Positions 1 to 64,000 of a stretch of DNA of 64,000 nucleotides are shown piece after piece; positions within the stretch are counted from its first letter, which is position 1, and each line of letters begins with the position of its first letter. The notes under the pieces are model-generated. The model had not been told where the DNA came from and searched no databases. It saw nothing but the letters and a program-made list of their open reading frames with translations. Source of the DNA: Tribonema minus (lineage: Eukaryota; Sar; Xanthophyceae; Tribonematales; Tribonemataceae); the NCBI GenBank assembly GCA_017506865.1, contig JAFCMP010000077.1:186001-250000 (forward strand). The letters are read 5' to 3'. A program made the translations under genes and the position numbers.

Positions 1-430
1 CTAGGTGCGTCACAGGTTGAAGTTGAACGGCTTCTTGTTCGTAGTTCAGCACGGCGTTCTGAACTCTAGGTGCGTCGTGTGTTGCAGTTGCATGGCGCCA
101 ATGCTTCAGTGCTCAAAACGCCACAATGCCGTTTGCGCGTTCAGCACGGCGTACTGCGGCCTAGGTGCGTCACGAATTAAAATCGCACAGCTCTCATCAT
201 GCATACAGCACGGCAAACTATGATGTCCGCGGTGCGTCACGCACCTTGAAGTTTGCGGCAGGGTATGATTTCTTGATAGCCTCCTCGTCCGGCACAGGGT
301 CGTGTGTACGGCAGGCGTTGAAGTTCGGCAGCACCATTCTGCACATCCAGTACGCCGCACGGAGTCATTTTGTACATCATGCATTGAAGTTCTTGCGCGT
401 TATTTTCTACGGTGGAGCACCGAAGTTCAC
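1..430. repeat. Degenerate repeats with donor-like ends, upstream of LANCL exon
   Basis: Four or five loosely spaced units share a core like TTCAGCACGGCGTnCTG followed by CTAGGTGCGTCAC. They occur near 44-80, 130-170, 200-240 and 345-360, with a further GGTGCGTCAC-type end at position 3. Each ends in something resembling a 5' splice site. By analogy with the rest of the window, I read them as decayed copies of the 3' edge of an upstream LANCL exon that lies outside the window. No intact exon is visible in 1-600. Confidence 0.5.
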
Positions 431-603
431 CACGCATCCTCATCATCCACGATTGTCATCCAATTATAGGCTACAACCAAAGATCATGCGCAACCAGTGC
501 ACGCTCTCCACACACGCAGGCTGTGCGTTCGCAATGGCATCACTTTGATATGTGTATCGTTGAAAAGGATGCGCATGGTGCGTGTGCTATCTGTATCTCT
601 CAG

Positions 604-3019
604 GGCATCAGCGGTACCTGGACGCAGCAATCCTAGCGGGGGAGACTGTGTGGCGGCGGGGGCTGCTGAAAAAGGGCCCAGGTGAGAGAGCTACAGATTC
701 ATTTGGCATAGAAACGAATTAAAATATTGTAGAGCTCTAGGTGAGAAGGTGTGGTTAGCCGCAAGTGCCTTCCACCGATAGCCGTGGTTGCCGCTGCTGC
801 AGCAGTGTATATTTGCTCTCAGTGAATGGATACGTTGTGCATTGCAGTACCACGCGCTTTTGCACCCGCACACAGGCTGCCAAAGCGCTGATTCACGGCA
901 GAGCGGCTGGCTGGTTTAGTTTGCAAAAAGCGGCTGTGTGTACTGAAAGTGTACCGCACCGTACCGTATTTGTACTCTGTTGTGTAGTTCGTACTCTGCT
1001 GCACACTTGAAGTTCCTCTTGCGTATCATCCTCACACGTTGGTAGTCACGCTGGCGAACTGCTGCGTCTGATACCGTACATATCCTACGCGCACACGCTT
1101 TCTAGGTGCTCGGGGACCGCTCCTCGACGCTCGTGCTTTGACGTGCTGTGCACGCGCGTGGGTGGCCATGACGCTGAGCCATCACCACACTGTACCTGTT
1201 GGCGCTGTTGAACCAACACTCTGATCATGTATACAAACAAACTGATCTGCACTTCAAAATACGCCTCCAGTGTGCTAACGGTTATACACTGCTCGGCCTG
1301 TGGCATTGCTATCCCTTGCACAGGTCTCTGCCACGGCGTCGCGGGCAATGCTTACGCGCTGCTGGCGCTGTTCCGCGTTACGCGCGACGCCAAGTACCTG
1401 CGCCGCGCGCACCGCTTCGCGGAGTTCATGGGCAGCAGCGACTTTGCCCAGGTACGCGAATGGACGTCCTTAACCATTGACGTCAGTTTGTAGTGGCCAC
1501 ACGAGAGGCCAGATGGCAATATGTATTTGGTCATTGACACTGGCGTATAATCGTCCCCAGAGAGACCCGCTGGTGTGATGGTTCTCTTTTCTTAGATCAA
1601 ATCTTACGCAATGACACCGGCTTCGGCGCCGCGCGCACCGCTTTGCGGAGTTCATGGGCAGCAGCGACTTCGCCCGGGTACATGCACGTACAGACGTCCT
1701 CAGTCATCGACATCTATCTACACTTGGCACACATGAGGCTGGACGGCTGATGTGCTTGGTTGTTGACATCGTTGTACACTGTGGCATTGCCGCCAGAGAG
1801 GCCGTATGTGCGATCTATCCCGAGCTCATGGACGGCAGCGACTTTCTCAGTGCACGACAGTCTCCCTGATCTCCAGCGCACACGTTCTCAAATCGCGTAC
1901 TTCAACAGAAGTACTTCAAGCGGCCCACAGCTGCGCTTGCCATAGCATGTGCTGCTCCGGTTTATTGAGTTAGACTCGTGCCTGCAGTTGAACAGTATCT
2001 TAACAACCAACTGGCGGAAGCATGACCATATGACGTTGCTGCTCAGATCAACCACATCGCTCGTCCCCTTGTCCCCCCCCCCCCCCCCCAATATACCTTG
2101 ACGCATTATCGTGTCTTCCGCATCACGTGGCGTTGCGGCCGCACCAACCGCATTGCCTATTTGAGGGCCTGTCCCGCGCAGCGTGCTTGTGCATATCATA
2201 TTGTAACATATGATGCATGTCCTTCGCAGCATCATATTGTAACATATGATGCATGTCCTTCGCAGCAGTGGGTGTGGTGCTTATACTCCATTGCACGTCC
2301 TTCGCAGCAGTGCCCAAGCCTCGCAGAGAGCGGGGCTAACCGCCGCCTGCTCTCTCGTCGCCTGTGTGTCAGGTGACGCTGCGGCCGGACCACCCGTACT
2401 CGCTGTTCAAGGGCCTCTCCGGCGCGGCGTGCCTGCACGCATGATGCACGTACTCCTTCGCACATCCTTCGCAAGCCTTGCAGAGAGCGGCACTCACCGC
2501 CGCCTGCCGTGCTCTCTCGTCGCCTATGCCAGGTGGCGCTGCAGCCGATATTGCGATACTCGCACTTGCTGTTGCCTGACATCTTGATAGCATCACTGTG
2601 CAAGCTCCACAAAGACCAGCTGGCAGAAGCCCCGTAAATCGCCTGAACATATGGCGTTGCTGCTCAGATCCACCGCATTCCTCATCCCCCCCCCCCCCCC
2701 CCCCCACCCCTGCTCTCATGTTATATTCTGCGCTGTCTCGTCGCCCATGCCAGGTGGCGTTGCGGCCGGATCACTCGTACTCTCTGTTTGAGGGCCATTC
2801 AGCGCAGCGTGCCTGTGCGTATGATGCACATACTCATTTGCACATTTTTCACAAGACTGGTCCTGACTGCCGCCTGCCGTGCTCTCTCGTGGCCTATGCC
2901 AGGTGGCGTTGCGGCCGGACCACCCGTACTCGCTGTTCGAAGGGCTTTCCGGCGCGGCGTGCTTGTACGCGGACCTCGTGCGCCCGGAGGACAGCCGCTT
3001 CCCCCTCTTTGAGCTCTGA
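604..3019 (+). CDS. LANCL: LanC-like protein (LANCL family), 3' part of gene
   Basis: Three exons join in phase: 604-681, 1324-1451 and 2903-3019, the last ending in TGA. Together they encode the C-terminal third of a eukaryotic LanC-like protein. Exon one gives RYLDAAILAGETVWRRGLLKK, and human LANCL1 has a corresponding Y-G-L-L-K-K-G segment. The Gly codon split by the next intron leads into G-LCHGVAGNAYALLALF, which holds the family's Cys-His zinc ligands (the CHG motif). The last exon reads RPDHPYSLFEGLSGAACLYADL and ends in RFPLFEL, matching the family's conserved C-terminus. Known LANCL proteins bind zinc and glutathione and add glutathione to dehydroamino acids in proteins; that function is inferred here from family membership. 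Donors are CCCAG|GTGAG and CCCAG|GTACG; acceptors are CTCTCAG, TTGCACAG and TATGCCAG. The N-terminal two thirds must lie upstream of the window. Confidence 0.93.
709..805 (+). repeat. Dispersed repeat, copy 1 (partner at 62559-62650)
   Basis: A roughly 95-bp stretch containing TAGAGCTCTAGGTGA and GTGGTTAGCCGCAAGTGCC, then CTTCCACC..TA.CCGTGGT and GC.GCTGCTGCAGCA. It recurs in the same orientation at the other end of the window with few differences. It lies in the LANCL intron. No coding capacity or terminal repeats are evident, so its class is unknown. Confidence 0.75.
1627..1860 (+). repeat. Two decayed copies of the 3' edge of LANCL exon 1324-1451
   Basis: 1627-1680 repeats the last 50 bp of the exon (CGCGCACCGC..GCGGAGTTCATGGGCAGCAG) followed by a donor-like GGGTACATGCACG. 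1785-1860 is a more decayed version ending GACGGCAGCGACTTTCTCAGTG. Both lie downstream of the intact exon inside the intron. The intron sequence between copies (GACGTCCT, CACACGAGAGGCC) is partly repeated too, showing that the duplicated unit crossed the 5' splice site. Confidence 0.85.
2115..2830 (+). repeat. Four decayed copies of the 5' edge of LANCL last exon
   Basis: Copies near 2120-2200, 2365-2450, 2510-2570 and 2735-2825 repeat the acceptor and the first 30-70 bp of the exon at 2903 (GCCAGGTGGCGTTGCGGCCGG, then CACCCGTACTCGCTGTTC). The 2365 copy still reads RPDHPYSLFKGLSGAACLHA before losing frame. All lie upstream of the intact copy. Poly-C tracts and flanking intron text are co-duplicated at 2075-2090 and 2690-2705. 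Confidence 0.88.
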
Positions 3020-4172
3020 CGCCGCCCTCTTTGAGCTCCGACGTCCCCCGCTTTACGCTCCGACGGCGCGCGTGGCTGCGCACATGGCATATTCACCACC
3101 GCACCGCGAAAACACACGCGCGCACACATCACACACACATTCGCGGCGCGGGGGGAGGAGGGGGGGGGGGGGGGCAGCGCCGCGCCGCACGCGCCCTTGC
3201 CGCGGTGCCTTCATCCTGAGGTCCGCCTGGCTGCTGCTGCTGCTGCCGTCGTCGCTGAGCCGCTGCAACCGCAGCGGCTGCAGGCACCTGAATCGGGCAC
3301 CACCCGAGGCGGCGGCGATGGCAGCAGCAGCAAATGGCGGTGTTGTCAGCAGCAGCGGCGACGGCGGCGGCAGCGCCGCGGCGCGCCAATTGCACATTGA
3401 TGAACACAGCGGAAGAACACACAGACGCGCCCGCGCGCGCGCACGCGGGAACGCCGAGGTGCTTGCAACAATGCAGCACAGCGGGCTGCACTGGCAGCAG
3501 CCGCTAAGCACGTCTCTCTCACTCTCTAGGTAGCGTGTTCATAGGTCCGGGGGGGGCACGCTGCCCCCCTCCCTGAGTGTTTCAGGGGTGGGGGGAGCGG
3601 CCCCCCCGCTCTCTGTCTTCCATGTGATAGGTTTTGCTGTAGCAGACTTCGTGTAGTTTCCATGCATCGTTTGTAGGGCTTGGCTAGGATGGCCTAGGGA
3701 CACAGGTGGGGGGAGTTGGCCGATTGCTCCAGTTTGATCACTAGCACACACGTGGGAAGAATAGAGGTCTCTCTGTGGATGTCTGTAAGTCGCCTCCGCT
3801 TTGGGCTGGTGCACATGGGGGGTAACACACACACACGGGGGGGGGGGGGGGGGAGGCAGAAAGGTGGTACAATCTGAAGTCATCACAGCAATTGTGAGTG
3901 CCGCGTGTGTGTTTGCTGCTCTTGCATTTTGCCTGCAATGCTGCCTGGTGCGTAGTCCACCAACTTTTGTGTGATGGAACGATGGTTTCTTGCGAGACTT
4001 CCTGGGCCAAAGGCCTGACGAATCGGGGACTTTATTAGTTGCCGTAGCCAGCGTGTGAGGGGAGGCAGGGGATGGCGCAGGCACCGCCCGCGTGGGCGCG
4101 AAGGAACTCGTCGCCGGGGCAGGTCGTTCAAACCCTAGCCGACCCCCCCTAACTTCGACTCAAACCCTACAT

Positions 4173-4775
4173 GAGACCGCAGCAGAGGCAGAAGGTCAAC
4201 TCCCTTTGGAGGCGCACAGAATCACGCGAATGTGCGCAGCTCGTTTCGCAGCGTTCACACACATACACATGGTATGTGTTGTCGTCATGGGTGCGCCCCC
4301 CCGCCAGGCCGCCGCGAGCGCAAAGCAGCAGCGGCGGCGGAAGCGGCGGAGGGCGCAGCCAAGTGCCCCCCCAATGCCCTACCAATGGCATGGAAAGTAT
4401 GAGCAATCTGCTACACACAGGGTTAAATGGGCGGATCGGAGAGGCGTTGGGAGACAAAGCAAAGAATTGCACACGAGACGCCAAGCATGCGAGTCCCGAT
4501 CCTCGGGCGCTCTCATCACGACAGCGCTCATTTTTCGCGAGTGTAAGCGGGGGCAAATCAGGTTCACGCCAAGAGGCATACACAGAACGACACACACCAG
4601 CCAGCTATGTGAAGCCTCTAGCGCGCAGGGCTGAGCCCTCTGTGGCGGCCCTCCTCTCCTCGCCTCCAGCACGCCAGCACGGCAGCGGCAACAGCAGCTT
4701 CCTGGCATCGAGCTCCGTCAAGCATGCGAGCTTCAACCTGCAGCTCCACGAGCACAAGCACGCGCGGCACAGGTC
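4173..4775 (+). CDS. Possible exon(s) of an unrecognised protein
   Basis: A plus-strand frame stays open from about 4173 to a good 5' splice site, CACAG|GTCAGT, at 4776. Its last 100 bp have a strongly GC-ending codon pattern and read naturally (SSVKHASFNLQLHEHKHARH). A plausible acceptor, CTCCTCTCCTCGCCTCCAG, lies near 4670, so the real exon may be only about 4672-4775. I recognise no family. No partner exons were found, so this is weak. Confidence 0.25.
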
Positions 4776-5112
4776 AGTGCTGTGAAGATATCGATGACAC
4801 TTCCTCTCCGCGCGAGCATCTGTTTTTGTCCGCATGCGCATTCTCTCGATCCGCGGCTCAGAGATTTGCCGTATCCAGCTGCCCAGTTTATTCACCGGAT
4901 GGATACTTTGCCCCTGCGTGTGCCCCAACGACGTGTTTGGCTGTGTTAATGCTTGTCAGCTTGCTGTAGCAGGCACCGTGGTCTCTCATGCATGTCAAAT
5001 CGCTTACACAGAGCCCTCTTTCTCTTCCTCCACGCTTCTCTGATCATGCAGGTGTATCTTGCCGACGCCTGCACACCACGCCACCAAGCACCTGCCACCA
5101 CGCCTCGCACGC

Positions 5113-5905
5113 TAGTTGTTACCACCTCTTTAACGAGAGGTGGCTAGAGCAGCTTCGTGTACAGCAGAGTGAGCACGGGCACCAGCTGTCACCTTCCCAC
5201 GAAGAACGGCTCGCCCTCAAGCCAAGCCATCTGCAGCTGTGACGCTCTCGTGTGTCAAGTGTTTGGGTAAAAGCAGCTCTGTGTAGTGCTTGCCTCACTG
5301 CTTCAGAGTCGTTAACCCCGGCGTTCTTGCTCGTGATGCGCCAGAGCAGCTCTGCGTGAATCATCCTGTTACGCTTGTTTAGGTGTCTAAGCAAAGAGGG
5401 GAGATCAGCTGTGGAAAGTTTTATGCCACCGGCACATCACCACAGCTGTTAACCTCTTTGCTGAGCACTGACAGGCGCTAGAGCAGTTTGAGCCATGCTT
5501 TCAGCTGTTACGCTTCACGTGCTCGACGAAAGGGGGGAGAGCGGCTCAGTGATGAGAATGCCACTGCACGGTCAGTTGTTAACCCTCCGCAGGGCATGCA
5601 AGTAGCGCTAGAGCAGTCTGTACTAGTACGCCACCGGTTGTTACGCTTTGTCGTGTGCAAAACGAAGGGAAGAGAGCAGCTGTGTGATGCAGGTCGAGCA
5701 TCTCACTCCAGTTGTCAAACCCTTTGCCACGCACATGCGAGGTGCCAGAGCAGCTCTTGGCAAATGGCTCGACGAGCTTCTACTCCGCGCAACAGACCAC
5801 AAGGTTGTTACCCCACAGGTTCTCCTTGGGGCTAGAGCAATCTTGCCGCGGTCGCAGGCGCTCCCTTGAGCTGTTACCCCGCTCTGCGGGGCGAGAGCAG
5901 CTGAG
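5113..5905. repeat. Degenerate tandem array, about 11 copies, 60-125 bp apart
   Basis: The core (G)CTAGAGCAGCT or GCCAGAGCAGCTCT recurs near 5146, 5270, 5340, 5403, 5477, 5540, 5608, 5670, 5748, 5832 and 5893. Each is associated with GTTAACCC or GTTACCCC/GTTACGCTT. Spacing is mostly 60-85 bp. It resembles the splice-site ladders elsewhere in the window, but I found no intact parent exon nearby, so its origin is open. Confidence 0.7.
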
Positions 5906-8690
5906 GGATGTGTGTGGCGTGTAGCTGTCGCTGCTGCATTCAATTTGGTGCCACGGGTGCACATCTTTTAACCCTCTACACACGCATTACCAGCATCAAA
6001 CTGGCGCAGGGCTGCCCAGTTCACAAGCTCCACAGCAACCATGTTTTCTGCACAGCAACTGTGTTGCCAGTACCATCTCTCTGGCATCTGTTGAGGTCTT
6101 GCAAGCAAGCGTCCGCAGCTTTCAAAGCCATTCAATACGACGAGTTTGCATCATACATGTCAGGTTGCTCTGCGTCTTTCCTCTTTGTGCTCCTCCATGC
6201 TGCTGGAACGTGAAATGCTCTGCTCTGCCCGCTTGTGAGCACACGGCCAGCTCCACACATGATGATGCCTGGTGATTTGTGCGACCGGCTCAAACTAATT
6301 CACACTGCACACAGTCAAACAATGGTCTGATGCCTTGTAAAAAATGGTTGAACACCATATCTCATGCACACGAGAGAGGTTCACATTGTGCATGATGATG
6401 TGAGCGAAATTGCCAAGAATGTCGACATCCGGTCCTGATTGTCAGGGTTAGGGTTTAGAGTTAGGGTTAGGCTCGCATTGAGCATGATGATGTGATTGAA
6501 GTTGGCATCTGCTCACTACTTCATGTACATGTGCAAGTTTGTTCTTCATTCAGTGCTGTATGAGACCTTGCATGCGTAAAGCAACAAGTCACAGCAGCGC
6601 TTCTGGTACATACAAAGCGACCTCAAATGTCCCAAGTCATTGTCAGGCCCCAATGTTAGCAGAGAGCGCTCGACGCAAGTGCGTGACATCCATGACATGG
6701 GCAGCAGTGACAGCGCTCAGCATGCGAGAGCCACATGAACTCTTCTGCACTATGGGGCTACTGTACTGTCAAATTCTAAGGAGCGGCACGTGCTGGGAGG
6801 TTCATGGTGGCTCGCAGTGGAGCTCGTGGGTACGACGTATGACACGGTCACTGCTGAGCAGCAGCTACGCGCTTGGTAGACTTGCCTGGTGACCATGCAC
6901 GCTATGCCGCAATACCGCATGTGCAACCGCAACTGCTTTAATTTGACACACTGGCTAATGCTTTCTGGAAGCGTAAATGACAGGGCTCGGAAGGGTCGTC
7001 CGTCAGCGCTCAACATGTGAGAGAGACACATGCATGGGCTGCATTGTTATATGCAACACACTCACAGACATCATCTGCGCCTCTACACAGATGCCAGCAG
7101 CACTGGTTTGGCTCTTTTGCAGCACCAGAGATGCCAGCAAAACTGCTTGGACTCTTAGTTGTGCATTGCACGGCGCCGCCACCGCACTGCAGAATGCGCA
7201 AGTGCCATACGAGCAAGCAGCATGCTGCTGTTCAGCGCATCGCTACCGTGCCCCAACGTTGTGGCACTTGTGGCACTTGCATGGCAGTCTCTGCACCAAT
7301 GTGATCAGCGCGATGTAGGCCAAGCAAAGTAAATGTTGCAGATTCGCTAAACATGCGGCGACTGAGGCATGCTGAGGTTGATCCACGTCTAGACGCAAGT
7401 TCGAGTCGCAAGTAATGTCAGCCAACAAGATGCCGCGAGGACATCCTCACAAGTGGCGGAGCAAGCATGAGAGCAGATTGATCTCATGATTGAAGTCAGG
7501 GAGCAATGACATTGATGCACCACAAAACACGGGACCAGGCGACTGTGAGACACATGTATGCATTTGATGCCGCACTCCTTCGCAGGGCCTTCAGAGGGCG
7601 CCCTCCCTCCGCCCTTTCACGTGCCCCCCTTCGATGTCAGCGCCGCACTGCACTGCATTGCATTTTCAAAATTGGCATCACGACAGATGCACCAGGCACT
7701 AACGCCATGAGGAATATTCACAATCTGCTTTGTGTTCTGCGCTTGTTTTGACGAGCTAGCCACGGTTTCACTCAGCAGTTGGCCGAAGTCTGAATGGGGT
7801 TTCCCCCAGAATGTGGGGGGGAGGGTGCTGCGTGTTCCGAGAGCGAGAGCAGCAGTGCATTGCACGCCCGCGTGTTGCCCTATATAGAGACAACTTCAAA
7901 TACTGCAGTGTCATCGCGTAGGAGCTGCCTAAGCACTCCACTCTGAAGGAGGGGCGGGCATCACGCCTGTTGCACCGCGCTTTTGATCATAGTGGCAGTC
8001 AAACAGGCTGGCCCTGAACGGCGGCCAAACTCACATCAGCATCGGGACTGCTGCAGTCCACCTCCAAGTCATCTGCACATCTGCGTCAGCGCGAGGGTGC
8101 CGCCGTGCTTGCCCAAACCTCAACACCTAACTTCAACACCCCCTTGCCCTAGGCCACGGGAGAGTCACCAGGTGGCCACGGCACGCACTAGCGCCACCAC
8201 AACAGAGCAGGCCACCACTTTGCTGCGCGCATATCGCGCCGCTCGCTGATGTTCAATATCCTTGTGTACTTGAAGTTGGTGGCGTCATCTCATTGGGGCG
8301 CGGAAGGCGCCGATGGCAGGCGCCGACATTGCCGTTGCTTTCGAAGCAGCGACCTGGAGCACGCGAGGGGGGGGAGGAGAAGTGGGTAAAGTAGCAGCCT
8401 TCATACTGTACTGCGTTTGCCTGGCAATCTCGGGTCATGTCTAAATGCATGGGACTATCTTCCCTGAAGGCATCGCCAGCACAGCAGAACAGGCGAGTCG
8501 ATTCTAGTATGCATACCAGTCTAAGGCTCTGACGCGTGAAACATCAGAAGTGCATACAGCCGCAAGCCGCCAGCGATGCCACATCATCACACTCCTATTT
8601 CGCCGGGCTCGACGTTCTTTATTAATCTCAACGGGACGGACCTGGCCACTGCCGGGCCTACTGCGACTGTGGCAGGGGGTTTTGGTGCAG

Positions 8691-8909
8691 ATCCTCCAGG
8701 GGCAAGCCGGGCTACCTCATTACTGCTGGCAGCCCCCCAACCCTGGCCCGGCTGCAAAGTCTGCAGGTGCGCACGTTTGCTGCACGTCGCGCATGGACTG
8801 CGCGCACAACTTCAACTTTGACTTCAACCGGGAGATGCTGCCCCCACACTTTCACGCGAGCCTTGCGGATTACCTGCGACCAAACAGTTTCGCTTGCTTC
8901 GGCGCTTGA
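8691..8909 (+). CDS. Possible terminal exon of an unrecognised cysteine-containing protein
   Basis: After an acceptor-like TTTTGGTGCAG, a 73-codon frame reads ILQGQAGLPHYCWQPPNP, then AHVCCTSRMDCAHNFNFDF, and ends NREMLPPHFHASLADYLRP..ACFGA with TGA at 8907-8909. The residues are well mixed and rich in Cys, His and Asn, unlike the low-complexity shadow frames around it. I do not recognise the family and found no convincing upstream exon. It might belong with the candidate exon near 4.7 kb, but that is a guess. Confidence 0.3.
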   Translation: MLQGQAGLPHYCWQPPNPGPAAKSAGAHVCCTSRMDCAHNFNFDFNREMLPPHFHASLADYLRPNSFACFGA

Positions 8910-9587
8910 CTGTCTAAATTCCTTGCTGTCAGTTTTACACTTTAAAGTACTTTGAGGCACGACACGAAAACAATTGAAGGCCTCACCATCCTACCAGCGT
9001 TTGCTTAACGCGCGGGGACTGAGATAGAAAACCTAGAGCTGGTGGCGCACATGGCTACCATGCGTTTTATTGATTGAGCACAAGTGCCGCTGTGCACCTG
9101 TCTCTTCTTGAACTTGCCCCCTCGCTCATCAGCATCACGCTACTTTCATCAATAGGCTGCGCAAACCCAACAACTTTCAGATCATCAACGTCGCACATAT
9201 GTCATATATGTAGTTTTGCATGACATCGCCTACTACCATGTTGTGCTGTAGGGCACTAGTCTGCTGCAGCTTGCGGCAGTGAACTGCACACGCGTACGTG
9301 CACTTGCCCAAAAGTCAGGCAACTTCAAGTTGAAGCACGCGAAGGCTGCCCTCACAGTTAAGCGAGCACAACCAGCAGTACATTTCACAGTCATCGAGCG
9401 GTAGTGATGTGCCAGTGGACTTGAAAAAAATTGCCGCTACAGTCAATATCCCCATAGTCCCTTTGTCTAACCCTGCCTGTGCAGCTGCTGCAAGCCCCCA
9501 CAACCCACCCTACATGAATCACCTACCATGTGTGATTGCCGCTTTTACCGCAGGCCCCGGCCCCCAGACTCTCTGCTGCAGAGCGCT

Positions 9588-12500
9588 CTAAGACCCCTTC
9601 TTCTTGTAGCCCTGCTTCTTCGCAAGCAACTTCTTCAGGCCCAGATTGGGCATCACGGGCCTGTGCGCTTGCCGCGTTGCGCGCTGTATCACCTGCATTG
9701 CCTCGCGCCGACGCGGCGGCAGCTCCGGCAGCTCGTACGAGGTGTAGTAGTCTGGCCGCTTCCCCTGCATAACATCACCACGCACGGCAGAAAGTCAGGG
9801 AGTCAAAGGTCATCAAATGACATTCGCATCCAGAAGTGTAGTCTTGCCTACTTCAACACTGTAGTCCTGAGTAATACAATGCCAAGCACGTCGCCTCTGC
9901 GTTGTGCGATGTATGGGCCTCGCGCCGCAGCGGCAGCAGCTCCGGCAGATCGTACGACGCGTGGTAGTCTGGCCGCTTCCCCTGCGTGAGTGCATCGATT
10001 AACTCAGAACGTTAGGGAATGGAAGATGAGGATACTACCGTCAAAGTCTTGTCTATACACTTTGCCAATCAGGCAACGGGCGATCGCCTCCGCATAGTCA
10101 TACTATAAGTGCATGTATGTCGCGCCGCGGCGGCAGCGCCGGCAGCTCGTATTCTGGCCGCTTTGCTGCAGGTGCCACTAGCGCCGCAATGCGAAAAAGT
10201 GAGGCCACCGTGCATGCGCCGCATACGCACATATACATGTACCTACTGACACATGCTACAACTTCTCTGGATGTGGTGTGTGCCACTACCGTAAATCACG
10301 AGGTATAAGATACCCGTTCCTTAACAACGCCAGCGTTTTGGCCCTCTTAGATACCGGTTTCTTATACGGCGTATAAGAAAGGGAGTATCTTACACAGCAA
10401 ACCTAGTATCTTACATACACAACTGTCAACATGCTATAAGAAACAGGTATCTTATACGGCGTATGCATGCGTCACCAACGGTGTTGGGGTCTTGAAGTTT
10501 GAGAGCAGGCGGAGAGGAGGCAGAAAGAGGTAGTACGGCTGAACAATGAATGCCGCCGGTGGTAGTGCAGCTGGTTTAGCCGGTTTAGCAGCAGCAGCAG
10601 CAGCAGCAGCAGCGCCACCAGCGATGGTGAATCAGATGACCACTATCAGCACCAGAGCCTGCTACTAAGCGCAAGCGAGGGCCTGCCAAGCTCATGTACT
10701 GCTTGCTGTATGCCTGTCATTGCTGCTTTGCTACAATTTGCAAGTTGCCTTGCTTGCTGCACAAGGTACGGGGTTTCTTATACCGTCGCTAGGGAACCCC
10801 CTTTCTTATACGCAAGGATTCCTTATGCCCGTGTAAGAATGGGTGTTTCTTATACAGCAAACCTAGTATCTTACATACATGCCTGTCAAAATGCTGTAAG
10901 AAACGGGTACCTTATACGCCGTATAAGATACCCGTTTCTGTGTTCTGTGTATCTTATATGCCGTATAAGATACCCGTTTCTGTGTACAAGGTACCCGTTT
11001 CTTACACAGAGGTACTATCTTAGACCCCGTGATTTACGGTAGTCTAGTACGAGATGGCCGTATAAGATACCCGTTTCGAAGTGCTTGTTGATTACGGCAC
11101 TTCCTCAAGTGCCGACACTCTGACTCGGAAAGCAGCAAGGTGCGATTTTGCCCATGGGGTGTGACTCATGTAAGTGCTCTTGTACAACTGAAGTAATATT
11201 GTATGGTTGAAGTATATTCGCCTCACGAAGCGTTGAGGGACGCCGGTGAAGAAACATCAAGGTCGTACAGCGAGCGTTGTATTGACGTCAACAGGGTAGC
11301 GCGTATGCACTGGCGTCAAGAGTGGATTCTGTAAAGTAGTAGACAGAATTCGTCACATTTGCATCAAGGACACATACAACACGACATGCGTATGTGCATG
11401 TTTCATGTCACTTGTGTCGCTTTCGGGGTATATGAGACGCGTATGCGTGCGTTTCATATCACATTCGTCGCTTCCAACGTCATATGGAGCATCGCTGCGC
11501 ACCTTGCCGCAGCCGAGGAACTCCGCCAAGTTCAACAGCGCGCCGCCCCGGTCGTACCAGTTGAAGGCGACGGCGGCGGGGGTTTCGTGCGAAACCGCCG
11601 TCCACGGGTAGCGCGACCAGTGCAGCCGCTCGTTGGTGGTGGCATTGCTCAGCGCGCCGCGCCACGTGAAGACGGCGACCGTGAGCAGCGTCAGCAGGGC
11701 GAGCGCTGCCACGGCGCCGAGCAGGAGGGTAGGTAGGTATGCGCGGCCGAAGAGCGTGGAGAGCACGTCCCAGGCGCTGTCGTTGGGGATCTGGGGGGGG
11801 GAGGGGGGGGGGGGAGGCAGGGGGGGGGGGCTCAGCCTTCAGGAAATGTATGTGGGGCAGATAGGATGTTGATGCACGTGACACGCAAATTGGCGGTGCT
11901 CAATTCTGTGTGCGTGATGCAATGAAGGCTTTACAGCTGATGTCGGCGTTGGCATGCAGGGACGGACGGGGCAGCGAGTGGGGCCCCTGTGCCCGAGTTA
12001 AGTGCATGCGTTGCCATGGCAGCATTGATGGCAGGCACTGTTGAGCACACGACAGCACCGCACAGCGGGCACGCCTCTCTGGCGAGCGCTGGTGGCACCA
12101 AGAGTCTGAGACATGGGTCTGAGACACGAGTTGGAGACATGAGTCTGAGACATGAGTCTGAGACATGAGTCTGAGACACGAGTTCGAGACATGACTCTGA
12201 TGACATCACCACACATGGTTGAGGAGATTAGGGCACGCATTGCCGACTACAGTACCCTGCCGCGAAGGGCGAGCCGCAAACTTGCCAGCAGAACAGGACT
12301 GTTGTGAGCATGCACGCGCTACTGCAGGTATCTGTTCACGGCACATTCTGCAAGCGGCAAACGATCACGCCGCCAGCATCCGTCGTGTAATCTGCCACTG
12401 GTCACGCTGCACACGCATGACGCCAGTTGCTTCTAAGGTGTGTGCGCCCAGAGCAAATTTCATATATTACTGGCTGAGATTCGTTCATTCAATCATCCAT

Positions 12501-15500
12501 TCATTCAATTCATTCACTCATTTGTGCTGCTCGCGCAGATGTGCGCAATTGAAGCAGTTCAGCACGCTGGCCACCTGACGCGGGCTCAGTGCCGTTGCGT
12601 CTCATTTCAAAGCATTTCCGGAAAGCGCCCTGTGAAAGCATTCCAGGAAAATGGTTGCTTGAAGCTGGCGCTCACCTGACTCCGCCAGGCGACGCTGGAG
12701 AGCGGTCGCATGCTTAGCGGTTACGGCAGTTACACCTGCCGCTGGACAGGCCAGTGTACATTCAAATCCAGCGGCATACGACTGCTGTCTGTCTTCTGTT
12801 GCACTGGTCACCTCAGTACCAACTGACGGTGTACAGCTTAGGTTTAGGGTTAGAGTACAGCTTAGGTTTAGGGTTAGGGCTAGGCTGGCGAGCAACAGCT
12901 CATTACATTGACTGCCAAAGATTTGACGGAGACCACAGACCGCGTGCTCACCTCCCTAACCCAGGCGACGATGGAGAGCTCTTGCTAGTATCATCAACAT
13001 AACAACTTCAATATTAATCAATAAGCATACTAAGAGTTGTTAGTGTGATTTTACTCTTGCTTGTTTGTTCTTTATCAACGTCAATGAAAACCGCACATGT
13101 GTTGTTGGATGCGGCCTAAGCCTTGCATCCTTACTCACCTCCCTACGCCAGGCGACGACACAGAGCGCGAGCCACAGGGCATTTTTCGATTTCTTGCTAA
13201 TTGTTTAAAGATTGCGTAATCAAAGAGCGTATATACTAAGCCTTGGAATATTTACTCACCTCCCTACGTCAGGCGACGACAGACAGCGCAAGCCACAGCG
13301 CCACCAGCGCCAGGCAATGACAGCACCGTATTAATGCATTTCAGGAAAGCGCCTTATTATAGCATTTCAGGAAGAGTGCTGACCTCCTCCTTACGCCAGA
13401 CGACGACACAGAGCACGAGCCACAGCGCCTTTTCAATTTCTTGTTCATTCTTAAATGCGTAATTAAACACCGTATATTGTTGGATCTGGTCAAGCCTTAT
13501 AATATTTTCTCACCTCCCTACGCCAGGCGACGACAGAAAGCGCAAGCCACAGCGCCACCAGTGCCAGGTGTAGCGTCACAAACGCCAGAAACGGCACCTG
13601 GTTCGCTATGCCAATGTCCGCGTTGATCCAGCCACTGTCGGCGCGGCAACATTGACGCAAGTCAAAGTGTGAAACAAAGCAGGCGAGCGGAGCATTTTTG
13701 GCCTGCTGAAAATTTCGACAAAGATAATTTTGAAAAAAATGACAAGACTCCAAACATCAATGTGCTTCAGAATCCAACGTTCGTTTTTTTTTGTAGGTGA
13801 GCACTCCAGTCATGTTTTCCCGCTGCTGGCGGGGCGAAATTCAAAAACTGGAGCAACGAGTGAAACCAAGCAAATGAAGCAAGCAATGCACTGCTGTACA
13901 GCAAGGCATCAGCGGGCCAAGTCATCAGTAGGCAAGCTTGACTGTTTGTGAACTTAACCCTCTGGTGACATCAGAGGTTCTGAACAACCTGGTCTTGCTT
14001 TACGCCGTCAGCCGCTTGAAATGTCCGGTTCTCTTTTTTTCGTCATCTGGCCGCAATCAGGCGTCTGAGCAGGGTGCAATGACTTGGGATCGAATTCAAG
14101 TGCTTTGTCGTACGACTCCGCATGGCGTGCGCAGAGAGGTGGGGAATGATGAGACGTGCTACGCACGGATGCGCGCAGTCCGCAGATTGGCACGTCACGG
14201 TTGAAGTTGCAGCTTGCGCCTGCGTGAATTGAGCATATCCAACAGCTGCCTCCCTGTGAGCCCTTGCGGGTGCACTAATGAGAGCATAGATGTATCCAAA
14301 GGTTCACAATGGGGGGAGCGGGGGCTTGCTGAGTGGTTAGATTAGGGTTAGGGCTAGGGTTAGGATTGCGGTTGGTGTTAGGATTTGGTAGGGTAAGGGC
14401 AGTGCTCACCAGTGGTGGTCGAACCGCGCGACGCAGGCTCCGCACTCCCTGCAGTGCTTGGACCGCAGCGGCTGCACAAAAATACAGACAGAAGTAGGGT
14501 GATGACTGCAGTTGAGAAACCACGCATGCATCGCGGGTGGGCGGGTGCCACAGTGAGACTAATCATGCTCGTTTGCAACGGCGTCACGTGCTGCTTGAGC
14601 ACTGTTGCTGGGTTAAGGTTAGGGTCAGGGTTACCCTAACCCTAACCCTCCCTGAGGTGCACAGATCTGAACTTGAGTTGCTGCCGCCTTGATTTCGACA
14701 ACGCAACGTTGTGGAATGGCAAATGCGCTGCTCCCTCAAACGCAACCATTGATGTGTCCAACTGCTTGAGCCAGGGCTCATTAGGCCCTTGGGATCAACG
14801 AAGTGCGCCAGGCTGCTCAACAGAAGTCAAGCAGGTGCATGAACGCATAGCACGCGATGGGCCACCTGTACTGCTGAGTACAGTGATGAGTTCAGCGTGC
14901 AGTGCAGATGGAAACCGGCACAGCGCGACCATGTGCACGAGAAACTGAGCCATGGCTCTGCCAGGGGGTGGTGGTGGGGGGACGGGGGTGCCTTTTGAAC
15001 CCAACCCAGACCCTTACGCTATCCCTAGCCATAATTCTGACCCTGAGCGTAGCCCGAATAGGCGCCACACTGCGCAGGCACTGATGGCAACGTGCCCTCG
15101 AGCCAAGAAATCAACGCTGCTGCCTTGTGTGCGAGCACTGCCACATTGTGCGTACATTAAAGAAGGAGACGGCGTACGTCCAGGATCAAGCAGGTGTCAC
15201 GTGCCCTCGCGCGAAGCAAGCAGAGCTGCTACCGCGATTGCAGGCAGTACGCGCGCTGAACACTCCCTATCGTAAAATGCAACAAAAAACTCAGTTTCCA
15301 TCAGTAGGTAATACGCAAAAGAGTCTGATCTTGCGGATTGAGCACACGCCACACACTTCTCTTTTCTTTTGTCGAGCACCAACAAATGTATTCTTCCCCA
15401 TTTGAACCAAAACGAGTGTCACATTGCAGATCACGCACGCGCCACAGCACTGATGAGATCCTCATGCCAAAAGCGGAAGTTCTGCCATCTGTGCAAGCAG

Positions 15501-18500
15501 TTCAAACTCCAGCAAAATAGAAATCCGCACCTTGCGAATCAAGCACGTGCCACAGATGAGGCGCTGGTCGGGCTCGTCGGCAACGGTCGCCGTCGCCATC
15601 AGGCAGTCGAAGTCGCGCTGCGAAGGCTGGCATGCACACAGCAAGATGGGCATGCATGGTGAGAGGTGGGAGCGGTGGCTGAGTTGTTAGGTGAATTCTG
15701 CACCAAATGAGCACCGCGTGCATATCTGCAATTTTCAATTGTGGCGCGGCTGCACACGGTGTGATGTGACATCGCAAAAGGTGGCCACCACGGTTTAACT
15801 ACTTTGCTGTAAATGTACAGCCAGCATGCAACGAAATCGCGCTGCGAAGGCTGGCATTCGCACCTCAAGATGGGCACGCGTTGAGTGGTGGCGAGAGGGT
15901 GGAAACTGTGGCTGAGATGTTTGATGCATTATGCGCCAGATGAGCACGGGGTGCGTCTTTGCGTGCACCGCTTGCAGGCGGCACGGCTGCTCACGGTCAT
16001 GATGTGACGTCGGTGAAGGTGATCGCCACGGTTGTGGTCTGCTTGGCATGGGATGTAGAAGGTCAGCCAGCACGTGCAGAACGCAAATGGAATCGTTCTA
16101 CAGTTTGAAATAAATTGGTGCAAGTTGACAAAGGGCGCTTTGATGGCGTGCTTGCAAATGTCCTCAGCAGCAATCTGTGTCGGACACAGAATGTCAATTG
16201 TACACGCATATGAACATGTACATCGACGTGTATATACAACAACGAAGTACCTCAAACTATGCTTACACATTGCATGTGCTTGAGGTATACACACCAATTT
16301 CAGAGTATGCGAGATTATTGCAGTATCACAAGATGTGTGATCATAAATCATTGCAGTATCGTCACAGAGACAAGTGTCATCATGATCAAATAATGTAAGT
16401 ACTGTGAAAAACCCTATGCAATCCATAACAAGTATAATGTAGTTCACTGGAGTACACAAGTCACGCACCCGTATCATCCCTGGATCCGGCTGTAGCAGCA
16501 CAAGCCACGCCCAAAGCGCCATACTGAGCACCAGCAGCACAGCCGCTACCCACAGGGCCCATATTGACCCGCTGCAATTGGCAAGTCAGCAGCACGCAAG
16601 TGAATACGCCTTCGATGCGCTGTATATCCTGTACTCTATGTGTACTATGCGTGTACTGGGTGTACCCAAGTTGCAATCGGCAAACCGGCAGCAGGCAAGC
16701 GAGTACGCCGTAAGCGCCGTGTCATCATGTACTCTGTGTGTACCTTGCCTGTACTGAGTGTACCCAAGTTACGGTTTGCGTGTGCTACGCTTGTACTGGG
16801 CCCACGCTGATACGCTGCAATTGGTAGGCCAGCAGCAGAGTGGGACAGGTGCCGGTTACTGTTGACAACCGATGACAAGTGCCGCACTCATCGTAGCTAG
16901 CAATATCGCAACTTTTGCCACCGATAGCCAATTGTGAAGTGAGGTGGCATGCCAAAGATGGCTAGCGGTGCGTATGACATGATAGGCGCAATCATCAACA
17001 GCTGCATAGAACAATTACATTTCGGGAAGTGCCAGGAGGGCAGCAAGGCAAAAGTAACAATGACACCAGGCAAGCCAGGCGATAAAAACTGTCGCAACCA
17101 AGGCAAATGCTTAGTGTTAGGGTTAGGGTTAGGGTCAGAGCAGAGGAGTAGACTTTGTGCAAGGCGAACTCATCATAGATGATATACTTTATTAACTGGG
17201 CAAAGACCATCAACCGTGCTGGTCTAGGTATGGAAGCAATGCAAGAACGTAATGCTTACATTTAAGTACTTCGGAGTATCACAGTATTAAGTTGACATGA
17301 GGTAGATGTCCTAGGCATGCCAGCATGCCGTCGTATACATACTCCTATAGGTGTACCTTTGATGCAGTGAGTGCTCAGGATGATTGCCATCGCAGCCGGC
17401 CATCCTTCGCATCACAACAAGCGGAAGATGAAAGTGGTAAATGACATGAAGTACGTGAATGTACGTTACTTTCATAAATCCCTGACACAGAGCCGATTCT
17501 GCACTTCCATACGTATTGACGCACATTCGTTTTGATGTACACATGCATAGCTTTTGTCGCAGTGAGTGTCAAGGGTAATACCCGTCGCCACCGGTCGCCC
17601 GTCCATACGGCACTAGAAACTACACATTCATAGATGTCACGTGCATAGTATAGACGTTTTCCCCCTCTGACCACCATGGTACTTGGCACATCAGACGTAT
17701 CTCGACGCACATTCAAGTATAAAGTTGCAGATGACACGTACTTTGCAGTATTTGCTCGTCTCTTTTCTCAGATATCCATGTCACTGAGTCATTTGTGTAC
17801 TTTCCGATGTAAATTGATTTTCAAATGCGTACCTCTTGCGCAGTGAGCGCCCAAGGTAATTGCTGGCACCTGGTAATCGCCGTCGCCGATGGCCATCCTT
17901 CCATACACTATGGCTACAGATTATTAGGTAGAATTGACAGATGACGTGTACTTATTTGAGTTCTTCCTCGACAGTCCGTTTTCATATTTCCCAACGTACA
18001 TGTCAAGATGCGTACCTTTTGCGCAGCGAGTGCCCAGGGTAGTCGCCGTTGCCACCGACCATCCTTCCATATAATGATATGCAAATATTAGAAGCATTAA
18101 GTTGGCAGATGACATGTACTTCACAGTACTTGTTTGTGTTCTTTGGAACACCATCAACTCTCATTTCTCTGCATTTTCCGACATGTACTGTTTGAATATG
18201 CCCACCTTTTGCGCAGTGACTGCCCAGGGTAATCGCCGTCGCCGCCGGCCAGCCTCACAGCCACTATGGCTACAGATTAGAATTGACAAATGATGTGTAC
18301 TTATTTTGTGTTCTTCCTCGACAGTCAGTTTTCATATTTCAAGATGCGTACCTTTCGCGCAGTGAGTGCCCAGGGTAGTCGCCGTCATCGCCGGCCAGCC
18401 TCACGGCCAGTGGGTAAGTGTTGTTTTGTGTTCTCCGACGTATACTGTTTAATATGCCCACCTCTTGCGCAGTGAGTGCCCAGGGTAATCGCCGTCGCCG

Positions 18501-21500
18501 CTGGCCAGCCTCACGGCCAACACCACCGCGTACGCCATGAAGCACGCCGCGATTGCTGCCCAGAGCGACAACTGCTTCTCCGGGGCTGCGAGCAGATCTT
18601 GAATGCAATCTCTGCGATACACAAGTGCGTGCAACGGTGAGCGTACTTATGTATCAAGGCCATACGCACAGGGGGGGGCGATAAGATGGTGGATACAACG
18701 CCCGCTTCAAAGGCTGTACAGGCACATCAGGTGAGGGTGCTGTAATGCTTCCGGGCCATAATGAGATCTCGGATACAATCTCTGCCACTCACGCGCGTGG
18801 GCAGCGGTGCAGTGAGCAGACCTTGCATACATCATAGCATACAGTAGCACCATCAACTACCATAAACTTTGCGGTGAACCACCTGGCACATACAACTGAG
18901 ATTTCAGATTGATACATGGGTGAACCGTTACAGATATAAGAGCCGCTCCACAGCAATAAACGCTTTGCCAGAGCCCAGACGGTGGATGTCCAGCTTGCAA
19001 TCATAATCGACATGTGTCTTGTGAATGCCTTGAAAGTGTCTCCTTGCGCATTGCCGATCACTTCTGAACTGACCTCGCCAAATGGCATCTCCCCCCCCCC
19101 TCCGTGTCGTATGTACTTCACAGTGTGACAACTTTTCTCTGCTGCTTTCGCAAAGGAGCGCATGCGTGATGTACCACGGTGATGAGCCAGTTGATTCATG
19201 ATACTTCAGGTATACGGAGGTGCGTCAGAACTTTCACGTTGCGGTTGCAGTCGCGCTTACGCGAAGCAGAGCGCACATGATGATCTTGGGTGTTAGGATG
19301 AGCGGTAGGTCATTCAGTATACTTCAAAGTATATGGAGGTGCTTAGGGGTGATCACGTTGTAACCCTAACCCTAACCCTAACCCTAACCCTAAGAAGCGA
19401 TCATGCACTTACCCTAACCCTAACCCTAACCCTAAGAAGCGATCATGCACTTGCCGCCACCAGAGGAGGTCACCATGCACGAAAGTGAGCCAAAGCATTC
19501 AAGATTCACCAAGGTGCGCCACAACGTGTCGCCAGCTACTGAGGTGACTCGCAACACACATGGTGCGGGCGTGATTGTCACTGAGAGCTTGGATACAATC
19601 TCTGCGAACCCCGCGCGTGGGAAATGGTGCAGTGAGCAGGCCTTACACGCGGACCGGAGAAGAGGACTACTGGACCACTTGAAGTATAGAAGTATGTCTG
19701 GGAGCTTGTACATTGATGACATCAGCACTGTTGTGGTGAACGACATGGTGAAGTACATGACGCGGGCGAGATTGTACGCACCTGTCGCCGCCGAAGGAGG
19801 ACGATGCAGCCGCCCGTGCCTGCGCAGGCGGCCATGACGCAACAGAGACGGGAGATGCAATGTACTACTTTTGAGAATCAACAGTAGTTGCTTCGAGTGC
19901 AACTGAGAGTGCTGTTGCAGTGGAGATGTGTGCAGGTACTTCAAAAATGAGGCAATTACTCCAGGTACTTAGTGTTGCAGTGGAGACGATGCAGCCGCGC
20001 TGGCCCGCGCCTGCGCAGACAGCACTATTACAGCGGAGATGGGCAATTTGTCAAGGCGATGTGTGCATGTAGTTCAACGTTGAAGGATTTATTTCAATAC
20101 TACCGAGAGTACTGTTGCAGTGGAGATGTGTGTGTGCGATTCAAAGCTGTAAGCGGTTTCAACAGGAAAAAGTACTACCCTAAAAGTACTGTAGCACAAG
20201 GTAAACTTGGTGGAGAGTGACGCAGGCAACACAAGCGTGGAGCGTTGTTCCTTGAAGTTAACACTTGAAGTTACACCTCGGCGGCGGCCGCGCACGACCG
20301 CGCCAGCGCCACCGCCACAGCAATGATGAGCCATACCCAGAACGCTATCCTGAAGCCAAGGGCCCAGACTCCTCTACACTACAGTACTTCTCTGGGGTTC
20401 TTGAAGGTTCGCGGCAATGTGGTGGAAGGTGATGCAGGCAGGGAGAGCGTCCTCCCCTGAAGTTACAAGTTAAAGTCGTAACTTGGCCGCCGCGCACGAC
20501 CACGCCAGCACCACCGCTGCGGCAACAATAAGCCATACTCGGAATGGGATGCCGCAGCTGAGGGCCCAAACTCCTCTACACCACAATACTTATCCAAGGT
20601 ACTCAAGAATTCGCAGCAATGTGGTGGAAGGTGAAGCAGGCGGGGAAAAAGAGCGTCCTATTTGAGGTTAATGCTGAAGTCGTACCTTGGCGGCCGCGCA
20701 CGACCACGCCAGCGCCACCGCCGCGGCAACAATAAGCCAAATCCAGAACACCACGCCAAAGCTGAGCGCCCAGATGCCGCAGACGGGTGCGGCGTATATG
20801 GCGGCTACCCACGGGCGCGTGCGGTTGCGGCGCCTGCAAGTGCGTAGGTAGGTAGGTAGGGGCAGCGCTCAGCTCTACTTCATCTTCAACTTAGACAGGG
20901 GCAGCGGCTAGCCGCGGGCGCGCGCGGTTGCGGCGCCTGCGCGTGGGTGGGTAGGTAGGTAGGGGCAGCGCTCAGCTCTACTCCATCTTGAACTTGCAAG
21001 GGGTTTTTGTAGGGGGGGGTGCAGGTGCCCCTTTCTGGTGAGCGTTGCTTCTTTCAATCCAATGGTAAGATCCTCCGAATATAGCGAAAGCGCTCTGTCG
21101 ATGAGCGTAGCGCGAGGAGAAAGAAACGGTGTCGTGGCGGCGAGTTTACGTTCAACTCTCAGCATCAGCTGGGGGGGGGGGGGGGGAGGGGGCGCGGAGG
21201 GGGTATTCATGTACGATGGAGGCACTATTTACTGCACTGCAAGCATGCGGTCTGCGGCACAAGTTAGGGTCAGGATCACTTATATACTCTAGAAGTATCC
21301 TCCTCAAAGTTTATGATATTGGGTAAGTGGGTTACATGAAGGTATATACTTCTATAGGTATTGCGGAAGCTCCACGGTGCTCGTACGATTGCAAGCCTGC
21401 AGGCGCGTCACGTACAGGATCAACCCGCAACCCTAACCCTAAGCAGAGACTCGCTCACTCTGACCCTGACTCTTCTCCTAGCCTTCGCCTCCGCTGGCAT

Positions 21501-24500
21501 CGCCGATGCATCCTCGCTGGACGGTCAGACTGCAAGCATCTACTTCCGGATCCTGAAGGCCTATGCCCACATGTCATTCAAGCTCAAGAGCCTGGCGACA
21601 AGACAGTTGTTGTGAAATTGCGGCCGCAATGCGCACAATGCGATGCGCCTGTACCTCAAAAGCGTACTACTAATACCTGCCTGCGTAGTTGCCTACGTAC
21701 TCGTTTGCGCACCTGCCCACCCCATATGTAAACCTACCCACGTAGATGAACTCATACATACCGATACCCATGCACCCTACTAACCTACCTGGGCAGCACG
21801 GCCCGCTCCCGCTCGTCCACCTCCTGCAGAAACAACTTCAACTCCGTCCCAGCACCCCCCCCCACCCCCCCACCCCCTTCCCCTCCCCCCACCGCTCCCC
21901 CTCGTTGTGGTTGCGCCCCCGATGCCCCTACAGGGGTCCCCGCAGGAGCATTGAGCCCAGGCTCAGGGAGAGGGAAAGCAGGGTCGTTGCCACAAGCCTC
22001 GTGAGGAGCATCGAGACCCCCTGATTCCAGCCTGCCCGTCCCATCGACAGCTTTGCTCTCGGCATCTGGTCCTTCCTCGAGGGGGGCGGCGGGCGGGGAG
22101 GCGGCGACCCTGGCGTTGCTGGTGCAGCAGGCGCACGGGTACAGAGACTTTGTTAGGTATAAGGGTCAACATACAGGGTATGGGTAGGTATGAGGGGCAG
22201 ATGACCCTGGCCAAGCTGGCGCAGCGGCGTGTGTTCGGCGACCCTGGCAGTGCTGGTGCAGGCATGCGCGCGCGATAGACGGTATGGTATGTTTAAGGGG
22301 TCGAGATAGAGGGTGTGGTAGGTATAATGGTCAGTGACCCTGGCCAAGCTGGTGCAGCGGCAGGTGCGCAACACGGCGCATGAAAGAGCGCAATGTTCGA
22401 ATGGTCGGTGATCCTGATTAAGCTGGTGCAGCAGCACGTGCGCAACACTGGGCATTAACAGAGTACGAGATTCCAGTGACCCTGGCTGTGCTGGTGCAGC
22501 ATGCGCGCGCGTACAGAGAGGGTATGGCAGGAATACAACGGTCGGTGACCCTGGCCGTGCTGGTGCGTCAGCTGGATGATTAGCAGTTACACGATGGGTA
22601 TGATGAATATGAGGTTTGGTGACGCCGGCTGTGCGGACTACAGCGTGCGAACAGGACAGGGTATGACTAGAGTACTGGAGAGATATGGAGCTCGAATCTG
22701 GCGGCGTGCACACCTGTGCTGCGTAGGCGGCGTCGTCGGCAAACAGATCCACCGTGGCGCCGCAGAGCACAGCGTGCTTAAAGCTCATATTCATCAAAAT
22801 ACTTCCGGCGTGCTTAAAGCTCATACTTCATTAAAATACTTCAACTATGAAGTAATTTCCGGAGGCAGTGACGCACACGGGAAGCAACAAAGCTCCAGGT
22901 GCACGCACTGACCCTATTGCCGACTCTGTATGCTCAATTCCACGAGTGCGCAGATGTTTCAGCCGTGCCGCGCAATCCCAAGGTAGCGCTGAGACATGTG
23001 CACTACACTTGTAGGGACAACACGCCTGGACGCATGGCGATGCATGGCGGTCACCGCTGTCACACCAGAGGCACTGAGATTCCCCATCAGAGGCACCGAA
23101 AAACAACCCTTTTCTGGAAATTTTCATGGAACCTAATTTACATTCAAAAATGCCAGGGGGGGGGGGGGCATTGTCACAACTCGCTGTCAGATGCATTGAA
23201 AATAACCCCTCTCGGAAAGTCACATGAAACCTGATTTATATTTCAACAAGGGGGGGGGGGGGCACTGTCACAACTCGCTGTCAGAGACATTGAAAATAAC
23301 CCCTCTCTGGAAAGTCACGTGAAACCTGATTTACATTTCAACCATTCAAGGGGGGGGACCAGTGTCACATTTCGCCGTCAGAGGCGTTAAAAAATTATTA
23401 TTTGCTGGAAAGTGCATGATACTCATCTCAGCATGGTACATTTCAACATGGCAACACAGAATTTTATTTGCTGACCTGGAACTCGGCCGCTGCCGCGAGC
23501 GCCGCGGGTCGGGTCAGCCGCCCACCGCCATCACAATGCCATAAGCCTCAAGTTTGGGGTGTTCACAAGACACCAAAATGAATTTTGTCTTCAGAAAAGG
23601 CATTTGACAGGAGTTTTTTTATGCACAAGGTACGTCAAAGTATTTGCTTGGGTGTTGTGAGCAACCATCCAACAATTATCATCTGCTGACCTGGAACTCG
23701 GCCGTTGCCTCGTGCGCCGTCGGCGAGGCCAGTTGCCCACCGCCATCGCCGCTAGTAGCTGCTTGCTGCGCGGGTGCTCCGCGGCGTAGTCCTTGGCGGT
23801 CTTTCCGGAGGCGTCCTGCGCGGAGGAGTGTCACAGGCATTGGCGGTGTCAGCACTCGACTGCATCAACAACAGCAAATTGTGGCAGCATTCAACTCCCT
23901 GCATGGAGGAGCGTCACAGGCGACGGGTGGTCTCAGCGCTCAACTACATCAACGACAAAAAATGGTGGCAGTGTTCAACTCCTGCGTGGCGGAGCGTCAC
24001 AAGCGATGCGTGGTGTCAGCGCTCGACTACAGCAACTACAGCGGTGTTGTGGCAGTGCTCAACAACAGTTCAATCGCGTCCCTCCTGCGCGGAGGAGCGT
24101 CACGGGCAACATGCGGTGTCATCGCTCAGCGTAGTCAAGTTGTGGGGGTGCTCAACAACGGTTCCAACGCGCGTTCTGCACGGAGGGAGCGTCACAGGCA
24201 ATGGACGGTGTCAGCCTGCAACTACATCCACAGCGGCAGAAAGTTGGTGGCAGTGCTTCCAAGACGACGTTTCTGCAGCGTCCTGCGCGACGGAGCGTCA
24301 CAGGCCGTAAGGGGGGTTGTCAGCGCTCAACAACACAACCTCAACAATGGCTCAAGTGGAGCGTCACAGGCCACAGGCGGTGTCAGCGCTCGACCACAGG
24401 GCAGTACACAGTACAGAGCCTGCCGGCAGTACAGTGCTGCCTGAAATAAGCCGCCGTGCAAGCCTGCCAGAATGGGCCACGTGTCGTGCGCAGTGTCGGC

Positions 24501-27500
24501 CGCAGTCAATTACGGCGCGCCTGCTGATCAGTCATAATGATACAACATAAAATAAATATAATGAATGAATGCACGTCATGTGTCGGCGCGCGTTGGCGCG
24601 GCCGATTGCAGGGAATGGCACATAACCGCCACTCCCCGTGCCCACCAGCCACAGCAAAGCGCAGCATAACAAAGAGCTTGAAAGGTACCATGCTCGTGGC
24701 ACAACTTCCCTGCGCAAGTCTGACGGCAACGCATGCAAAATGCCAAGCAGAGAACAATCAGCAGTGCTCAGCACGTTGACATTCGCCAGATGCGCGCCTG
24801 TGCACAACGCAGACGAAGTCCGACTGTGGCAATGGAATAACGTGCACTGCTCAGCAGCAGCGCAGCAGTGCTCATTAGCTTGAGGCTTCGCGTTGCAGCC
24901 CATGCGCGCAGAAGATCAGATTCAGATTGAGGGTTCGGGTCAGGGTCACCCGGAAAACTGATTGCTAGGCCATGTGCATCGCCCAACGGATGAGGAGCGC
25001 TCAGCACCTTGAAGAGGTACGCAATGCACCCGAATTTGATGTGCAAACACATTAGCAGACATAAGTGTTTCGATGGCAAGCTAGAATAAGGTTCAGCTTC
25101 CTGGACCCTAGCTCTGTGCAGGTTTGGGCGAGGGTCAGGGTCAGGTTCGACCATGCATATTGCTGAGCGGGGCAGCACCTTTACGTTCGCGTCGCAGCCG
25201 ACGCACGCGCCTTTGAACGTGTTCAGACACGCCCAAAGAAAAGCGAATTGAAATCTGCATAGCTCAGCAACCTGCATTGCTCATAAGATAAAGCAGTGCT
25301 CGGCGCCTTGACGTTCGCGTCGCAGCCCATGTGAGCGAGGCACGCGCGTATGCAAAAAAGTGGATGAAGTCCGACTGTGGAACGAAAAAAGCCATGCGCA
25401 TCGCTCAACAGACAAGCAGCGCTCAGCACCTTGATGCTCGCAGTGCAGCCCATGCGCGTGAGATGAGAGGAAGGTTTAGGGTTGGAGTCAGGGTAACCCT
25501 GACGACCAAGTACAAGTAACTGCTAGGCCATGTGCGTCGCTCAACTGATCAGGAATGCTCAGCACCTTGGCGTTTGCGATGCACCTAAGGTACATAGCAG
25601 ACGCTAGTGTTAACGGCAGGCTAGAATCAGATTCAGTTTACTGGACCCTAGCCCTGCGCAGGTTAGGGCAAGGGTCAGGGTTAGGGTTGACCTAAACCCT
25701 GACAATTGTCGGACATGCACATCGCGCAACGGATCAGCAGTACTCGGCACCTTGACGTTCGCGTCGCAGCCCATGCGCGCGAGGTACCAGCAGACGTCCT
25801 CCTGCCCCTGCAGCGCCGCCCAGTGCAGGCAGTTGCGCGCGTTGCCGTCCAAACGCCGCGGATCCTGTGCATAAACACCATACATACACACATGTTTCGT
25901 CTTTAGGAGTCTCAATACTTGAAGTATCTACATCAAAGAAGTATGTGAAGAAGAAGAAATTGACATGGAAAAAAAGGGGCACAAATGCATGCCCCCTGCA
26001 AGCGCCGCCCAGTGCAGGCAGTTGCGCGCGGTGCTGTCCCTACGCCTCGGATCCTGCACTCCAACACCATACAAACATACTTGTTACATCCTCGAGAGTA
26101 CCCATGGTCAAACTATCCGCATCAAAGAAGCATATTGATAAGTAGCTGGCAGGAAAGAAAGGGGCACAAAGTTATGTCCCCTGCAGCGCCGCCCAGTGCA
26201 GGCAGTTGCGCGCGGTGCCGTCCAAGCGCCTCGGATCCTGCACGCCAATGCCATACACACATATGAAATGAGTACCAATACTTCTTGAAGTACCTGAAGT
26301 ATCCACGTCAAAGAAATATATTACAGAAGCAGCTAGCATGGGAAGAAAGGGGCACAAATGTATGCCCCCTGCAGCGCCGCCCAGTGCAGGCAGTTCAAGC
26401 GCCTCGAATAATGTGCACCAGCACCACGTACATACATGTATGACACAATGAGCATTTGAACTAGAAGTGCACTCATGTTTGAACAATTACCAATAAACTT
26501 CACAGCACATTCTTTTGAAGTGCATTCGAGTACAGGTATATGCCCCCTGCTGCGCTGCCCAAAGCAGGCGGTCGCGCGCGGTGCCAAGCGTACTAGCATC
26601 ACAGCACTTGCGCCATCTGCCGACTTAGGGTTAGGGTTAGGATTAGCGTCAGGGTTAGCGCGCCGTCACCGGAACATTGACCTGAAACCGCACCTCGCGA
26701 GCTGTCGCAATGTGTCACGGCGCTCGCAGCACGCGCCGCCTGCAGTGCCCACTCACTGCATGTGCGCGACCACTTTTGTGTTCTTTGTACAGTGCCGAGC
26801 CGTGCTGCCGCCGCAGACCCACCTACCTGCCCACTGCACAGCAGCACGTGCACGATTCACGGGCACTCCCAACGCGTGTCGGTGCTCGTAGCGTGCGCGG
26901 ACTGCTGCAGCGCGAGGCACACGCGCAGCCGCTTCATGTGCTGTTGTTGAGCGTGCTGTCACTCGCCGCATGTACGCGACCACACTCCTGGGGTTAGGGT
27001 TAGGGTTAGGGTTAGGGTTGGGGTTTGTTTGCAGCGCTGAGCCGCGCTGCAGCCGCGGAACCCACCCGGCCGCTGCGCAGCGGCCCCTGACCTTCACCTC
27101 AACCCCAGCTTCAAGAGCAGGCGCAGCGTGGCATGGCGTTGACAGCATGCACCAACCGCAGCGCGCAGCACGTTTTGTTTTGCCACATGGCCGCTGCGCA
27201 GCAGCATGCGCACGATTCACGAGCACGTGTCAGTGCCCGCAGCGTAGCGCCGACTGCCGAAGTACAAGGCACATGCACAGCCGATCCACATGCCGATGTT
27301 GAGGGTGCTGCCACTCGCTGCACGCATGTAATACATTCTATTTCTTGGTGTCGTGCTGAACCGTGCTGACCCACCTGGCCGCTGCGCAGCAGCACGCGCA
27401 CGGCGCCGAGGTGCCCCGCGTAGCACGCCCACTCGAGCGCCGTGTGGCCCTCGGCGTCACCGCGGCCCGCCAGCGCACGCACGGCGTCGGCGCCCTGCGT

Positions 27501-30500
27501 ACATACATACATACAGGCAACAAGTGCTTGAAGTTTCAATTGGCGTGCGCAGAGTTGAAGTTGCATAGCTGAGCGCTGACAATGTGTGGCCCTCCGCGTC
27601 GCCGCGGCCCGCCGGCGCGCGCACGGCGTCGGCGCCCTGCAGCATATTCGTACATACTTAAGTGCAGGCAACCAGTTGAACTTATCATCAGTGTGCAGAG
27701 AGGTGGAGTTTCATAGCCGAGCGCTGACACCGTGTAGCCTTCCGCGTCGCCGCGGCCCGCCAGCGCGCGTACGGCGTCGTCACCCAGCAGCATAAATGTA
27801 CATACACACAGACGGGCAACGAGTGCCGTCTCATCAAACAAGCCAAGGTCGCCCTGCAGCATGTTGGCTCCCAGACAGCGCCGATTATGGCTGCCACGAT
27901 GGCCAACGGAGCACGGAATTTTTAGTGCTGCCGCCCGGCCTGCTGTACATGCGGGCAGCAAGTGCTGTCTCATCGAACAAGTCAGAGCTGCTGCATGCTG
28001 CGCTAGACCGCGCAGCGCGCCCCCGCAGGGGGGCCGTCGGCCTCTCCGCGTCGCCCCGGCGCGCCGGCGCGCACACCGCATCACCGCTCAGCAGCACACG
28101 TCGCGCACGTGTATGTACGTACGGGCAGCACTTGATGTCTCCACGGATGAGTCAAGCTTGCCGAGCGATGCGCCGTCAGGCTAACCCTAAACCCCACCCT
28201 TGACCGCACAAGTCGCGTCGGCGCTGCGCGGGTGTCGCTGGCCACGTCAACGAACGCGTCGAGCGGCTAGAGGGTCGTCTGCAGCGCTCCGCGGCCCTAA
28301 CCCTAACCTAGCTCTAACCTAAGCGTTGCGCGCATGTGACGGCGTCAACTGCCAACGTAAGATGTGCGCTTGCAGGGCGGTGCCTAACCCTAGCCCTAGC
28401 CCAACACATCGGCGGTGCCTGCCGAAGTATGTGCGAACATGAACAAGGTGTCTATGTACAAGTTGAAGTTAGAGAACTGGCCACACGCAGCTGGCCCCCT
28501 TTCTGTGTCTGCATGCGCGCCTTCGCAGTGTGCCAATTCACCTTAATCGTAACCTAACCTTAACCCTAACCTTGACCACTTCGCCTAAACTCCAACCCTA
28601 ACACTACTTTTGACCCTACCCCTAGCACCTACCATTTTTACTCATGCGCAGCAATCGTGGTCTTCACATAGCACTGTGAGCTGGCACATGAGCATGCAAG
28701 CGGTTAGGGCTAGGGTTGGACTTTGTGATGAAGCGAGCATGCTTCGTGACAGAGCTGCATCATGCAAGGCAGAGTATACACCCTCTTGGCATAATACGGT
28801 TTGTTTCTCCATCTGCAGTGCTGGTGATAGAGTGCACTGCATCAGTACGAGGGTTGTGTTGCGATACGCTGGAGCCCCTTTCGCTTCAAGGCAGCGAATG
28901 TCGCCAGCTTTGTGCTACAACCATGGTCAACTCTCTGCCTGCGTGTACTGGCACTGTAGGCTGGATGCCTAGTTGAGGGTTGGGTATGCACATATTGATA
29001 TAGAAGTACTGAATACACTAATACACTCTGGTACATTCGCACTCGGCCACGCCTGCTGTTCCAGCACGTCGACGGCTCCACGCACATCATCATGTCTCAG
29101 CGCGGGTTTAAGCAGGGGGACCCCGCGGCACCGATGCTCTTCTGCGGCGCCATTGCTCAGTGCTTGAAACGGTTCAATGAGGCGGCGGCCGCGCAGCGCA
29201 CGCGGAGGCGGATGGGCGCCTACATGGACGATGCCAACGTCCGAACAGGCGCTTGCACGCTGCCTCAGGATGACATACAGGCGGTGGCGCAGCTCAAACA
29301 ACACTTTGCGGAGGTGGGGCTGGAGCTGAACCTCACCAAGTCACGCGCGCTGCCTGGCAGGGGGCATGTGGTGACAGACCACGAGCGGCAACTGCTGCAG
29401 CAGCTGGGCGTTCAGCTAGTGGGGGATACGGATGAAAATCAGAACCGCGGAGCTGTGTTGCTGGGGGTGCCGGTGGGCCACAGCGGCTTTGTGGACGCAT
29501 GGCTGCGCAGGGAAGCGGGTGCAGGCGGGGCAGGGGCTCGATTTGCAGAGCGATGCACGCGCCTGACATCTCCGAGGGCTATGTTCAGGTTACTGCGCTA
29601 CTGCGTGGTGCCTCGCATGACGTACTGCCTGCGCACCATTCCCACTACGCAGACAGTGCCAGCCGCCAAGGAGTGGGATCGGGTCACGCAGTGGGTGCTT
29701 TAGCACTCAATGGGCCTGCAGCCACCAGGCCAGACCTGGCGCCAGTTTGAGCAAATTGGGGCCCACTTCCATCTGGCAGCGCACGGCCCAGCCTTACAGC
29801 AAGCGCGACTCCCAACACGGCATGGCGGCCTTGGCATTACCAGCGCCTGCGACATCGCTGATGCTGCGTATGTGGCGGGCACGTTGCAAGCGCTGCAACC
29901 AGCACTCTCTGGATGGGCGGGGGTGCTGCAGCAGGCGGCTCCTCAAGCGGCTGCAGACAACGCTGCTAAGGATGCGGCAACACAAGCGGCACCGGCAGCA
30001 GCGGCAGCAGCACCAGCACCAGCAGCATCAGCAGCGGCAACTGTTACAGCGGCAGCGGCGGTTGCCAGTGGAGGCGCGACCGCTCCGGCAGCGGCAACTG
30101 CATCAGCGGCAGGCCGCGCTTATGGCGCAGCCATTCCGGCAACACATGACGCAGCTGCCGCTGGATCAGGGGCCGCAGCGGCAGCACAGGCGGCACCAGC
30201 GGCAGCAGCAGCGGCGGCGCACTTCGCAACTACTCCGGCGGCAGCAGCAGCGGCGGCAGCAGCAGCTGCTCCAGCATCAGAGGCTGCTGCAGCAGCCGCA
30301 GCACATGTTGCACCTCAAGTGGCCTCGGCGGCATCACAAACTGCAGCATCAACAGCAGCTGCTGCGGGCATCGGCAACACAGCTGCTCCAGGCCCTACTA
30401 GCCTAAGGGCTGCTGCAGCACCTGCAACAGGAGCAGCGTCGGAAGGCGGCGCCGCAACCGTGCCGGCTGCGACAGCGGCAATGGCGGTGGCAGCGGCCAA

Positions 30501-33500
30501 TGCGGCAGGTGCTGCACCAACACCTGCGGCAGCAGCAACACCACTGGCAGCAGCAGCAACGGCAGGCGGCGCAGCTGCAGCACCAGCGCACGCAGCAACA
30601 GCAGCCGTCAATGCAGGCGCTGCGCGTTCCACACCAGCAATGCTACAAGGCGCAGCAGCAGCAGAGGTGGCGCGCCTGCCCCTCATGCGGACGATCGCCA
30701 CAGCTGCCGCATCTCTACGTGCAGCAACAGGTGACAAGCTGGAACATATACTGCCACCAGCGCTAACGCCACTGCAGCAGCAAGCACCTACGCAGCAGCC
30801 GCCGCTGCGGCCGACAGCAGGTGGTGGCACTGGTGCGGATGCTGCTTGCGTACTTGACGCCAGTGCTATGCAGTTGCAGTGTAGCCTGAAGCGCCCCAAT
30901 CAGAGTGCGCTTGCAGATGCCTTCGCTACCGAGCTTGCAGATAAGGTGGAGGCGGACCTGCAACAGCTGCCGCAGGGCACGCAACGCACGCAAGCACTTG
31001 CTCGATTCCGGTCGCAGCGCCACATGCGCTCGATTGGCATGGCATTCCTCAACGAGCCCATGTAATCCACAACGGCTTCGTTCGATGACCTATCCTGGCA
31101 GCTGGCCGTCAAACGCGCCATCGGAGTAGAGGAGCAGACGGCAGGCTGCAAGCTGTGCGGGAAGTCGCCGGGCGGCACCCTGCATGCACGGCTGTGTCAA
31201 GCGCCACGCGTCAAGGCGCACGACACCATCGTCCACAAAAGCGTCAAGAGGGCCACGCAGCGCATCCTGCGGCAATACCTCAAAACGAGACTGGTGGACG
31301 AGGACTACACGCCGTTTCTGGGGTCCGCCGGGCCGCCGGGGAGTCGCAGGATGGACATCGTGCTGCCTGCCGACGCCTTCCCGGTGACCGGCTACGACGA
31401 CCCGACACGCCACCTACCGCTCATGGTGGACGTTACCTGCTTCGAGGCACAGGTTGCGTCGCGGGCGGCGAAGACTGCAGCAGACCCCGAGGGGTGCTGC
31501 CGCGACCAAGAGGCCGCCAAGACTACCCACTATTCTGGTCATTATGATCAGAATTGCTACAAACTTGCCACTTTGGCAATAGGGTCATTTGGCAGCATCG
31601 GGGAGCAGGGGCGGAAGCTGCTGGAGGCTGTGGCGACGGAGTATGCCAGCAGGATGTCAGTGCCCAGAGGAGCGCGCCCTAAAGCTCTCAAGGGCATCGC
31701 CCTGGCGCGCTTACGCTCGGCACTGTCGGCAGCGCTCCACATGGCGTACTCTGGCCGTGTCATGACACACATGGCAGAATCCAGGGGGGGGGGCACATGG
31801 AGGAGGACGTAGGGGAGGACCCCGAGATGCCATTTGGCGGCGGCGGCGTTTGAGTGGTTGTCGTTGCGACACTTTCAGACTGTTATACGACATGTAGATT
31901 CCTTACAGCTAGATGCCAATCATCTGGGCTTTTTCGCGCCCTGAGCGAGAATTAATAAAAAGTACATGCATACATAATACACTCATACATGCGTACTCAA
32001 TACACTCACGTGTGACGCTGTCAGCAACCCCAGCAGCCCCAGGAGCGCCCAGACGTTGCCGTTGCGGGCCACGTTGTGCAGCACAGTGCTCTGCAAGAGA
32101 AAGTTGGCGAAGGGGCAAAACCAGCGAAGGACATAAGACGCATGCGGCACTAACTGATGACTTGGTGCTGCTGCTGCATGCAGCTCAGACCGCACTACGT
32201 CTTTATGCTTCCTGTATTTTCACAACCCAGCTGCTACTGCCGATGAGGCAGGAGACAAGACCTCGACAACCACCGCCAAAACCACAACGACTCAGCTAGA
32301 CGATAGACAAGTGTGCTCCACGTTGCATCACTGCTTTGAAAGTCTATACTGGGCCTCCGTCCCGTAGACGGTCAGTCTGCGCTGAGAGATTGCTCACAAA
32401 CTTCTTCATGTTTACACAGTATCTCCATGCCGTCCGTCACCGATGGTGCATGCACAGGAGGCGACTGACAGAGTCATACAACGGCACACGACTGAACGTG
32501 AGACGGAGAAACTAGCCCTAACCCTACTAACACTAAGACAGAGAGCGGCGAGGCCCACGGCGGCTCCGCTGCCAAGAAGAAAGCCCCAAGGCCGCGTCGG
32601 TCGGTGGTCATGCAGGAGATGAGACCTGTGACACTGTGCACCGTGGTTCAGTGGGTGCAGCCCTCGATGTTATTGCTGTCTGTCTCACGTTCAGTCGTGT
32701 ATGGCTCCGTCAGTAGCCTCCTGTGCATGCTCCATCAGTGACGGACAGGCAAGCCTGTGAAGCACTGCGTGAACATGAGAAGTCGATGTGCAATCTCTTG
32801 GCGCAGACAACGTCTACACACCAGCCTTCAAGTCGGCAAATGCCCTGCTCACGCATCTAATGCTCAGCAAAACTTTAGGCGATGTCGATCTTCAAGACTT
32901 CAAGTTGCTCGATAGTGCAATGGCAACTGCAGTGTTAGCCGAGTGGAGCTTATGCAACATGCCTTGTGCATACGCGCCGTACTTACAAAAACCGCGCCAA
33001 GGGCAGGGGGGCAGAGAGCTTTCGAGTGATCTCTGAGAGTCAGGTAAAGTTCAACTCAAAGTATAACTCGCAGGAGCGTAGCGAAGCACCTCGGTGCTGC
33101 GCTAGCTCACCGCCTCTACAAGCATTCACCGCCGTCATGCGAAGCCATTCTGGCGAAGATCGCTCTGCCACAGTGTTGGAGCATGTGGCAGTTACATGTT
33201 CATTACTAGGGTTAGGGTTAGCCCTACGTACGTACTTCCAGACACACTACAATACATTCACTTCTAGCAGCACACGACTGGCGTCGGTCTTCTGTTGCAT
33301 TGGTCACCTTGATGTCTGCCTCTGCCGGTGTGGTGCAACAGGGCAGTGAGCAACAGCTCTCTACGTTGCCACACACAGTAATGGTTGGCAGCTGCAAGTG
33401 TCGCTCGCAGGTACCGGCGCCAAACACTGCGTCCGTGCACAGCGCCGCCCCCACTACGTTCAGCGGCAGGCGCAGATTAACTGCGCCGCTGAGCAGGGGA

Positions 33501-35574
33501 GTCGGCCCCAGTGATTCAGAGAGCGCACAATCAGGCGCGCTTGGGGTTTGGGTTAGGGTTAGGGTTAGGGCTGCCCCTGTGGTCCAGGAGCGACCCTTGG
33601 GTGCGAACAAGACTGCGCCAGCAAGGGGCGTAGCACAGTGACCGTGCACTGCGCGATCATGCACTCAGCCTCAGACTCGACCACCATGGCCGCGGGCACG
33701 TACACATCGAAGCACAGTCTAAAACGTGACGAGCACTGCAGCGGGCGGTTACAGGAAGCGGTTCCTGTCGACCGTGAAAGGGTCGTAACCCGAGTGACCT
33801 GGAAAAAAAAGCGCTGGCAGATGGCGTAGAGCAAAGACCGTACACTACGAATAACATACTCAGCCTCAGACTTGACCATGGCACGGCAGCCGCCGTGGGC
33901 GCATATCCATTGAAGCAGAGTCTTGTATGCGCCATGCTGCAGCGAGCGGTAACGGAAAGCGGTTACCTGGTTCCCGCAACGACCGTGCGCTGCGAATCAT
34001 GGACTCAACCTCAGACTTGACTTGGCCATGATCGCAAAATCATCGAAGCACAGGCTACAAAGCGCAGCGCTGCAGCAAGCGGTTACGGAAAGCGGTTACC
34101 TTCCTGTCGACTGCGAAGGGGTCGTAACCGAGCGAGGTGGAAAAGAAAGCGCTGGCAAATGGCGTAGAGCAAAGACCATACACTACAAATAACATACTCA
34201 GCCTCAGAATTGACCATGTCCGGCAGCCGCCGTGGGCGCATATCCATTGAAGCACAGTCTAAAACGCACCGCTGCAACCAGCGGTTACAAAAAAGCGAAA
34301 CAGGGGAGCGAGCGGTCACAAAAAGCGGTCACCTGGTTCCTGTCGACCGCGAAGGGGTCGCTGCCCTCGCGCAGCAGAACGCGGATGATGCCGAGGCTGC
34401 TGCGGCCCGCAGCAGCTCTCAGCAGCGCGGTCTCGCCCGCCGCATTGGTCCAGTGCATGACATTCGTGCCTGGGTCCTGGTGTTCATCAGCATAGCACCA
34501 GATCCACACAGAGTCAATGAATTGTGCCACTTTGAGGTACGGTACATTTTTCACGGGATATATTGATCCTTCTACTTCCAGGTGTGAAGTATGCCTGGGT
34601 CCTGGTGTTCAACAGCACAGCACCAGATTCACACGGAGTGACTTGAATGCACTGCGGGCATAAACTTCAGAGTATTAATGCCTGGGTCCTGGTGTCCATC
34701 AGCACACCGCCAGATCCACACGGGGTGACTTACATGCGTTGTGAGCATAAACTTCAAAGCATTTGCATGCCACAAGCCAAGTGAAGTTGCTGTTTGGCGG
34801 GGTGGTGTTATGCACGAGCCACATTGAGGGCTCAAAAATGATCTCGCAGGTTGACACTCTTCACAATACCAGATTGTCATGAGCCTACAGCTGACTGTCT
34901 GCTGGCGCACAGTGGCCTTTCATCATCTGCGCAAGGCGCGCCAATAACTGCATACGCTTGCGTCGTGCGCTGTGAGGGATGCTCAACACATTTTGGTACT
35001 CTGCAGCACTCGATCAGGTGTAGCGACTTCAACCACCATTTGCGCTGGCTCATGCTGATCGTCAACTTTCAGCACAGCGAGCGGCAAGTATGCATGCCAT
35101 GTTCCTCGGCATTTCCACCAATGTTCTGACATTTAACGAGCTTGCCTTATTGGAGCTCTTATTAAGCAGAAACTCCACCAGCTCCGCATTGCCCCCAAGT
35201 ACTGCATACTGCAATGGCAGATTCCCCTCCTTGTCCGGCTGCAGCATATCGATTCCTCTCTCGGCCTGCATAAGGACCAATTCAAAATCCACCATCAGAG
35301 TGATGTACCAGCATGATCAGTCAAGGATTCATATAGTGTGATTCAACATACAAGCGGCACACCCATTCAGCAACACCTCATGAGAACGCACGAGGCTATG
35401 TGAATGCAACGAAGTCTTAAAACTTACGCCTTCTGCGAGCAGCATCGCCACAACAGGTAGATTGCCCTCAGCACAGGAACCTCTGAGAGTCTTGCCATGG
35501 TAGGACACTGATTCTGGAGTTGCCACTGCGGACGTCGCAGCGGCATTTGTGCTGCGACATCTATCAGGGTCCAT
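9588..35574 (-). CDS. Ankyrin-repeat DHHC palmitoyltransferase, 17 exons, 683 aa
   Basis: Exons in transcript order: 35574-35428, 35265-35146, 34476-34333, 32090-32010, 27494-27375, 25864-25751, 23815-23691, 22783-22714, 21823-21789, 20833-20686, 18571-18462, 16571-16469, 15617-15531, 14471-14410, 13634-13514, 11790-11503, 9764-9588 (TAG). They total 2052 bp and all phases close. Exons 1-7 encode about six ankyrin repeats ([67 protein letters not shown]). Exon 9 is an acidic/basic linker. Exons 10-12 encode membrane helices, ending in the DPG motif (LLQPDPG). Exons 13-15 give a canonical cysteine-rich domain, C-x2-C-x9-HC-x2-C-x2-C-x4-DHHC, followed by GWINADIG. Exon 16 holds a helix and the TTxE motif (TTNERLHW), and exon 17 a basic tail ([10 protein letters not shown]). 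Such enzymes (HIP14, Akr1, TIP1) S-acylate proteins at Golgi, endosomal or vacuolar membranes. The ATG at 35574 is the first after an in-frame TGA. Intron 2 uses a GC donor (AAG|GCAAGC). Least certain junctions: the acceptors of exon 8 (ATGAG) and exon 11. Confidence 0.93.
9918..10175 (-). repeat. Two decayed copies of the 5' edge of exon 17
   Basis: On the minus strand, 9987-9918 repeats GCAGGGGAAGCGGCCAGACT and reads [20 protein letters not shown]. 10170-10110 reads [17 protein letters not shown]. The intact exon 17 starts [19 protein letters not shown] at 9764. Both copies lie upstream of it in the transcript direction, inside intron 16. Confidence 0.88.
10289..11039. mobile_element. MITE-like element with inverted ends and TA flanks
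   Basis: The ends are inverted repeats: left CCGTAAATCACGAGGTATAA, right complement CCGTAAATCACGGGGTCTAA. A TA dinucleotide lies outside each end (10287-10288 and 11040-11041), as expected for a Tc1/mariner-type target duplication. The 751-bp interior has no transposase frame. It contains many short palindromic units of the type GTATAAGA(T/A)ACCCGTTTCTTAT, and a near-identical direct repeat at about 10379-10465 and 10831-10920. A CAG run sits at about 10583-10613. It is inside intron 16 of the palmitoyltransferase gene. Confidence 0.72.
12102..12206. repeat. Minisatellite, 13-bp unit, 8 copies
   Basis: Eight head-to-tail copies of GAGTCTGAGACAT with single-base variants (GGGTCTGAGACAC, GAGTTGGAGACAT, GAGTTCGAGACAT). 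It lies in intron 15 of the palmitoyltransferase gene. No coding role is visible. Confidence 0.9.
13130..13450 (-). repeat. Three decayed copies of the 3' edge of exon 15
   Basis: Copies at about 13135-13180, 13255-13315 and 13380-13432 repeat the plus-strand text CTCACCTCCCTACGCCAGGC, then GACGACAGA..GCGCAAGCCACAGCGCC. On the minus strand this is [17 protein letters not shown] followed by the GTGAG donor. They lie downstream of intact exon 15 (13634-13514), spaced about 120-130 bp. The intervening intron text (TTTCTTG.TCATT, CAAGCCTT) is repeated as well. Confidence 0.9.
14338..14400. repeat. Interstitial telomere-like (TTAGGG)n, degenerate
   Basis: TTAGATTAGGGTTAGGGCTAG..TTAGGATT..GGTGTTAGGATT: degenerate TTAGGG repeats directly next to the donor of exon 14. 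Similar short tracts occur at 6437-6473, 12838-12890, 17115-17142, 26625-26660, 33206-33226, 33548-33574, 43815-43850, 46349-46386 and 48180-48203. Confidence 0.85.
14609..14651. repeat. Head-to-head telomere-like repeat
   Basis: GGTTAAGGTTAGGGTCAGGG followed immediately by TTACCCTAACCCTAACCCT. The G-rich and C-rich strands meet head-to-head, giving an imperfect hairpin inside intron 13. Confidence 0.85.
15085..15480 (-). repeat. Decayed donor-side copies of exon 13
   Basis: Copies of the exon's last bases and donor region (plus-strand text like ATC.AGCACGTGCCACAGATGAG, or GTGCCCTCG.GC.AAG) lie at about 15085-15120, 15180-15225, 15320-15365 and 15425-15475, downstream of intact exon 13 (15617-15531). 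An acceptor-side copy (CGAAATCGCGCTGCGAAGGC) lies upstream at 15830-15890. Confidence 0.75.
16655..16850 (-). repeat. Decayed acceptor-side copies of exon 12
   Basis: The intron end and first bases of exon 12 (minus strand TGCCAATTGCAGCGGG; plus text CGCTGCAATTGG.A.G.CAGCAG) recur at about 16668-16715 and 16795-16850, upstream of the intact acceptor at 16572. TGTAC-rich intron text is repeated between them. Confidence 0.75.
17350..18415 (-). repeat. Six-rung ladder of decayed copies of the 3' edge of exon 11
   Basis: Plus-strand text CTTTTGCGCAGTGAGTGCCC, then AGGGTAATCGCCGTCGCC, starts at about 18351, 18205, 18013, 17830, 17551 and 17354. The intact exon edge is at 18462. On the minus strand it encodes [16 protein letters not shown] plus the donor. 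Spacing is 110, 146, 192, 183, 279 and 197 bp. Divergence grows with distance, and the intron text between rungs (TTCCTCGACAGTC, CATGTACT, CTATGGCTACAGATTA) is also repeated. The region is in intron 11. Confidence 0.95.
18945..19090 (-). repeat. SINE-like dispersed repeat related to the LINE 3' tail, copy A
   Basis: On the minus strand: GATCGGCAATGCGCA, GAGACACTTTCAAGGCATTC, ACAAGACACATG, GATTGCAAGCTGGACATCC, CGTCTGGGCT. The same order of blocks is found at 53330-53470 (plus) and 58350-58450 (minus), and in the 3' tail of the LINE at about 31866-31965. It is non-coding: substitutions between copies do not favour wobble positions. Confidence 0.8.
19361..19438. repeat. Interstitial telomeric (CCCTAA)n, two near-perfect tracts
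   Basis: About five perfect CCCTAA units, the block AAGAAGCGATCATGCACTT, then four more units and the same AAGAAGCGATCATGCACTT again. The telomeric tract has therefore been duplicated together with its flank (unit about 50 bp). It lies in intron 10 of the palmitoyltransferase gene. Confidence 0.95.
20279..20640 (-). repeat. Two decayed copies of the 3' half of exon 10, ~205-bp period
   Basis: The plus-strand blocks GGCCGC.GCGCACGACC.CGCC, AGC.CCACCGC and AATA/ATGAGCCA recur at about 20285, 20490 and the intact exon edge 20690. On the minus strand they encode [19 protein letters not shown]. The following 100 bp (CTCCTCTACAC.ACA.TACTT, GCAATGTGGTGGAAGGTGA) repeats too. The duplicated unit therefore spans half an exon, its donor and about 100 bp of intron. 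Confidence 0.93.
20895..20995 (-). repeat. Tandem copy of the acceptor side of exon 10
   Basis: 20904-20990 repeats 20801-20890 with a 103-bp offset: GCGGCTA.CC.CGGGCGCG, GCGGTTGCGGCGCCTGC, GTAGGTAGGTAGGGGCAGCG. The intact acceptor is at 20834-20836; this copy sits upstream of it. Confidence 0.92.
22095..22575. repeat. Seven degenerate units around GACCCTGGCC..GCTGGTGCAG
   Basis: The core GACCCTGGCCAAGCTGGTGC recurs near 22106, 22203, 22239, 22335, 22413, 22478 and 22546, each followed by a GTATGGTAGGTAT.A..GGTC-like stretch. It lies in intron 8 of the palmitoyltransferase gene. A TM-like minus-strand frame (21960-22060) adjoins it, but the exon chain closes without it. Confidence 0.8.
23085..23400. 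repeat. Four ~100-bp tandem units with poly-G cores
   Basis: Units begin near 23090, 23190, 23290 and 23380. They share CATTGAAAATAACCCCTCT, GGAAAGTCACRTGAAACCTG, ATTTACATTTCAA, a run of 7-14 G, then GTCACAACTCGCTGTCAGA. They lie in intron 7, downstream of exon 7. Confidence 0.92.
23465..23545 (-). repeat. Decayed copy of the 3' edge of exon 7
   Basis: GCTGACCTGGAACTCGGCCG, then CTGCC.CG.GCGCCG and CAGCCGCCCACCGCCATC, repeat the donor edge of exon 7 (23691-23760). The copy lies 215 bp downstream in the transcript direction. Confidence 0.9.
23880..24405 (-). repeat. Six-rung ladder of copies of the 3' splice site of exon 7
   Basis: The plus text TCCTGCGCGGAGGAGCGTCA, CAGGC..., then GGTGTCAGCGCTC.ACTAC and CAGTGCTCAACAAC, recurs at about 23898, 23980, 24080, 24172, 24280 and 24355. 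The intact acceptor is at 23816. On the minus strand each rung carries TGACGCTCCTCCGCGCAG, a pyrimidine-rich 3' splice site. Rung spacing is 75-108 bp. Confidence 0.93.
24765..25600 (-). repeat. Ladder of copies of the 5' splice site of exon 6
   Basis: Plus text (A)GTGCTCAGCACCTTGACGTT, CGCGTCGCAGCCCATGCGCGC, recurs near 25555, 25425, 25298, 25165, 25000, 24882 and 24765. The intact edge is at 25751. On the minus strand it encodes [10 protein letters not shown] followed by GTGC. Two tracts of GGGTCAGGGTTA telomere-like sequence are embedded. Confidence 0.92.
25985..26600 (-). repeat. Four-rung ladder of copies of the 5' half of exon 6
   Basis: GCCCCCTGCAGCGCCGCCCA, GTGCAGGCAGTTGCGCGC, GTGCCGTCCAA.CGCC.CGGATCCTG recurs at about 25990, 26175, 26362 and 26540; the intact exon is 25864-25751. 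On the minus strand the rungs still read [19 protein letters not shown] in part. Spacing is about 180 bp, and the intron text (CATCAAAGAAG.ATAT, ACACCATACA.ACATA) is repeated with it. Confidence 0.95.
26820..27220 (-). repeat. Copies of the 3' edge of exon 5
   Basis: CCCACCTGGCCGCTGCGCAG (minus: LLRSGQ plus the donor) recurs in decayed form at about 27180, 27062 and 26823. Each copy is followed by GCACGATTCACG.GCAC or similar. A clean TTAGGG tract at 26991-27022 sits between rungs. Confidence 0.88.
26991..27022. repeat. Interstitial telomeric (TTAGGG)n
   Basis: GGGGTTAGGGTTAGGGTTAG followed by GGTTAGGGTTGGGG, about five units, in intron 5 between two copies of the exon 5 donor edge. Confidence 0.95.
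27580..28265 (-). repeat. Ladder of copies of the 5' half of exon 5
   Basis: CCCTCCGCGTCGCCGCGGCC, CGCC.GCGCGCGCACGGCGTC, GGCGCCCTGCAGCA recurs at about 27590, 27737, 28037 and more weakly at 28205. The intact exon starts at 27494. On the minus strand these read [34 protein letters not shown] intron text is co-duplicated. Confidence 0.9.
29029..31975 (+). mobile_element. R2-like non-LTR retrotransposon, 5'-truncated and decayed
   Basis: One plus-strand frame (codons in register with 29092) runs from about 29029 to 31812, with only two in-frame stops (TAG 29701, TAA 31063). It holds reverse transcriptase motifs [14 protein letters not shown] and GAYMDDAN, the downstream LLGVPVG and [14 protein letters not shown] blocks, and an Ala-rich insertion (about 29990-30660). 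A zinc knuckle follows, [17 protein letters not shown], as C-x2-C-x8-H-x3-C, then a restriction-like endonuclease core with [17 protein letters not shown]. That order (RT, knuckle, PD-(D/E)XK nuclease) is typical of R2-type LINEs. The upstream part of the RT and the N-terminus are missing. AATACACTC occurs at 29020-29028 and again at 31976-31984 and 31999-32007, a candidate target duplication. It lies antisense in intron 4 of the palmitoyltransferase gene. Confidence 0.9.
31866..31965 (+). repeat. LINE 3' tail shared with short dispersed repeats
   Basis: GCGACACTTTCAGACTG, TACGACATGTAGATTC, GATGCCAATCATCTGGGC, TTTTTCGCGCCCTGAGCG, AAAAAGTACA. The same series of blocks occurs at 53360-53466 and, more decayed, at 18945-19090 and 58350-58450. 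Confidence 0.78.
33745..34150 (-). repeat. Copies of the 3' edge of exon 3
   Basis: GTTACCT..TTCCTGTCGACCGCGAA, GGGGTCG..C (minus: [11 protein letters not shown] plus the donor) recurs at about 34095, 33960 and 33755. The intact exon edge is at 34333. The flanks (GCGGTTACNGAAAGCGGTTA, GTAGAGCAAAGACC.TACACTAC, CATATCCATTGAAGCA.AGTCT) are repeated too. Confidence 0.93.
34590..34735 (-). repeat. Copies of the 3' splice site of exon 3
   Basis: TGCCTGGGTCCTGGTGTTCA, ACAGCA.AGCACCAGATCCAC, ACGGAGTGACTT is present three times: 34469 (functional acceptor), 34591 and 34680. Rung spacing is about 90-120 bp. On the minus strand this is the intron end CACCAG|GACCCAGGCA. Confidence 0.93.
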
Positions 35575-35833
35575 CAGCAGCAAGCTAACGATATACGAGC
35601 GCCGTCATCAGGATCCTGCGCGAGGCAAAATACCCTGATCGGGAAGGTTGAAGTTGAACTAAAAAAAAACCGGCAGAGAATGCTCCTTGGCGTCTGCTCT
35701 GCTTGAGCATTGTGTCACCACAAGCCATCGCATCTTTCACGGGAAATGCTGCCCTTCGCAGATCCGGACCCAACAGTGCATTGGTGAACAGCAGGACACA
35801 AAACTTGGCTTGCATTTTTTTGGAGCGACAGAA
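35575..35833. promoter_or_regulatory. Divergent promoter region
   Basis: The 259 bp separating the ATG of the palmitoyltransferase gene (35574, minus) from that of the PH-domain gene (35834, plus). It must contain both 5' untranslated regions and probably a shared promoter. It has an A-rich run (35660-35668) and a T-rich run (35816-35822). No TATA box is clear. The plus start GACAGAAATGG has A at -3 and G at +4. Confidence 0.5.
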
Positions 35834-38803
35834 ATGGAGGCACCGCCAGCTGCATCACAAGCACTAGGAAGCCAGCATGGAAGACATCAGGCCTCAAGCA
35901 GTGCTGATGCATCAGCTGCCATGGATGTACCAGCAGCTGTGCAAGCAAATGATGCAGCCGCTGGAGACAAGCCACTGAGCAGCGTGGCAGCCAGAGCTGC
36001 TCTGTTCCAGGCCAAGACCGCAGCAGCGAAGCCCGTCACCCCATCAGCGAGCAGGCCTGGCGGCAGCTCGCCATCGGCGGTGCGAGGCAGCACACATGCA
36101 CGGTCGAAAACAGGCTTCGGCCTGGTTGCTGCAGAGGCAGCTGAGGTGCCGGCGAAGCGGCCCAGCATCGGCGGCGAGGAGGGGAAGGGGGACGCAGAGG
36201 GGGAGGAGCCCAGCAACAATGCTGGCTCTGGTGCGTCGCCGCATCGGCGCGTGCAGACCATGTCTGTTCTGGCTCGCGCGAAAGCCTTCGCGGCGGCGCA
36301 GGACGACGACTCCGACGCCGATAGACCCGCATCGGCCACCATGGTCAAGCGGCCTTCGCTGCTGGCACTACAGACGGGGGGCACGGTGAGCGGCCTCAAG
36401 AACATGCTCGCGGACGTGGGCTTCAACCCCATGGAGACGCCGCAGCAGATCAAGGACATGATAGAGCGCGGCGGCCGCGGCGCCGTGAAGCAGGCCGCCG
36501 ACAGCAGCAGCAGCGGCAGCAGCAGCGGCAGCGGCAGCGGCAGCGGCGGCAGCAGAAGCAGCGACGCCAGCGACAGCGACAACGTCAGCGGCAGCAGCAG
36601 CGAAAGCGAAGACGGCGGCGACGGCAGCGACGATGCTGATGAGGCCGCCGCGGACGACCGCAGCGGCAGCGCGGCGGGAGGCGCCTCGCGCCGCAGCAGC
36701 GCAGAACCGGACTCGAGGCGCAGCAGCGTGACCGACATCAGCGGATCGCGCGCAGGCGGCGCTCGGCGAGGCAGCGTCGACGGCAGCAGCAGCGGCGGCG
36801 GCGGCGGCGGCGCACAGCAGCAGCGCGGCGGCGCGGTGCGGGCGGCGATCGCCGCGGCGGATGCCGCCGTCGCCGCCGCCACGCCGCGGCAGCACGTGCG
36901 CAGCAAGACTGCTGCAAGCCCACACTCGCATTCGCACTCTCCTGGCGGCGGCGGCGGCGGAGGCGGCGGCGGCGGCGGCTGCGGCAGCGGTGGTCATTCG
37001 CATTCCCCAGGCGCTGCTGCAGGCCGCAAGAGCGTGTCGCCTGGAGGCGGCGGCGCGCATAGGAAGGGCGGCAAGAGCTACGTAATCGCCAACAGGGTGA
37101 GCGACGCGATACCAGTAGACCAAGTAGGTGGACAGAAATAAGGTCAGCGGTGCAGCGCGCTGGCTGACGCGGAAAGACGCGCAGCACGGCAGCGGCAGAC
37201 GGCAACGTGCGCCAAGGCACACGTGACCAGAGATGAGGCGCAGAGGCAGGCAGAAATCTGTAGTGAGACGTACGCGATCAGAGATGGAGAGCGTTCATCA
37301 TAGCATTGAGTTTGATTGTCCCGCGCCACGCGCGACAGGTGTACCCGCGTGGGCGGCACCGGCGGCGCTGCTTGCCCCAGCGGCAGTAACAATGGAGCAA
37401 CGCTGCATGGCATGCCCATGATGAAGTGCACTCACTACAGCATTAAGTCGAAAGTCGAAAAGCTAGCTATTAAGCTACCCTGCGTTGCTTGTGGCAGGTG
37501 TACCCGGCGTGGGCGGAGCCGGCGGCGGTGCGCGTGCAGACGCTCGCGCGCGTGTGCGCGGCGCGCGCCGTCGTGCGCCGCAAGCTCGTCTCCGAGGTCA
37601 CCGCGTTCAGCGTCATCATGGAGCGCGGCATCGCGATGACCAAGCACCCGTTCGGCTCGCGCGCGCGCCCCAAGGCGGTCGCGCTGCGCATCCGGCAGCG
37701 CCGCGGCGTCATGCAGCTGACGTGGGGGGGGCGCAGCGCGCTCGCGCTGAGCGCTGTGTACGGCGTCGTGAAGGGCGTAGAGACGACGGCGATGCGGCGC
37801 AGCGTGCTGCGGACGTGCGGCGGGGACGGCGCGGCGGCGGCGCGGCGCGCGCCGGGGTGCTTCTCGCTGCTCACGCCCAAGCGCACGCTGGACTTCGAGG
37901 TGGGGGTGCGCCGCTACTGCTTCTGCTGCCATACAACTGCTGTGTACATCAGCGCATTGCAGGGGCAGAGAGAGGCTGCAGTGCTTCTCGCTGCTCACGC
38001 CCAAGCCCACGCTGCTGGACTTTCAGGTGGAGACCGCGCGCGCGCGCGCTCTGCCTGGCACATTTTCATGCATGTATGCACATTGAAGCTTGCCGTGTTG
38101 TAGCGTGAAGTCATTGCTGGCTTACGAAACTTGTACATCTGGACGCAATGCTTGGAAGTACATAGTTCGATGGCATTACGTCTTCCCCTGCCAACCGCAC
38201 TCCCCGCGCCGCCGCCGCTGCTGCCACCGCCTCCGCTGCCGCGCAGGTGGCGAACCCCTGGCTCGCGCTGCTGGTCGTGCGTGCGATGCGCCTCTTCCTA
38301 GGCGCGCACTTCGACAGCATTCCGCCCGCGCAGTTCTGCTCGCCCGTCAGGCTCATACCGCGCGGCACCGACGGCGTCTCGCCGCGCCACTTCGCCGTGC
38401 CCGTTGCCGCCGCCGCCGCCGTCGCCGCTCCGGCCTCCGCTGCTGCTGCGGCGCTGCCGCCAGCGGCGGAGGCAGCGCCCGAGGCGGCGCCGCCGCCGCA
38501 GCTGCGCCGCGGCAGCGCTTTGCAGGCGGCGGCGGCGGCGGAGCCGCGCAGGGGCAGCGCCGCCGGCGGCCTCAGCAGCAGCAGCGGCGGCGGCGGCGGC
38601 GGCGGCGGCGGCTCGTGGACGGCGGCGGACGCGGCCGCGCGCGCGCTGCCGCAGGCGCAGCCGCTGCCGTCCGCGATGCTGCGCGACGGCGACTGCCCGC
38701 CGCTGAGCCCGCACAGCACGGGCCTCGACGAGCCTGCGCTGCCGCGCACACCGCTCATGTCGGAGGTCGCCAGGGCGGCGGCGCGCGGCAATGATGATGA
38801 TGA

Positions 38804-38858
<55 letters not shown>

Positions 38859-41800
38859 GGCGATGGAGGAGGAGAGAGGCGCGGGTCCGCCGCGCGGCAC
38901 ACGCGGTGCGTAACCGCCGGCGCCGCGCTGAAGGGCAAGACGTTCAACTTCATGGCGCTGCCAGGTGAGCGCTGCTGCCTGAGCGCTGCTGCTTGAGCGC
39001 TGAGGCGTCAGAGGGGGGGTATAATGTTTGTGGTCGATGCCATCGACACCGCAGTTTGAGCAGAGACCTGAGGTCGCCTCAAATGTTTGAGCAGCAGCGA
39101 TTGACCGGGTTTCTTCGGCTCCTCAAGTCAACGTCAACTTAAAGTGCACCTTATGGTGATCTCCTAACGCTACCGCTGGACCTGCCCGTACCCCTGCACA
39201 ACCTTTTTTCACCGCGTCAACGCTCAGGCGCCTTGCCCGCGACGGCACCAATGTTCGGCGGCGCGGCAGTGCGGATGCGCACCGCAATACCATCCTAAAT
39301 CCCGATTTTTTGCCTTGTTGCTCAGGCAACCATGCATCATCATTTTGTCCTTGCCTCAACGCTCAGGCGCCTCGCCGGCGACATCTCCCACGTCCGCCTA
39401 CACGGCGGAGGCGCAGCATCGCCCGCACGACTCTGCCGACGGCAGCGAGGTCAGCGCGGGCGACGGCGGCGATGGCGGCGGCGGCGGCGCGGAGTACCGC
39501 GGCGTCAACAGCGCTCAGCGCGGGGACCGCTTCGCTCACTACACGCTCAGCTCCGTGTACAAGGTGAGGCGCACCTGGCTGAAAGTTGCGCACTACACGC
39601 TCAGTTCCGTGTACAAGTTGGGAAGAACGACTGGTATGAGGTTGTTGAGGAGCGTATGGGGGCTGTAGGAGGGCGCCGCCTCCGCTTAAAAACGACTGGT
39701 GGAAGCCGTTAGGTTAAGGGTCAGGGTTAGGTGCGCACTACACGCTCAGCTCCGTCTACAAGGTGAGGAGAGCGCCTGGTGTGACGTTGTTGAGGAGCGT
39801 ACGGGGGCTGTAGGAGGCCTCCTTCACTCAACAGCACACACACACACTTGTGCAAGTCGCATTCAGTTGAAGCCTCATTCCATTGCAGCCCTTCATGTAG
39901 GGGTAGAGTGTTGGAGTTGCGCAAGAGGTAGGAGTACAGTGGGAGTGAGGTTCCTTCTTTTGTGTTCAGGTGGCGGCGATCAGGCAGGGGTGCCTCCTTC
40001 GGTGCGAGCCTCGTTGTGTCGAGGAGTTGCGGGTTCATACAGTAGCACATGGGACACTCACGTGTGGACTGCCGCTGACCCTAACCCTAATTTAAGGGTG
40101 CGCGCTTGGGGCGGCGGCACTAGCGTCGGCGCTTATACGGACAGGTCAGGAGTGAGTGTAGGGTTCCGGTGAGGGCTAGGACTAAGGGTCAGAGTTAGCC
40201 ACGTCCACGATACCCCTCCCCCCCTCCTGCGCAATACTGACGGTTCTTTGTGCATATAAAATACGCACACATCATCACACCCTCACGTGCATGCATACAT
40301 GCCCCTACTCATCGCGGCAGGTGCAAGAGATCAAGAGATACGCACGCGTTACTGTACCATCATGTGCATACCGATACCTAACCCTCCACCCCCCCCTTCC
40401 GCACCCTGGCAGGTGCAAGAGGACGTAGCATCAAGAGGCACGCACGCACAGCATGCTCTCATATGCATACGTACCATCCCCCTCGCCCCCTGGCAGGTGC
40501 GAGAGGACGCTGCATCGAGAGATACGCACGCGTTACCGTACCCTCATGTGCACACCCATACCTACCATACCCTCATGTGCATATACACATACCCTATCAC
40601 CTCCGCCAGGTGCAAGCGGACGTTGCGGAGGCCAAGGAGGAGGAGTGGATTGCCGCCGACCTCAACAGTGTTGCCATACTCTATGTGCACACCCATAGAC
40701 ACCATACCCTCATGTACATAACATACCCATACCTACCCCCCGCCAGGTGCAAGAGGACGCCGCAGAGGCCAAGGAGGAGGAGTGGATAGCCGCCGACCTC
40801 AACGACAAGCTGCGGTGCCTGCGCAAGATGATTGGCCAGGCGGAGCCTTCGGCGGCGGGCGACGGCGGCTTTTCTTCGCTCACCGCGCAAGCGTTGCAGG
40901 TGCGTTGCGGTGCTTGAGTACACCCACGGGTCATGTGCAGTACATCGGTGAACTCTTTTGTCGAGCACACTCTCATACGTGCTGTCCGCTCACACCGGCG
41001 ACGCTTCGCTCACTGCAAGGGTTGCCGCTGCTTTCTGGGGTACACACCCAGTACGCCGCTGAACCCTCATGCCAGTGTGCATGCAGCATTGTTGCTCCCA
41101 TTTCACGGCAAGGGGGGGTCTACTGCTGTAGTGTTCAGATGCAGCTGACCCTGTATGAATGTGGCCAGAACTACCGAGAACCGCAACCAGCCAACCACCG
41201 AGAACCGCAACCAGCCAGATACCGGGTGCTGCAGCAAAACACATTAGCAGTACTCAGACCCCCCCCCTGATCCCCCTCCCCCCACCCCCACTCCCTATGC
41301 ACAGGCAGCCGCGCGGCAGAATAAGGCCCTCTTCCAGTCCAAACTCGGACTGCACCCCAGGGCGCAGCAGCACGGCGGCAGCGGCGACAAGCGCATGAAT
41401 GCATGGGGCACCGCCGCCGCCGGCGCCGCCGCTGCTGCCAGCCCCAGCAGAACCGGCAGCAGCGCCGCCGCTTCCGCCTCTGCATCGCCGCCGCTGCACC
41501 AGCGCCTCTTCAGCGGCGGCGGCGGCGGCGGTGCCGGCAGCGGCGTGCTCGGCAGCTTCGTGGACTTCGGCGCGTCGATACGCAGCCTGTCGAGCGAGAG
41601 CGGCGGACTCACGCGCGGCGGCAGCAGCGCGGCGGTGCTCGGCGGCGGCGGCGGCGGCGCTGCGGCAGCAGCAGCAGCGCTCGGCGAGCCCGACGCCGAG
41701 GCGCGCGAGCGCCGCAAGGACGAGCTGCTCATGTCGCGCTCCGCCATGTACCAGACGGCGTACGCGCGCGGCGCGACGGCGCTGTCGCCCAGTGCGCACC

Positions 41801-41898
41801 ACACACGCAGCGGCACGCGGCGCGGCGGCAGCGGCGGCGGCGGCGGCAGCAGCGCGAGCGTCGGCAGCGTTGGCGGCGCGGCGCCCGGCGGTGCATAG
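35834..41898 (+). CDS. PH-domain protein with Ser/Gly/Ala-rich tracts
   Basis: Exons: 35834-37096, 37498-37899, probably 38027-38073, 38247-38964, 39367-39563, 40747-40899, 41305-41898 (TAG). Without the 47-nt exon the phases close and the product is 1108 aa. Residues 1-420 are low-complexity with poly-Ser/Gly and a basic RRVQTMSVLARAKAF stretch. The next exon encodes a pleckstrin-homology-like domain (GIAMTKHPFG, AVALRIRQRRGVMQLTWGG, CFSLLTPKRTLDFE). PH domains of this FYVE/RCC1-associated type bind phosphoinositides; that is inferred here. The exon at 38247 begins ANPWLALLVVRAMRLFLG, the end of the domain, then runs of Gly/Ala/Ser. The exon at 40747 is a charged helix (AEAKEEEWIAADLNDKLRC), probably a coiled coil. 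The last exon is Ala/Gly/Ser-rich. The ATG at 35834 was chosen for context; an in-frame ATG at 35687 exists. Confidence 0.75.
37336..37390 (+). repeat. Copy of the 5' edge of the PH exon
   Basis: GACAGGTGTACCCGCGTGGGC, GGCACCGGCGGCGCTG repeats the acceptor and start of the exon at 37498 (GGCAGGTGTACCCGGCGTGGG). It lies 160 bp upstream. Confidence 0.88.
39200..39830 (+). repeat. Edge copies around exon 39367-39563
   Basis: An acceptor-side copy lies at about 39217-39255 (GTCAACGCTCAGGCGCC). Donor-side copies at 39588-39680 and 39731-39820 repeat GCGCACTACACGCTCAG, TCCGT.TACAAG, then GAGGAGCGTA.GGGGGCTGTAG. They flank the single intact exon on the expected sides. Confidence 0.9.
40310..40690 (+). 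repeat. Four-rung ladder of copies of the 5' edge of exon 40747-40899
   Basis: Each rung begins GGCAGGTGCAAGAGGACG near 40317, 40409, 40494 and 40607, and is followed by intron text CGCACGCGTTACCGTACCC, TCATGTGCA. The last rung keeps 60 bp of exon (ADVAEAKEEEWIAADLN) before diverging. Spacing is 85-140 bp. Confidence 0.95.
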
Positions 41899-42812
41899 CG
41901 TTCGTTGCTGCTGCTGGTGGCAGTCGCTGTTGCGGGCGCCGCGGCTTCTGTCGCCGCCGCTGCTGCTGCTGCTGCTGCAGGGCGGTATGGGCCTTCACAT
42001 GCCTCGGAGCGCTGCTGTCCGGCTTCCACGACATGCATGCAATGCAAGCATGCGTTGCTGCAGCAGTGGCGGCCAATGCAGTGTGGCGGAACGGCCGCAG
42101 CAGTGGTGTCAGACGGTATTGCTGTTGCGCAAAGCAGCGCTGCCGCCGCCGCGACTGTTGCGGTGAATGCGGTACACTGGTGTCGCAGCTGCTGCCGCCC
42201 GGCTCTGCCGCTGAGGCCGCACCGTGCGTGCAGCACCAAGGGTAGCATCTCATAGCGCAGGCGTCCCACGTATGGCCCCGTTGAATGATTCAAATCGAAG
42301 TAGTAGTCAAACAGGTGGCGGTGTGTTTTTGTCGGTTTACAAAGCCTGCAGGGTGCAAGTCGGTTTCGTTTGTTGTGGTGGTGAGCCGTCATTTGTGTCA
42401 CATAGAGGGGCGGCGGTGAATGAAGAAGCGCCACGGCGAGCCTAGCACATTAATGATGCGTGCATGCACTCTTGCTGCGGTGCGCTGGCCCTCACCTGTG
42501 CACACGACGCCTTTGGTATGCATTCCGTGCATCGCCAAACAGAATCAGGCGACTTCCAGGTGTGCACCAGACATGGCCAAAGCAGTAGAATTCGATGCTA
42601 GAGCACCCAGCCCACCAAAAAATATTGTGGCGCGTCACCGATGAAACCGTTCCACTTCTTGTAGACGCTCTTGTACAGCTTTGGGCTGCATGACACAGCC
42701 AAAACACAGGTGTCAAAGCGTCTGAGGCATCGTCAGCACGCAAGGAGGTGACATAGCGACGAAGCACAGCCAACCCTACCACAGGACAAGCTGCATCTGC
42801 ACAGCTCGAAGC
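41899..42812. other. Intergenic region before the methyltransferase gene
   Basis: About 0.9 kb between the stop of the PH-domain gene and the methyltransferase ATG. The first 350 bp is GC-rich CTG/CGG simple sequence, continuing the composition of the last exon; its frames on both strands are low-complexity. I see no RNA gene. The last few hundred bases should hold the methyltransferase promoter, but no motif stands out. Confidence 0.5.
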
Positions 42813-45800
42813 ATGCCGATCAGACCTAGTCGTCGGCCTAAAGTGGTGCATGCCTTGGCTCTGCTGGCTCTGGCGGGCCCAGGTGCCGATGCATTCTTCA
42901 GTGTAGGGAGCACCACCGGCAGGGTGCGCATGCCTTCCAGGGTGAGCCACTTCAGCAGCGCGTGCTGCCGCTTCGTGTGTGCGGATGACGAGATTGCGTG
43001 CATGCCGCTATATCATCGAGTTGCTGCCAGAAAAGTACAACGTAAACCTGCTGCGACGGACGGTTATATAAGCCGCACCACAGCATGGCCGCTCATGATG
43101 ATGAAGATGTGAACTTTAGTCAGCATGCACTGGCACCGCCATTGAGTGCACGTTCTGAGCATGTGCACTTGGGAGTACGGAGCGCTATTGCAGTAATTTG
43201 CAAAGCCAGATTTGCCAGCAGATTTGGCAGCCATGACGTACAGCACAGGCTCGTGTGCTGTGCACTGATGGTGATGCATTGCATGGCTCATATACTTCAA
43301 CTTGAGGTTCACGGGACAGAGGGGGTGGCGCAACATCATTAGCCCTGACCCTGACCAAAATGCGATGTGCTTTCAATGTGCCCGGTGCACGCATGTGGTT
43401 GCTGCATCTGGCCCGGAGACCTCCTGCAGTAGAAGAAGTGAGAGAAAACCGCTGTCTCTTGCAAAAATCGGTACTGTAGTAGAAAAAGTTCAGGCAGCGG
43501 CCCTTCACAAGCATACATTAGCTGACAGTAGTAGGAAAAGTCAGGCAGCATGCACTTGGCGCTTGAGATGCATACAATGATAATTGGCCACGTGCGAACC
43601 CTGCTACCACACAGTGTCTCCAAAGTAAAGGGGGGGGCATTTCCACTGTTTAATGCCTCAATGTGAAGGGGAGCATATTTACTGCGCACCTGCTGCAGCC
43701 TCACGCCCGCAATCTTGACCGTAGCTCTAATATTAACCTATGCAGGAAGTTTGCACTCAAGGACATGTATTTTTTAATGAAGGCCCAAGGAGGCGCGGGT
43801 GTGCGGTATGTTCCTAGGGCTAGGGTTAGGATCAGGGTTAGAGTTGTAACAGTTAGGGGTAGCTCACAATCCTCTGCAGCACCCTGGTCTGCAGTGCGTC
43901 CCACGCGCTGCGATGCAGAAGTTTGCGCTGTGTGGCTCCCTCGCCGCAACATCCCGCAGTAGCTGATAAGTACCGCATTCTGCTCAGAGCGCTGCACTCG
44001 GCGGACTCGTACTGCAGAAGAGCAGAGGGACATCGCTCCAGACATTGCGCTTGATGATATGACCAAGCAGAATGCACCGCGCTGTTTTTTCTTACAGGAG
44101 CGTCACCTCAGACACTTCGCCTGGATATGCTACCAGAATTCACTACACGTTTTTCTTACAGTTACATAACTTTACCGCAACGCTCAACAGGTCCTGGCGG
44201 GCGGGCCAGGCGCCCTGAAGGCCGCCCGCTCCGCCGCCGCCGCCAGTGCCGCCGCCCGTGCCTCCCCCCCGCCGCCGTCCCCGCGCACGCCGCCGCTGCC
44301 GCAGCGGCAGCAGCAGCAGCAGCAGCAGCGGCGGCGGCAGCAACAGCGCAAGGCGGCGGCGGCGGCAGCAGCAGCGGCAGCTCCGTCGGCGGCAGCGGCG
44401 CGTACGCAGAGCGCTGCTGCAACGCCGCAGACGCGCGCTGCTGCGCAGCCTCTGAGCGCTGCTGCGCAGCCCCTGAGCGCTGCTGCGCAGCAGCTGGAGG
44501 CGCTGCGGCTGCGCGTGAGGGGGGCGCCGGGGGAGGCGCGCGAGCGCGTGGCGCGCGCCGCCGGCGGCGTGTGCGCGCGCTTCTGGAACTTCGGGGTGAG
44601 AAGTTGAAGTTGGTGGTAATTTGAGGCCGTCACGTCGCTGTGGCGTGCCGCCACCACAGTTTTGGAGCATCAGGGTAAAAATTGAAGTTGTCTCGTTGGA
44701 GGCGCACGAGCGCGTGGCGCCCGCCGCCGCCGGTGTCCGCACACGATTCCAGAACTTTGGGGTGAGAAGATGAAGTTTTTGCATATGAATGTCGTTGCGT
44801 CGCTGCGGCGCGTGTGCCGCCGGGGGCGTCTCGTGCAGTCCGAGCACTTGAGGATGAGAACTGAGTTGCATTTGAAGTTGGTGCGTCGTTCGTCTGTGCG
44901 TGCCTCTGGGACCTTGAGACAGGAAGTCGTCAGGCCGCTCGTTGTACCAGGGGGGCTCAATGCTTCTGAAACCTATAGGTTAAGAAGTTGGCCAGTCACG
45001 CATCGCACAGAGGTCGCGACTGTGAGAAATTGACTTGCATCATTGGGACGAGGACAAGAGGTTGTTAGCCACGTGGTGCGCAGAGGGCTTAGCAGTTAGC
45101 GTGGCGGTTACATTTGCTGAGGACGCACCAAAAAGTTGACTTCACGTGGCAGCTGCGCTACAGAAACTATGTGGCACACAGGAGAGGAAATGGAAACAGT
45201 CACTGGCCACGATCATATCAGCAGCTGCAACTGAGCCATGAGGACTCGGCAGTATTGCCGTCGTCAAGTTGTTGAAGTTTAGAAGCGTTCCACTCACTGT
45301 GTACCTACTTGTAGCCGCCGGCAGTTTCACACATGTAAATGTTCTAGCAGGAAGACCCCATGCGAACTGTGGCAGACGATTGCGCCGCACCCGCCCGCTC
45401 ACCACTCGCCGCTCACAAAACCACGGCAGTTTCACACGCGTAACCGCCTCTCGCTCTCGCCGCGCAGGACCGCGTGCGCGCCGTGACGAGCGCTGTGGAC
45501 GCGGACATTATGCGCCACGCCGCGCGCGCGGTGCGTCACCCCGTGTAACCGTTTGCGTGCGCTCGTGTCGCAGCACGCTGGCAACAATTATGCCGCACCC
45601 GCTCTGCTCACTACTCACCGCTCACAAAACCACGGCAGTTCCACACCTGTAACCGCCTGTTGTCGCTCTCGCCATGCAGGACCGCGTGCGCGCCGTGGCG
45701 AGCGCTGTGGATGCGGACGTTATGCGGCCCGCCGCGCGCGCGGTGCGTCACCCCGTGCGCATGCGCTACGGCGCCGCCATGGCCGCGCGCCTCGCTTTCT

Positions 45801-48800
45801 TCGTCTCCCAGGTGCGTCACCTCCAGTTGTTGAAGTTTATTCACAATGACAACGAGTAGTACAAGCTGTGCACGTGCTGTGGCGCTGTGATGGCGGCGCG
45901 CCTTGTGTTCTTCGCCTCCCAAGCATGTCAACTGCGGCAGTTGAAGTGTCTTCACAACTGCTCGCCTCCTCTTCTTCGTCTCTTAGGTACGTCACCTCCA
46001 GTTGCTTGAGTAAGTTCACACTGACGCTGCCAGTTCAGAAGTTATCGTGCACTGCAGCCGCGCGTGCGTCTGGCGTTCTGTGTCTCGCAGGTGCGTCACC
46101 TCCAGCAGTTGAAGTAAGTAGACAACTGCACGCCTCGCGCTGCCCTGCAGGTCCGATCAAGCAGTCGAATCGAATTGATTGCAACATGCGCGGTCAAGCG
46201 CGAGGAACTTGTACTCTTCAGGAACTGATTCTCGCCGAGTAGACTCGCTATCAGCCGTGCTAGTTTGTGCGTTATCATGCAAGATCGATGCCTGAACAGT
46301 ACATACCCTTAGGGCTCAAGTGCACGTCACGCCGCTGCCCAGGGCGCGGTGCTGCTAACTCTAACCCTAACCCTAACGCTAACGCTGAGCGCAGTGCTGA
46401 ACATTAGGGTGCACATGGCAGCAGCAGCAGCAGCTCAGCTGCGACGAAGGAGGACACCACCCCCCTCGCTCTGGCCTCTGCTCCTGCCCACTGTGCCTTC
46501 AAATCATACTGAAGTGCAGTTCCATACATGCAGCACAGACAACCTCAACGAGTGATCTGAAACCCTGAAACCGCACGCGCTGGCGCCGCGCAGGGCGGCC
46601 CAGCAGCAGTGCAGCTGGGACGGAGAGGGATGCCACCCCCCTCTTCCCCCTCTGCTGTGCTTCTTCGTGCTTCAAAGTACATTATCATACAGCATTAAAA
46701 AATTCAGAGTGTGATCTGAAACCCTGAAAGTGCATGTCCCGCTGCTGCCGTGCAGGGCGCGGTGCTGATGGCCGCCAGCGGCAGCGGCAACGGCAGCGCA
46801 GCGCCAGGGACGGCGGACGTTGACCCTGCGGCATTGGCGCGCGCCATTGTGGCAGCGCTCGCCAACGGCCGCGAGGAGGGCGTACTGCGCGCCCTCGGTG
46901 TGCGCGATGACGCCGTGACGTCCAAGTGAGTCAGTGAGCTGCTGCTGTACTCGCAAGTGTACTGAAATGGGAGCCAGTGGGCTGCCTCTGTACGACACGT
47001 GTATTGGTGACGTCCAAGTGAGGCAGTGAACTGCTGCTGTACTAAAAGTGTGCTGGTTACGTCCGATGTGACCCTGTGTACTGCTGCTGTACACTGCCTC
47101 AGTGGCGTCTGCAATCGCATGCATTTCGGGATGCGCAATGGCGCCGTGACGTCCAAGCTGGGCCATGTCATGTACAACATGCGTGCTCCTCTTGAGCTCA
47201 TGACGCTTGTGTGTACTGTGACGTTTAAGGAGCCAGTGGACTGCTGCTGTACTGATGAGTGTACTGGTCATGTCCAAGTGAGCGAGTGAACAGCTGCTGT
47301 ACTCATAAGTGTGTACTGGTGGCGTCCGTGAGTGAACTGATGCTGTACCCATGCTGTACTTGCGGACGCTCGTTCCGACTCCAACCCTGCCCGTTGCCCT
47401 GTGGCAGGGCTTCATACGCGTGGTGGAAGGCAAACCTGCGAGGGATACTGGACGTCCTCATGTGAGTAACTTCAAGCTACGATGCCCTTTCACACTTCAA
47501 CCACACAGCGCACTTGCATGGCATTCAATGGCTGGTCCTCAATCAGTGGCACAATCTGGAGTTATAGCTTGTCTGTACTGTTCACACGTACTGCCCCTTG
47601 CTAAGGGATTTCCACTCACACCCTTGCTAACATGTGGCAGCGCAGCTGTGTGCTGCTGATCCATGTATTGCCAGTAGGCTTCACTCAGCAGTCCCCATTG
47701 CCCGGCGAAGTTGTATGACTACCATGATCTTGCAAAAGGCAGCAGGTAACCGGTGTGCTGGCTGCTTGCCGTTTGTTTCAGCGGCTTCGGTGTTGATCTG
47801 AAATATGCAGCAGACACTGGTATGCGTGAGAGGTACATGCAGTGCACAGACTTTTGAGGGCTTGCCCCCGCGAGCTAGGCCGACAACAGTCACATGGCTC
47901 GACACTTCTGTCTGTCGTCCATGTTGCAAAAAGCCTGGGCGTATTGTGAATCCAAGTGAGGGAGCCAGGCACAGGGTCCGTCAGTTGAACTAGGGTTAGG
48001 ATTAGATACATGCTCCAAGAGTTGACAGACTCTGCATGAGCGGGCCCCGGCAGTCAGCACGCACATTTAGGGTCAGGATTAGGGTTGCATACCGATGACG
48101 GTCATAACCTCGTACACAAATCGTGTTTGGATCACTCGTGACACCTCTGGTCGCGGGGTGCATGCACGCCCTAGGATTGGGGTTAGGGTTAGGGTTAGGT
48201 GATGCCTTGAATGGCACCTTACGCTGCAAAGCGCGCACTCCAGCAATGCGCGAGCACTTGCCCGGTCCACAGCTTGTTTTACAGAACCATGTGTCTAAGC
48301 AAAGCAAAGCAACTCACGCGTGCGTGAGTTTGATCTGGCGGCCCGGCCCTGCCTGCATGCCGTCTGTGACGCTCCACATAACCACTTCCGCATGTGACGC
48401 GCCACCTCTCTGCACAATCTCAGTCTCTGCACAGTCTGCTGTTGCAGTTCGACGCGAGAAGCACTTTGCAGGCGGCTACGAGTGTGACGTCATCAAGGTT
48501 CCCAGAAGCGGCCCTCACCCTTCGCAATTGTCCCTGCACTGCCGCATTCCTCCCCCTGCAGCCTTGACCCTTGCGATCACCCAGGTGGCTGTCACAGTCA
48601 CTTCAGCATTGAGAGTATGCGCTAGCGCTCCTTGCTCACACGACTGTCCATGTGCTTGGCCCCGTGTGCGGGAAGGAGGCCGACGCCTTGGAGCGCGGCG
48701 CCTTCAAGTTTGATAGCGGTTCTTTCATCGGACAACTCCAAGTACAGCAATATAACTTCAAGTATGACTCTCCCGATGTGTGGCCCCGCGCGCAGGAAGG

Positions 48801-51800
48801 AGGCCGACGCCTTGGAACGCGGCGCCTACAAGTTCCCCCGTGACATGAGCCCGGCTCTGGTTGCAGGCGGCGAGATGGAATTCAGGTGACACTCCCATAT
48901 CAAATAACCTCTTACAGTAGATAGTGGCGGTATTTGATTACAATTCGTTCGTTGTCGGCAGCAAAATTGAATTTTGGTGATGCTCCTGTACTGATTTCCT
49001 TCAACTCACAGTATTGATACAGACGTGTTGCCCACGGCGTGAGCCCGGCGCCGACCGCAGGCGGCAAGCTAAATTCAGGTGACGCTCCCATGGAAGCAAT
49101 AAGTGGGGACAATGGCAGACTCGAGGAGCTTGTTTGCACAACGTGAGCCCTGCGTTGGTCGCTGGAGGCGAGCTACAATTCCGGTGATGCTCCATCATGA
49201 TTTCAGAATTGAAGTTCAAAATAAGAGCATGAAGTGCTTGCGCGTCAGGTGACGCTCCCACATTGTGACACACATCAGAATCACCTGCAAGAGTGCAGGA
49301 TATGACACTACATCGAGGCGCTTGTGTTGTGATCCCATGTGACGTGAGCCTGGGGCTGGTGGCCGATGGTGAGATGAAGTTCAGGAGACACTCCTACGCC
49401 GCCTGAGCGCTGCTGCTTGCACCTTCAGCGCCGCGTCCGGTCACAAAGGTTAACCGTATCGTAGCTCGCAAGCAGCCTGTGTATGCGTGCCGCTGCTTGC
49501 TGCGTGCGCTCGCAGCCCCGTTGCCCTACTTCAAGCGGTCGACGCGTACAGGCGCGACGCGTACAGGCGCGTCACGCCGCCGCTGAGCGCTGTTGCTGCA
49601 ACTTCAGCGCCGCTCCCGGTCACAAACACTACCTCCAACGCCTCTCACAAACCGCTGCGGGTGTCCCGTTGCTCTTGCTGCGTGTGCAAGCAGCCCCGTG
49701 GCCCTGCTTCAAGCGGTCGACGCTCACGGGCACGATGTGTTGCCGCCTGAGCGCTGCTGCTTGCAACCTCGCCTCTTCTGGCCACCAGCAATACTGCCAT
49801 CACAGCTCACAGGCAGTCTATCTACGTGCGCCGCTGCTTGCTGCGTGCACTTTGCAGCCCTGTGGCCCTACTTCAAGCGGTCGACGCAGAAGGCGCGTCG
49901 GGCTGCCGCCTGAGCGCTGCTGCTTGCAACTTTGACGCCTCTGACGGTCATCGAACAATACCTTCAACAAAGATCACAGGCAACCTATGTACTTCAAACA
50001 CGTGCGCCGCTGCTTGCTGCGTCTGCTCACAGCCCTGTGGCTCTACTTCAAGCAGTTGACGCCTACAGACGCGATGCGCTGCCACCCAGGCGCCCTCTTG
50101 AGCACTGCCATTCGCAGCTTCAACTCCGCTCCCGTCTTGCTCAATACCCCCAACGCGTCTCACAAACCGCTTGCTTGCGCCCCGCTGCGTGCTGCGTGCG
50201 CTCACAGCCCCGTGGCCCTACTTCAAGCGGTCGACGCCTACAGACGCGATGCGCTACCGCCAAGGCGCCCCCTGAGCGCTGCCGCTCGCAACTTCAACGC
50301 CGGCCCCGGCCGCTACCCGCGCTACTTCCTGGAGGCCTGGGGGGGGGGCGGCGAGGCCCTGCTGTCCCCTGAAGCGGTATGTATGCATCCACAAATACTT
50401 CTGGAATTCATACGTGGCATCTATGTGTCATCTATGGGTAATGTGCCTCGATGTATGGCCGCTGCAAAGCATAACCTAAAAAAAGAAGCGTTCTAGAAGG
50501 GAGTTTAGGACGTGTGAGCCTGGGACTTTGTTGTATGGCAGGCAAGACTGCAGAGGCTGCATCTGGTGTACCACAAGCATGCATGAGGAGGCTCACGTGC
50601 TTCACAGCGTATGTGATCTTGTCTCTTAGTGGTTGCGTCGGGTTGCCCAGAAACCCAGCTGATCAATACAACAATCCAGAGATGGCGCGTAGTGCCATCT
50701 CTGCACCGGTCGCGCGTAGCGCGAGAAAATTTTTGACAAGTACGCGCACAAGTATTCCAAAACTTATAGCTGTGGCGACCAGTACAAGTTTAACTGGTGA
50801 GCTGTGCCAACCGGTACCCGTATACTTGTTGCACCGGTTATTACTGGTTCAACAAGTTTTCACCAGCTGCACCAGTTATTTTGGAAGGCCTACCAGTATT
50901 TATGTCATGCAAACGTCATAGTATGCTCATGGACTCACTCATAAGTGGCATGAATGTGAAGGCTGCAAGAGGTGAGCACGCATTTGCACGCGATTGTCAC
51001 AAAGTGTTCTTTGCATGATATGCATAGCGTGCGGCACACACGTCACAGCAGCAGCATGCCAGCACAGCTTGTCCTCTACAAATCACTCACGAAGTGAACG
51101 CATCAAGCTGAAAGACGCGTGCTGTGCAGCACTGCTTGCTGTCGGCGTCGGCACCTGCGTTCAGGCAGCCGAGCGTGCGTGCGTCGCAACACATAGTTTC
51201 ACGAACTCTAACCTTGCCGTGCTCAAAGCTAGAAGGCCTTTTCGAGCTGCTCAATCGTGAGGAAGTGGCAAACATCGCTCGCCTTCGGTCGCTACCAACC
51301 ATAACCATGATGTTCTTCCTCGGCAAAACTACCGAGCACCGTCAGAATAAAGCGGACGAGCATTTAACTTGTACCGCAAGTTATCAGCTGCGGGACCGAT
51401 GGGTGTTTACGCGTTGCCTCCCGCGGCAAGTTGCACGTACCGGCTAACTTGTGCGGCGCAGCGGGCCACCGGTTACGGGTTAAAACCGGTACAAAAACTT
51501 GTACTCGTACCGGTCAACAAGTTAACGCGCCATCTCTGCAACATCACTTCGAGGCGAAATCTGTGTATTGCACATACATGTGATATGCCTTGAAATAAGA
51601 CCACTCCGAAGTGGACATCAAAAGGAAGCATTGCCGATGGTAAATGGGGATGGGCAAGCTCGAAACTGCGCTGCGTGACGGGTAAGTCTGCAGAAGATGC
51701 ATCTGATGTACATCAAGCAGTCGTAAACATATCCGGATGCCTCAGGCAGTGCTGACAACAATGTGAAACATGCACTTATGGCCTCTTGATGTGCATGCGC

Positions 51801-53625
51801 AACGCAGTGCAAGTCGACGCAAGTCGAGCGCGCTCTGACCCTAACCCTAACTCTACCCCCAAGAAGCGTGCGCAATGCTCTCAGCGGATCCCTAACTCTA
51901 CCCCTAAGAAGCGTGTGCGCAATGCTCAGGGCTCGGACATGAAGGGGCGTAGCCCTGACTCAACCCCAAAGCCGACTTACCCTTACCCTTACCCTCAGCT
52001 TTGGGGGCGAACCCCAAACCTGCATCATTATTCTAACGCTAGACTCAACAGCTAGCCCTGTGGCTCAGAGGGGCGGGCGGAGCGCTGACACATATCTGAC
52101 GGCTTAGGGTTGGGTTAGGGTTAGGGGTTAGGGTTAGGGTTAGGGTTAGCGCTGAGCTGAGAGATGTGACGGCGGGAACAGGGGGGTCAGTTCGAGGGTA
52201 GGGTGAGAGTAGTGTTGGGTAGAGGCTGCGATGAGCTGCTTAGGGCTAAGGTGAGCGTAACAAGGTAATAATAAGGTAGGGCATAACAGCACGCCTTTGC
52301 AGGACGAGGCGGTAGCGTTCAGCTCACGCTGGACTTCACGCTGAGCTGTCAACACGGGGAGTGAAAAAGCCCTGCGTTCGCCGCACCCGTCATTGCAGGC
52401 GGCACACATGGACTACGAGCTCAAGGGGAAGGGTAAGAGCAGAGTAGGAATGAGTGAGAGCTGGGGTTTTGCAACATGTCTTTGCAGGACACAAGCGGTA
52501 GCGTCAAGCTCACCACGAACTTCACGCCAAATGGTCACCTTCAACATCATGTCGCCACGCCGCTGTGGCCCGTCGCAGGTGGCGCCGCACATGGACTATG
52601 AGCTCGAGTCAACTTCACTTCGAACTTCTTTCTTAATTCTCAACTTCAACATTGCAGCTGCGCCGCTGCGGCTCGTTGCAGGTGGCGCACACAGACTATG
52701 AGCTCGAGTCAAGTTCACTCCGATCTCCACGCCAAATTTTCAACTTCAACGCCGAATTTTTAACTTCAACATCATGTAGCCGCGCCGCTTGCGGCTCCTC
52801 GCAGGTGGCGCACGTGGACTTCGATATCGAGTCAAGTTCACTCCAGACTTCTTGCTGAATTGTGAATTTCAACATTGTAGTTGCGCCGCTGCGGCACGTC
52901 ACAGGTGGCGCACATGGACTACGAGCTGGAGTCACAGCTGTGGGGCATGGGCGACGCCATGCGGCGCTGCGCGCTGGCCAAGGTATGTAGGTATGCATGT
53001 CCGCATTTGTTCATACCTACGTATTGCCTGTGCTGATGAGCTGGCCTGGCTGTCACTTCGAACTTTGGCTCTTGAAGAGTGACGAGCTGCTGGGGGCGTG
53101 GATTTGCGGTTTGAACTTCAAGTACCCGTGCTTGCCCCAATCGGTAAATCGCTTTAAGATGTAGTGTGCCAATGTACGAATGCATGTTTGCTTTCGCTCA
53201 TACCTGTGTACTGCCTGAACTTGGGCGTGCGCGGACGCGCAGCATCACACGTGAACGATACTGCATTGCACGTGAGTAAGCACACTTCAAGAAGGACTTA
53301 AAGAAGGACAAGCCTTGGGGTGATCGCACGAGCGTTCAAGTGACCGGCAGTGCGCACCGAGACACTATCAAGGCGTTCACAAGACACATGCAGATTCTGG
53401 TTGCAAGCTGGACATCCGCCATCTGGGCTTCTTCGCGCCCTAAGCGCGAATTTCAACAAGAAGTACAAGCCTAGGGCACTGTGCATGTGAACACCAGGTG
53501 ACCCCCCCCCCCCCCCTCCTGAACCTCTAGCACATACATACGTGCATACACACTGACGCTGCTCCTCGCGCCGCGGCCGACATCTTGCTGCTCCCAGGTC
53601 GCAGACGTCCTGCAGCGGCAGCAGT

Positions 53626-53664
<39 letters not shown>

Positions 53665-56600
53665 CTCAGAAGATATCTGCGCTGATGGACGTGGGGGCCG
53701 GCACGGGGCGCTTCCTGAGCGCTGTTGCCGACAACCACAAGGACCTGCGCCTCACCGCGGTGGACCTCAACCTCTTCTGTCTGCAGGTGTGTAGTAAGCT
53801 TGCGTACTGGTCTGCGTACTTTATGCACTTGCGTTTGCTGGGTGGACACCCCTGTCACAGTCAAGTATAAACTTCAAGTGTGTGATGTACGCATAGCGCA
53901 TCTCTGATGCGTGTACTTCATGCACCTGCGCTGGCTGGGTCGAGCCCCTGTCCTAGCGAAGGCATGCACTTCAAGCACGTGCGCGTTGTGGCGTCAACTT
54001 GCGGCCTGTTGGGACCATCTTTGCGTAGTTTATGTAGAACTCTACCGGCAAAGCGGGCCGTGCTTGACAACTCGGGACCCGCGCTTGCGGCAGTAAACGC
54101 ATGCATGTTGCCGTGCCCCCAGGCTGTCAGGCCACAGACGCATCACCTCTCACCACTGCTGCTGCACTTTCGCTGTGTTTTGATGGTCGACAGAGCACTG
54201 CAATCACAGCATCCCTGCTGCCGCGCTTTTGCTGTGTTTTGATGGTCGACAGAGCACTGCAATCGCAGCATACCACACCACTGCTGCCGCGCTTTCGCTG
54301 CGCTTCGATGGTCAACAGAGCACCATGATCACATCATCTCCTTACTGCTGTTGCGCTTTTGCTGTGCTTCGATGGTTGACAGAGCGCAAAGCGGGCCCTT
54401 CACAGCGACGCGAGAGCCTCGTTCGTGGAAGCCAACGCGGAGTCCCTGCCGGTGCAGTCCGGCACTATGGACGTGGTGACGTGCCTATTTGTCCTCAGCC
54501 AGCTCCCGCAAGACGCGCAGGTATGCATTGTAGGGTTGATTGAGGTAGAGTTCGGGGTAGGGGTCGGTATTAGAGCCAGGATTAGGGCTAGGACAGGGGA
54601 TGAAGAGTTTGTTTGCAATATGTATTGTCGGTGTAATGAACATGTCTCTGTCATTTTGTATTATGGATGTGGTGACGTGCCTGTTTGTCCTCAGCCAGCT
54701 CCCGCAAGATGCTCAGGTACGATTGGTGAGCTAGGGCTAGGGTTGAAGTAGACCGTTAGAGTCAAGTAGTGCACTTGAAGATAGAGGTGTACATGTTCTC
54801 CGGTGCAGTTTGTCCTCAGCCAGCTCCCGCTAGATGCTCAGGTATGCAGGGTCGACTGATTTAGAGTAGGGTTAGGATTAGGGTTAGGCAGGTATGTAGG
54901 GTCGATTGGGATAGGGATACGATTAGGGTTAGGTTAGGTCACTATGGATGTGGTGACGTGCCTATTCGTCCTCCCGCAAGATGCTCAGCTCCCGCAAGAT
55001 GCTCAGGTAGGTCGGGTTACGTAGGGTAAGGGTTGAAGAAATGGTAGACAGTTTGCATCAAGTGTTTCACCTGAGTTAGAGGTTGACGTTGTCTCCGGTG
55101 CAGTCTGGCAGCATGAACGTGGTGACGCGCACGTGCAGGTATGTAGGATTGATTCGTAACCCTAAGGTAGGGTTTGGGGTCAGGGTCAGGATCCGATCCA
55201 GGGTTATGTAGGGCTACGGACAAGGAGATGCAGAGTTTGATGGCGAAATGTGTCATCGCTTCCACGAATTGTCTCTGGCACTATGAATGTGGTGGTGTGC
55301 CTAGCTGTCCTCAGCCGGCTGCCGCCGGACGCGCAGGTACGTAGGATGATTGGAGGCAGGGCTTGGGGTTAGGGTTACTATTAGAGCCAGGGCTGTGTAG
55401 GGCTAGGACAAGGAGATGCAGAGCGTGATCGCAATATGTCTCTTCGCTCTCACAAAGATGTCTCTGTCATTTTTTGCTGAGCACTGCTGCTGTGCACCAG
55501 CCAGCTCCCGCTGAATGATGAGTTCTGTGGAAATGAGTTGATTATTGGGTATTGAGCACACTCAAACCATGGCTCAGTCAGGTCCCGCTGGACGCGCAGG
55601 TATGAGGGCTCGATTGGAGGTAGGGTTTGAGGTTAGGGTTAGGATGCGACCCAGGGTTATGTAGGGCTAGGACAAGGAGATGTAGAGTGTGATTGCGACA
55701 TATCTCGTCGCTGTCATGAGCGTGCCTCTGCCGTTGTGTACTGCGCACTGCTTAGGGTTAGAGTTAGGGTTGGGGTAAGGGTTAGGGCTAGGGTTAGGGT
55801 TAGGGTTAGGTTTACCCTAACCCTAACCCTAACCCTAACCCTAAGCCATTGTGTACTGTGCACCAGCACGCTCTCACTAGTTGCTCGAGAAATCATATTA
55901 TTTGACACTGTGTGTTTTTTGTACAGGCGGCGGCAGTTTCAGAAATGGCGCGTGCGCTGCGCCCCGGCGGCAGCCTCGTCCTCCTCGACTATACGCAGCC
56001 GCAGTCCGATGGCGACGGCGCGTGCATGCTGCACCGTGTGTACACAGCTGTACTCTTTTCGCATCGCGCATCATTCTTGAATACAAGTTTATTACATGGA
56101 AAAATATCAATAAATAGACTTTGACTTTGTGCAGGCGGCGGCAGTTTCAGAAAGGGCGCGTGCGCTGCGCCCCGACGGCAAGCTCATTTGCAAAGTTGTC
56201 ATTTTCTTGCATCGCGCCTCAGTCTCAACTTCAGATTATTTCACATTGTCTTTCTTGCTGCAGTCAGCGGCAGTTTCGGAAATGGCGCGCGCGCTGCGCC
56301 CCGGCGGCAGCCTCGTCCTTCTCGACTACACTCAGCCGCAGTCTGATGGCGATGGCGCGTGCACGCTCAGCAGGCTGCACGGGCTGCCAACAGGGGGGCA
56401 GAGGGGCGTGGAGGTAGGCAGGGGTATCCTGGGGGCACCCCCCCCCGCCGCCTACGCTGCGTATTTGAAGGCGGATCTGGAGTACCTGCTCATTAGGGCG
56501 GGGTTGTTCGTGGAATCCAAGGAGATCAACTGGGTGTCCAAGGTGGGTGTTTGGGGGTCTGAGGTGTTGGAATAAGGGCGTAGGTGATATTGTGCTACGT

Positions 56601-57668
56601 GCGGTGTGGCGGCTTTAACGCACCCCCGCTTTCTCAGGCTGTTGTGCGCGCCCAAGCGTTGTCGATGCAGCGCACCTTGCTACCTGCATGATGCATCTCT
56701 GAACGACACTTGCAACAAGTATCGTACCTGTGCGACACTTGGCTGATATTCTGGTGTAGGCTAACGCATCTGTGCCCGTACGACACTTTGATAGCTTCTA
56801 CACTAAGTAATAGAGTGTTGCACAGGAACCGAGATGCGTTGCATTGACAACACCTGGGAGCACACTTGGTCCATGAGGACACGTCTGTGCGCTCAGATCA
56901 GGCTGCTTTGAGCCCCAGCCAGAGACAATCGAGCGGTCAGATACACCGGCAGGTGTTAGGGTTAGGGTTAGGGTTAGGGTTAGGGTATGGCACGTGCAAC
57001 GTTAACCCCGGGATTGGGGTTACGCTTAAGGCAACTACACGCCGCGGCCGCATGCCGCATCATTTGCGTGCCAGTGATTGCGTGCCTGTGGAGGCAAAAG
57101 GGCCATTCCATATACGATGCGCACATTCAAAATCTGATGTCATTTTTGCGAGACAGACGTACAAGGGTGCAGTCAAAGTGCTTCAGTCAGTACATTCTGA
57201 AGCCACTCCCAGCAGAGCTGGTGACTGCCAAACCCCTGGAAAGGACTGGCCGCACAGGTGATGTGCAACAGTGTTCTTTCTGTTTTCACGCTGTGGAATT
57301 CCTCACGAGCTTCACTGCCCGCAACAATAATTCACCGAGCATTTATTTCCCAATCACGTAACCACTTGGTCCTGAATGCACCTGCACCCCACCCCCCCCC
57401 TAACCCCACCCCTGCGTCAAATCTTCTCACAACTTGGGTCCTAAATGCGTCCGCCCCCCCTCTCCAACCTCCCTGCCCCCCCCCCGCCCCCCCCATACAC
57501 ACACACCAGGTCCTGGTGGCCACCAAACCCCCCGAGGTGGAGGCGCGCGACATGCACAAGGGGGGCGCCGCCGGTGCAAACACCCCCGGAAACAAACGCG
57601 CACGCACCGGTGGCGTCGCTTACTCCCCTGCCCTGGATGAGCCGCGCCTGGATGGCGTCGGCTTCTGA
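42813..57668 (+). CDS. Class I SAM-dependent methyltransferase, 12 exons, 663 aa
   Basis: Exons: 42813-42941, 44191-44595, 45680-45811, 46756-46925, 47408-47461, 48796-48885, 50208-50376, 52905-52982, 53598-53786, 54383-54520, 56264-56542, 57510-57668 (TGA). They total 1992 bp and all phases close. Exon 1 encodes a basic start, a hydrophobic VVHALALLALAGPGADAF and then FSVGSTTGRVRM, which looks like a signal peptide plus transit peptide of a complex plastid. Exon 2 is Pro/Gln/Ala-rich filler ending in a helix. Exon 7 carries GRYPRYFLEAWGGGGEALLS, and exon 8 MDYELESQLWGMGDAMRR. Exon 9 has SAM motif I (MDVGAGTGRFL) and LTAVDLN after a 12-Ser run. Exon 10 has VEANAESLPV and MDVVTCLFVLSQLP. Exon 11 has MARALRPGGSLVLLDY and a C-terminal AGLFVESKEINWVSK strand. 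This is the UbiE/COQ5-like (Methyltransf_11) fold. The substrate is unknown. Confidence 0.9.
44690..44860 (+). repeat. Two copies of the 3' edge of methyltransferase exon 2
   Basis: GAGGCGC.CGAGCGCGTGGCGC, CGCCGCC..CGG.GTGT, CCAGAACTTTGGGGTGAGAAG at 44697-44770, and a weaker copy at 44792-44860. The intact edge ends at 44595. The downstream text AGTTGAAGTTG..GT, GTCGTTGCGTCGCTG is co-duplicated. Confidence 0.9.
45460..46115 (+). repeat. Edge copies around methyltransferase exon 3
   Basis: Upstream at 45464-45545 is a nearly complete copy of the acceptor and first 75 bp (GCGCAGGACCGCGTGCGCGC, TGTGGACGCGGACATTATGCG), with its flank CACAAAACCACGGCAGTT also repeated. Downstream, copies of the donor edge (CTTCGTCTCCCAGGTGCGTC, ACCTCCAGTTG) lie at about 45890-45950, 45965-46010 and 46062-46110. 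Confidence 0.93.
46320..47350 (+). repeat. Edge copies around methyltransferase exon 4
   Basis: Acceptor-side copies (CCGCTGCCCAGGGCGCGGTG, CTGCT) lie at about 46327 and 46575. Donor-side copies of GACGCCGTGACGTCCAAGTG, AGTCAGTGAGCTGCTGCTGT, ACT lie at about 46998-47045, 47140-47165, 47215-47255, 47266-47305 and 47315-47350. The intact donor is at 46926. Confidence 0.92.
48640..49400 (+). repeat. Edge copies around methyltransferase exon 6
   Basis: Upstream copy 48650-48730: CTTGGCCCCGTGTGCGGGAA, GGAGGCCGACGCCTTGGAGC, GCGGCGCCTTCAAGTT. Downstream donor-edge copies (GTGAGCCCGGCGCCGACCGC, AGGCGGCAAGCTAAATTCAG, GTGACGCTCCC) lie at about 49038, 49143, 49250 and 49340. The intact exon is 48796-48885. 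Confidence 0.93.
49390..50130 (+). repeat. Four large decayed copies of methyltransferase exon 7 start
   Basis: Units of about 165-185 bp start near 49486, 49655, 49820 and 49998, with a partial copy at 49393; the intact exon begins at 50208. Each contains CGCTGCTTGCTGCGTGCGCTC, CAGCCCCGTGGCCCTACTTC, AAGCGGTCGACGC, then GCCGCCTGAGCGCTGCTGC, TTGCAACTTC.GCGCC. Here the copied part of the exon is over 100 bp. Only the last copy continues into RYPRYFLEAWGGGG. Confidence 0.95.
50677..51538. mobile_element. Second MITE-like element, inverted CAGAGATGGCGCGT ends
   Basis: Both ends read inward CAGAGATGGCGCGT. Subterminal text is rich in ACCGGT and ACAAGTT blocks in both orientations. Flanks CAACAATC (left, 50669-50676) and CAACATC (right, from 51539) resemble an imperfect 8-bp target duplication, as hAT elements make. 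No transposase frame is visible. It lies in intron 7 of the methyltransferase gene. Confidence 0.6.
52100..52152. repeat. Interstitial telomeric (TTAGGG)n
   Basis: GGCTTAGGGTTGGGTTAGGG, TTAGGGGTTAGGGTTAGGG, TTAGGGTTAGCGCTGAG: about seven units with single-base slips, in intron 7 of the methyltransferase gene. A related CCCTAACTCTACCCC..AAGAAGCG repeat is at 51840-51915. Confidence 0.92.
52390..52850 (+). repeat. Four-rung ladder of copies of the 5' edge of methyltransferase exon 8
   Basis: GCAGGTGGCGCACATGGACT, ATGAGCTCGAGTCAA.TTCAC recurs at about 52397, 52574, 52679 and 52801. The intact exon begins at 52905. Spacing is 178, 105, 122 and 104 bp. The text between rungs (AACTTC.AC, CGCCGC.GCGGC.CGTCGCAG) is repeated. 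Confidence 0.95.
53325..53470 (+). repeat. SINE-like dispersed repeat related to the LINE 3' tail, copy B
   Basis: GTTCAAGTGACCGGCAGTGC, GAGACACTATCAAGGCGTTC, ACAAGACACATGCAGATTC, GCAAGCTGGACATCCGCC, ATCTGGGCTTCTTCGCGCCC, TAAGCGCGAATTTCAACAAG, AAGTACA. It aligns over about 100 bp with the LINE tail at 31866-31965 and with the short repeats at 18945 and 58350. Confidence 0.8.
53628..53663 (+). repeat. Coding (AGC)12 microsatellite, poly-Ser before SAM motif I
   Basis: Twelve AGC codons in the methyltransferase frame, giving a Ser12 run 7 codons before the DVGAGTG motif. The frame is fixed by the neighbouring codons, so this is Ser rather than Gln or Ala. Its length is likely to vary between strains. 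Confidence 0.9.
54150..54375 (+). repeat. Ladder of copies of the 3' splice site of methyltransferase exon 10
   Basis: TTTTGATGGTCGACAGAGCA, CTGCAATC.CAGCAT, CTGCTGCCGCGCTTTCGCTG recurs with rungs at about 54181, 54239 and 54307. The functional acceptor GGTTGACAG is at 54374-54382. Spacing is about 58-68 bp. Each rung keeps GACAG|AGC. Confidence 0.95.
54560..55610 (+). repeat. Seven-rung ladder of copies of the 5' splice site of methyltransferase exon 10
   Basis: TATGGATGTGGTGACGTGCC, TGTTTGTCCTCAGCCAGCTC, CCGCAAGATGCTCAGGTA recurs at about 54662, 54808, 54945, 55104, 55271, 55498 and 55578; the intact edge ends at 54520. Most rungs keep an intact CAG|GTAnG donor. Each is followed by GTAGGGTTGATTGGGGTAGG-like text that grades into TTAGGG. 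Confidence 0.95.
55751..55846. repeat. Long head-to-head telomere-like palindrome
   Basis: About nine TTAGGG-type units (some degenerate) run up to GTTAGGGTTAGGTTTACCCT and then turn into five CCCTAACCCTAA-type units. The two arms are mutually complementary and could form a hairpin of 20-30 bp. It lies in intron 10 of the methyltransferase gene. Confidence 0.93.
55920..56205 (+). repeat. Two decayed copies of methyltransferase exon 11 start
   Basis: 55925-56035 reads AAVSEMARALRPGGSLVLLD, YTQPQSDGDGACMLHR before losing frame. 56131-56200 reads AAVSERARALRPDGKLI. The intact copy begins at 56264 (SAAVSEMARALRPGGS) and continues for 93 codons. Upstream text CGCATCGCGC, TTGTGCAGGCGGCGGCAGTT is also repeated. 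The first copy is almost intact and could in principle be spliced. Confidence 0.93.
56957..56988. repeat. Interstitial telomeric (TTAGGG)n
   Basis: GTGTTAGGGTTAGGGTTAGG followed by GTTAGGGTTAGGGTATGG: five clean units in the last intron of the methyltransferase gene. Confidence 0.95.
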
Positions 57669-58349
57669 GGCAGCGCTCAGCAACTTCCTTAGTTGAAGTA
57701 GTGTTGTTGTGACGGCACCTCCGGGTGCTGTCGGCGCTGCCTCTGGCCTGCGATGGGCTCCCATGGGTGGGCGGTGTCGATGCCATTTCAGATGTATGTC
57801 GGAGATGACTTTCTGAGTTGCCTGCATGGAGGACGCGGTGCTCGCTGGCAGCATCCTCAAGATACTGATTTCGCGGCAGTGTTCCATGACAGTCATTGAA
57901 GGGATTGAGACTGGCACTTTGTTGAGTGTGGAGAAGCGGAGGTTTTGCAGCTGCGGAAGCTAGCGTGCCTCACCAAAGCTGAGTCTGACTCTGACTCGAC
58001 TTGTCGAGGCGCTGTAACGTTAGTTGTGATGCACTTTCTGGAGGGGCGCTCGGCATCTGGCGTACGTAACCGCCGCTCGTCTGTGTACTGTGTGGGGGCT
58101 GTTAGTGAGTGTGTGTGTGGGGGGAGGGTGATGGGGTTGGATGCAGCTCTGACACGTACTTCCATGAGTGCATCAGCCCTCTGCGGTACATGGAGGCAGC
58201 AGCGGCTGTCGTGCGTCTGCGCAGCGCAAGTCGGGGGAGCAACGCCACATGTCACTGCCGTGTGTTCTCGCCTCCTAACTCTTTGCGCCTACGTGCAAAA
58301 ATGGAAGGCTTTGTAATGTAGACGCACGCGCGCCAATGTACCTTTCATT

Positions 58350-58450
58350 ACTTCTCGCTTGGGGCAGATGGTGGACGTCCAGCTTGCTACCAGAACTTAC
58401 ATGCATCTTGTGATTACCTTAAAAGTGTCTCAATGCGCATCAACAATCAC
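58350..58450 (-). repeat. SINE-like dispersed repeat, copy C
   Basis: Plus text TGGTGGACGTCCAGCTTGCT, ACCAGAACTTACATGCATCT, TGTGATTACCTTAAAAGTGTC, TCAATGCGCATC. Its complement aligns block by block with 53340-53445. Confidence 0.75.
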
Positions 58451-59000
58451 TCTGCATGTAGTTTTATTCACAACTTCTCGCTTAGGACGGGGAAACCCCC
58501 AGGTGGCGTATTTCTTGTGGTGAAGCCACTTTGGAAGTGCTGCATGTCGACGTCAAGTCACTCATGTTCAGCAGTGGGCGGCGTAGGCAACATTCCTCTT
58601 CACATTTAATGTGCGACACGCTCCGTGCTTTGCATGTCAGCGCTCAGTGAAGACACTGCCCCGACCTTCACATATTGTGTGCACTGCGTACAGTGCTTCC
58701 AGTGTGTCAGTGCTCCCACTGCTGCGTCTGACCCCTCCATTCAAGACAACCACTCACAATGAAGAAAGCGCGCATTGTGTCGCCACGCCTATGATTGGGT
58801 CGTTTGCAACAGAAGCAACAAGCTCAAGTTTGAACTTGTAGCTGGCGCGTCAGCGTCTGCTCAAGCGGTGCTTGAATCAATTGCACTGGCAGAAACTTCA
58901 TTTCCACTGTGCTCGTGCAAAAAAGCGGCCTCGATGCACGCTAGGGCGAATGCGGCCTCCACCACCAGTGTGCTTTGCAACTGCGAACCTCTGTTTTTTT

Positions 59001-59064
59001 CTCAAAGTAGTCCTTCTGTTTTAAAAGTAGTCCTTCTGTTTTAAAACAGAAGGACTACTTTGAG
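59001..59064. repeat. Perfect palindrome with a nested direct duplication
   Basis: CTCAAAGTAGTCCTTCTGTT and TTAAA, then a second AAGTAGTCCTTCTGTTTT, then the exact complement AAAACAGAAGGACTACTT, TGAG. The inner arms (about 20 bp each, centre at 59042/59043) are perfect. The first half is present twice, so two alternative hairpins are possible. Confidence 0.95.
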
Positions 59065-59919
59065 GTAACAGCCGGATGTGTGATGCTGTTGGCTGAATGA
59101 CGAATGCTGAAACGCATACCTTGGCCGGATATATGTACCTTGAAGCGCACACAGATGCGAATATCCATCCCTGCGCTAAAGATACACGCGCATATACACA
59201 GATGGCCAAACTTGTGACAGCAGAGAAGGTGTGACACGCCTGGGCCTGCGCTTCGCACTGACTTGACCACCGACGTCAATCGCGCTCGTGCAATACTGTT
59301 AGACAGTGTGAGTTGTGGGTGACCACAGCATCGAAGTTGAAGTATGAGATGTGACAGCTGCGTCAGCAACAGCTGCCTGCTGCCATCAGCGAGCATGGAC
59401 CAACAGCTGCAAGTTGGCCTTTGAAGCTCAGGCGAGGGGGGGCTTGCGTTGTCTGTAACTGCCGGCAAAAAGATAAACCTTAAGCCGACCATGTGCTGGG
59501 CTTCGGTCCTACTCGCGGTGTGCATGGACACAGTGCACAGCTCAACGCCGCTCACCTTCTGCCGCAGATGACAACAAGAGTGACCAGCACAGCCTCTATA
59601 CCGCAGACCAGCATGCCGAGGGTCCGCATGTGTAGCCATCTTTGGCGAAGACACTCTGGCCACAAAGCGTCCAACCTTGCAACAAGAAGGTGTCATGCAA
59701 GCTTACACAACTTTGTGCGCGTGCGACACTACTTGGATGCATGCTGTTGCTGTCTCTGCACCTGGACACATGCCCAGCTCGTGCACCTGGTGCATGCAAT
59801 ACACATGCGCGGTGCGATGCAGTGCTCTGACAGGCGCAGCTTATTGTCCAGCAACATAGAATTGGGCGCATGCAGGGACGCAGACTATTGGCATGCTCAT
59901 CTACACAATTTGCGGCAAA

Positions 59920-60100
59920 TGCTGCAACTCTGCCGCAGCCTTTGAAGTTAAAACGGTGCACACATAGCTCACCTTACCAGTCAGCGCTGCTACACAATTT
60001 GAGGCACCTGCTGATTTCAATTCTGGTGCAGCCTTTGAAGTGAAAACGGTGCACACATAATTCACCTTACCAGTCAGCGCTGCTCAGAAATGGCACTAGC
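59920..60100. repeat. Direct duplication, ~107-bp offset
   Basis: CTGC.GCAGCCTTTGAAGT, AAAACGGTGCACACATA, TCACCTTACCAGTCAGCGCTG is present at about 59930-59990 and 60037-60090, with CAATTTG.GGCA also repeated. On the minus strand each copy contains a good donor, CTGACTG|GTAAGGTGA. It may be an edge ladder of an exon that I cannot identify. Confidence 0.88.
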
Positions 60101-60116
60101 TCAGCATCGCGCGTGT

Positions 60117-60641
60117 TTATCTCACGACCAGCACCAGCAGCAAAACGGTGATCATGACAACCTTTGCTGCAACACACCAAGCACTCTGCAGAAGCTACAG
60201 CAGGCACAGCGATGAGCCAGGTGATATATGAAGTCCTGCATCTGCTATTTACTGCATGCCCGGGATAGTCAGGCACACTGCTACCAGGTGGCCTCATGAC
60301 CTTGGTCGCACCTCCTTGAAAAGATGGTAGTTGATGGAAGGCTTGGCGCCTTTGCGCTCTTGTAACTCCAGACACCGTCGCAAAGCCACAACCAGATTTT
60401 GAGCGGAGTCCTTGATCTCCGCATGCGGGTTGTCTCCCGCAGAGTCGTCCCCCATCGCATCCAGCACCGCCATCAGCTCCTGATCGCAAGGCGGCCCCTT
60501 TCCGTAGTCATTGTCGAGCGAGAAGCGCTTCAGGAACGCCCTGGTGAGGCCTCCTCCCCCCTTGGGACCGAAAACAGGTGTCTTCTTGTAGCCAATGAGC
60601 TTGGCGTAAGTAATGTCTCTGGGGAAAAACCTCCTCACCAT
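60117..60641 (-). CDS. Small two-exon gene, putative tail-anchored protein, 132 aa
   Basis: Exon 1 is 60641-60312 (110 codons, ATG start, donor AAGGAG|GTGCGA). Exon 2 is 60185-60117 (acceptor GCTTCTGCAG, 22 codons and TAA). The phase closes at 0. The protein starts MVRRFFPRDITYAKLIGYKK, then GPKGGGG and RAFLKRFSLDNDYGKGPP, followed by an acidic/helical middle (AEIKDSAQNLVVALRRCLEL). It ends in a hydrophobic segment, VVMITVLLLVLVVR, at the extreme C-terminus. That layout suggests a tail-anchored membrane protein. I do not recognise the family. Exon 1 is well supported by residue mix and length; exon 2 rests on phase and hydrophobicity. Confidence 0.5.
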
Positions 60642-61489
60642 CGTGCCAAGCTGCCTGCCTGCACACTCTCCTTCAGGTGTTTAAAAAGCCTCGGCAACTT
60701 CCAAACACACTTCAACTTTACATTGAAGTTCACCTTGGACTTTTCGTTTGTGTGACAACGTGACCCGGACGCACTGGAGTGATGTGAAATGCAGGTCAGC
60801 GGTCGCAGGCAGCTACTTGCTGCCGGCTGCAGCTGGTGTCAGTGCAAGGACTGCCCGCGCTACAAAGCAGCATGGTTCAAGTGATGCCTGGTTTTTTGCC
60901 AACCCCCATCACAGACTAGTGTGTTCATGTCACCATCAGTGCGGCCTTGTTCGACGGCCATCACGACAACGACCCTCTTCAGTTCCATGCTCGTGGTGTG
61001 TGGCGCTGAAATGAGACCCGAGCGCGGAAGGCAAGGACATCACAATCAGTGGGCTTTTGTCAGCAGGACGCAACGCGGCGTGGATCTTGGTGGGACTAGC
61101 CTTCGGAACATTGGCGGTGTGGATTCTGCAAAATCCCTGCGCTGGTTAGTGATTGCCACGGGTGGGTGACCACTGCTGCCATTCGCCGTGCTGCCGATAA
61201 CGTAATGACCAATTAATTACGTTTTGTCGCTGTGGCTGTGGTCGTGCCCTCTACAGTAGCATTGCAGTGTCGCCGGTAACATTCACCCAATTTGTACTGG
61301 ATCCACCCACCTGTAATGAACAAAGTGATGAATCCATGCAGTTGCTGTTGTGTGTTGTACTCACCTGCAGCTGACCTGATGGCAGGAAGTGAGAATGCTG
61401 AACTGGGGAGAACAGAAATGGCAACGGTCGTACGTAGCTTGGAAGTCGCCTGAGACGCTGCTGCGAGTGCTGCAGCAGCTGCACAGTGC

Positions 61490-61743
61490 ATGCAGCGGAC
61501 TCTGGCGGTTCACCGCAGCAGTTACTTTGAATCGCAGCAGTTGCTGAGATCAGAAGCTGCACCATGGCACGCTTGCATTCGTGACGTTACTGCATGGCGC
61601 GAGTGCGTTGGCGTTCCTCACAATTCGGCAGGCGCTGCTGTTGTTGTGGACACCACCAGAGTTATATATATGGTTGAACACGACCAACACATGAGAGTGC
61701 ATAATCAAACTTGGCGGACGCCGCTCCCTCACTACGTTGAAAC
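61490..61743 (+). CDS. Possible exon of an unrecognised protein
   Basis: A plus frame reads HACIRDVTAWRECVGVPHNS, AGAAVVVDTTRVIYMVEHDQ, MRVHNQTWRTPLPHYVE and stops at a strong donor, GAAAC|GTAAGT. The residue mix is natural and conserved-looking, with Trp, Cys and His. The acceptor is unclear (CACCGCAGCAG near 61520 is possible). The minus frame over the same bases also reads plausibly, so strand is not certain. Confidence 0.3.
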
Positions 61744-62558
61744 GTAAGTCTGGGTCTGTCTACTGAGTGGGCTCAGCTCTATTTCGAGGTGGCATGTAGG
61801 TATGTCGTTCACGTTTGCACATGTACAGCATGTACAGCCTGCCGCTTGCGCTGGGGCTTGCGCACTCAGTGCCCCTGGTAACCGTCCACATGGCTCAGTG
61901 AGAGTAGGTGATTTAACAACCGTGACTGGCCTAACTGCAGCCACTGCGTCAGCCCCGACGATGGCGTCGCCATTTAAACCTTCTGGCTTCCACAGAGCCG
62001 CAAGCGATTTGCAATGTTCGTGTCCTGCAGGAAACCTTGTTCCGGTCACAACTTCAACTTCACGCAACGGCGGCACTCAACCACAATGCTGCTAGCTTCG
62101 CACATATGCTGACTTGCTTCGCGTATACGCTGTGTCCGCTGGCCTATGTTTGCTGCTGCAGACTGACGCAGCGAGGTGGGGATCATGCAACGCGCAGGCG
62201 ACGATGCGCCTGTAACTGCCACGAACGTGACCGCCGCGAACGTAGGTGACGCGGAAGCAGGCGGAGGCGGCGAGTGCTGCCACAAGGAGCACCAGCCAGC
62301 CACACCGGTAGGTCCCCATAAAACGTTTCGCTGCGATTACCCCTTCGTTTTTTGCACTGTAAACTGGTACTTGCGATGCGTGTGTCTTCGCAGCCGGATG
62401 CGCTGAGCGTCCACGCGAGCTTGTCTCTGCTGCAAGCTGAGCGGTGCTGTTGCAACACCAGTCCGGCGCGCACGACCTGCAGCAGGTTGCGTGAACAAAC
62501 ATGTTGTCATTTTTTGTCTGGTCTGACATCATATACCTACGCACATTGTCATAACAAC

Positions 62559-62650
62559 GAATCAAAAGATCGTAGAGCTCTAGGTGACGAGGGGTGGTTA
62601 GCCGCAAGTGCCTTCCACCAATAACCGTGGTCGCAGCTGCTGCAGCAATT
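62559..62650 (+). repeat. Dispersed repeat, copy 2
   Basis: Matches 709-805: GAGCTCTAGGTGACGAGGGG, TGGTTAGCCGCAAGTGCCTT, CCACCAATAACCGTGGTCGC, GCTGCTGCAGCA. Both are in the same orientation, about 62 kb apart. Confidence 0.75.
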
Positions 62651-63210
62651 GGCCACGAGTCAAACAGTACCACCATGTCCATAGTAGTCTAAAAGACTTT
62701 TGTGTGCAAGCTTTTTAGCGTTCGAGGCTTGGGTGTTCAATATGGAAAGGTCTCACGTGTTCGGTAGGCCAGCTCCAGCTGGTAACCCGTTGTCATCATG
62801 AGTATCACGCGCTGAAAGATACTGTACCGACATGAATGCGCGCCCCGCAAGCCCTCGTGCGTAAAATCCGGGACGCGCTGTTGTCCTGCATTCCGAGTCT
62901 GCCGACATGGCAGCTCTCAGCGCGTTTCCTGCTGGTTACAGCCGTCAAGCAGAGAGCGCCGCTGATGTCATGCGCGCGCGGTCAAACTTCAACTTCATCC
63001 TCAATGATACATCACATTGAGTGCAACTCGGCAGTGCTCGGCGCGTTGGCGTGTTTGACCAATCATTATGGAATGACTTTTTTTGAAATAGACGTTCCTG
63101 ATATGGACAAAAGTTACCAAAGTGCTGAACTAATCATGTTAGAAAACTCAACTTAAATTCTTCTTTTAACCCCGGGCAAACAATGTTTTCTGTTGCCTTT
63201 CCTATCTTCT

Positions 63211-63475
63211 TCTGGTCAAACCCCTTTTATGCCGAGTTCCCGCCTCAATGCCAGCACCTGTTGCTTTTGAGCAGCGTAGCATGTGAACTGCGCGCAGTAG
63301 GTGCCTCCAACGGCTGCTTCTTCACAAACGCCTCGGATGTCATATGCGCACAGTGCTCAGCACACTTTATGCTGGTCAAGCCCTGTCGTGCCATCAACCT
63401 GCCTCAATGCCAGCACCTGGCGCTTATGAGCAGCGTCGCATGTGAAGTGCGCGCAGTGGGGTTAGGTTCACTTTC
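63211..63475 (+). repeat. Direct duplication, ~158-bp offset
   Basis: CTGGTCAA.CCC, GCCTCAATGCCAGCACCTG, TGAGCAGCGTAGCATGTGAA, TGCGCGCAGTAGG at 63211-63302 recurs at 63372-63460. CCAACGGCTGCTTCT.CAC, found next to the first copy, recurs again near 63652. Confidence 0.9.
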
Positions 63476-64000
63476 TCATGATGTCGCGCTGCCGCAGCAG
63501 CTGCTGCCTGTAGCGACCCCCTTGCATGAACTCAAGGATACTTCAAAGTATGACAGAAGGTCAACACCTTGGTTTGTGCGCCGAACCGATGGACATGAGA
63601 CAAGTTTGAGAAGGTTTTCGTATCGGCCAATCGCCTAGGGTCAGGGTACCCCCAACGGCTGCTTCTCCACGAACTCCTGAAGCGACTGCATTCAGATGAT
63701 TGATTTTGTCCGCGCTGCAAAGGCTGTTCCGCCCAATCTGGAGCTGCGAGATGTTTGGAACTGCCAGCCGAACTTTGAGTAGTGCTGTCATCACGAGCCT
63801 TAGGCGCTGACTGCCCTTGTGATGCAACGTTTGCTTGCCTTACAGGGCTCAATCTTTGCTCTCGTATTTACCACCCTATGTATGATGCAATCTTGTAGTC
63901 TCGACGCCGCCGTTGAGTACCGTCACCGCTGAAGCGCGAGCTCTACTTCAACAACCACCTCTCGTCGCCTTCACGAGCCTCAGGTGCTGACCAACTTCAA

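Follow-up and report, generated by a model that had tools for sequence, protein, structure and literature searches.

Minisatellites are born and expand in introns and consist of a homogeneous short unit in many copies, and in tandem exon duplication exon sequence is copied next door. Two other systems are also comparable with the present case. In the consulted sections of three reports, tandem genomic duplication of an AGGT-containing segment inside an exon is described as producing a new intron (PMC3443670, PMC2891723, PMC4974935). Introners are presented, in the parts considered of two further papers, as dispersed families of similar elements that increase the intron content of protist and algal genomes (PMC9860276, PMC7789003).

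The window analysed here is a stretch of 64,000 nucleotides of Tribonema minus (contig JAFCMP010000077.1, positions 186,001 to 250,000), in which many exon edges are accompanied in the adjoining introns by diverged copies of themselves, arranged in ladders. Like minisatellites, these ladders are local, direct and head-to-tail, with copies overdispersed among junctions (mean 0.76, variance 2.0 per junction); unlike minisatellites, they have units of about 60-350 bp, few and diverged copies, irregular spacing and in many cases a piece of exon, and no homogeneous short unit in many copies was seen. They also differ from tandem exon duplications, since at the junctions studied the copied part is an exon end with one splice site and not a whole exon, and the copies seem to decay as junk. 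Intron gain by AGGT duplication, as far as the cited sections describe it, shares with the ladders short tandem duplications containing AG|GT, an extra copy that is spliced out and an unchanged protein; however, there the duplication lies in an exon and makes an intron, whereas here it lies over an existing junction or within an intron and lengthens that intron. Intron birth of the AGGT type itself, a route mentioned in the first-pass annotation, left no signal in 17 introns, whose donor and acceptor regions did not resemble each other (the mean score was 7.8, and 7.5 when the pairs were mismatched; in three of the introns, L070 2828-3532, L070 4041-4322 and L074 5847-6191, one end is set a few bases off or is uncertain). 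Full-text searches of an open-access collection, which omits most subscription papers, turned up no description of ladders as a common intron architecture.

Genes in the window were modelled from Pfam matches and visual reading of the sequence, and two genes were modelled in place of the four counted earlier. The ankyrin-DHHC gene lies on the minus strand with exons from 34469 down to 11503, and its single-exon Pfam scores are all below the curated cut-offs. Its ankyrin-like exon 34333..34469 (acceptor 34469/34470, donor 34333/34332), assigned by eye from its translation, has two acceptor-side copies upstream at 34590..34700 (offsets -125 and -212; 93% over 43 nt and 87.5% over 48 nt) and three donor-side copies downstream at 33730..34130 (offsets 234, 365 and 571; 74-82%). 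The ankyrin exon 27375..27494 (Ank_2, E 1.1e-5, just under the curated cut-off) is preceded by two acceptor-side copies at 27600..27830 (offsets -146 and -294; 77-79% over 80-82 nt) and followed by three short donor-side copies at 26800..27200 (offsets 188, 309 and 548; 85-94% over 25-34 nt). Upstream of the ankyrin exon 25751..25864 (Ank_2, E 1.7e-4, under the cut-off), acceptor-side copies at 26010..26400 (offsets -189 and -373) belong to an array with a period of about 189 that reaches 26395, and downstream of its donor at 25750 a ladder of seven donor-side copies occupies 24740..25600 (offsets 185 to 976; 76-89%). The membrane-segment exon 16469..16571, assigned by eye, has one acceptor-side copy (offset -243). 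Searches found no copies of the DHHC exon 14410..14471 (DHHC, E 2.3e-5, under the cut-off) or of the C-terminal exon 11503..11790, which was assigned by eye and carries a motif that we take to be TTNE-like. All features of this gene are on the minus strand, and 7 of its 12 edges have copies.

The methyltransferase gene is located on the plus strand from 52905 to about 56.5 kb, as are all of its features, and one of its exons scores above the Pfam cut-off. The exon 52905..52982, assigned by eye, has one donor-side copy (offset 187) and is preceded by four acceptor-side copies at 52390..52840 (offsets -102, -223, -326 and -506), each with its own AG. No copies were found in the search with the exon 53598..53786, which holds the start of the SAM-binding domain (Methyltransf_12, E 0.0037, under the cut-off). 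The exon 54377..54520, whose 5' edge is not fixed, gave the match above the cut-off (Methyltransf_11, E 1.3e-8); downstream of its donor 54520/54521 a ladder at 54660..55610 comprises six copies by eye and five by BLAST, with the GT kept in all four copies that span the junction. Two acceptor-side copies at 55915..56190 (offsets -338 and -130) lie upstream of the exon 56264..56530 (acceptor 56263/56264, reading frame by eye, 3' end not fixed). Copies are thus present at four of six edges. A weak match to a bacteriocin-like Pfam family in a low-complexity stretch (E 0.0021; 19.5 bits, where the cut-off is 40) was taken as chance.

For both genes together, searches with 80-nt queries gave local copies at 11 of the 18 exon edges assigned. 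Elsewhere in the 158-Mb genome, kinesin and TCP1/Cpn60 genes have copies within 800 bp at 25 of 75 exact splice junctions (33%), a rate not strictly comparable with that of the window because 60-nt queries were used there. The 75 junctions are those of 98 domain-internal edges whose GT/GC or AG could be fixed by eye, the other 23 being left out. Because of low complexity or a broken frame, six of the 60 loci do not enter the density-by-distance counts, though a donor from one of them (L048) is part of the 75-junction set. The edge copies are therefore real and not limited to the window, and the earlier statement that most exons are flanked by them holds for the edges assigned in the window and shrinks to about one third elsewhere. 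The claimed orientation was borne out: acceptor copies lay upstream in 10/10 and donor copies downstream in 15/15 cases outside the window, where the sole off-side match mirrors a 20-bp duplication straddling the donor of L054, and 32 of the 33 edge copies in the window were on the predicted side, the remaining one lying on the unexpected side of acceptor 27494 (+80 nt, 75% over 44 nt). Ladders of up to six or seven copies had also been reported, and the longest, at donor 25750, has seven. Divergence from the exon ranges between 0 and 32% and rises modestly with distance in the window (concordant minus discordant pairs 29/80, permutation p 0.0056), so that the proposed outward gradient exists in a loose form, with the nearest copy the least diverged in 9 of 16 cases versus 5.6 expected; due to the common history of the copies in one ladder, such counts are not independent. 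That a single intact copy closes the reading frame is an assignment made by homology and not from RNA.

Self-comparison of the window, whose GC content is 50-68% by 4-kb blocks, gave 111 repeat pairs, 102 direct at a spacing of 36-1079 bp, 5 direct and distant, and 4 inverted. A direct copy within 800 bp was found for 849 of 3197 60-nt windows (26.6%) and an inverted copy for 75 (2.3%), and 17 (0.5%) had a direct copy in the double-width comparison bins at 5.0-5.8 and 10.0-10.8 kb. In the kinesin and chaperonin genes, 171 of 825 intron windows (21%) had local copies, facing both ways (112 up, 107 down), and seven had inverted ones; for exon interiors the count was 6/160 (4%). Local head-to-tail repeats are present, including many TRF arrays with a unit length close to the offset. 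Short segments are thus tandemly duplicated, the tandemness being imperfect in many pairs. TTAGGG was also observed at many contig ends of the genome.

We consider it likely, with a probability of roughly 0.8, that the ladders are fossil tandem duplications, formed because non-coding DNA is duplicated at a high rate and left as copies stranded in introns that decay neutrally. Short segments of tens to about 350 bp would be duplicated head-to-tail, presumably by replication slippage or unequal exchange. A duplication within an exon would break the frame and be purged by selection, and one within an intron would be harmless. Duplication over an acceptor would give the order intron, exon start, intron, exon start, exon, in which the exon-proximal acceptor alone keeps the frame and is probably the one spliced, with the extra copy stranded upstream; over a donor, the extra copy would be stranded downstream. 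The one-sidedness would then follow from the need to keep the reading frame. With each further event the older copies would move outward and the intron would become longer, existing repeats may promote further duplication, and stranded copies would afterwards decay neutrally.

Local direct duplication as the source is supported by the pairs themselves, which are tandem where they can be read cleanly. In 17 distinct gapless pairs of young age, including the duplication across the L054 donor, unit length was close to the offset. Against this reading, 428/445 high-identity gapless pairs (402 at an identity of at least 90%) were shorter than 0.9 of the offset. Anchored extension of 122 deduplicated young pairs placed 16 at a length/offset ratio of 0.8-1.3 and 90 below 0.7, these ratios being rough because extension under the null is itself wide-ranging (95th percentile 110 nt). 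Some of the pairs below 0.7 are non-neighbouring rungs, and the remainder point to fast turnover of intron text or to filler in many duplications. The lengthening of introns by junction-spanning duplications is supported by a pair of LHC paralogs as one example, picked for differing lengths: two matched exons are 969 bp apart on C1, where there are two acceptor rungs, and 663 bp apart on C79, where there are none, and the outer rung on C1 lies 288 bp out, against a difference in exon spacing of 306 bp (n=1). The LHC proteins of the genome match fucoxanthin and other antenna proteins, which together with the TTAGGG ends suggests that the genome is that of a chlorophyll-c alga.

A stronger form of the duplication reading holds that junctions are special targets, for example through breaks or replication trouble, such as R-loops, linked to splicing or transcription, and that introns grow chiefly from their edges. 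Junction windows do have more copies than intron text (27-38% versus 9-22%), also at an identity of at least 90% (16-22% versus 2-8%), and copy density is 17-22% within 250 nt of exons and 9-13% past 400 nt, a drop that uniform duplication does not predict. However, copies exist for 16.8% of the intron text at a distance of 40-100 nt from an edge, no more than the 19-22% at 100-250 nt, and the slower decay of edge pairs by itself yields a 1.4-fold detection bias in simulation. The observed edge excess over introns, 33% versus 21% or 1.6-fold (interval 3 to 22 percentage points), is close to this bias, though it may exceed it. An equal density in intergenic controls had been named beforehand as evidence against the idea, and eight arbitrarily placed loci, of unproven intergenic status, nearly reach it with local copies in 242 of 1176 windows (21%), as dense as introns. 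After the intron-only windows and the detection simulation, junction targeting is not needed and appears unlikely to us. Of the interpretation as intron growth by junction duplication, what survives is local direct duplication, intron lengthening and the outward position of older copies, without the specificity for existing junctions.

A functional role of the rungs, as alternative or mutually exclusive exon ends or as selected decoy sites that regulate splicing, could be read from the splice dinucleotide being intact in 60 of 68 copies (32/35 plus 28/33) and from the 20 of 32 donor copies that score at least as high as their own real donor, the corresponding number for acceptor copies being 11 of 35. 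Yet dinucleotide retention is near the 78% of exon-side comparison dinucleotides (59% on the intron side), the level to be expected if one copy drifts neutrally. Exon-side mismatches at codon positions 1, 2 and 3 in 57 copies outside the window amount to 117/1163, 108/1152 and 198/1158 (10.1, 9.4 and 17.1%), the exon side of copies holds 61 gaps, mostly single-base, and intron-side mismatch is 22.0% over 3474 aligned sites in all 67 anchored copies. Drift at all sites of the relic, at silent sites only in the exon and in both members of intron pairs would produce this pattern; the copies thus seem to evolve as neutral junk, and coding constraint was rejected for the bulk of them. Tandem or mutually exclusive exons would have two splice sites and coding constraint in every copy, which was not found; the codon pattern is near-neutral and the copies are one-sided exon ends. 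Function is therefore very improbable as a general explanation. Some young edge copies have an intron-side divergence far over twice that of the exon side (L016 copy at -172: 21.7% versus 2.7%), and here exon-to-copy conversion is possible. Recursive splicing via exons starting with GT was set aside after a hand count of junctions (GT starts in 5/13 with ladders versus 10/26 without, about equally common), and at intron ends a suspected motif, GTTGAA with its complement TTCAAC, was weak (GTTGAA 11 donor-side versus 2 acceptor-side, TTCAAC 5 versus 8).

Insertion of mobile introners that bring or duplicate splice sites has given rise to introns in various eukaryotes, according to the consulted part of one paper (PMC9860276). 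Introners resemble the ladders in adding to intron content. They can hardly account for the ladders, because the copies match their own exon and the many near-identical dispersed copies typical of introners were absent at the two ladders searched. The 1.9-kb ankyrin-gene ladder (24700-26600), the cleanly searchable one, has a single match in 158 Mb, itself, and this uniqueness argues against a mobile element; for the methyltransferase ladder, the matches elsewhere in the genome, among those listed, all fall on its telomere-like stretch. An assembly artefact, for which no point in favour was found, is practically negligible as an explanation, given copies that diverge by 0-32% from the exon and ladders that recur in different genes and on different contigs.

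Many copies have scores like those of genuine sites and thereby set a trap for gene prediction. Since a ladder presents the spliceosome with a series of similar sites whose spacing is known, it also constitutes a natural experiment in splice-site choice. Splice choice mainly by position, with the first donor past the exon and the acceptor nearest to it preferred over stronger sites, is a tentative and rather doubtful proposal, which the stronger scores of donor than of acceptor copies fit but do not prove. If true, junction-spanning duplications would be nearly free, growth of introns from their edges would become one of the chief ways in which the genome expands, and the decoy splice sites left behind, near-perfect and datable, would number in the thousands. 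If the ladders are genome-wide, they would record the lengthening of introns, with every copy standing as a neutral and datable relic of a single duplication.

Repeats in the window are predominantly direct and local. Self-comparison yielded 111 repeat pairs (102 direct at 36-1079 bp, 5 direct and distant, 4 inverted), and in a scan with 60-nt windows at a 20-nt step (n=3197) a direct copy within 800 bp was found for 849 windows and an inverted copy for 75, while the wider bins used for comparison (5.0-5.8 and 10.0-10.8 kb) gave a direct copy for 17. Splice junctions, 18 in all, were assigned in two genes: a plus-strand methyltransferase gene (Pfam Methyltransf_11, E 1.3e-8, over the cut-off) and a minus-strand ankyrin-DHHC gene (Ank_2, E 1.1e-5; DHHC, E 2.3e-5; both under the single-exon cut-offs), which we take to be AKR1-like. 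Local copies of the exon edge were present at 11 of these 18 junctions and formed ladders, i.e. rows of decayed partial copies in the flanking intron. Seven copies lie downstream of the donor at 25750 and five downstream of the donor at 54521; four lie upstream of the acceptor at 52905 and two upstream of that at 56264. Only 1 of 33 copies, a weak one at +80 from the acceptor 27494, was on the wrong side. Long ORFs resembling a LINE-type reverse transcriptase by eye (28999-31812, plus strand) sit between two ankyrin-DHHC exons on the strand opposite to the gene, and local duplications around them are few: in three successive 1-kb bins starting at 29001, the share of windows with a copy is 6, 24 and 0%.

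The same pattern was found in chaperonin and kinesin genes elsewhere in the 158.18 Mb genome (554 contigs). Domain searches returned 56 Cpn60_TCP1 and 132 kinesin matches, and edge copies are visible in the raw output: on contig C51 matches begin near profile position 52 three times (21979, 22169 and 22346), and on contig C5 the profile end at 224 is reached twice (353216 and 353558). Of 98 domain-internal edges at the 60 top-scoring loci, 75 were set by eye as exact junctions, namely 37 acceptors and 38 donors. These loci represent few underlying genes, and several of them share one gene. Copies within 800 bp occurred at 10/37 acceptors (27 matches, none downstream) and at 15/38 donors (31 matches, one upstream, which mirrors a 20-bp duplication straddling the donor of locus L054). 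Thus the exon-edge copies are real and recur in further genes, and the rule that acceptor copies lie upstream and donor copies downstream was confirmed apart from the two matches named. Copies were found for 6/160 exon-interior windows and for 171/825 intron windows, in the latter similarly in both directions (112 up, 107 down). Two of the 38 donors (L021, L031) apparently carry GC instead of GT, and the polypyrimidine tracts are rich in C runs (109 overlapping occurrences of CCCCCCC in the 200 nt before the 37 acceptors, loci L009-L063).

The ladders fit a conveyor model, in which a fresh junction-spanning duplication would be inserted beside the working splice site; arrays may also grow by internal expansion. 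As the first-pass annotation had noted, divergence increases with distance (16 junctions with at least two copies; 80 pairs, concordant minus discordant 29, p 0.0056), and copy number is overdispersed among junctions; both fit this model. In neutral ageing, a stranded copy would drift freely (about 10%), the working exon would change at silent sites only (adding about 7% at third positions) and both members of a pair would drift in their intron text (about 20%). Of 68 junction-spanning copies, 67 were alignable from the anchor. The 57 of these outside the window had 117/1163, 108/1152 and 198/1158 exon-side mismatches at codon positions 1, 2 and 3, and intron-side divergence over all 67 was 22.0% of aligned sites, as expected on these assumptions, with individual copies scattering widely. 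Exon-side gaps numbered 61 and were mostly single-base.

Clean head-to-tail structure was seen in TRF arrays and in young pairs at 17 distinct places, where length and offset are about equal. However, length/offset was below 0.7 in 90/122 young pairs even with anchored extension, and therefore intron turnover or filler must join the model. Some copies, such as L073 2739-2778 and L085 2080-2119, are 100% identical over 40 nt in surroundings little alike by eye, a possible sign of local conversion or of duplication with filler. Consistent with intron lengthening by junction-spanning duplication is a pair of LHC paralogs, picked for their length difference, in which the gap between two matched exons is 969 bp with two acceptor rungs on contig C1 and 663 bp with none on C79. 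LHC genes stand in the same mirrored arrangement on two long contigs (C1:1236836-1242132 and C79:1257657-1261277); because, where compared, exon pieces share 83-90% while the intervening intron is without match, they look like old paralogous blocks, not alleles. The LHC family has 92 matches in the genome, counted by exon, and the best solved relatives of two tested proteins were fucoxanthin antenna proteins and long multi-domain LHC chains. Together with TTAGGG arrays at many contig ends, this marks the source as a photosynthetic alga, and probably one with chlorophyll c. Between two myosin-head gene copies on C79 (611082-615574, minus; 689257-694866, plus) one intron differs by about 1 kb (879 vs 1880 bp between matches).

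The two ladders searched speak against mobile introners: the 1.9-kb stretch with the longest ladder of the window matched only itself in the genome and, in a search that skips very common words, among the matches listed of the 805 for the second ladder, all outside itself were on a telomere-like stretch, so no dispersed family was found there. TTAGGG/CCCTAA tracts occur in introns and elsewhere (window 14610, 19361-19452, 26991, 52104, 55752-55844, 56955), and since similar arrays stand at many contig ends, the repeat would fit the telomere motif of this genome. CCCTAA is reported as the telomere motif of Phaeocystis globosa (GC 64.6%), in whose genome report the intron passages deal with rhodopsin genes and are silent on edge copies (PMC11347835). 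Tandem duplication of an AGGT-containing exon segment is an established route of intron gain; a review, which tabulates 188 events, calls it the only one of the mechanisms proposed that had by then been demonstrated in vivo (PMC3443670), and Drosophila cases are described alongside intron sliding (PMC2891723). There the segment is exonic, whereas here the duplication spans an existing junction, and this as a common intron anatomy was not found in the literature search results. In 17 introns for which both ends were given (median length 523 bp; one end slightly off or uncertain in three), no resemblance was seen between donor and acceptor regions.

Whether junctions are special targets is a separate matter. 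Copies were found for 27% of acceptor and 38% of donor windows; the intron rate was 16.8% at 40-100 nt from the exon, 19-22% at 100-250 nt, 14% at 250-400 nt and 9-13% beyond 400 nt, and 2.3% in exon text more than 80 nt inside. The junction excess vanishes in windows of pure intron, and we read it as detectability, edge pairs staying alignable longer because selection holds one copy. When the same search was simulated, with ages spread evenly up to 40% and the indel rate assumed, detection bias came to 1.4-fold; the observed ratio was 1.6-fold (33.3% vs 20.7%; difference 3-22 points by bootstrap), and a modest true junction excess may lie beyond the bias. Eight arbitrary 3-kb loci, possibly genic and hence no clean intergenic control (coding signal in 8/8, from a model partly trained on the wrong strand), had local direct copies in 242/1176 windows (20.6%; range 0-54% per locus), as many as introns. 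We therefore read duplication as common to non-coding DNA generally and somewhat concentrated near exons, beyond what uniform duplication would predict: duplication at existing junctions stands, but their targeting does not follow. Most likely, a mechanism of an ordinary kind is at work, tandem duplication plus reading-frame selection, and the ladders seem unusual in degree.

The splice dinucleotide is kept in 60/68 copies (32/35 acceptor, 28/33 donor), against a background of 78% intact exon-side and 59% intron-side dinucleotides; this is near the one-copy drift level, so selection for the signal is not needed. Splice scores exceeded the 10th percentile of real sites in 24/32 donor and 31/35 acceptor copies, a level reached by 0.4% (donor) and 1.6% (acceptor) of intron positions at large; the spliceosome would have to pass over many good copies of this kind. 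The copy matched or beat its own real site in 20/32 donor and 11/35 acceptor cases, a contrast that is suggestive only, because copies within a ladder lack independence.
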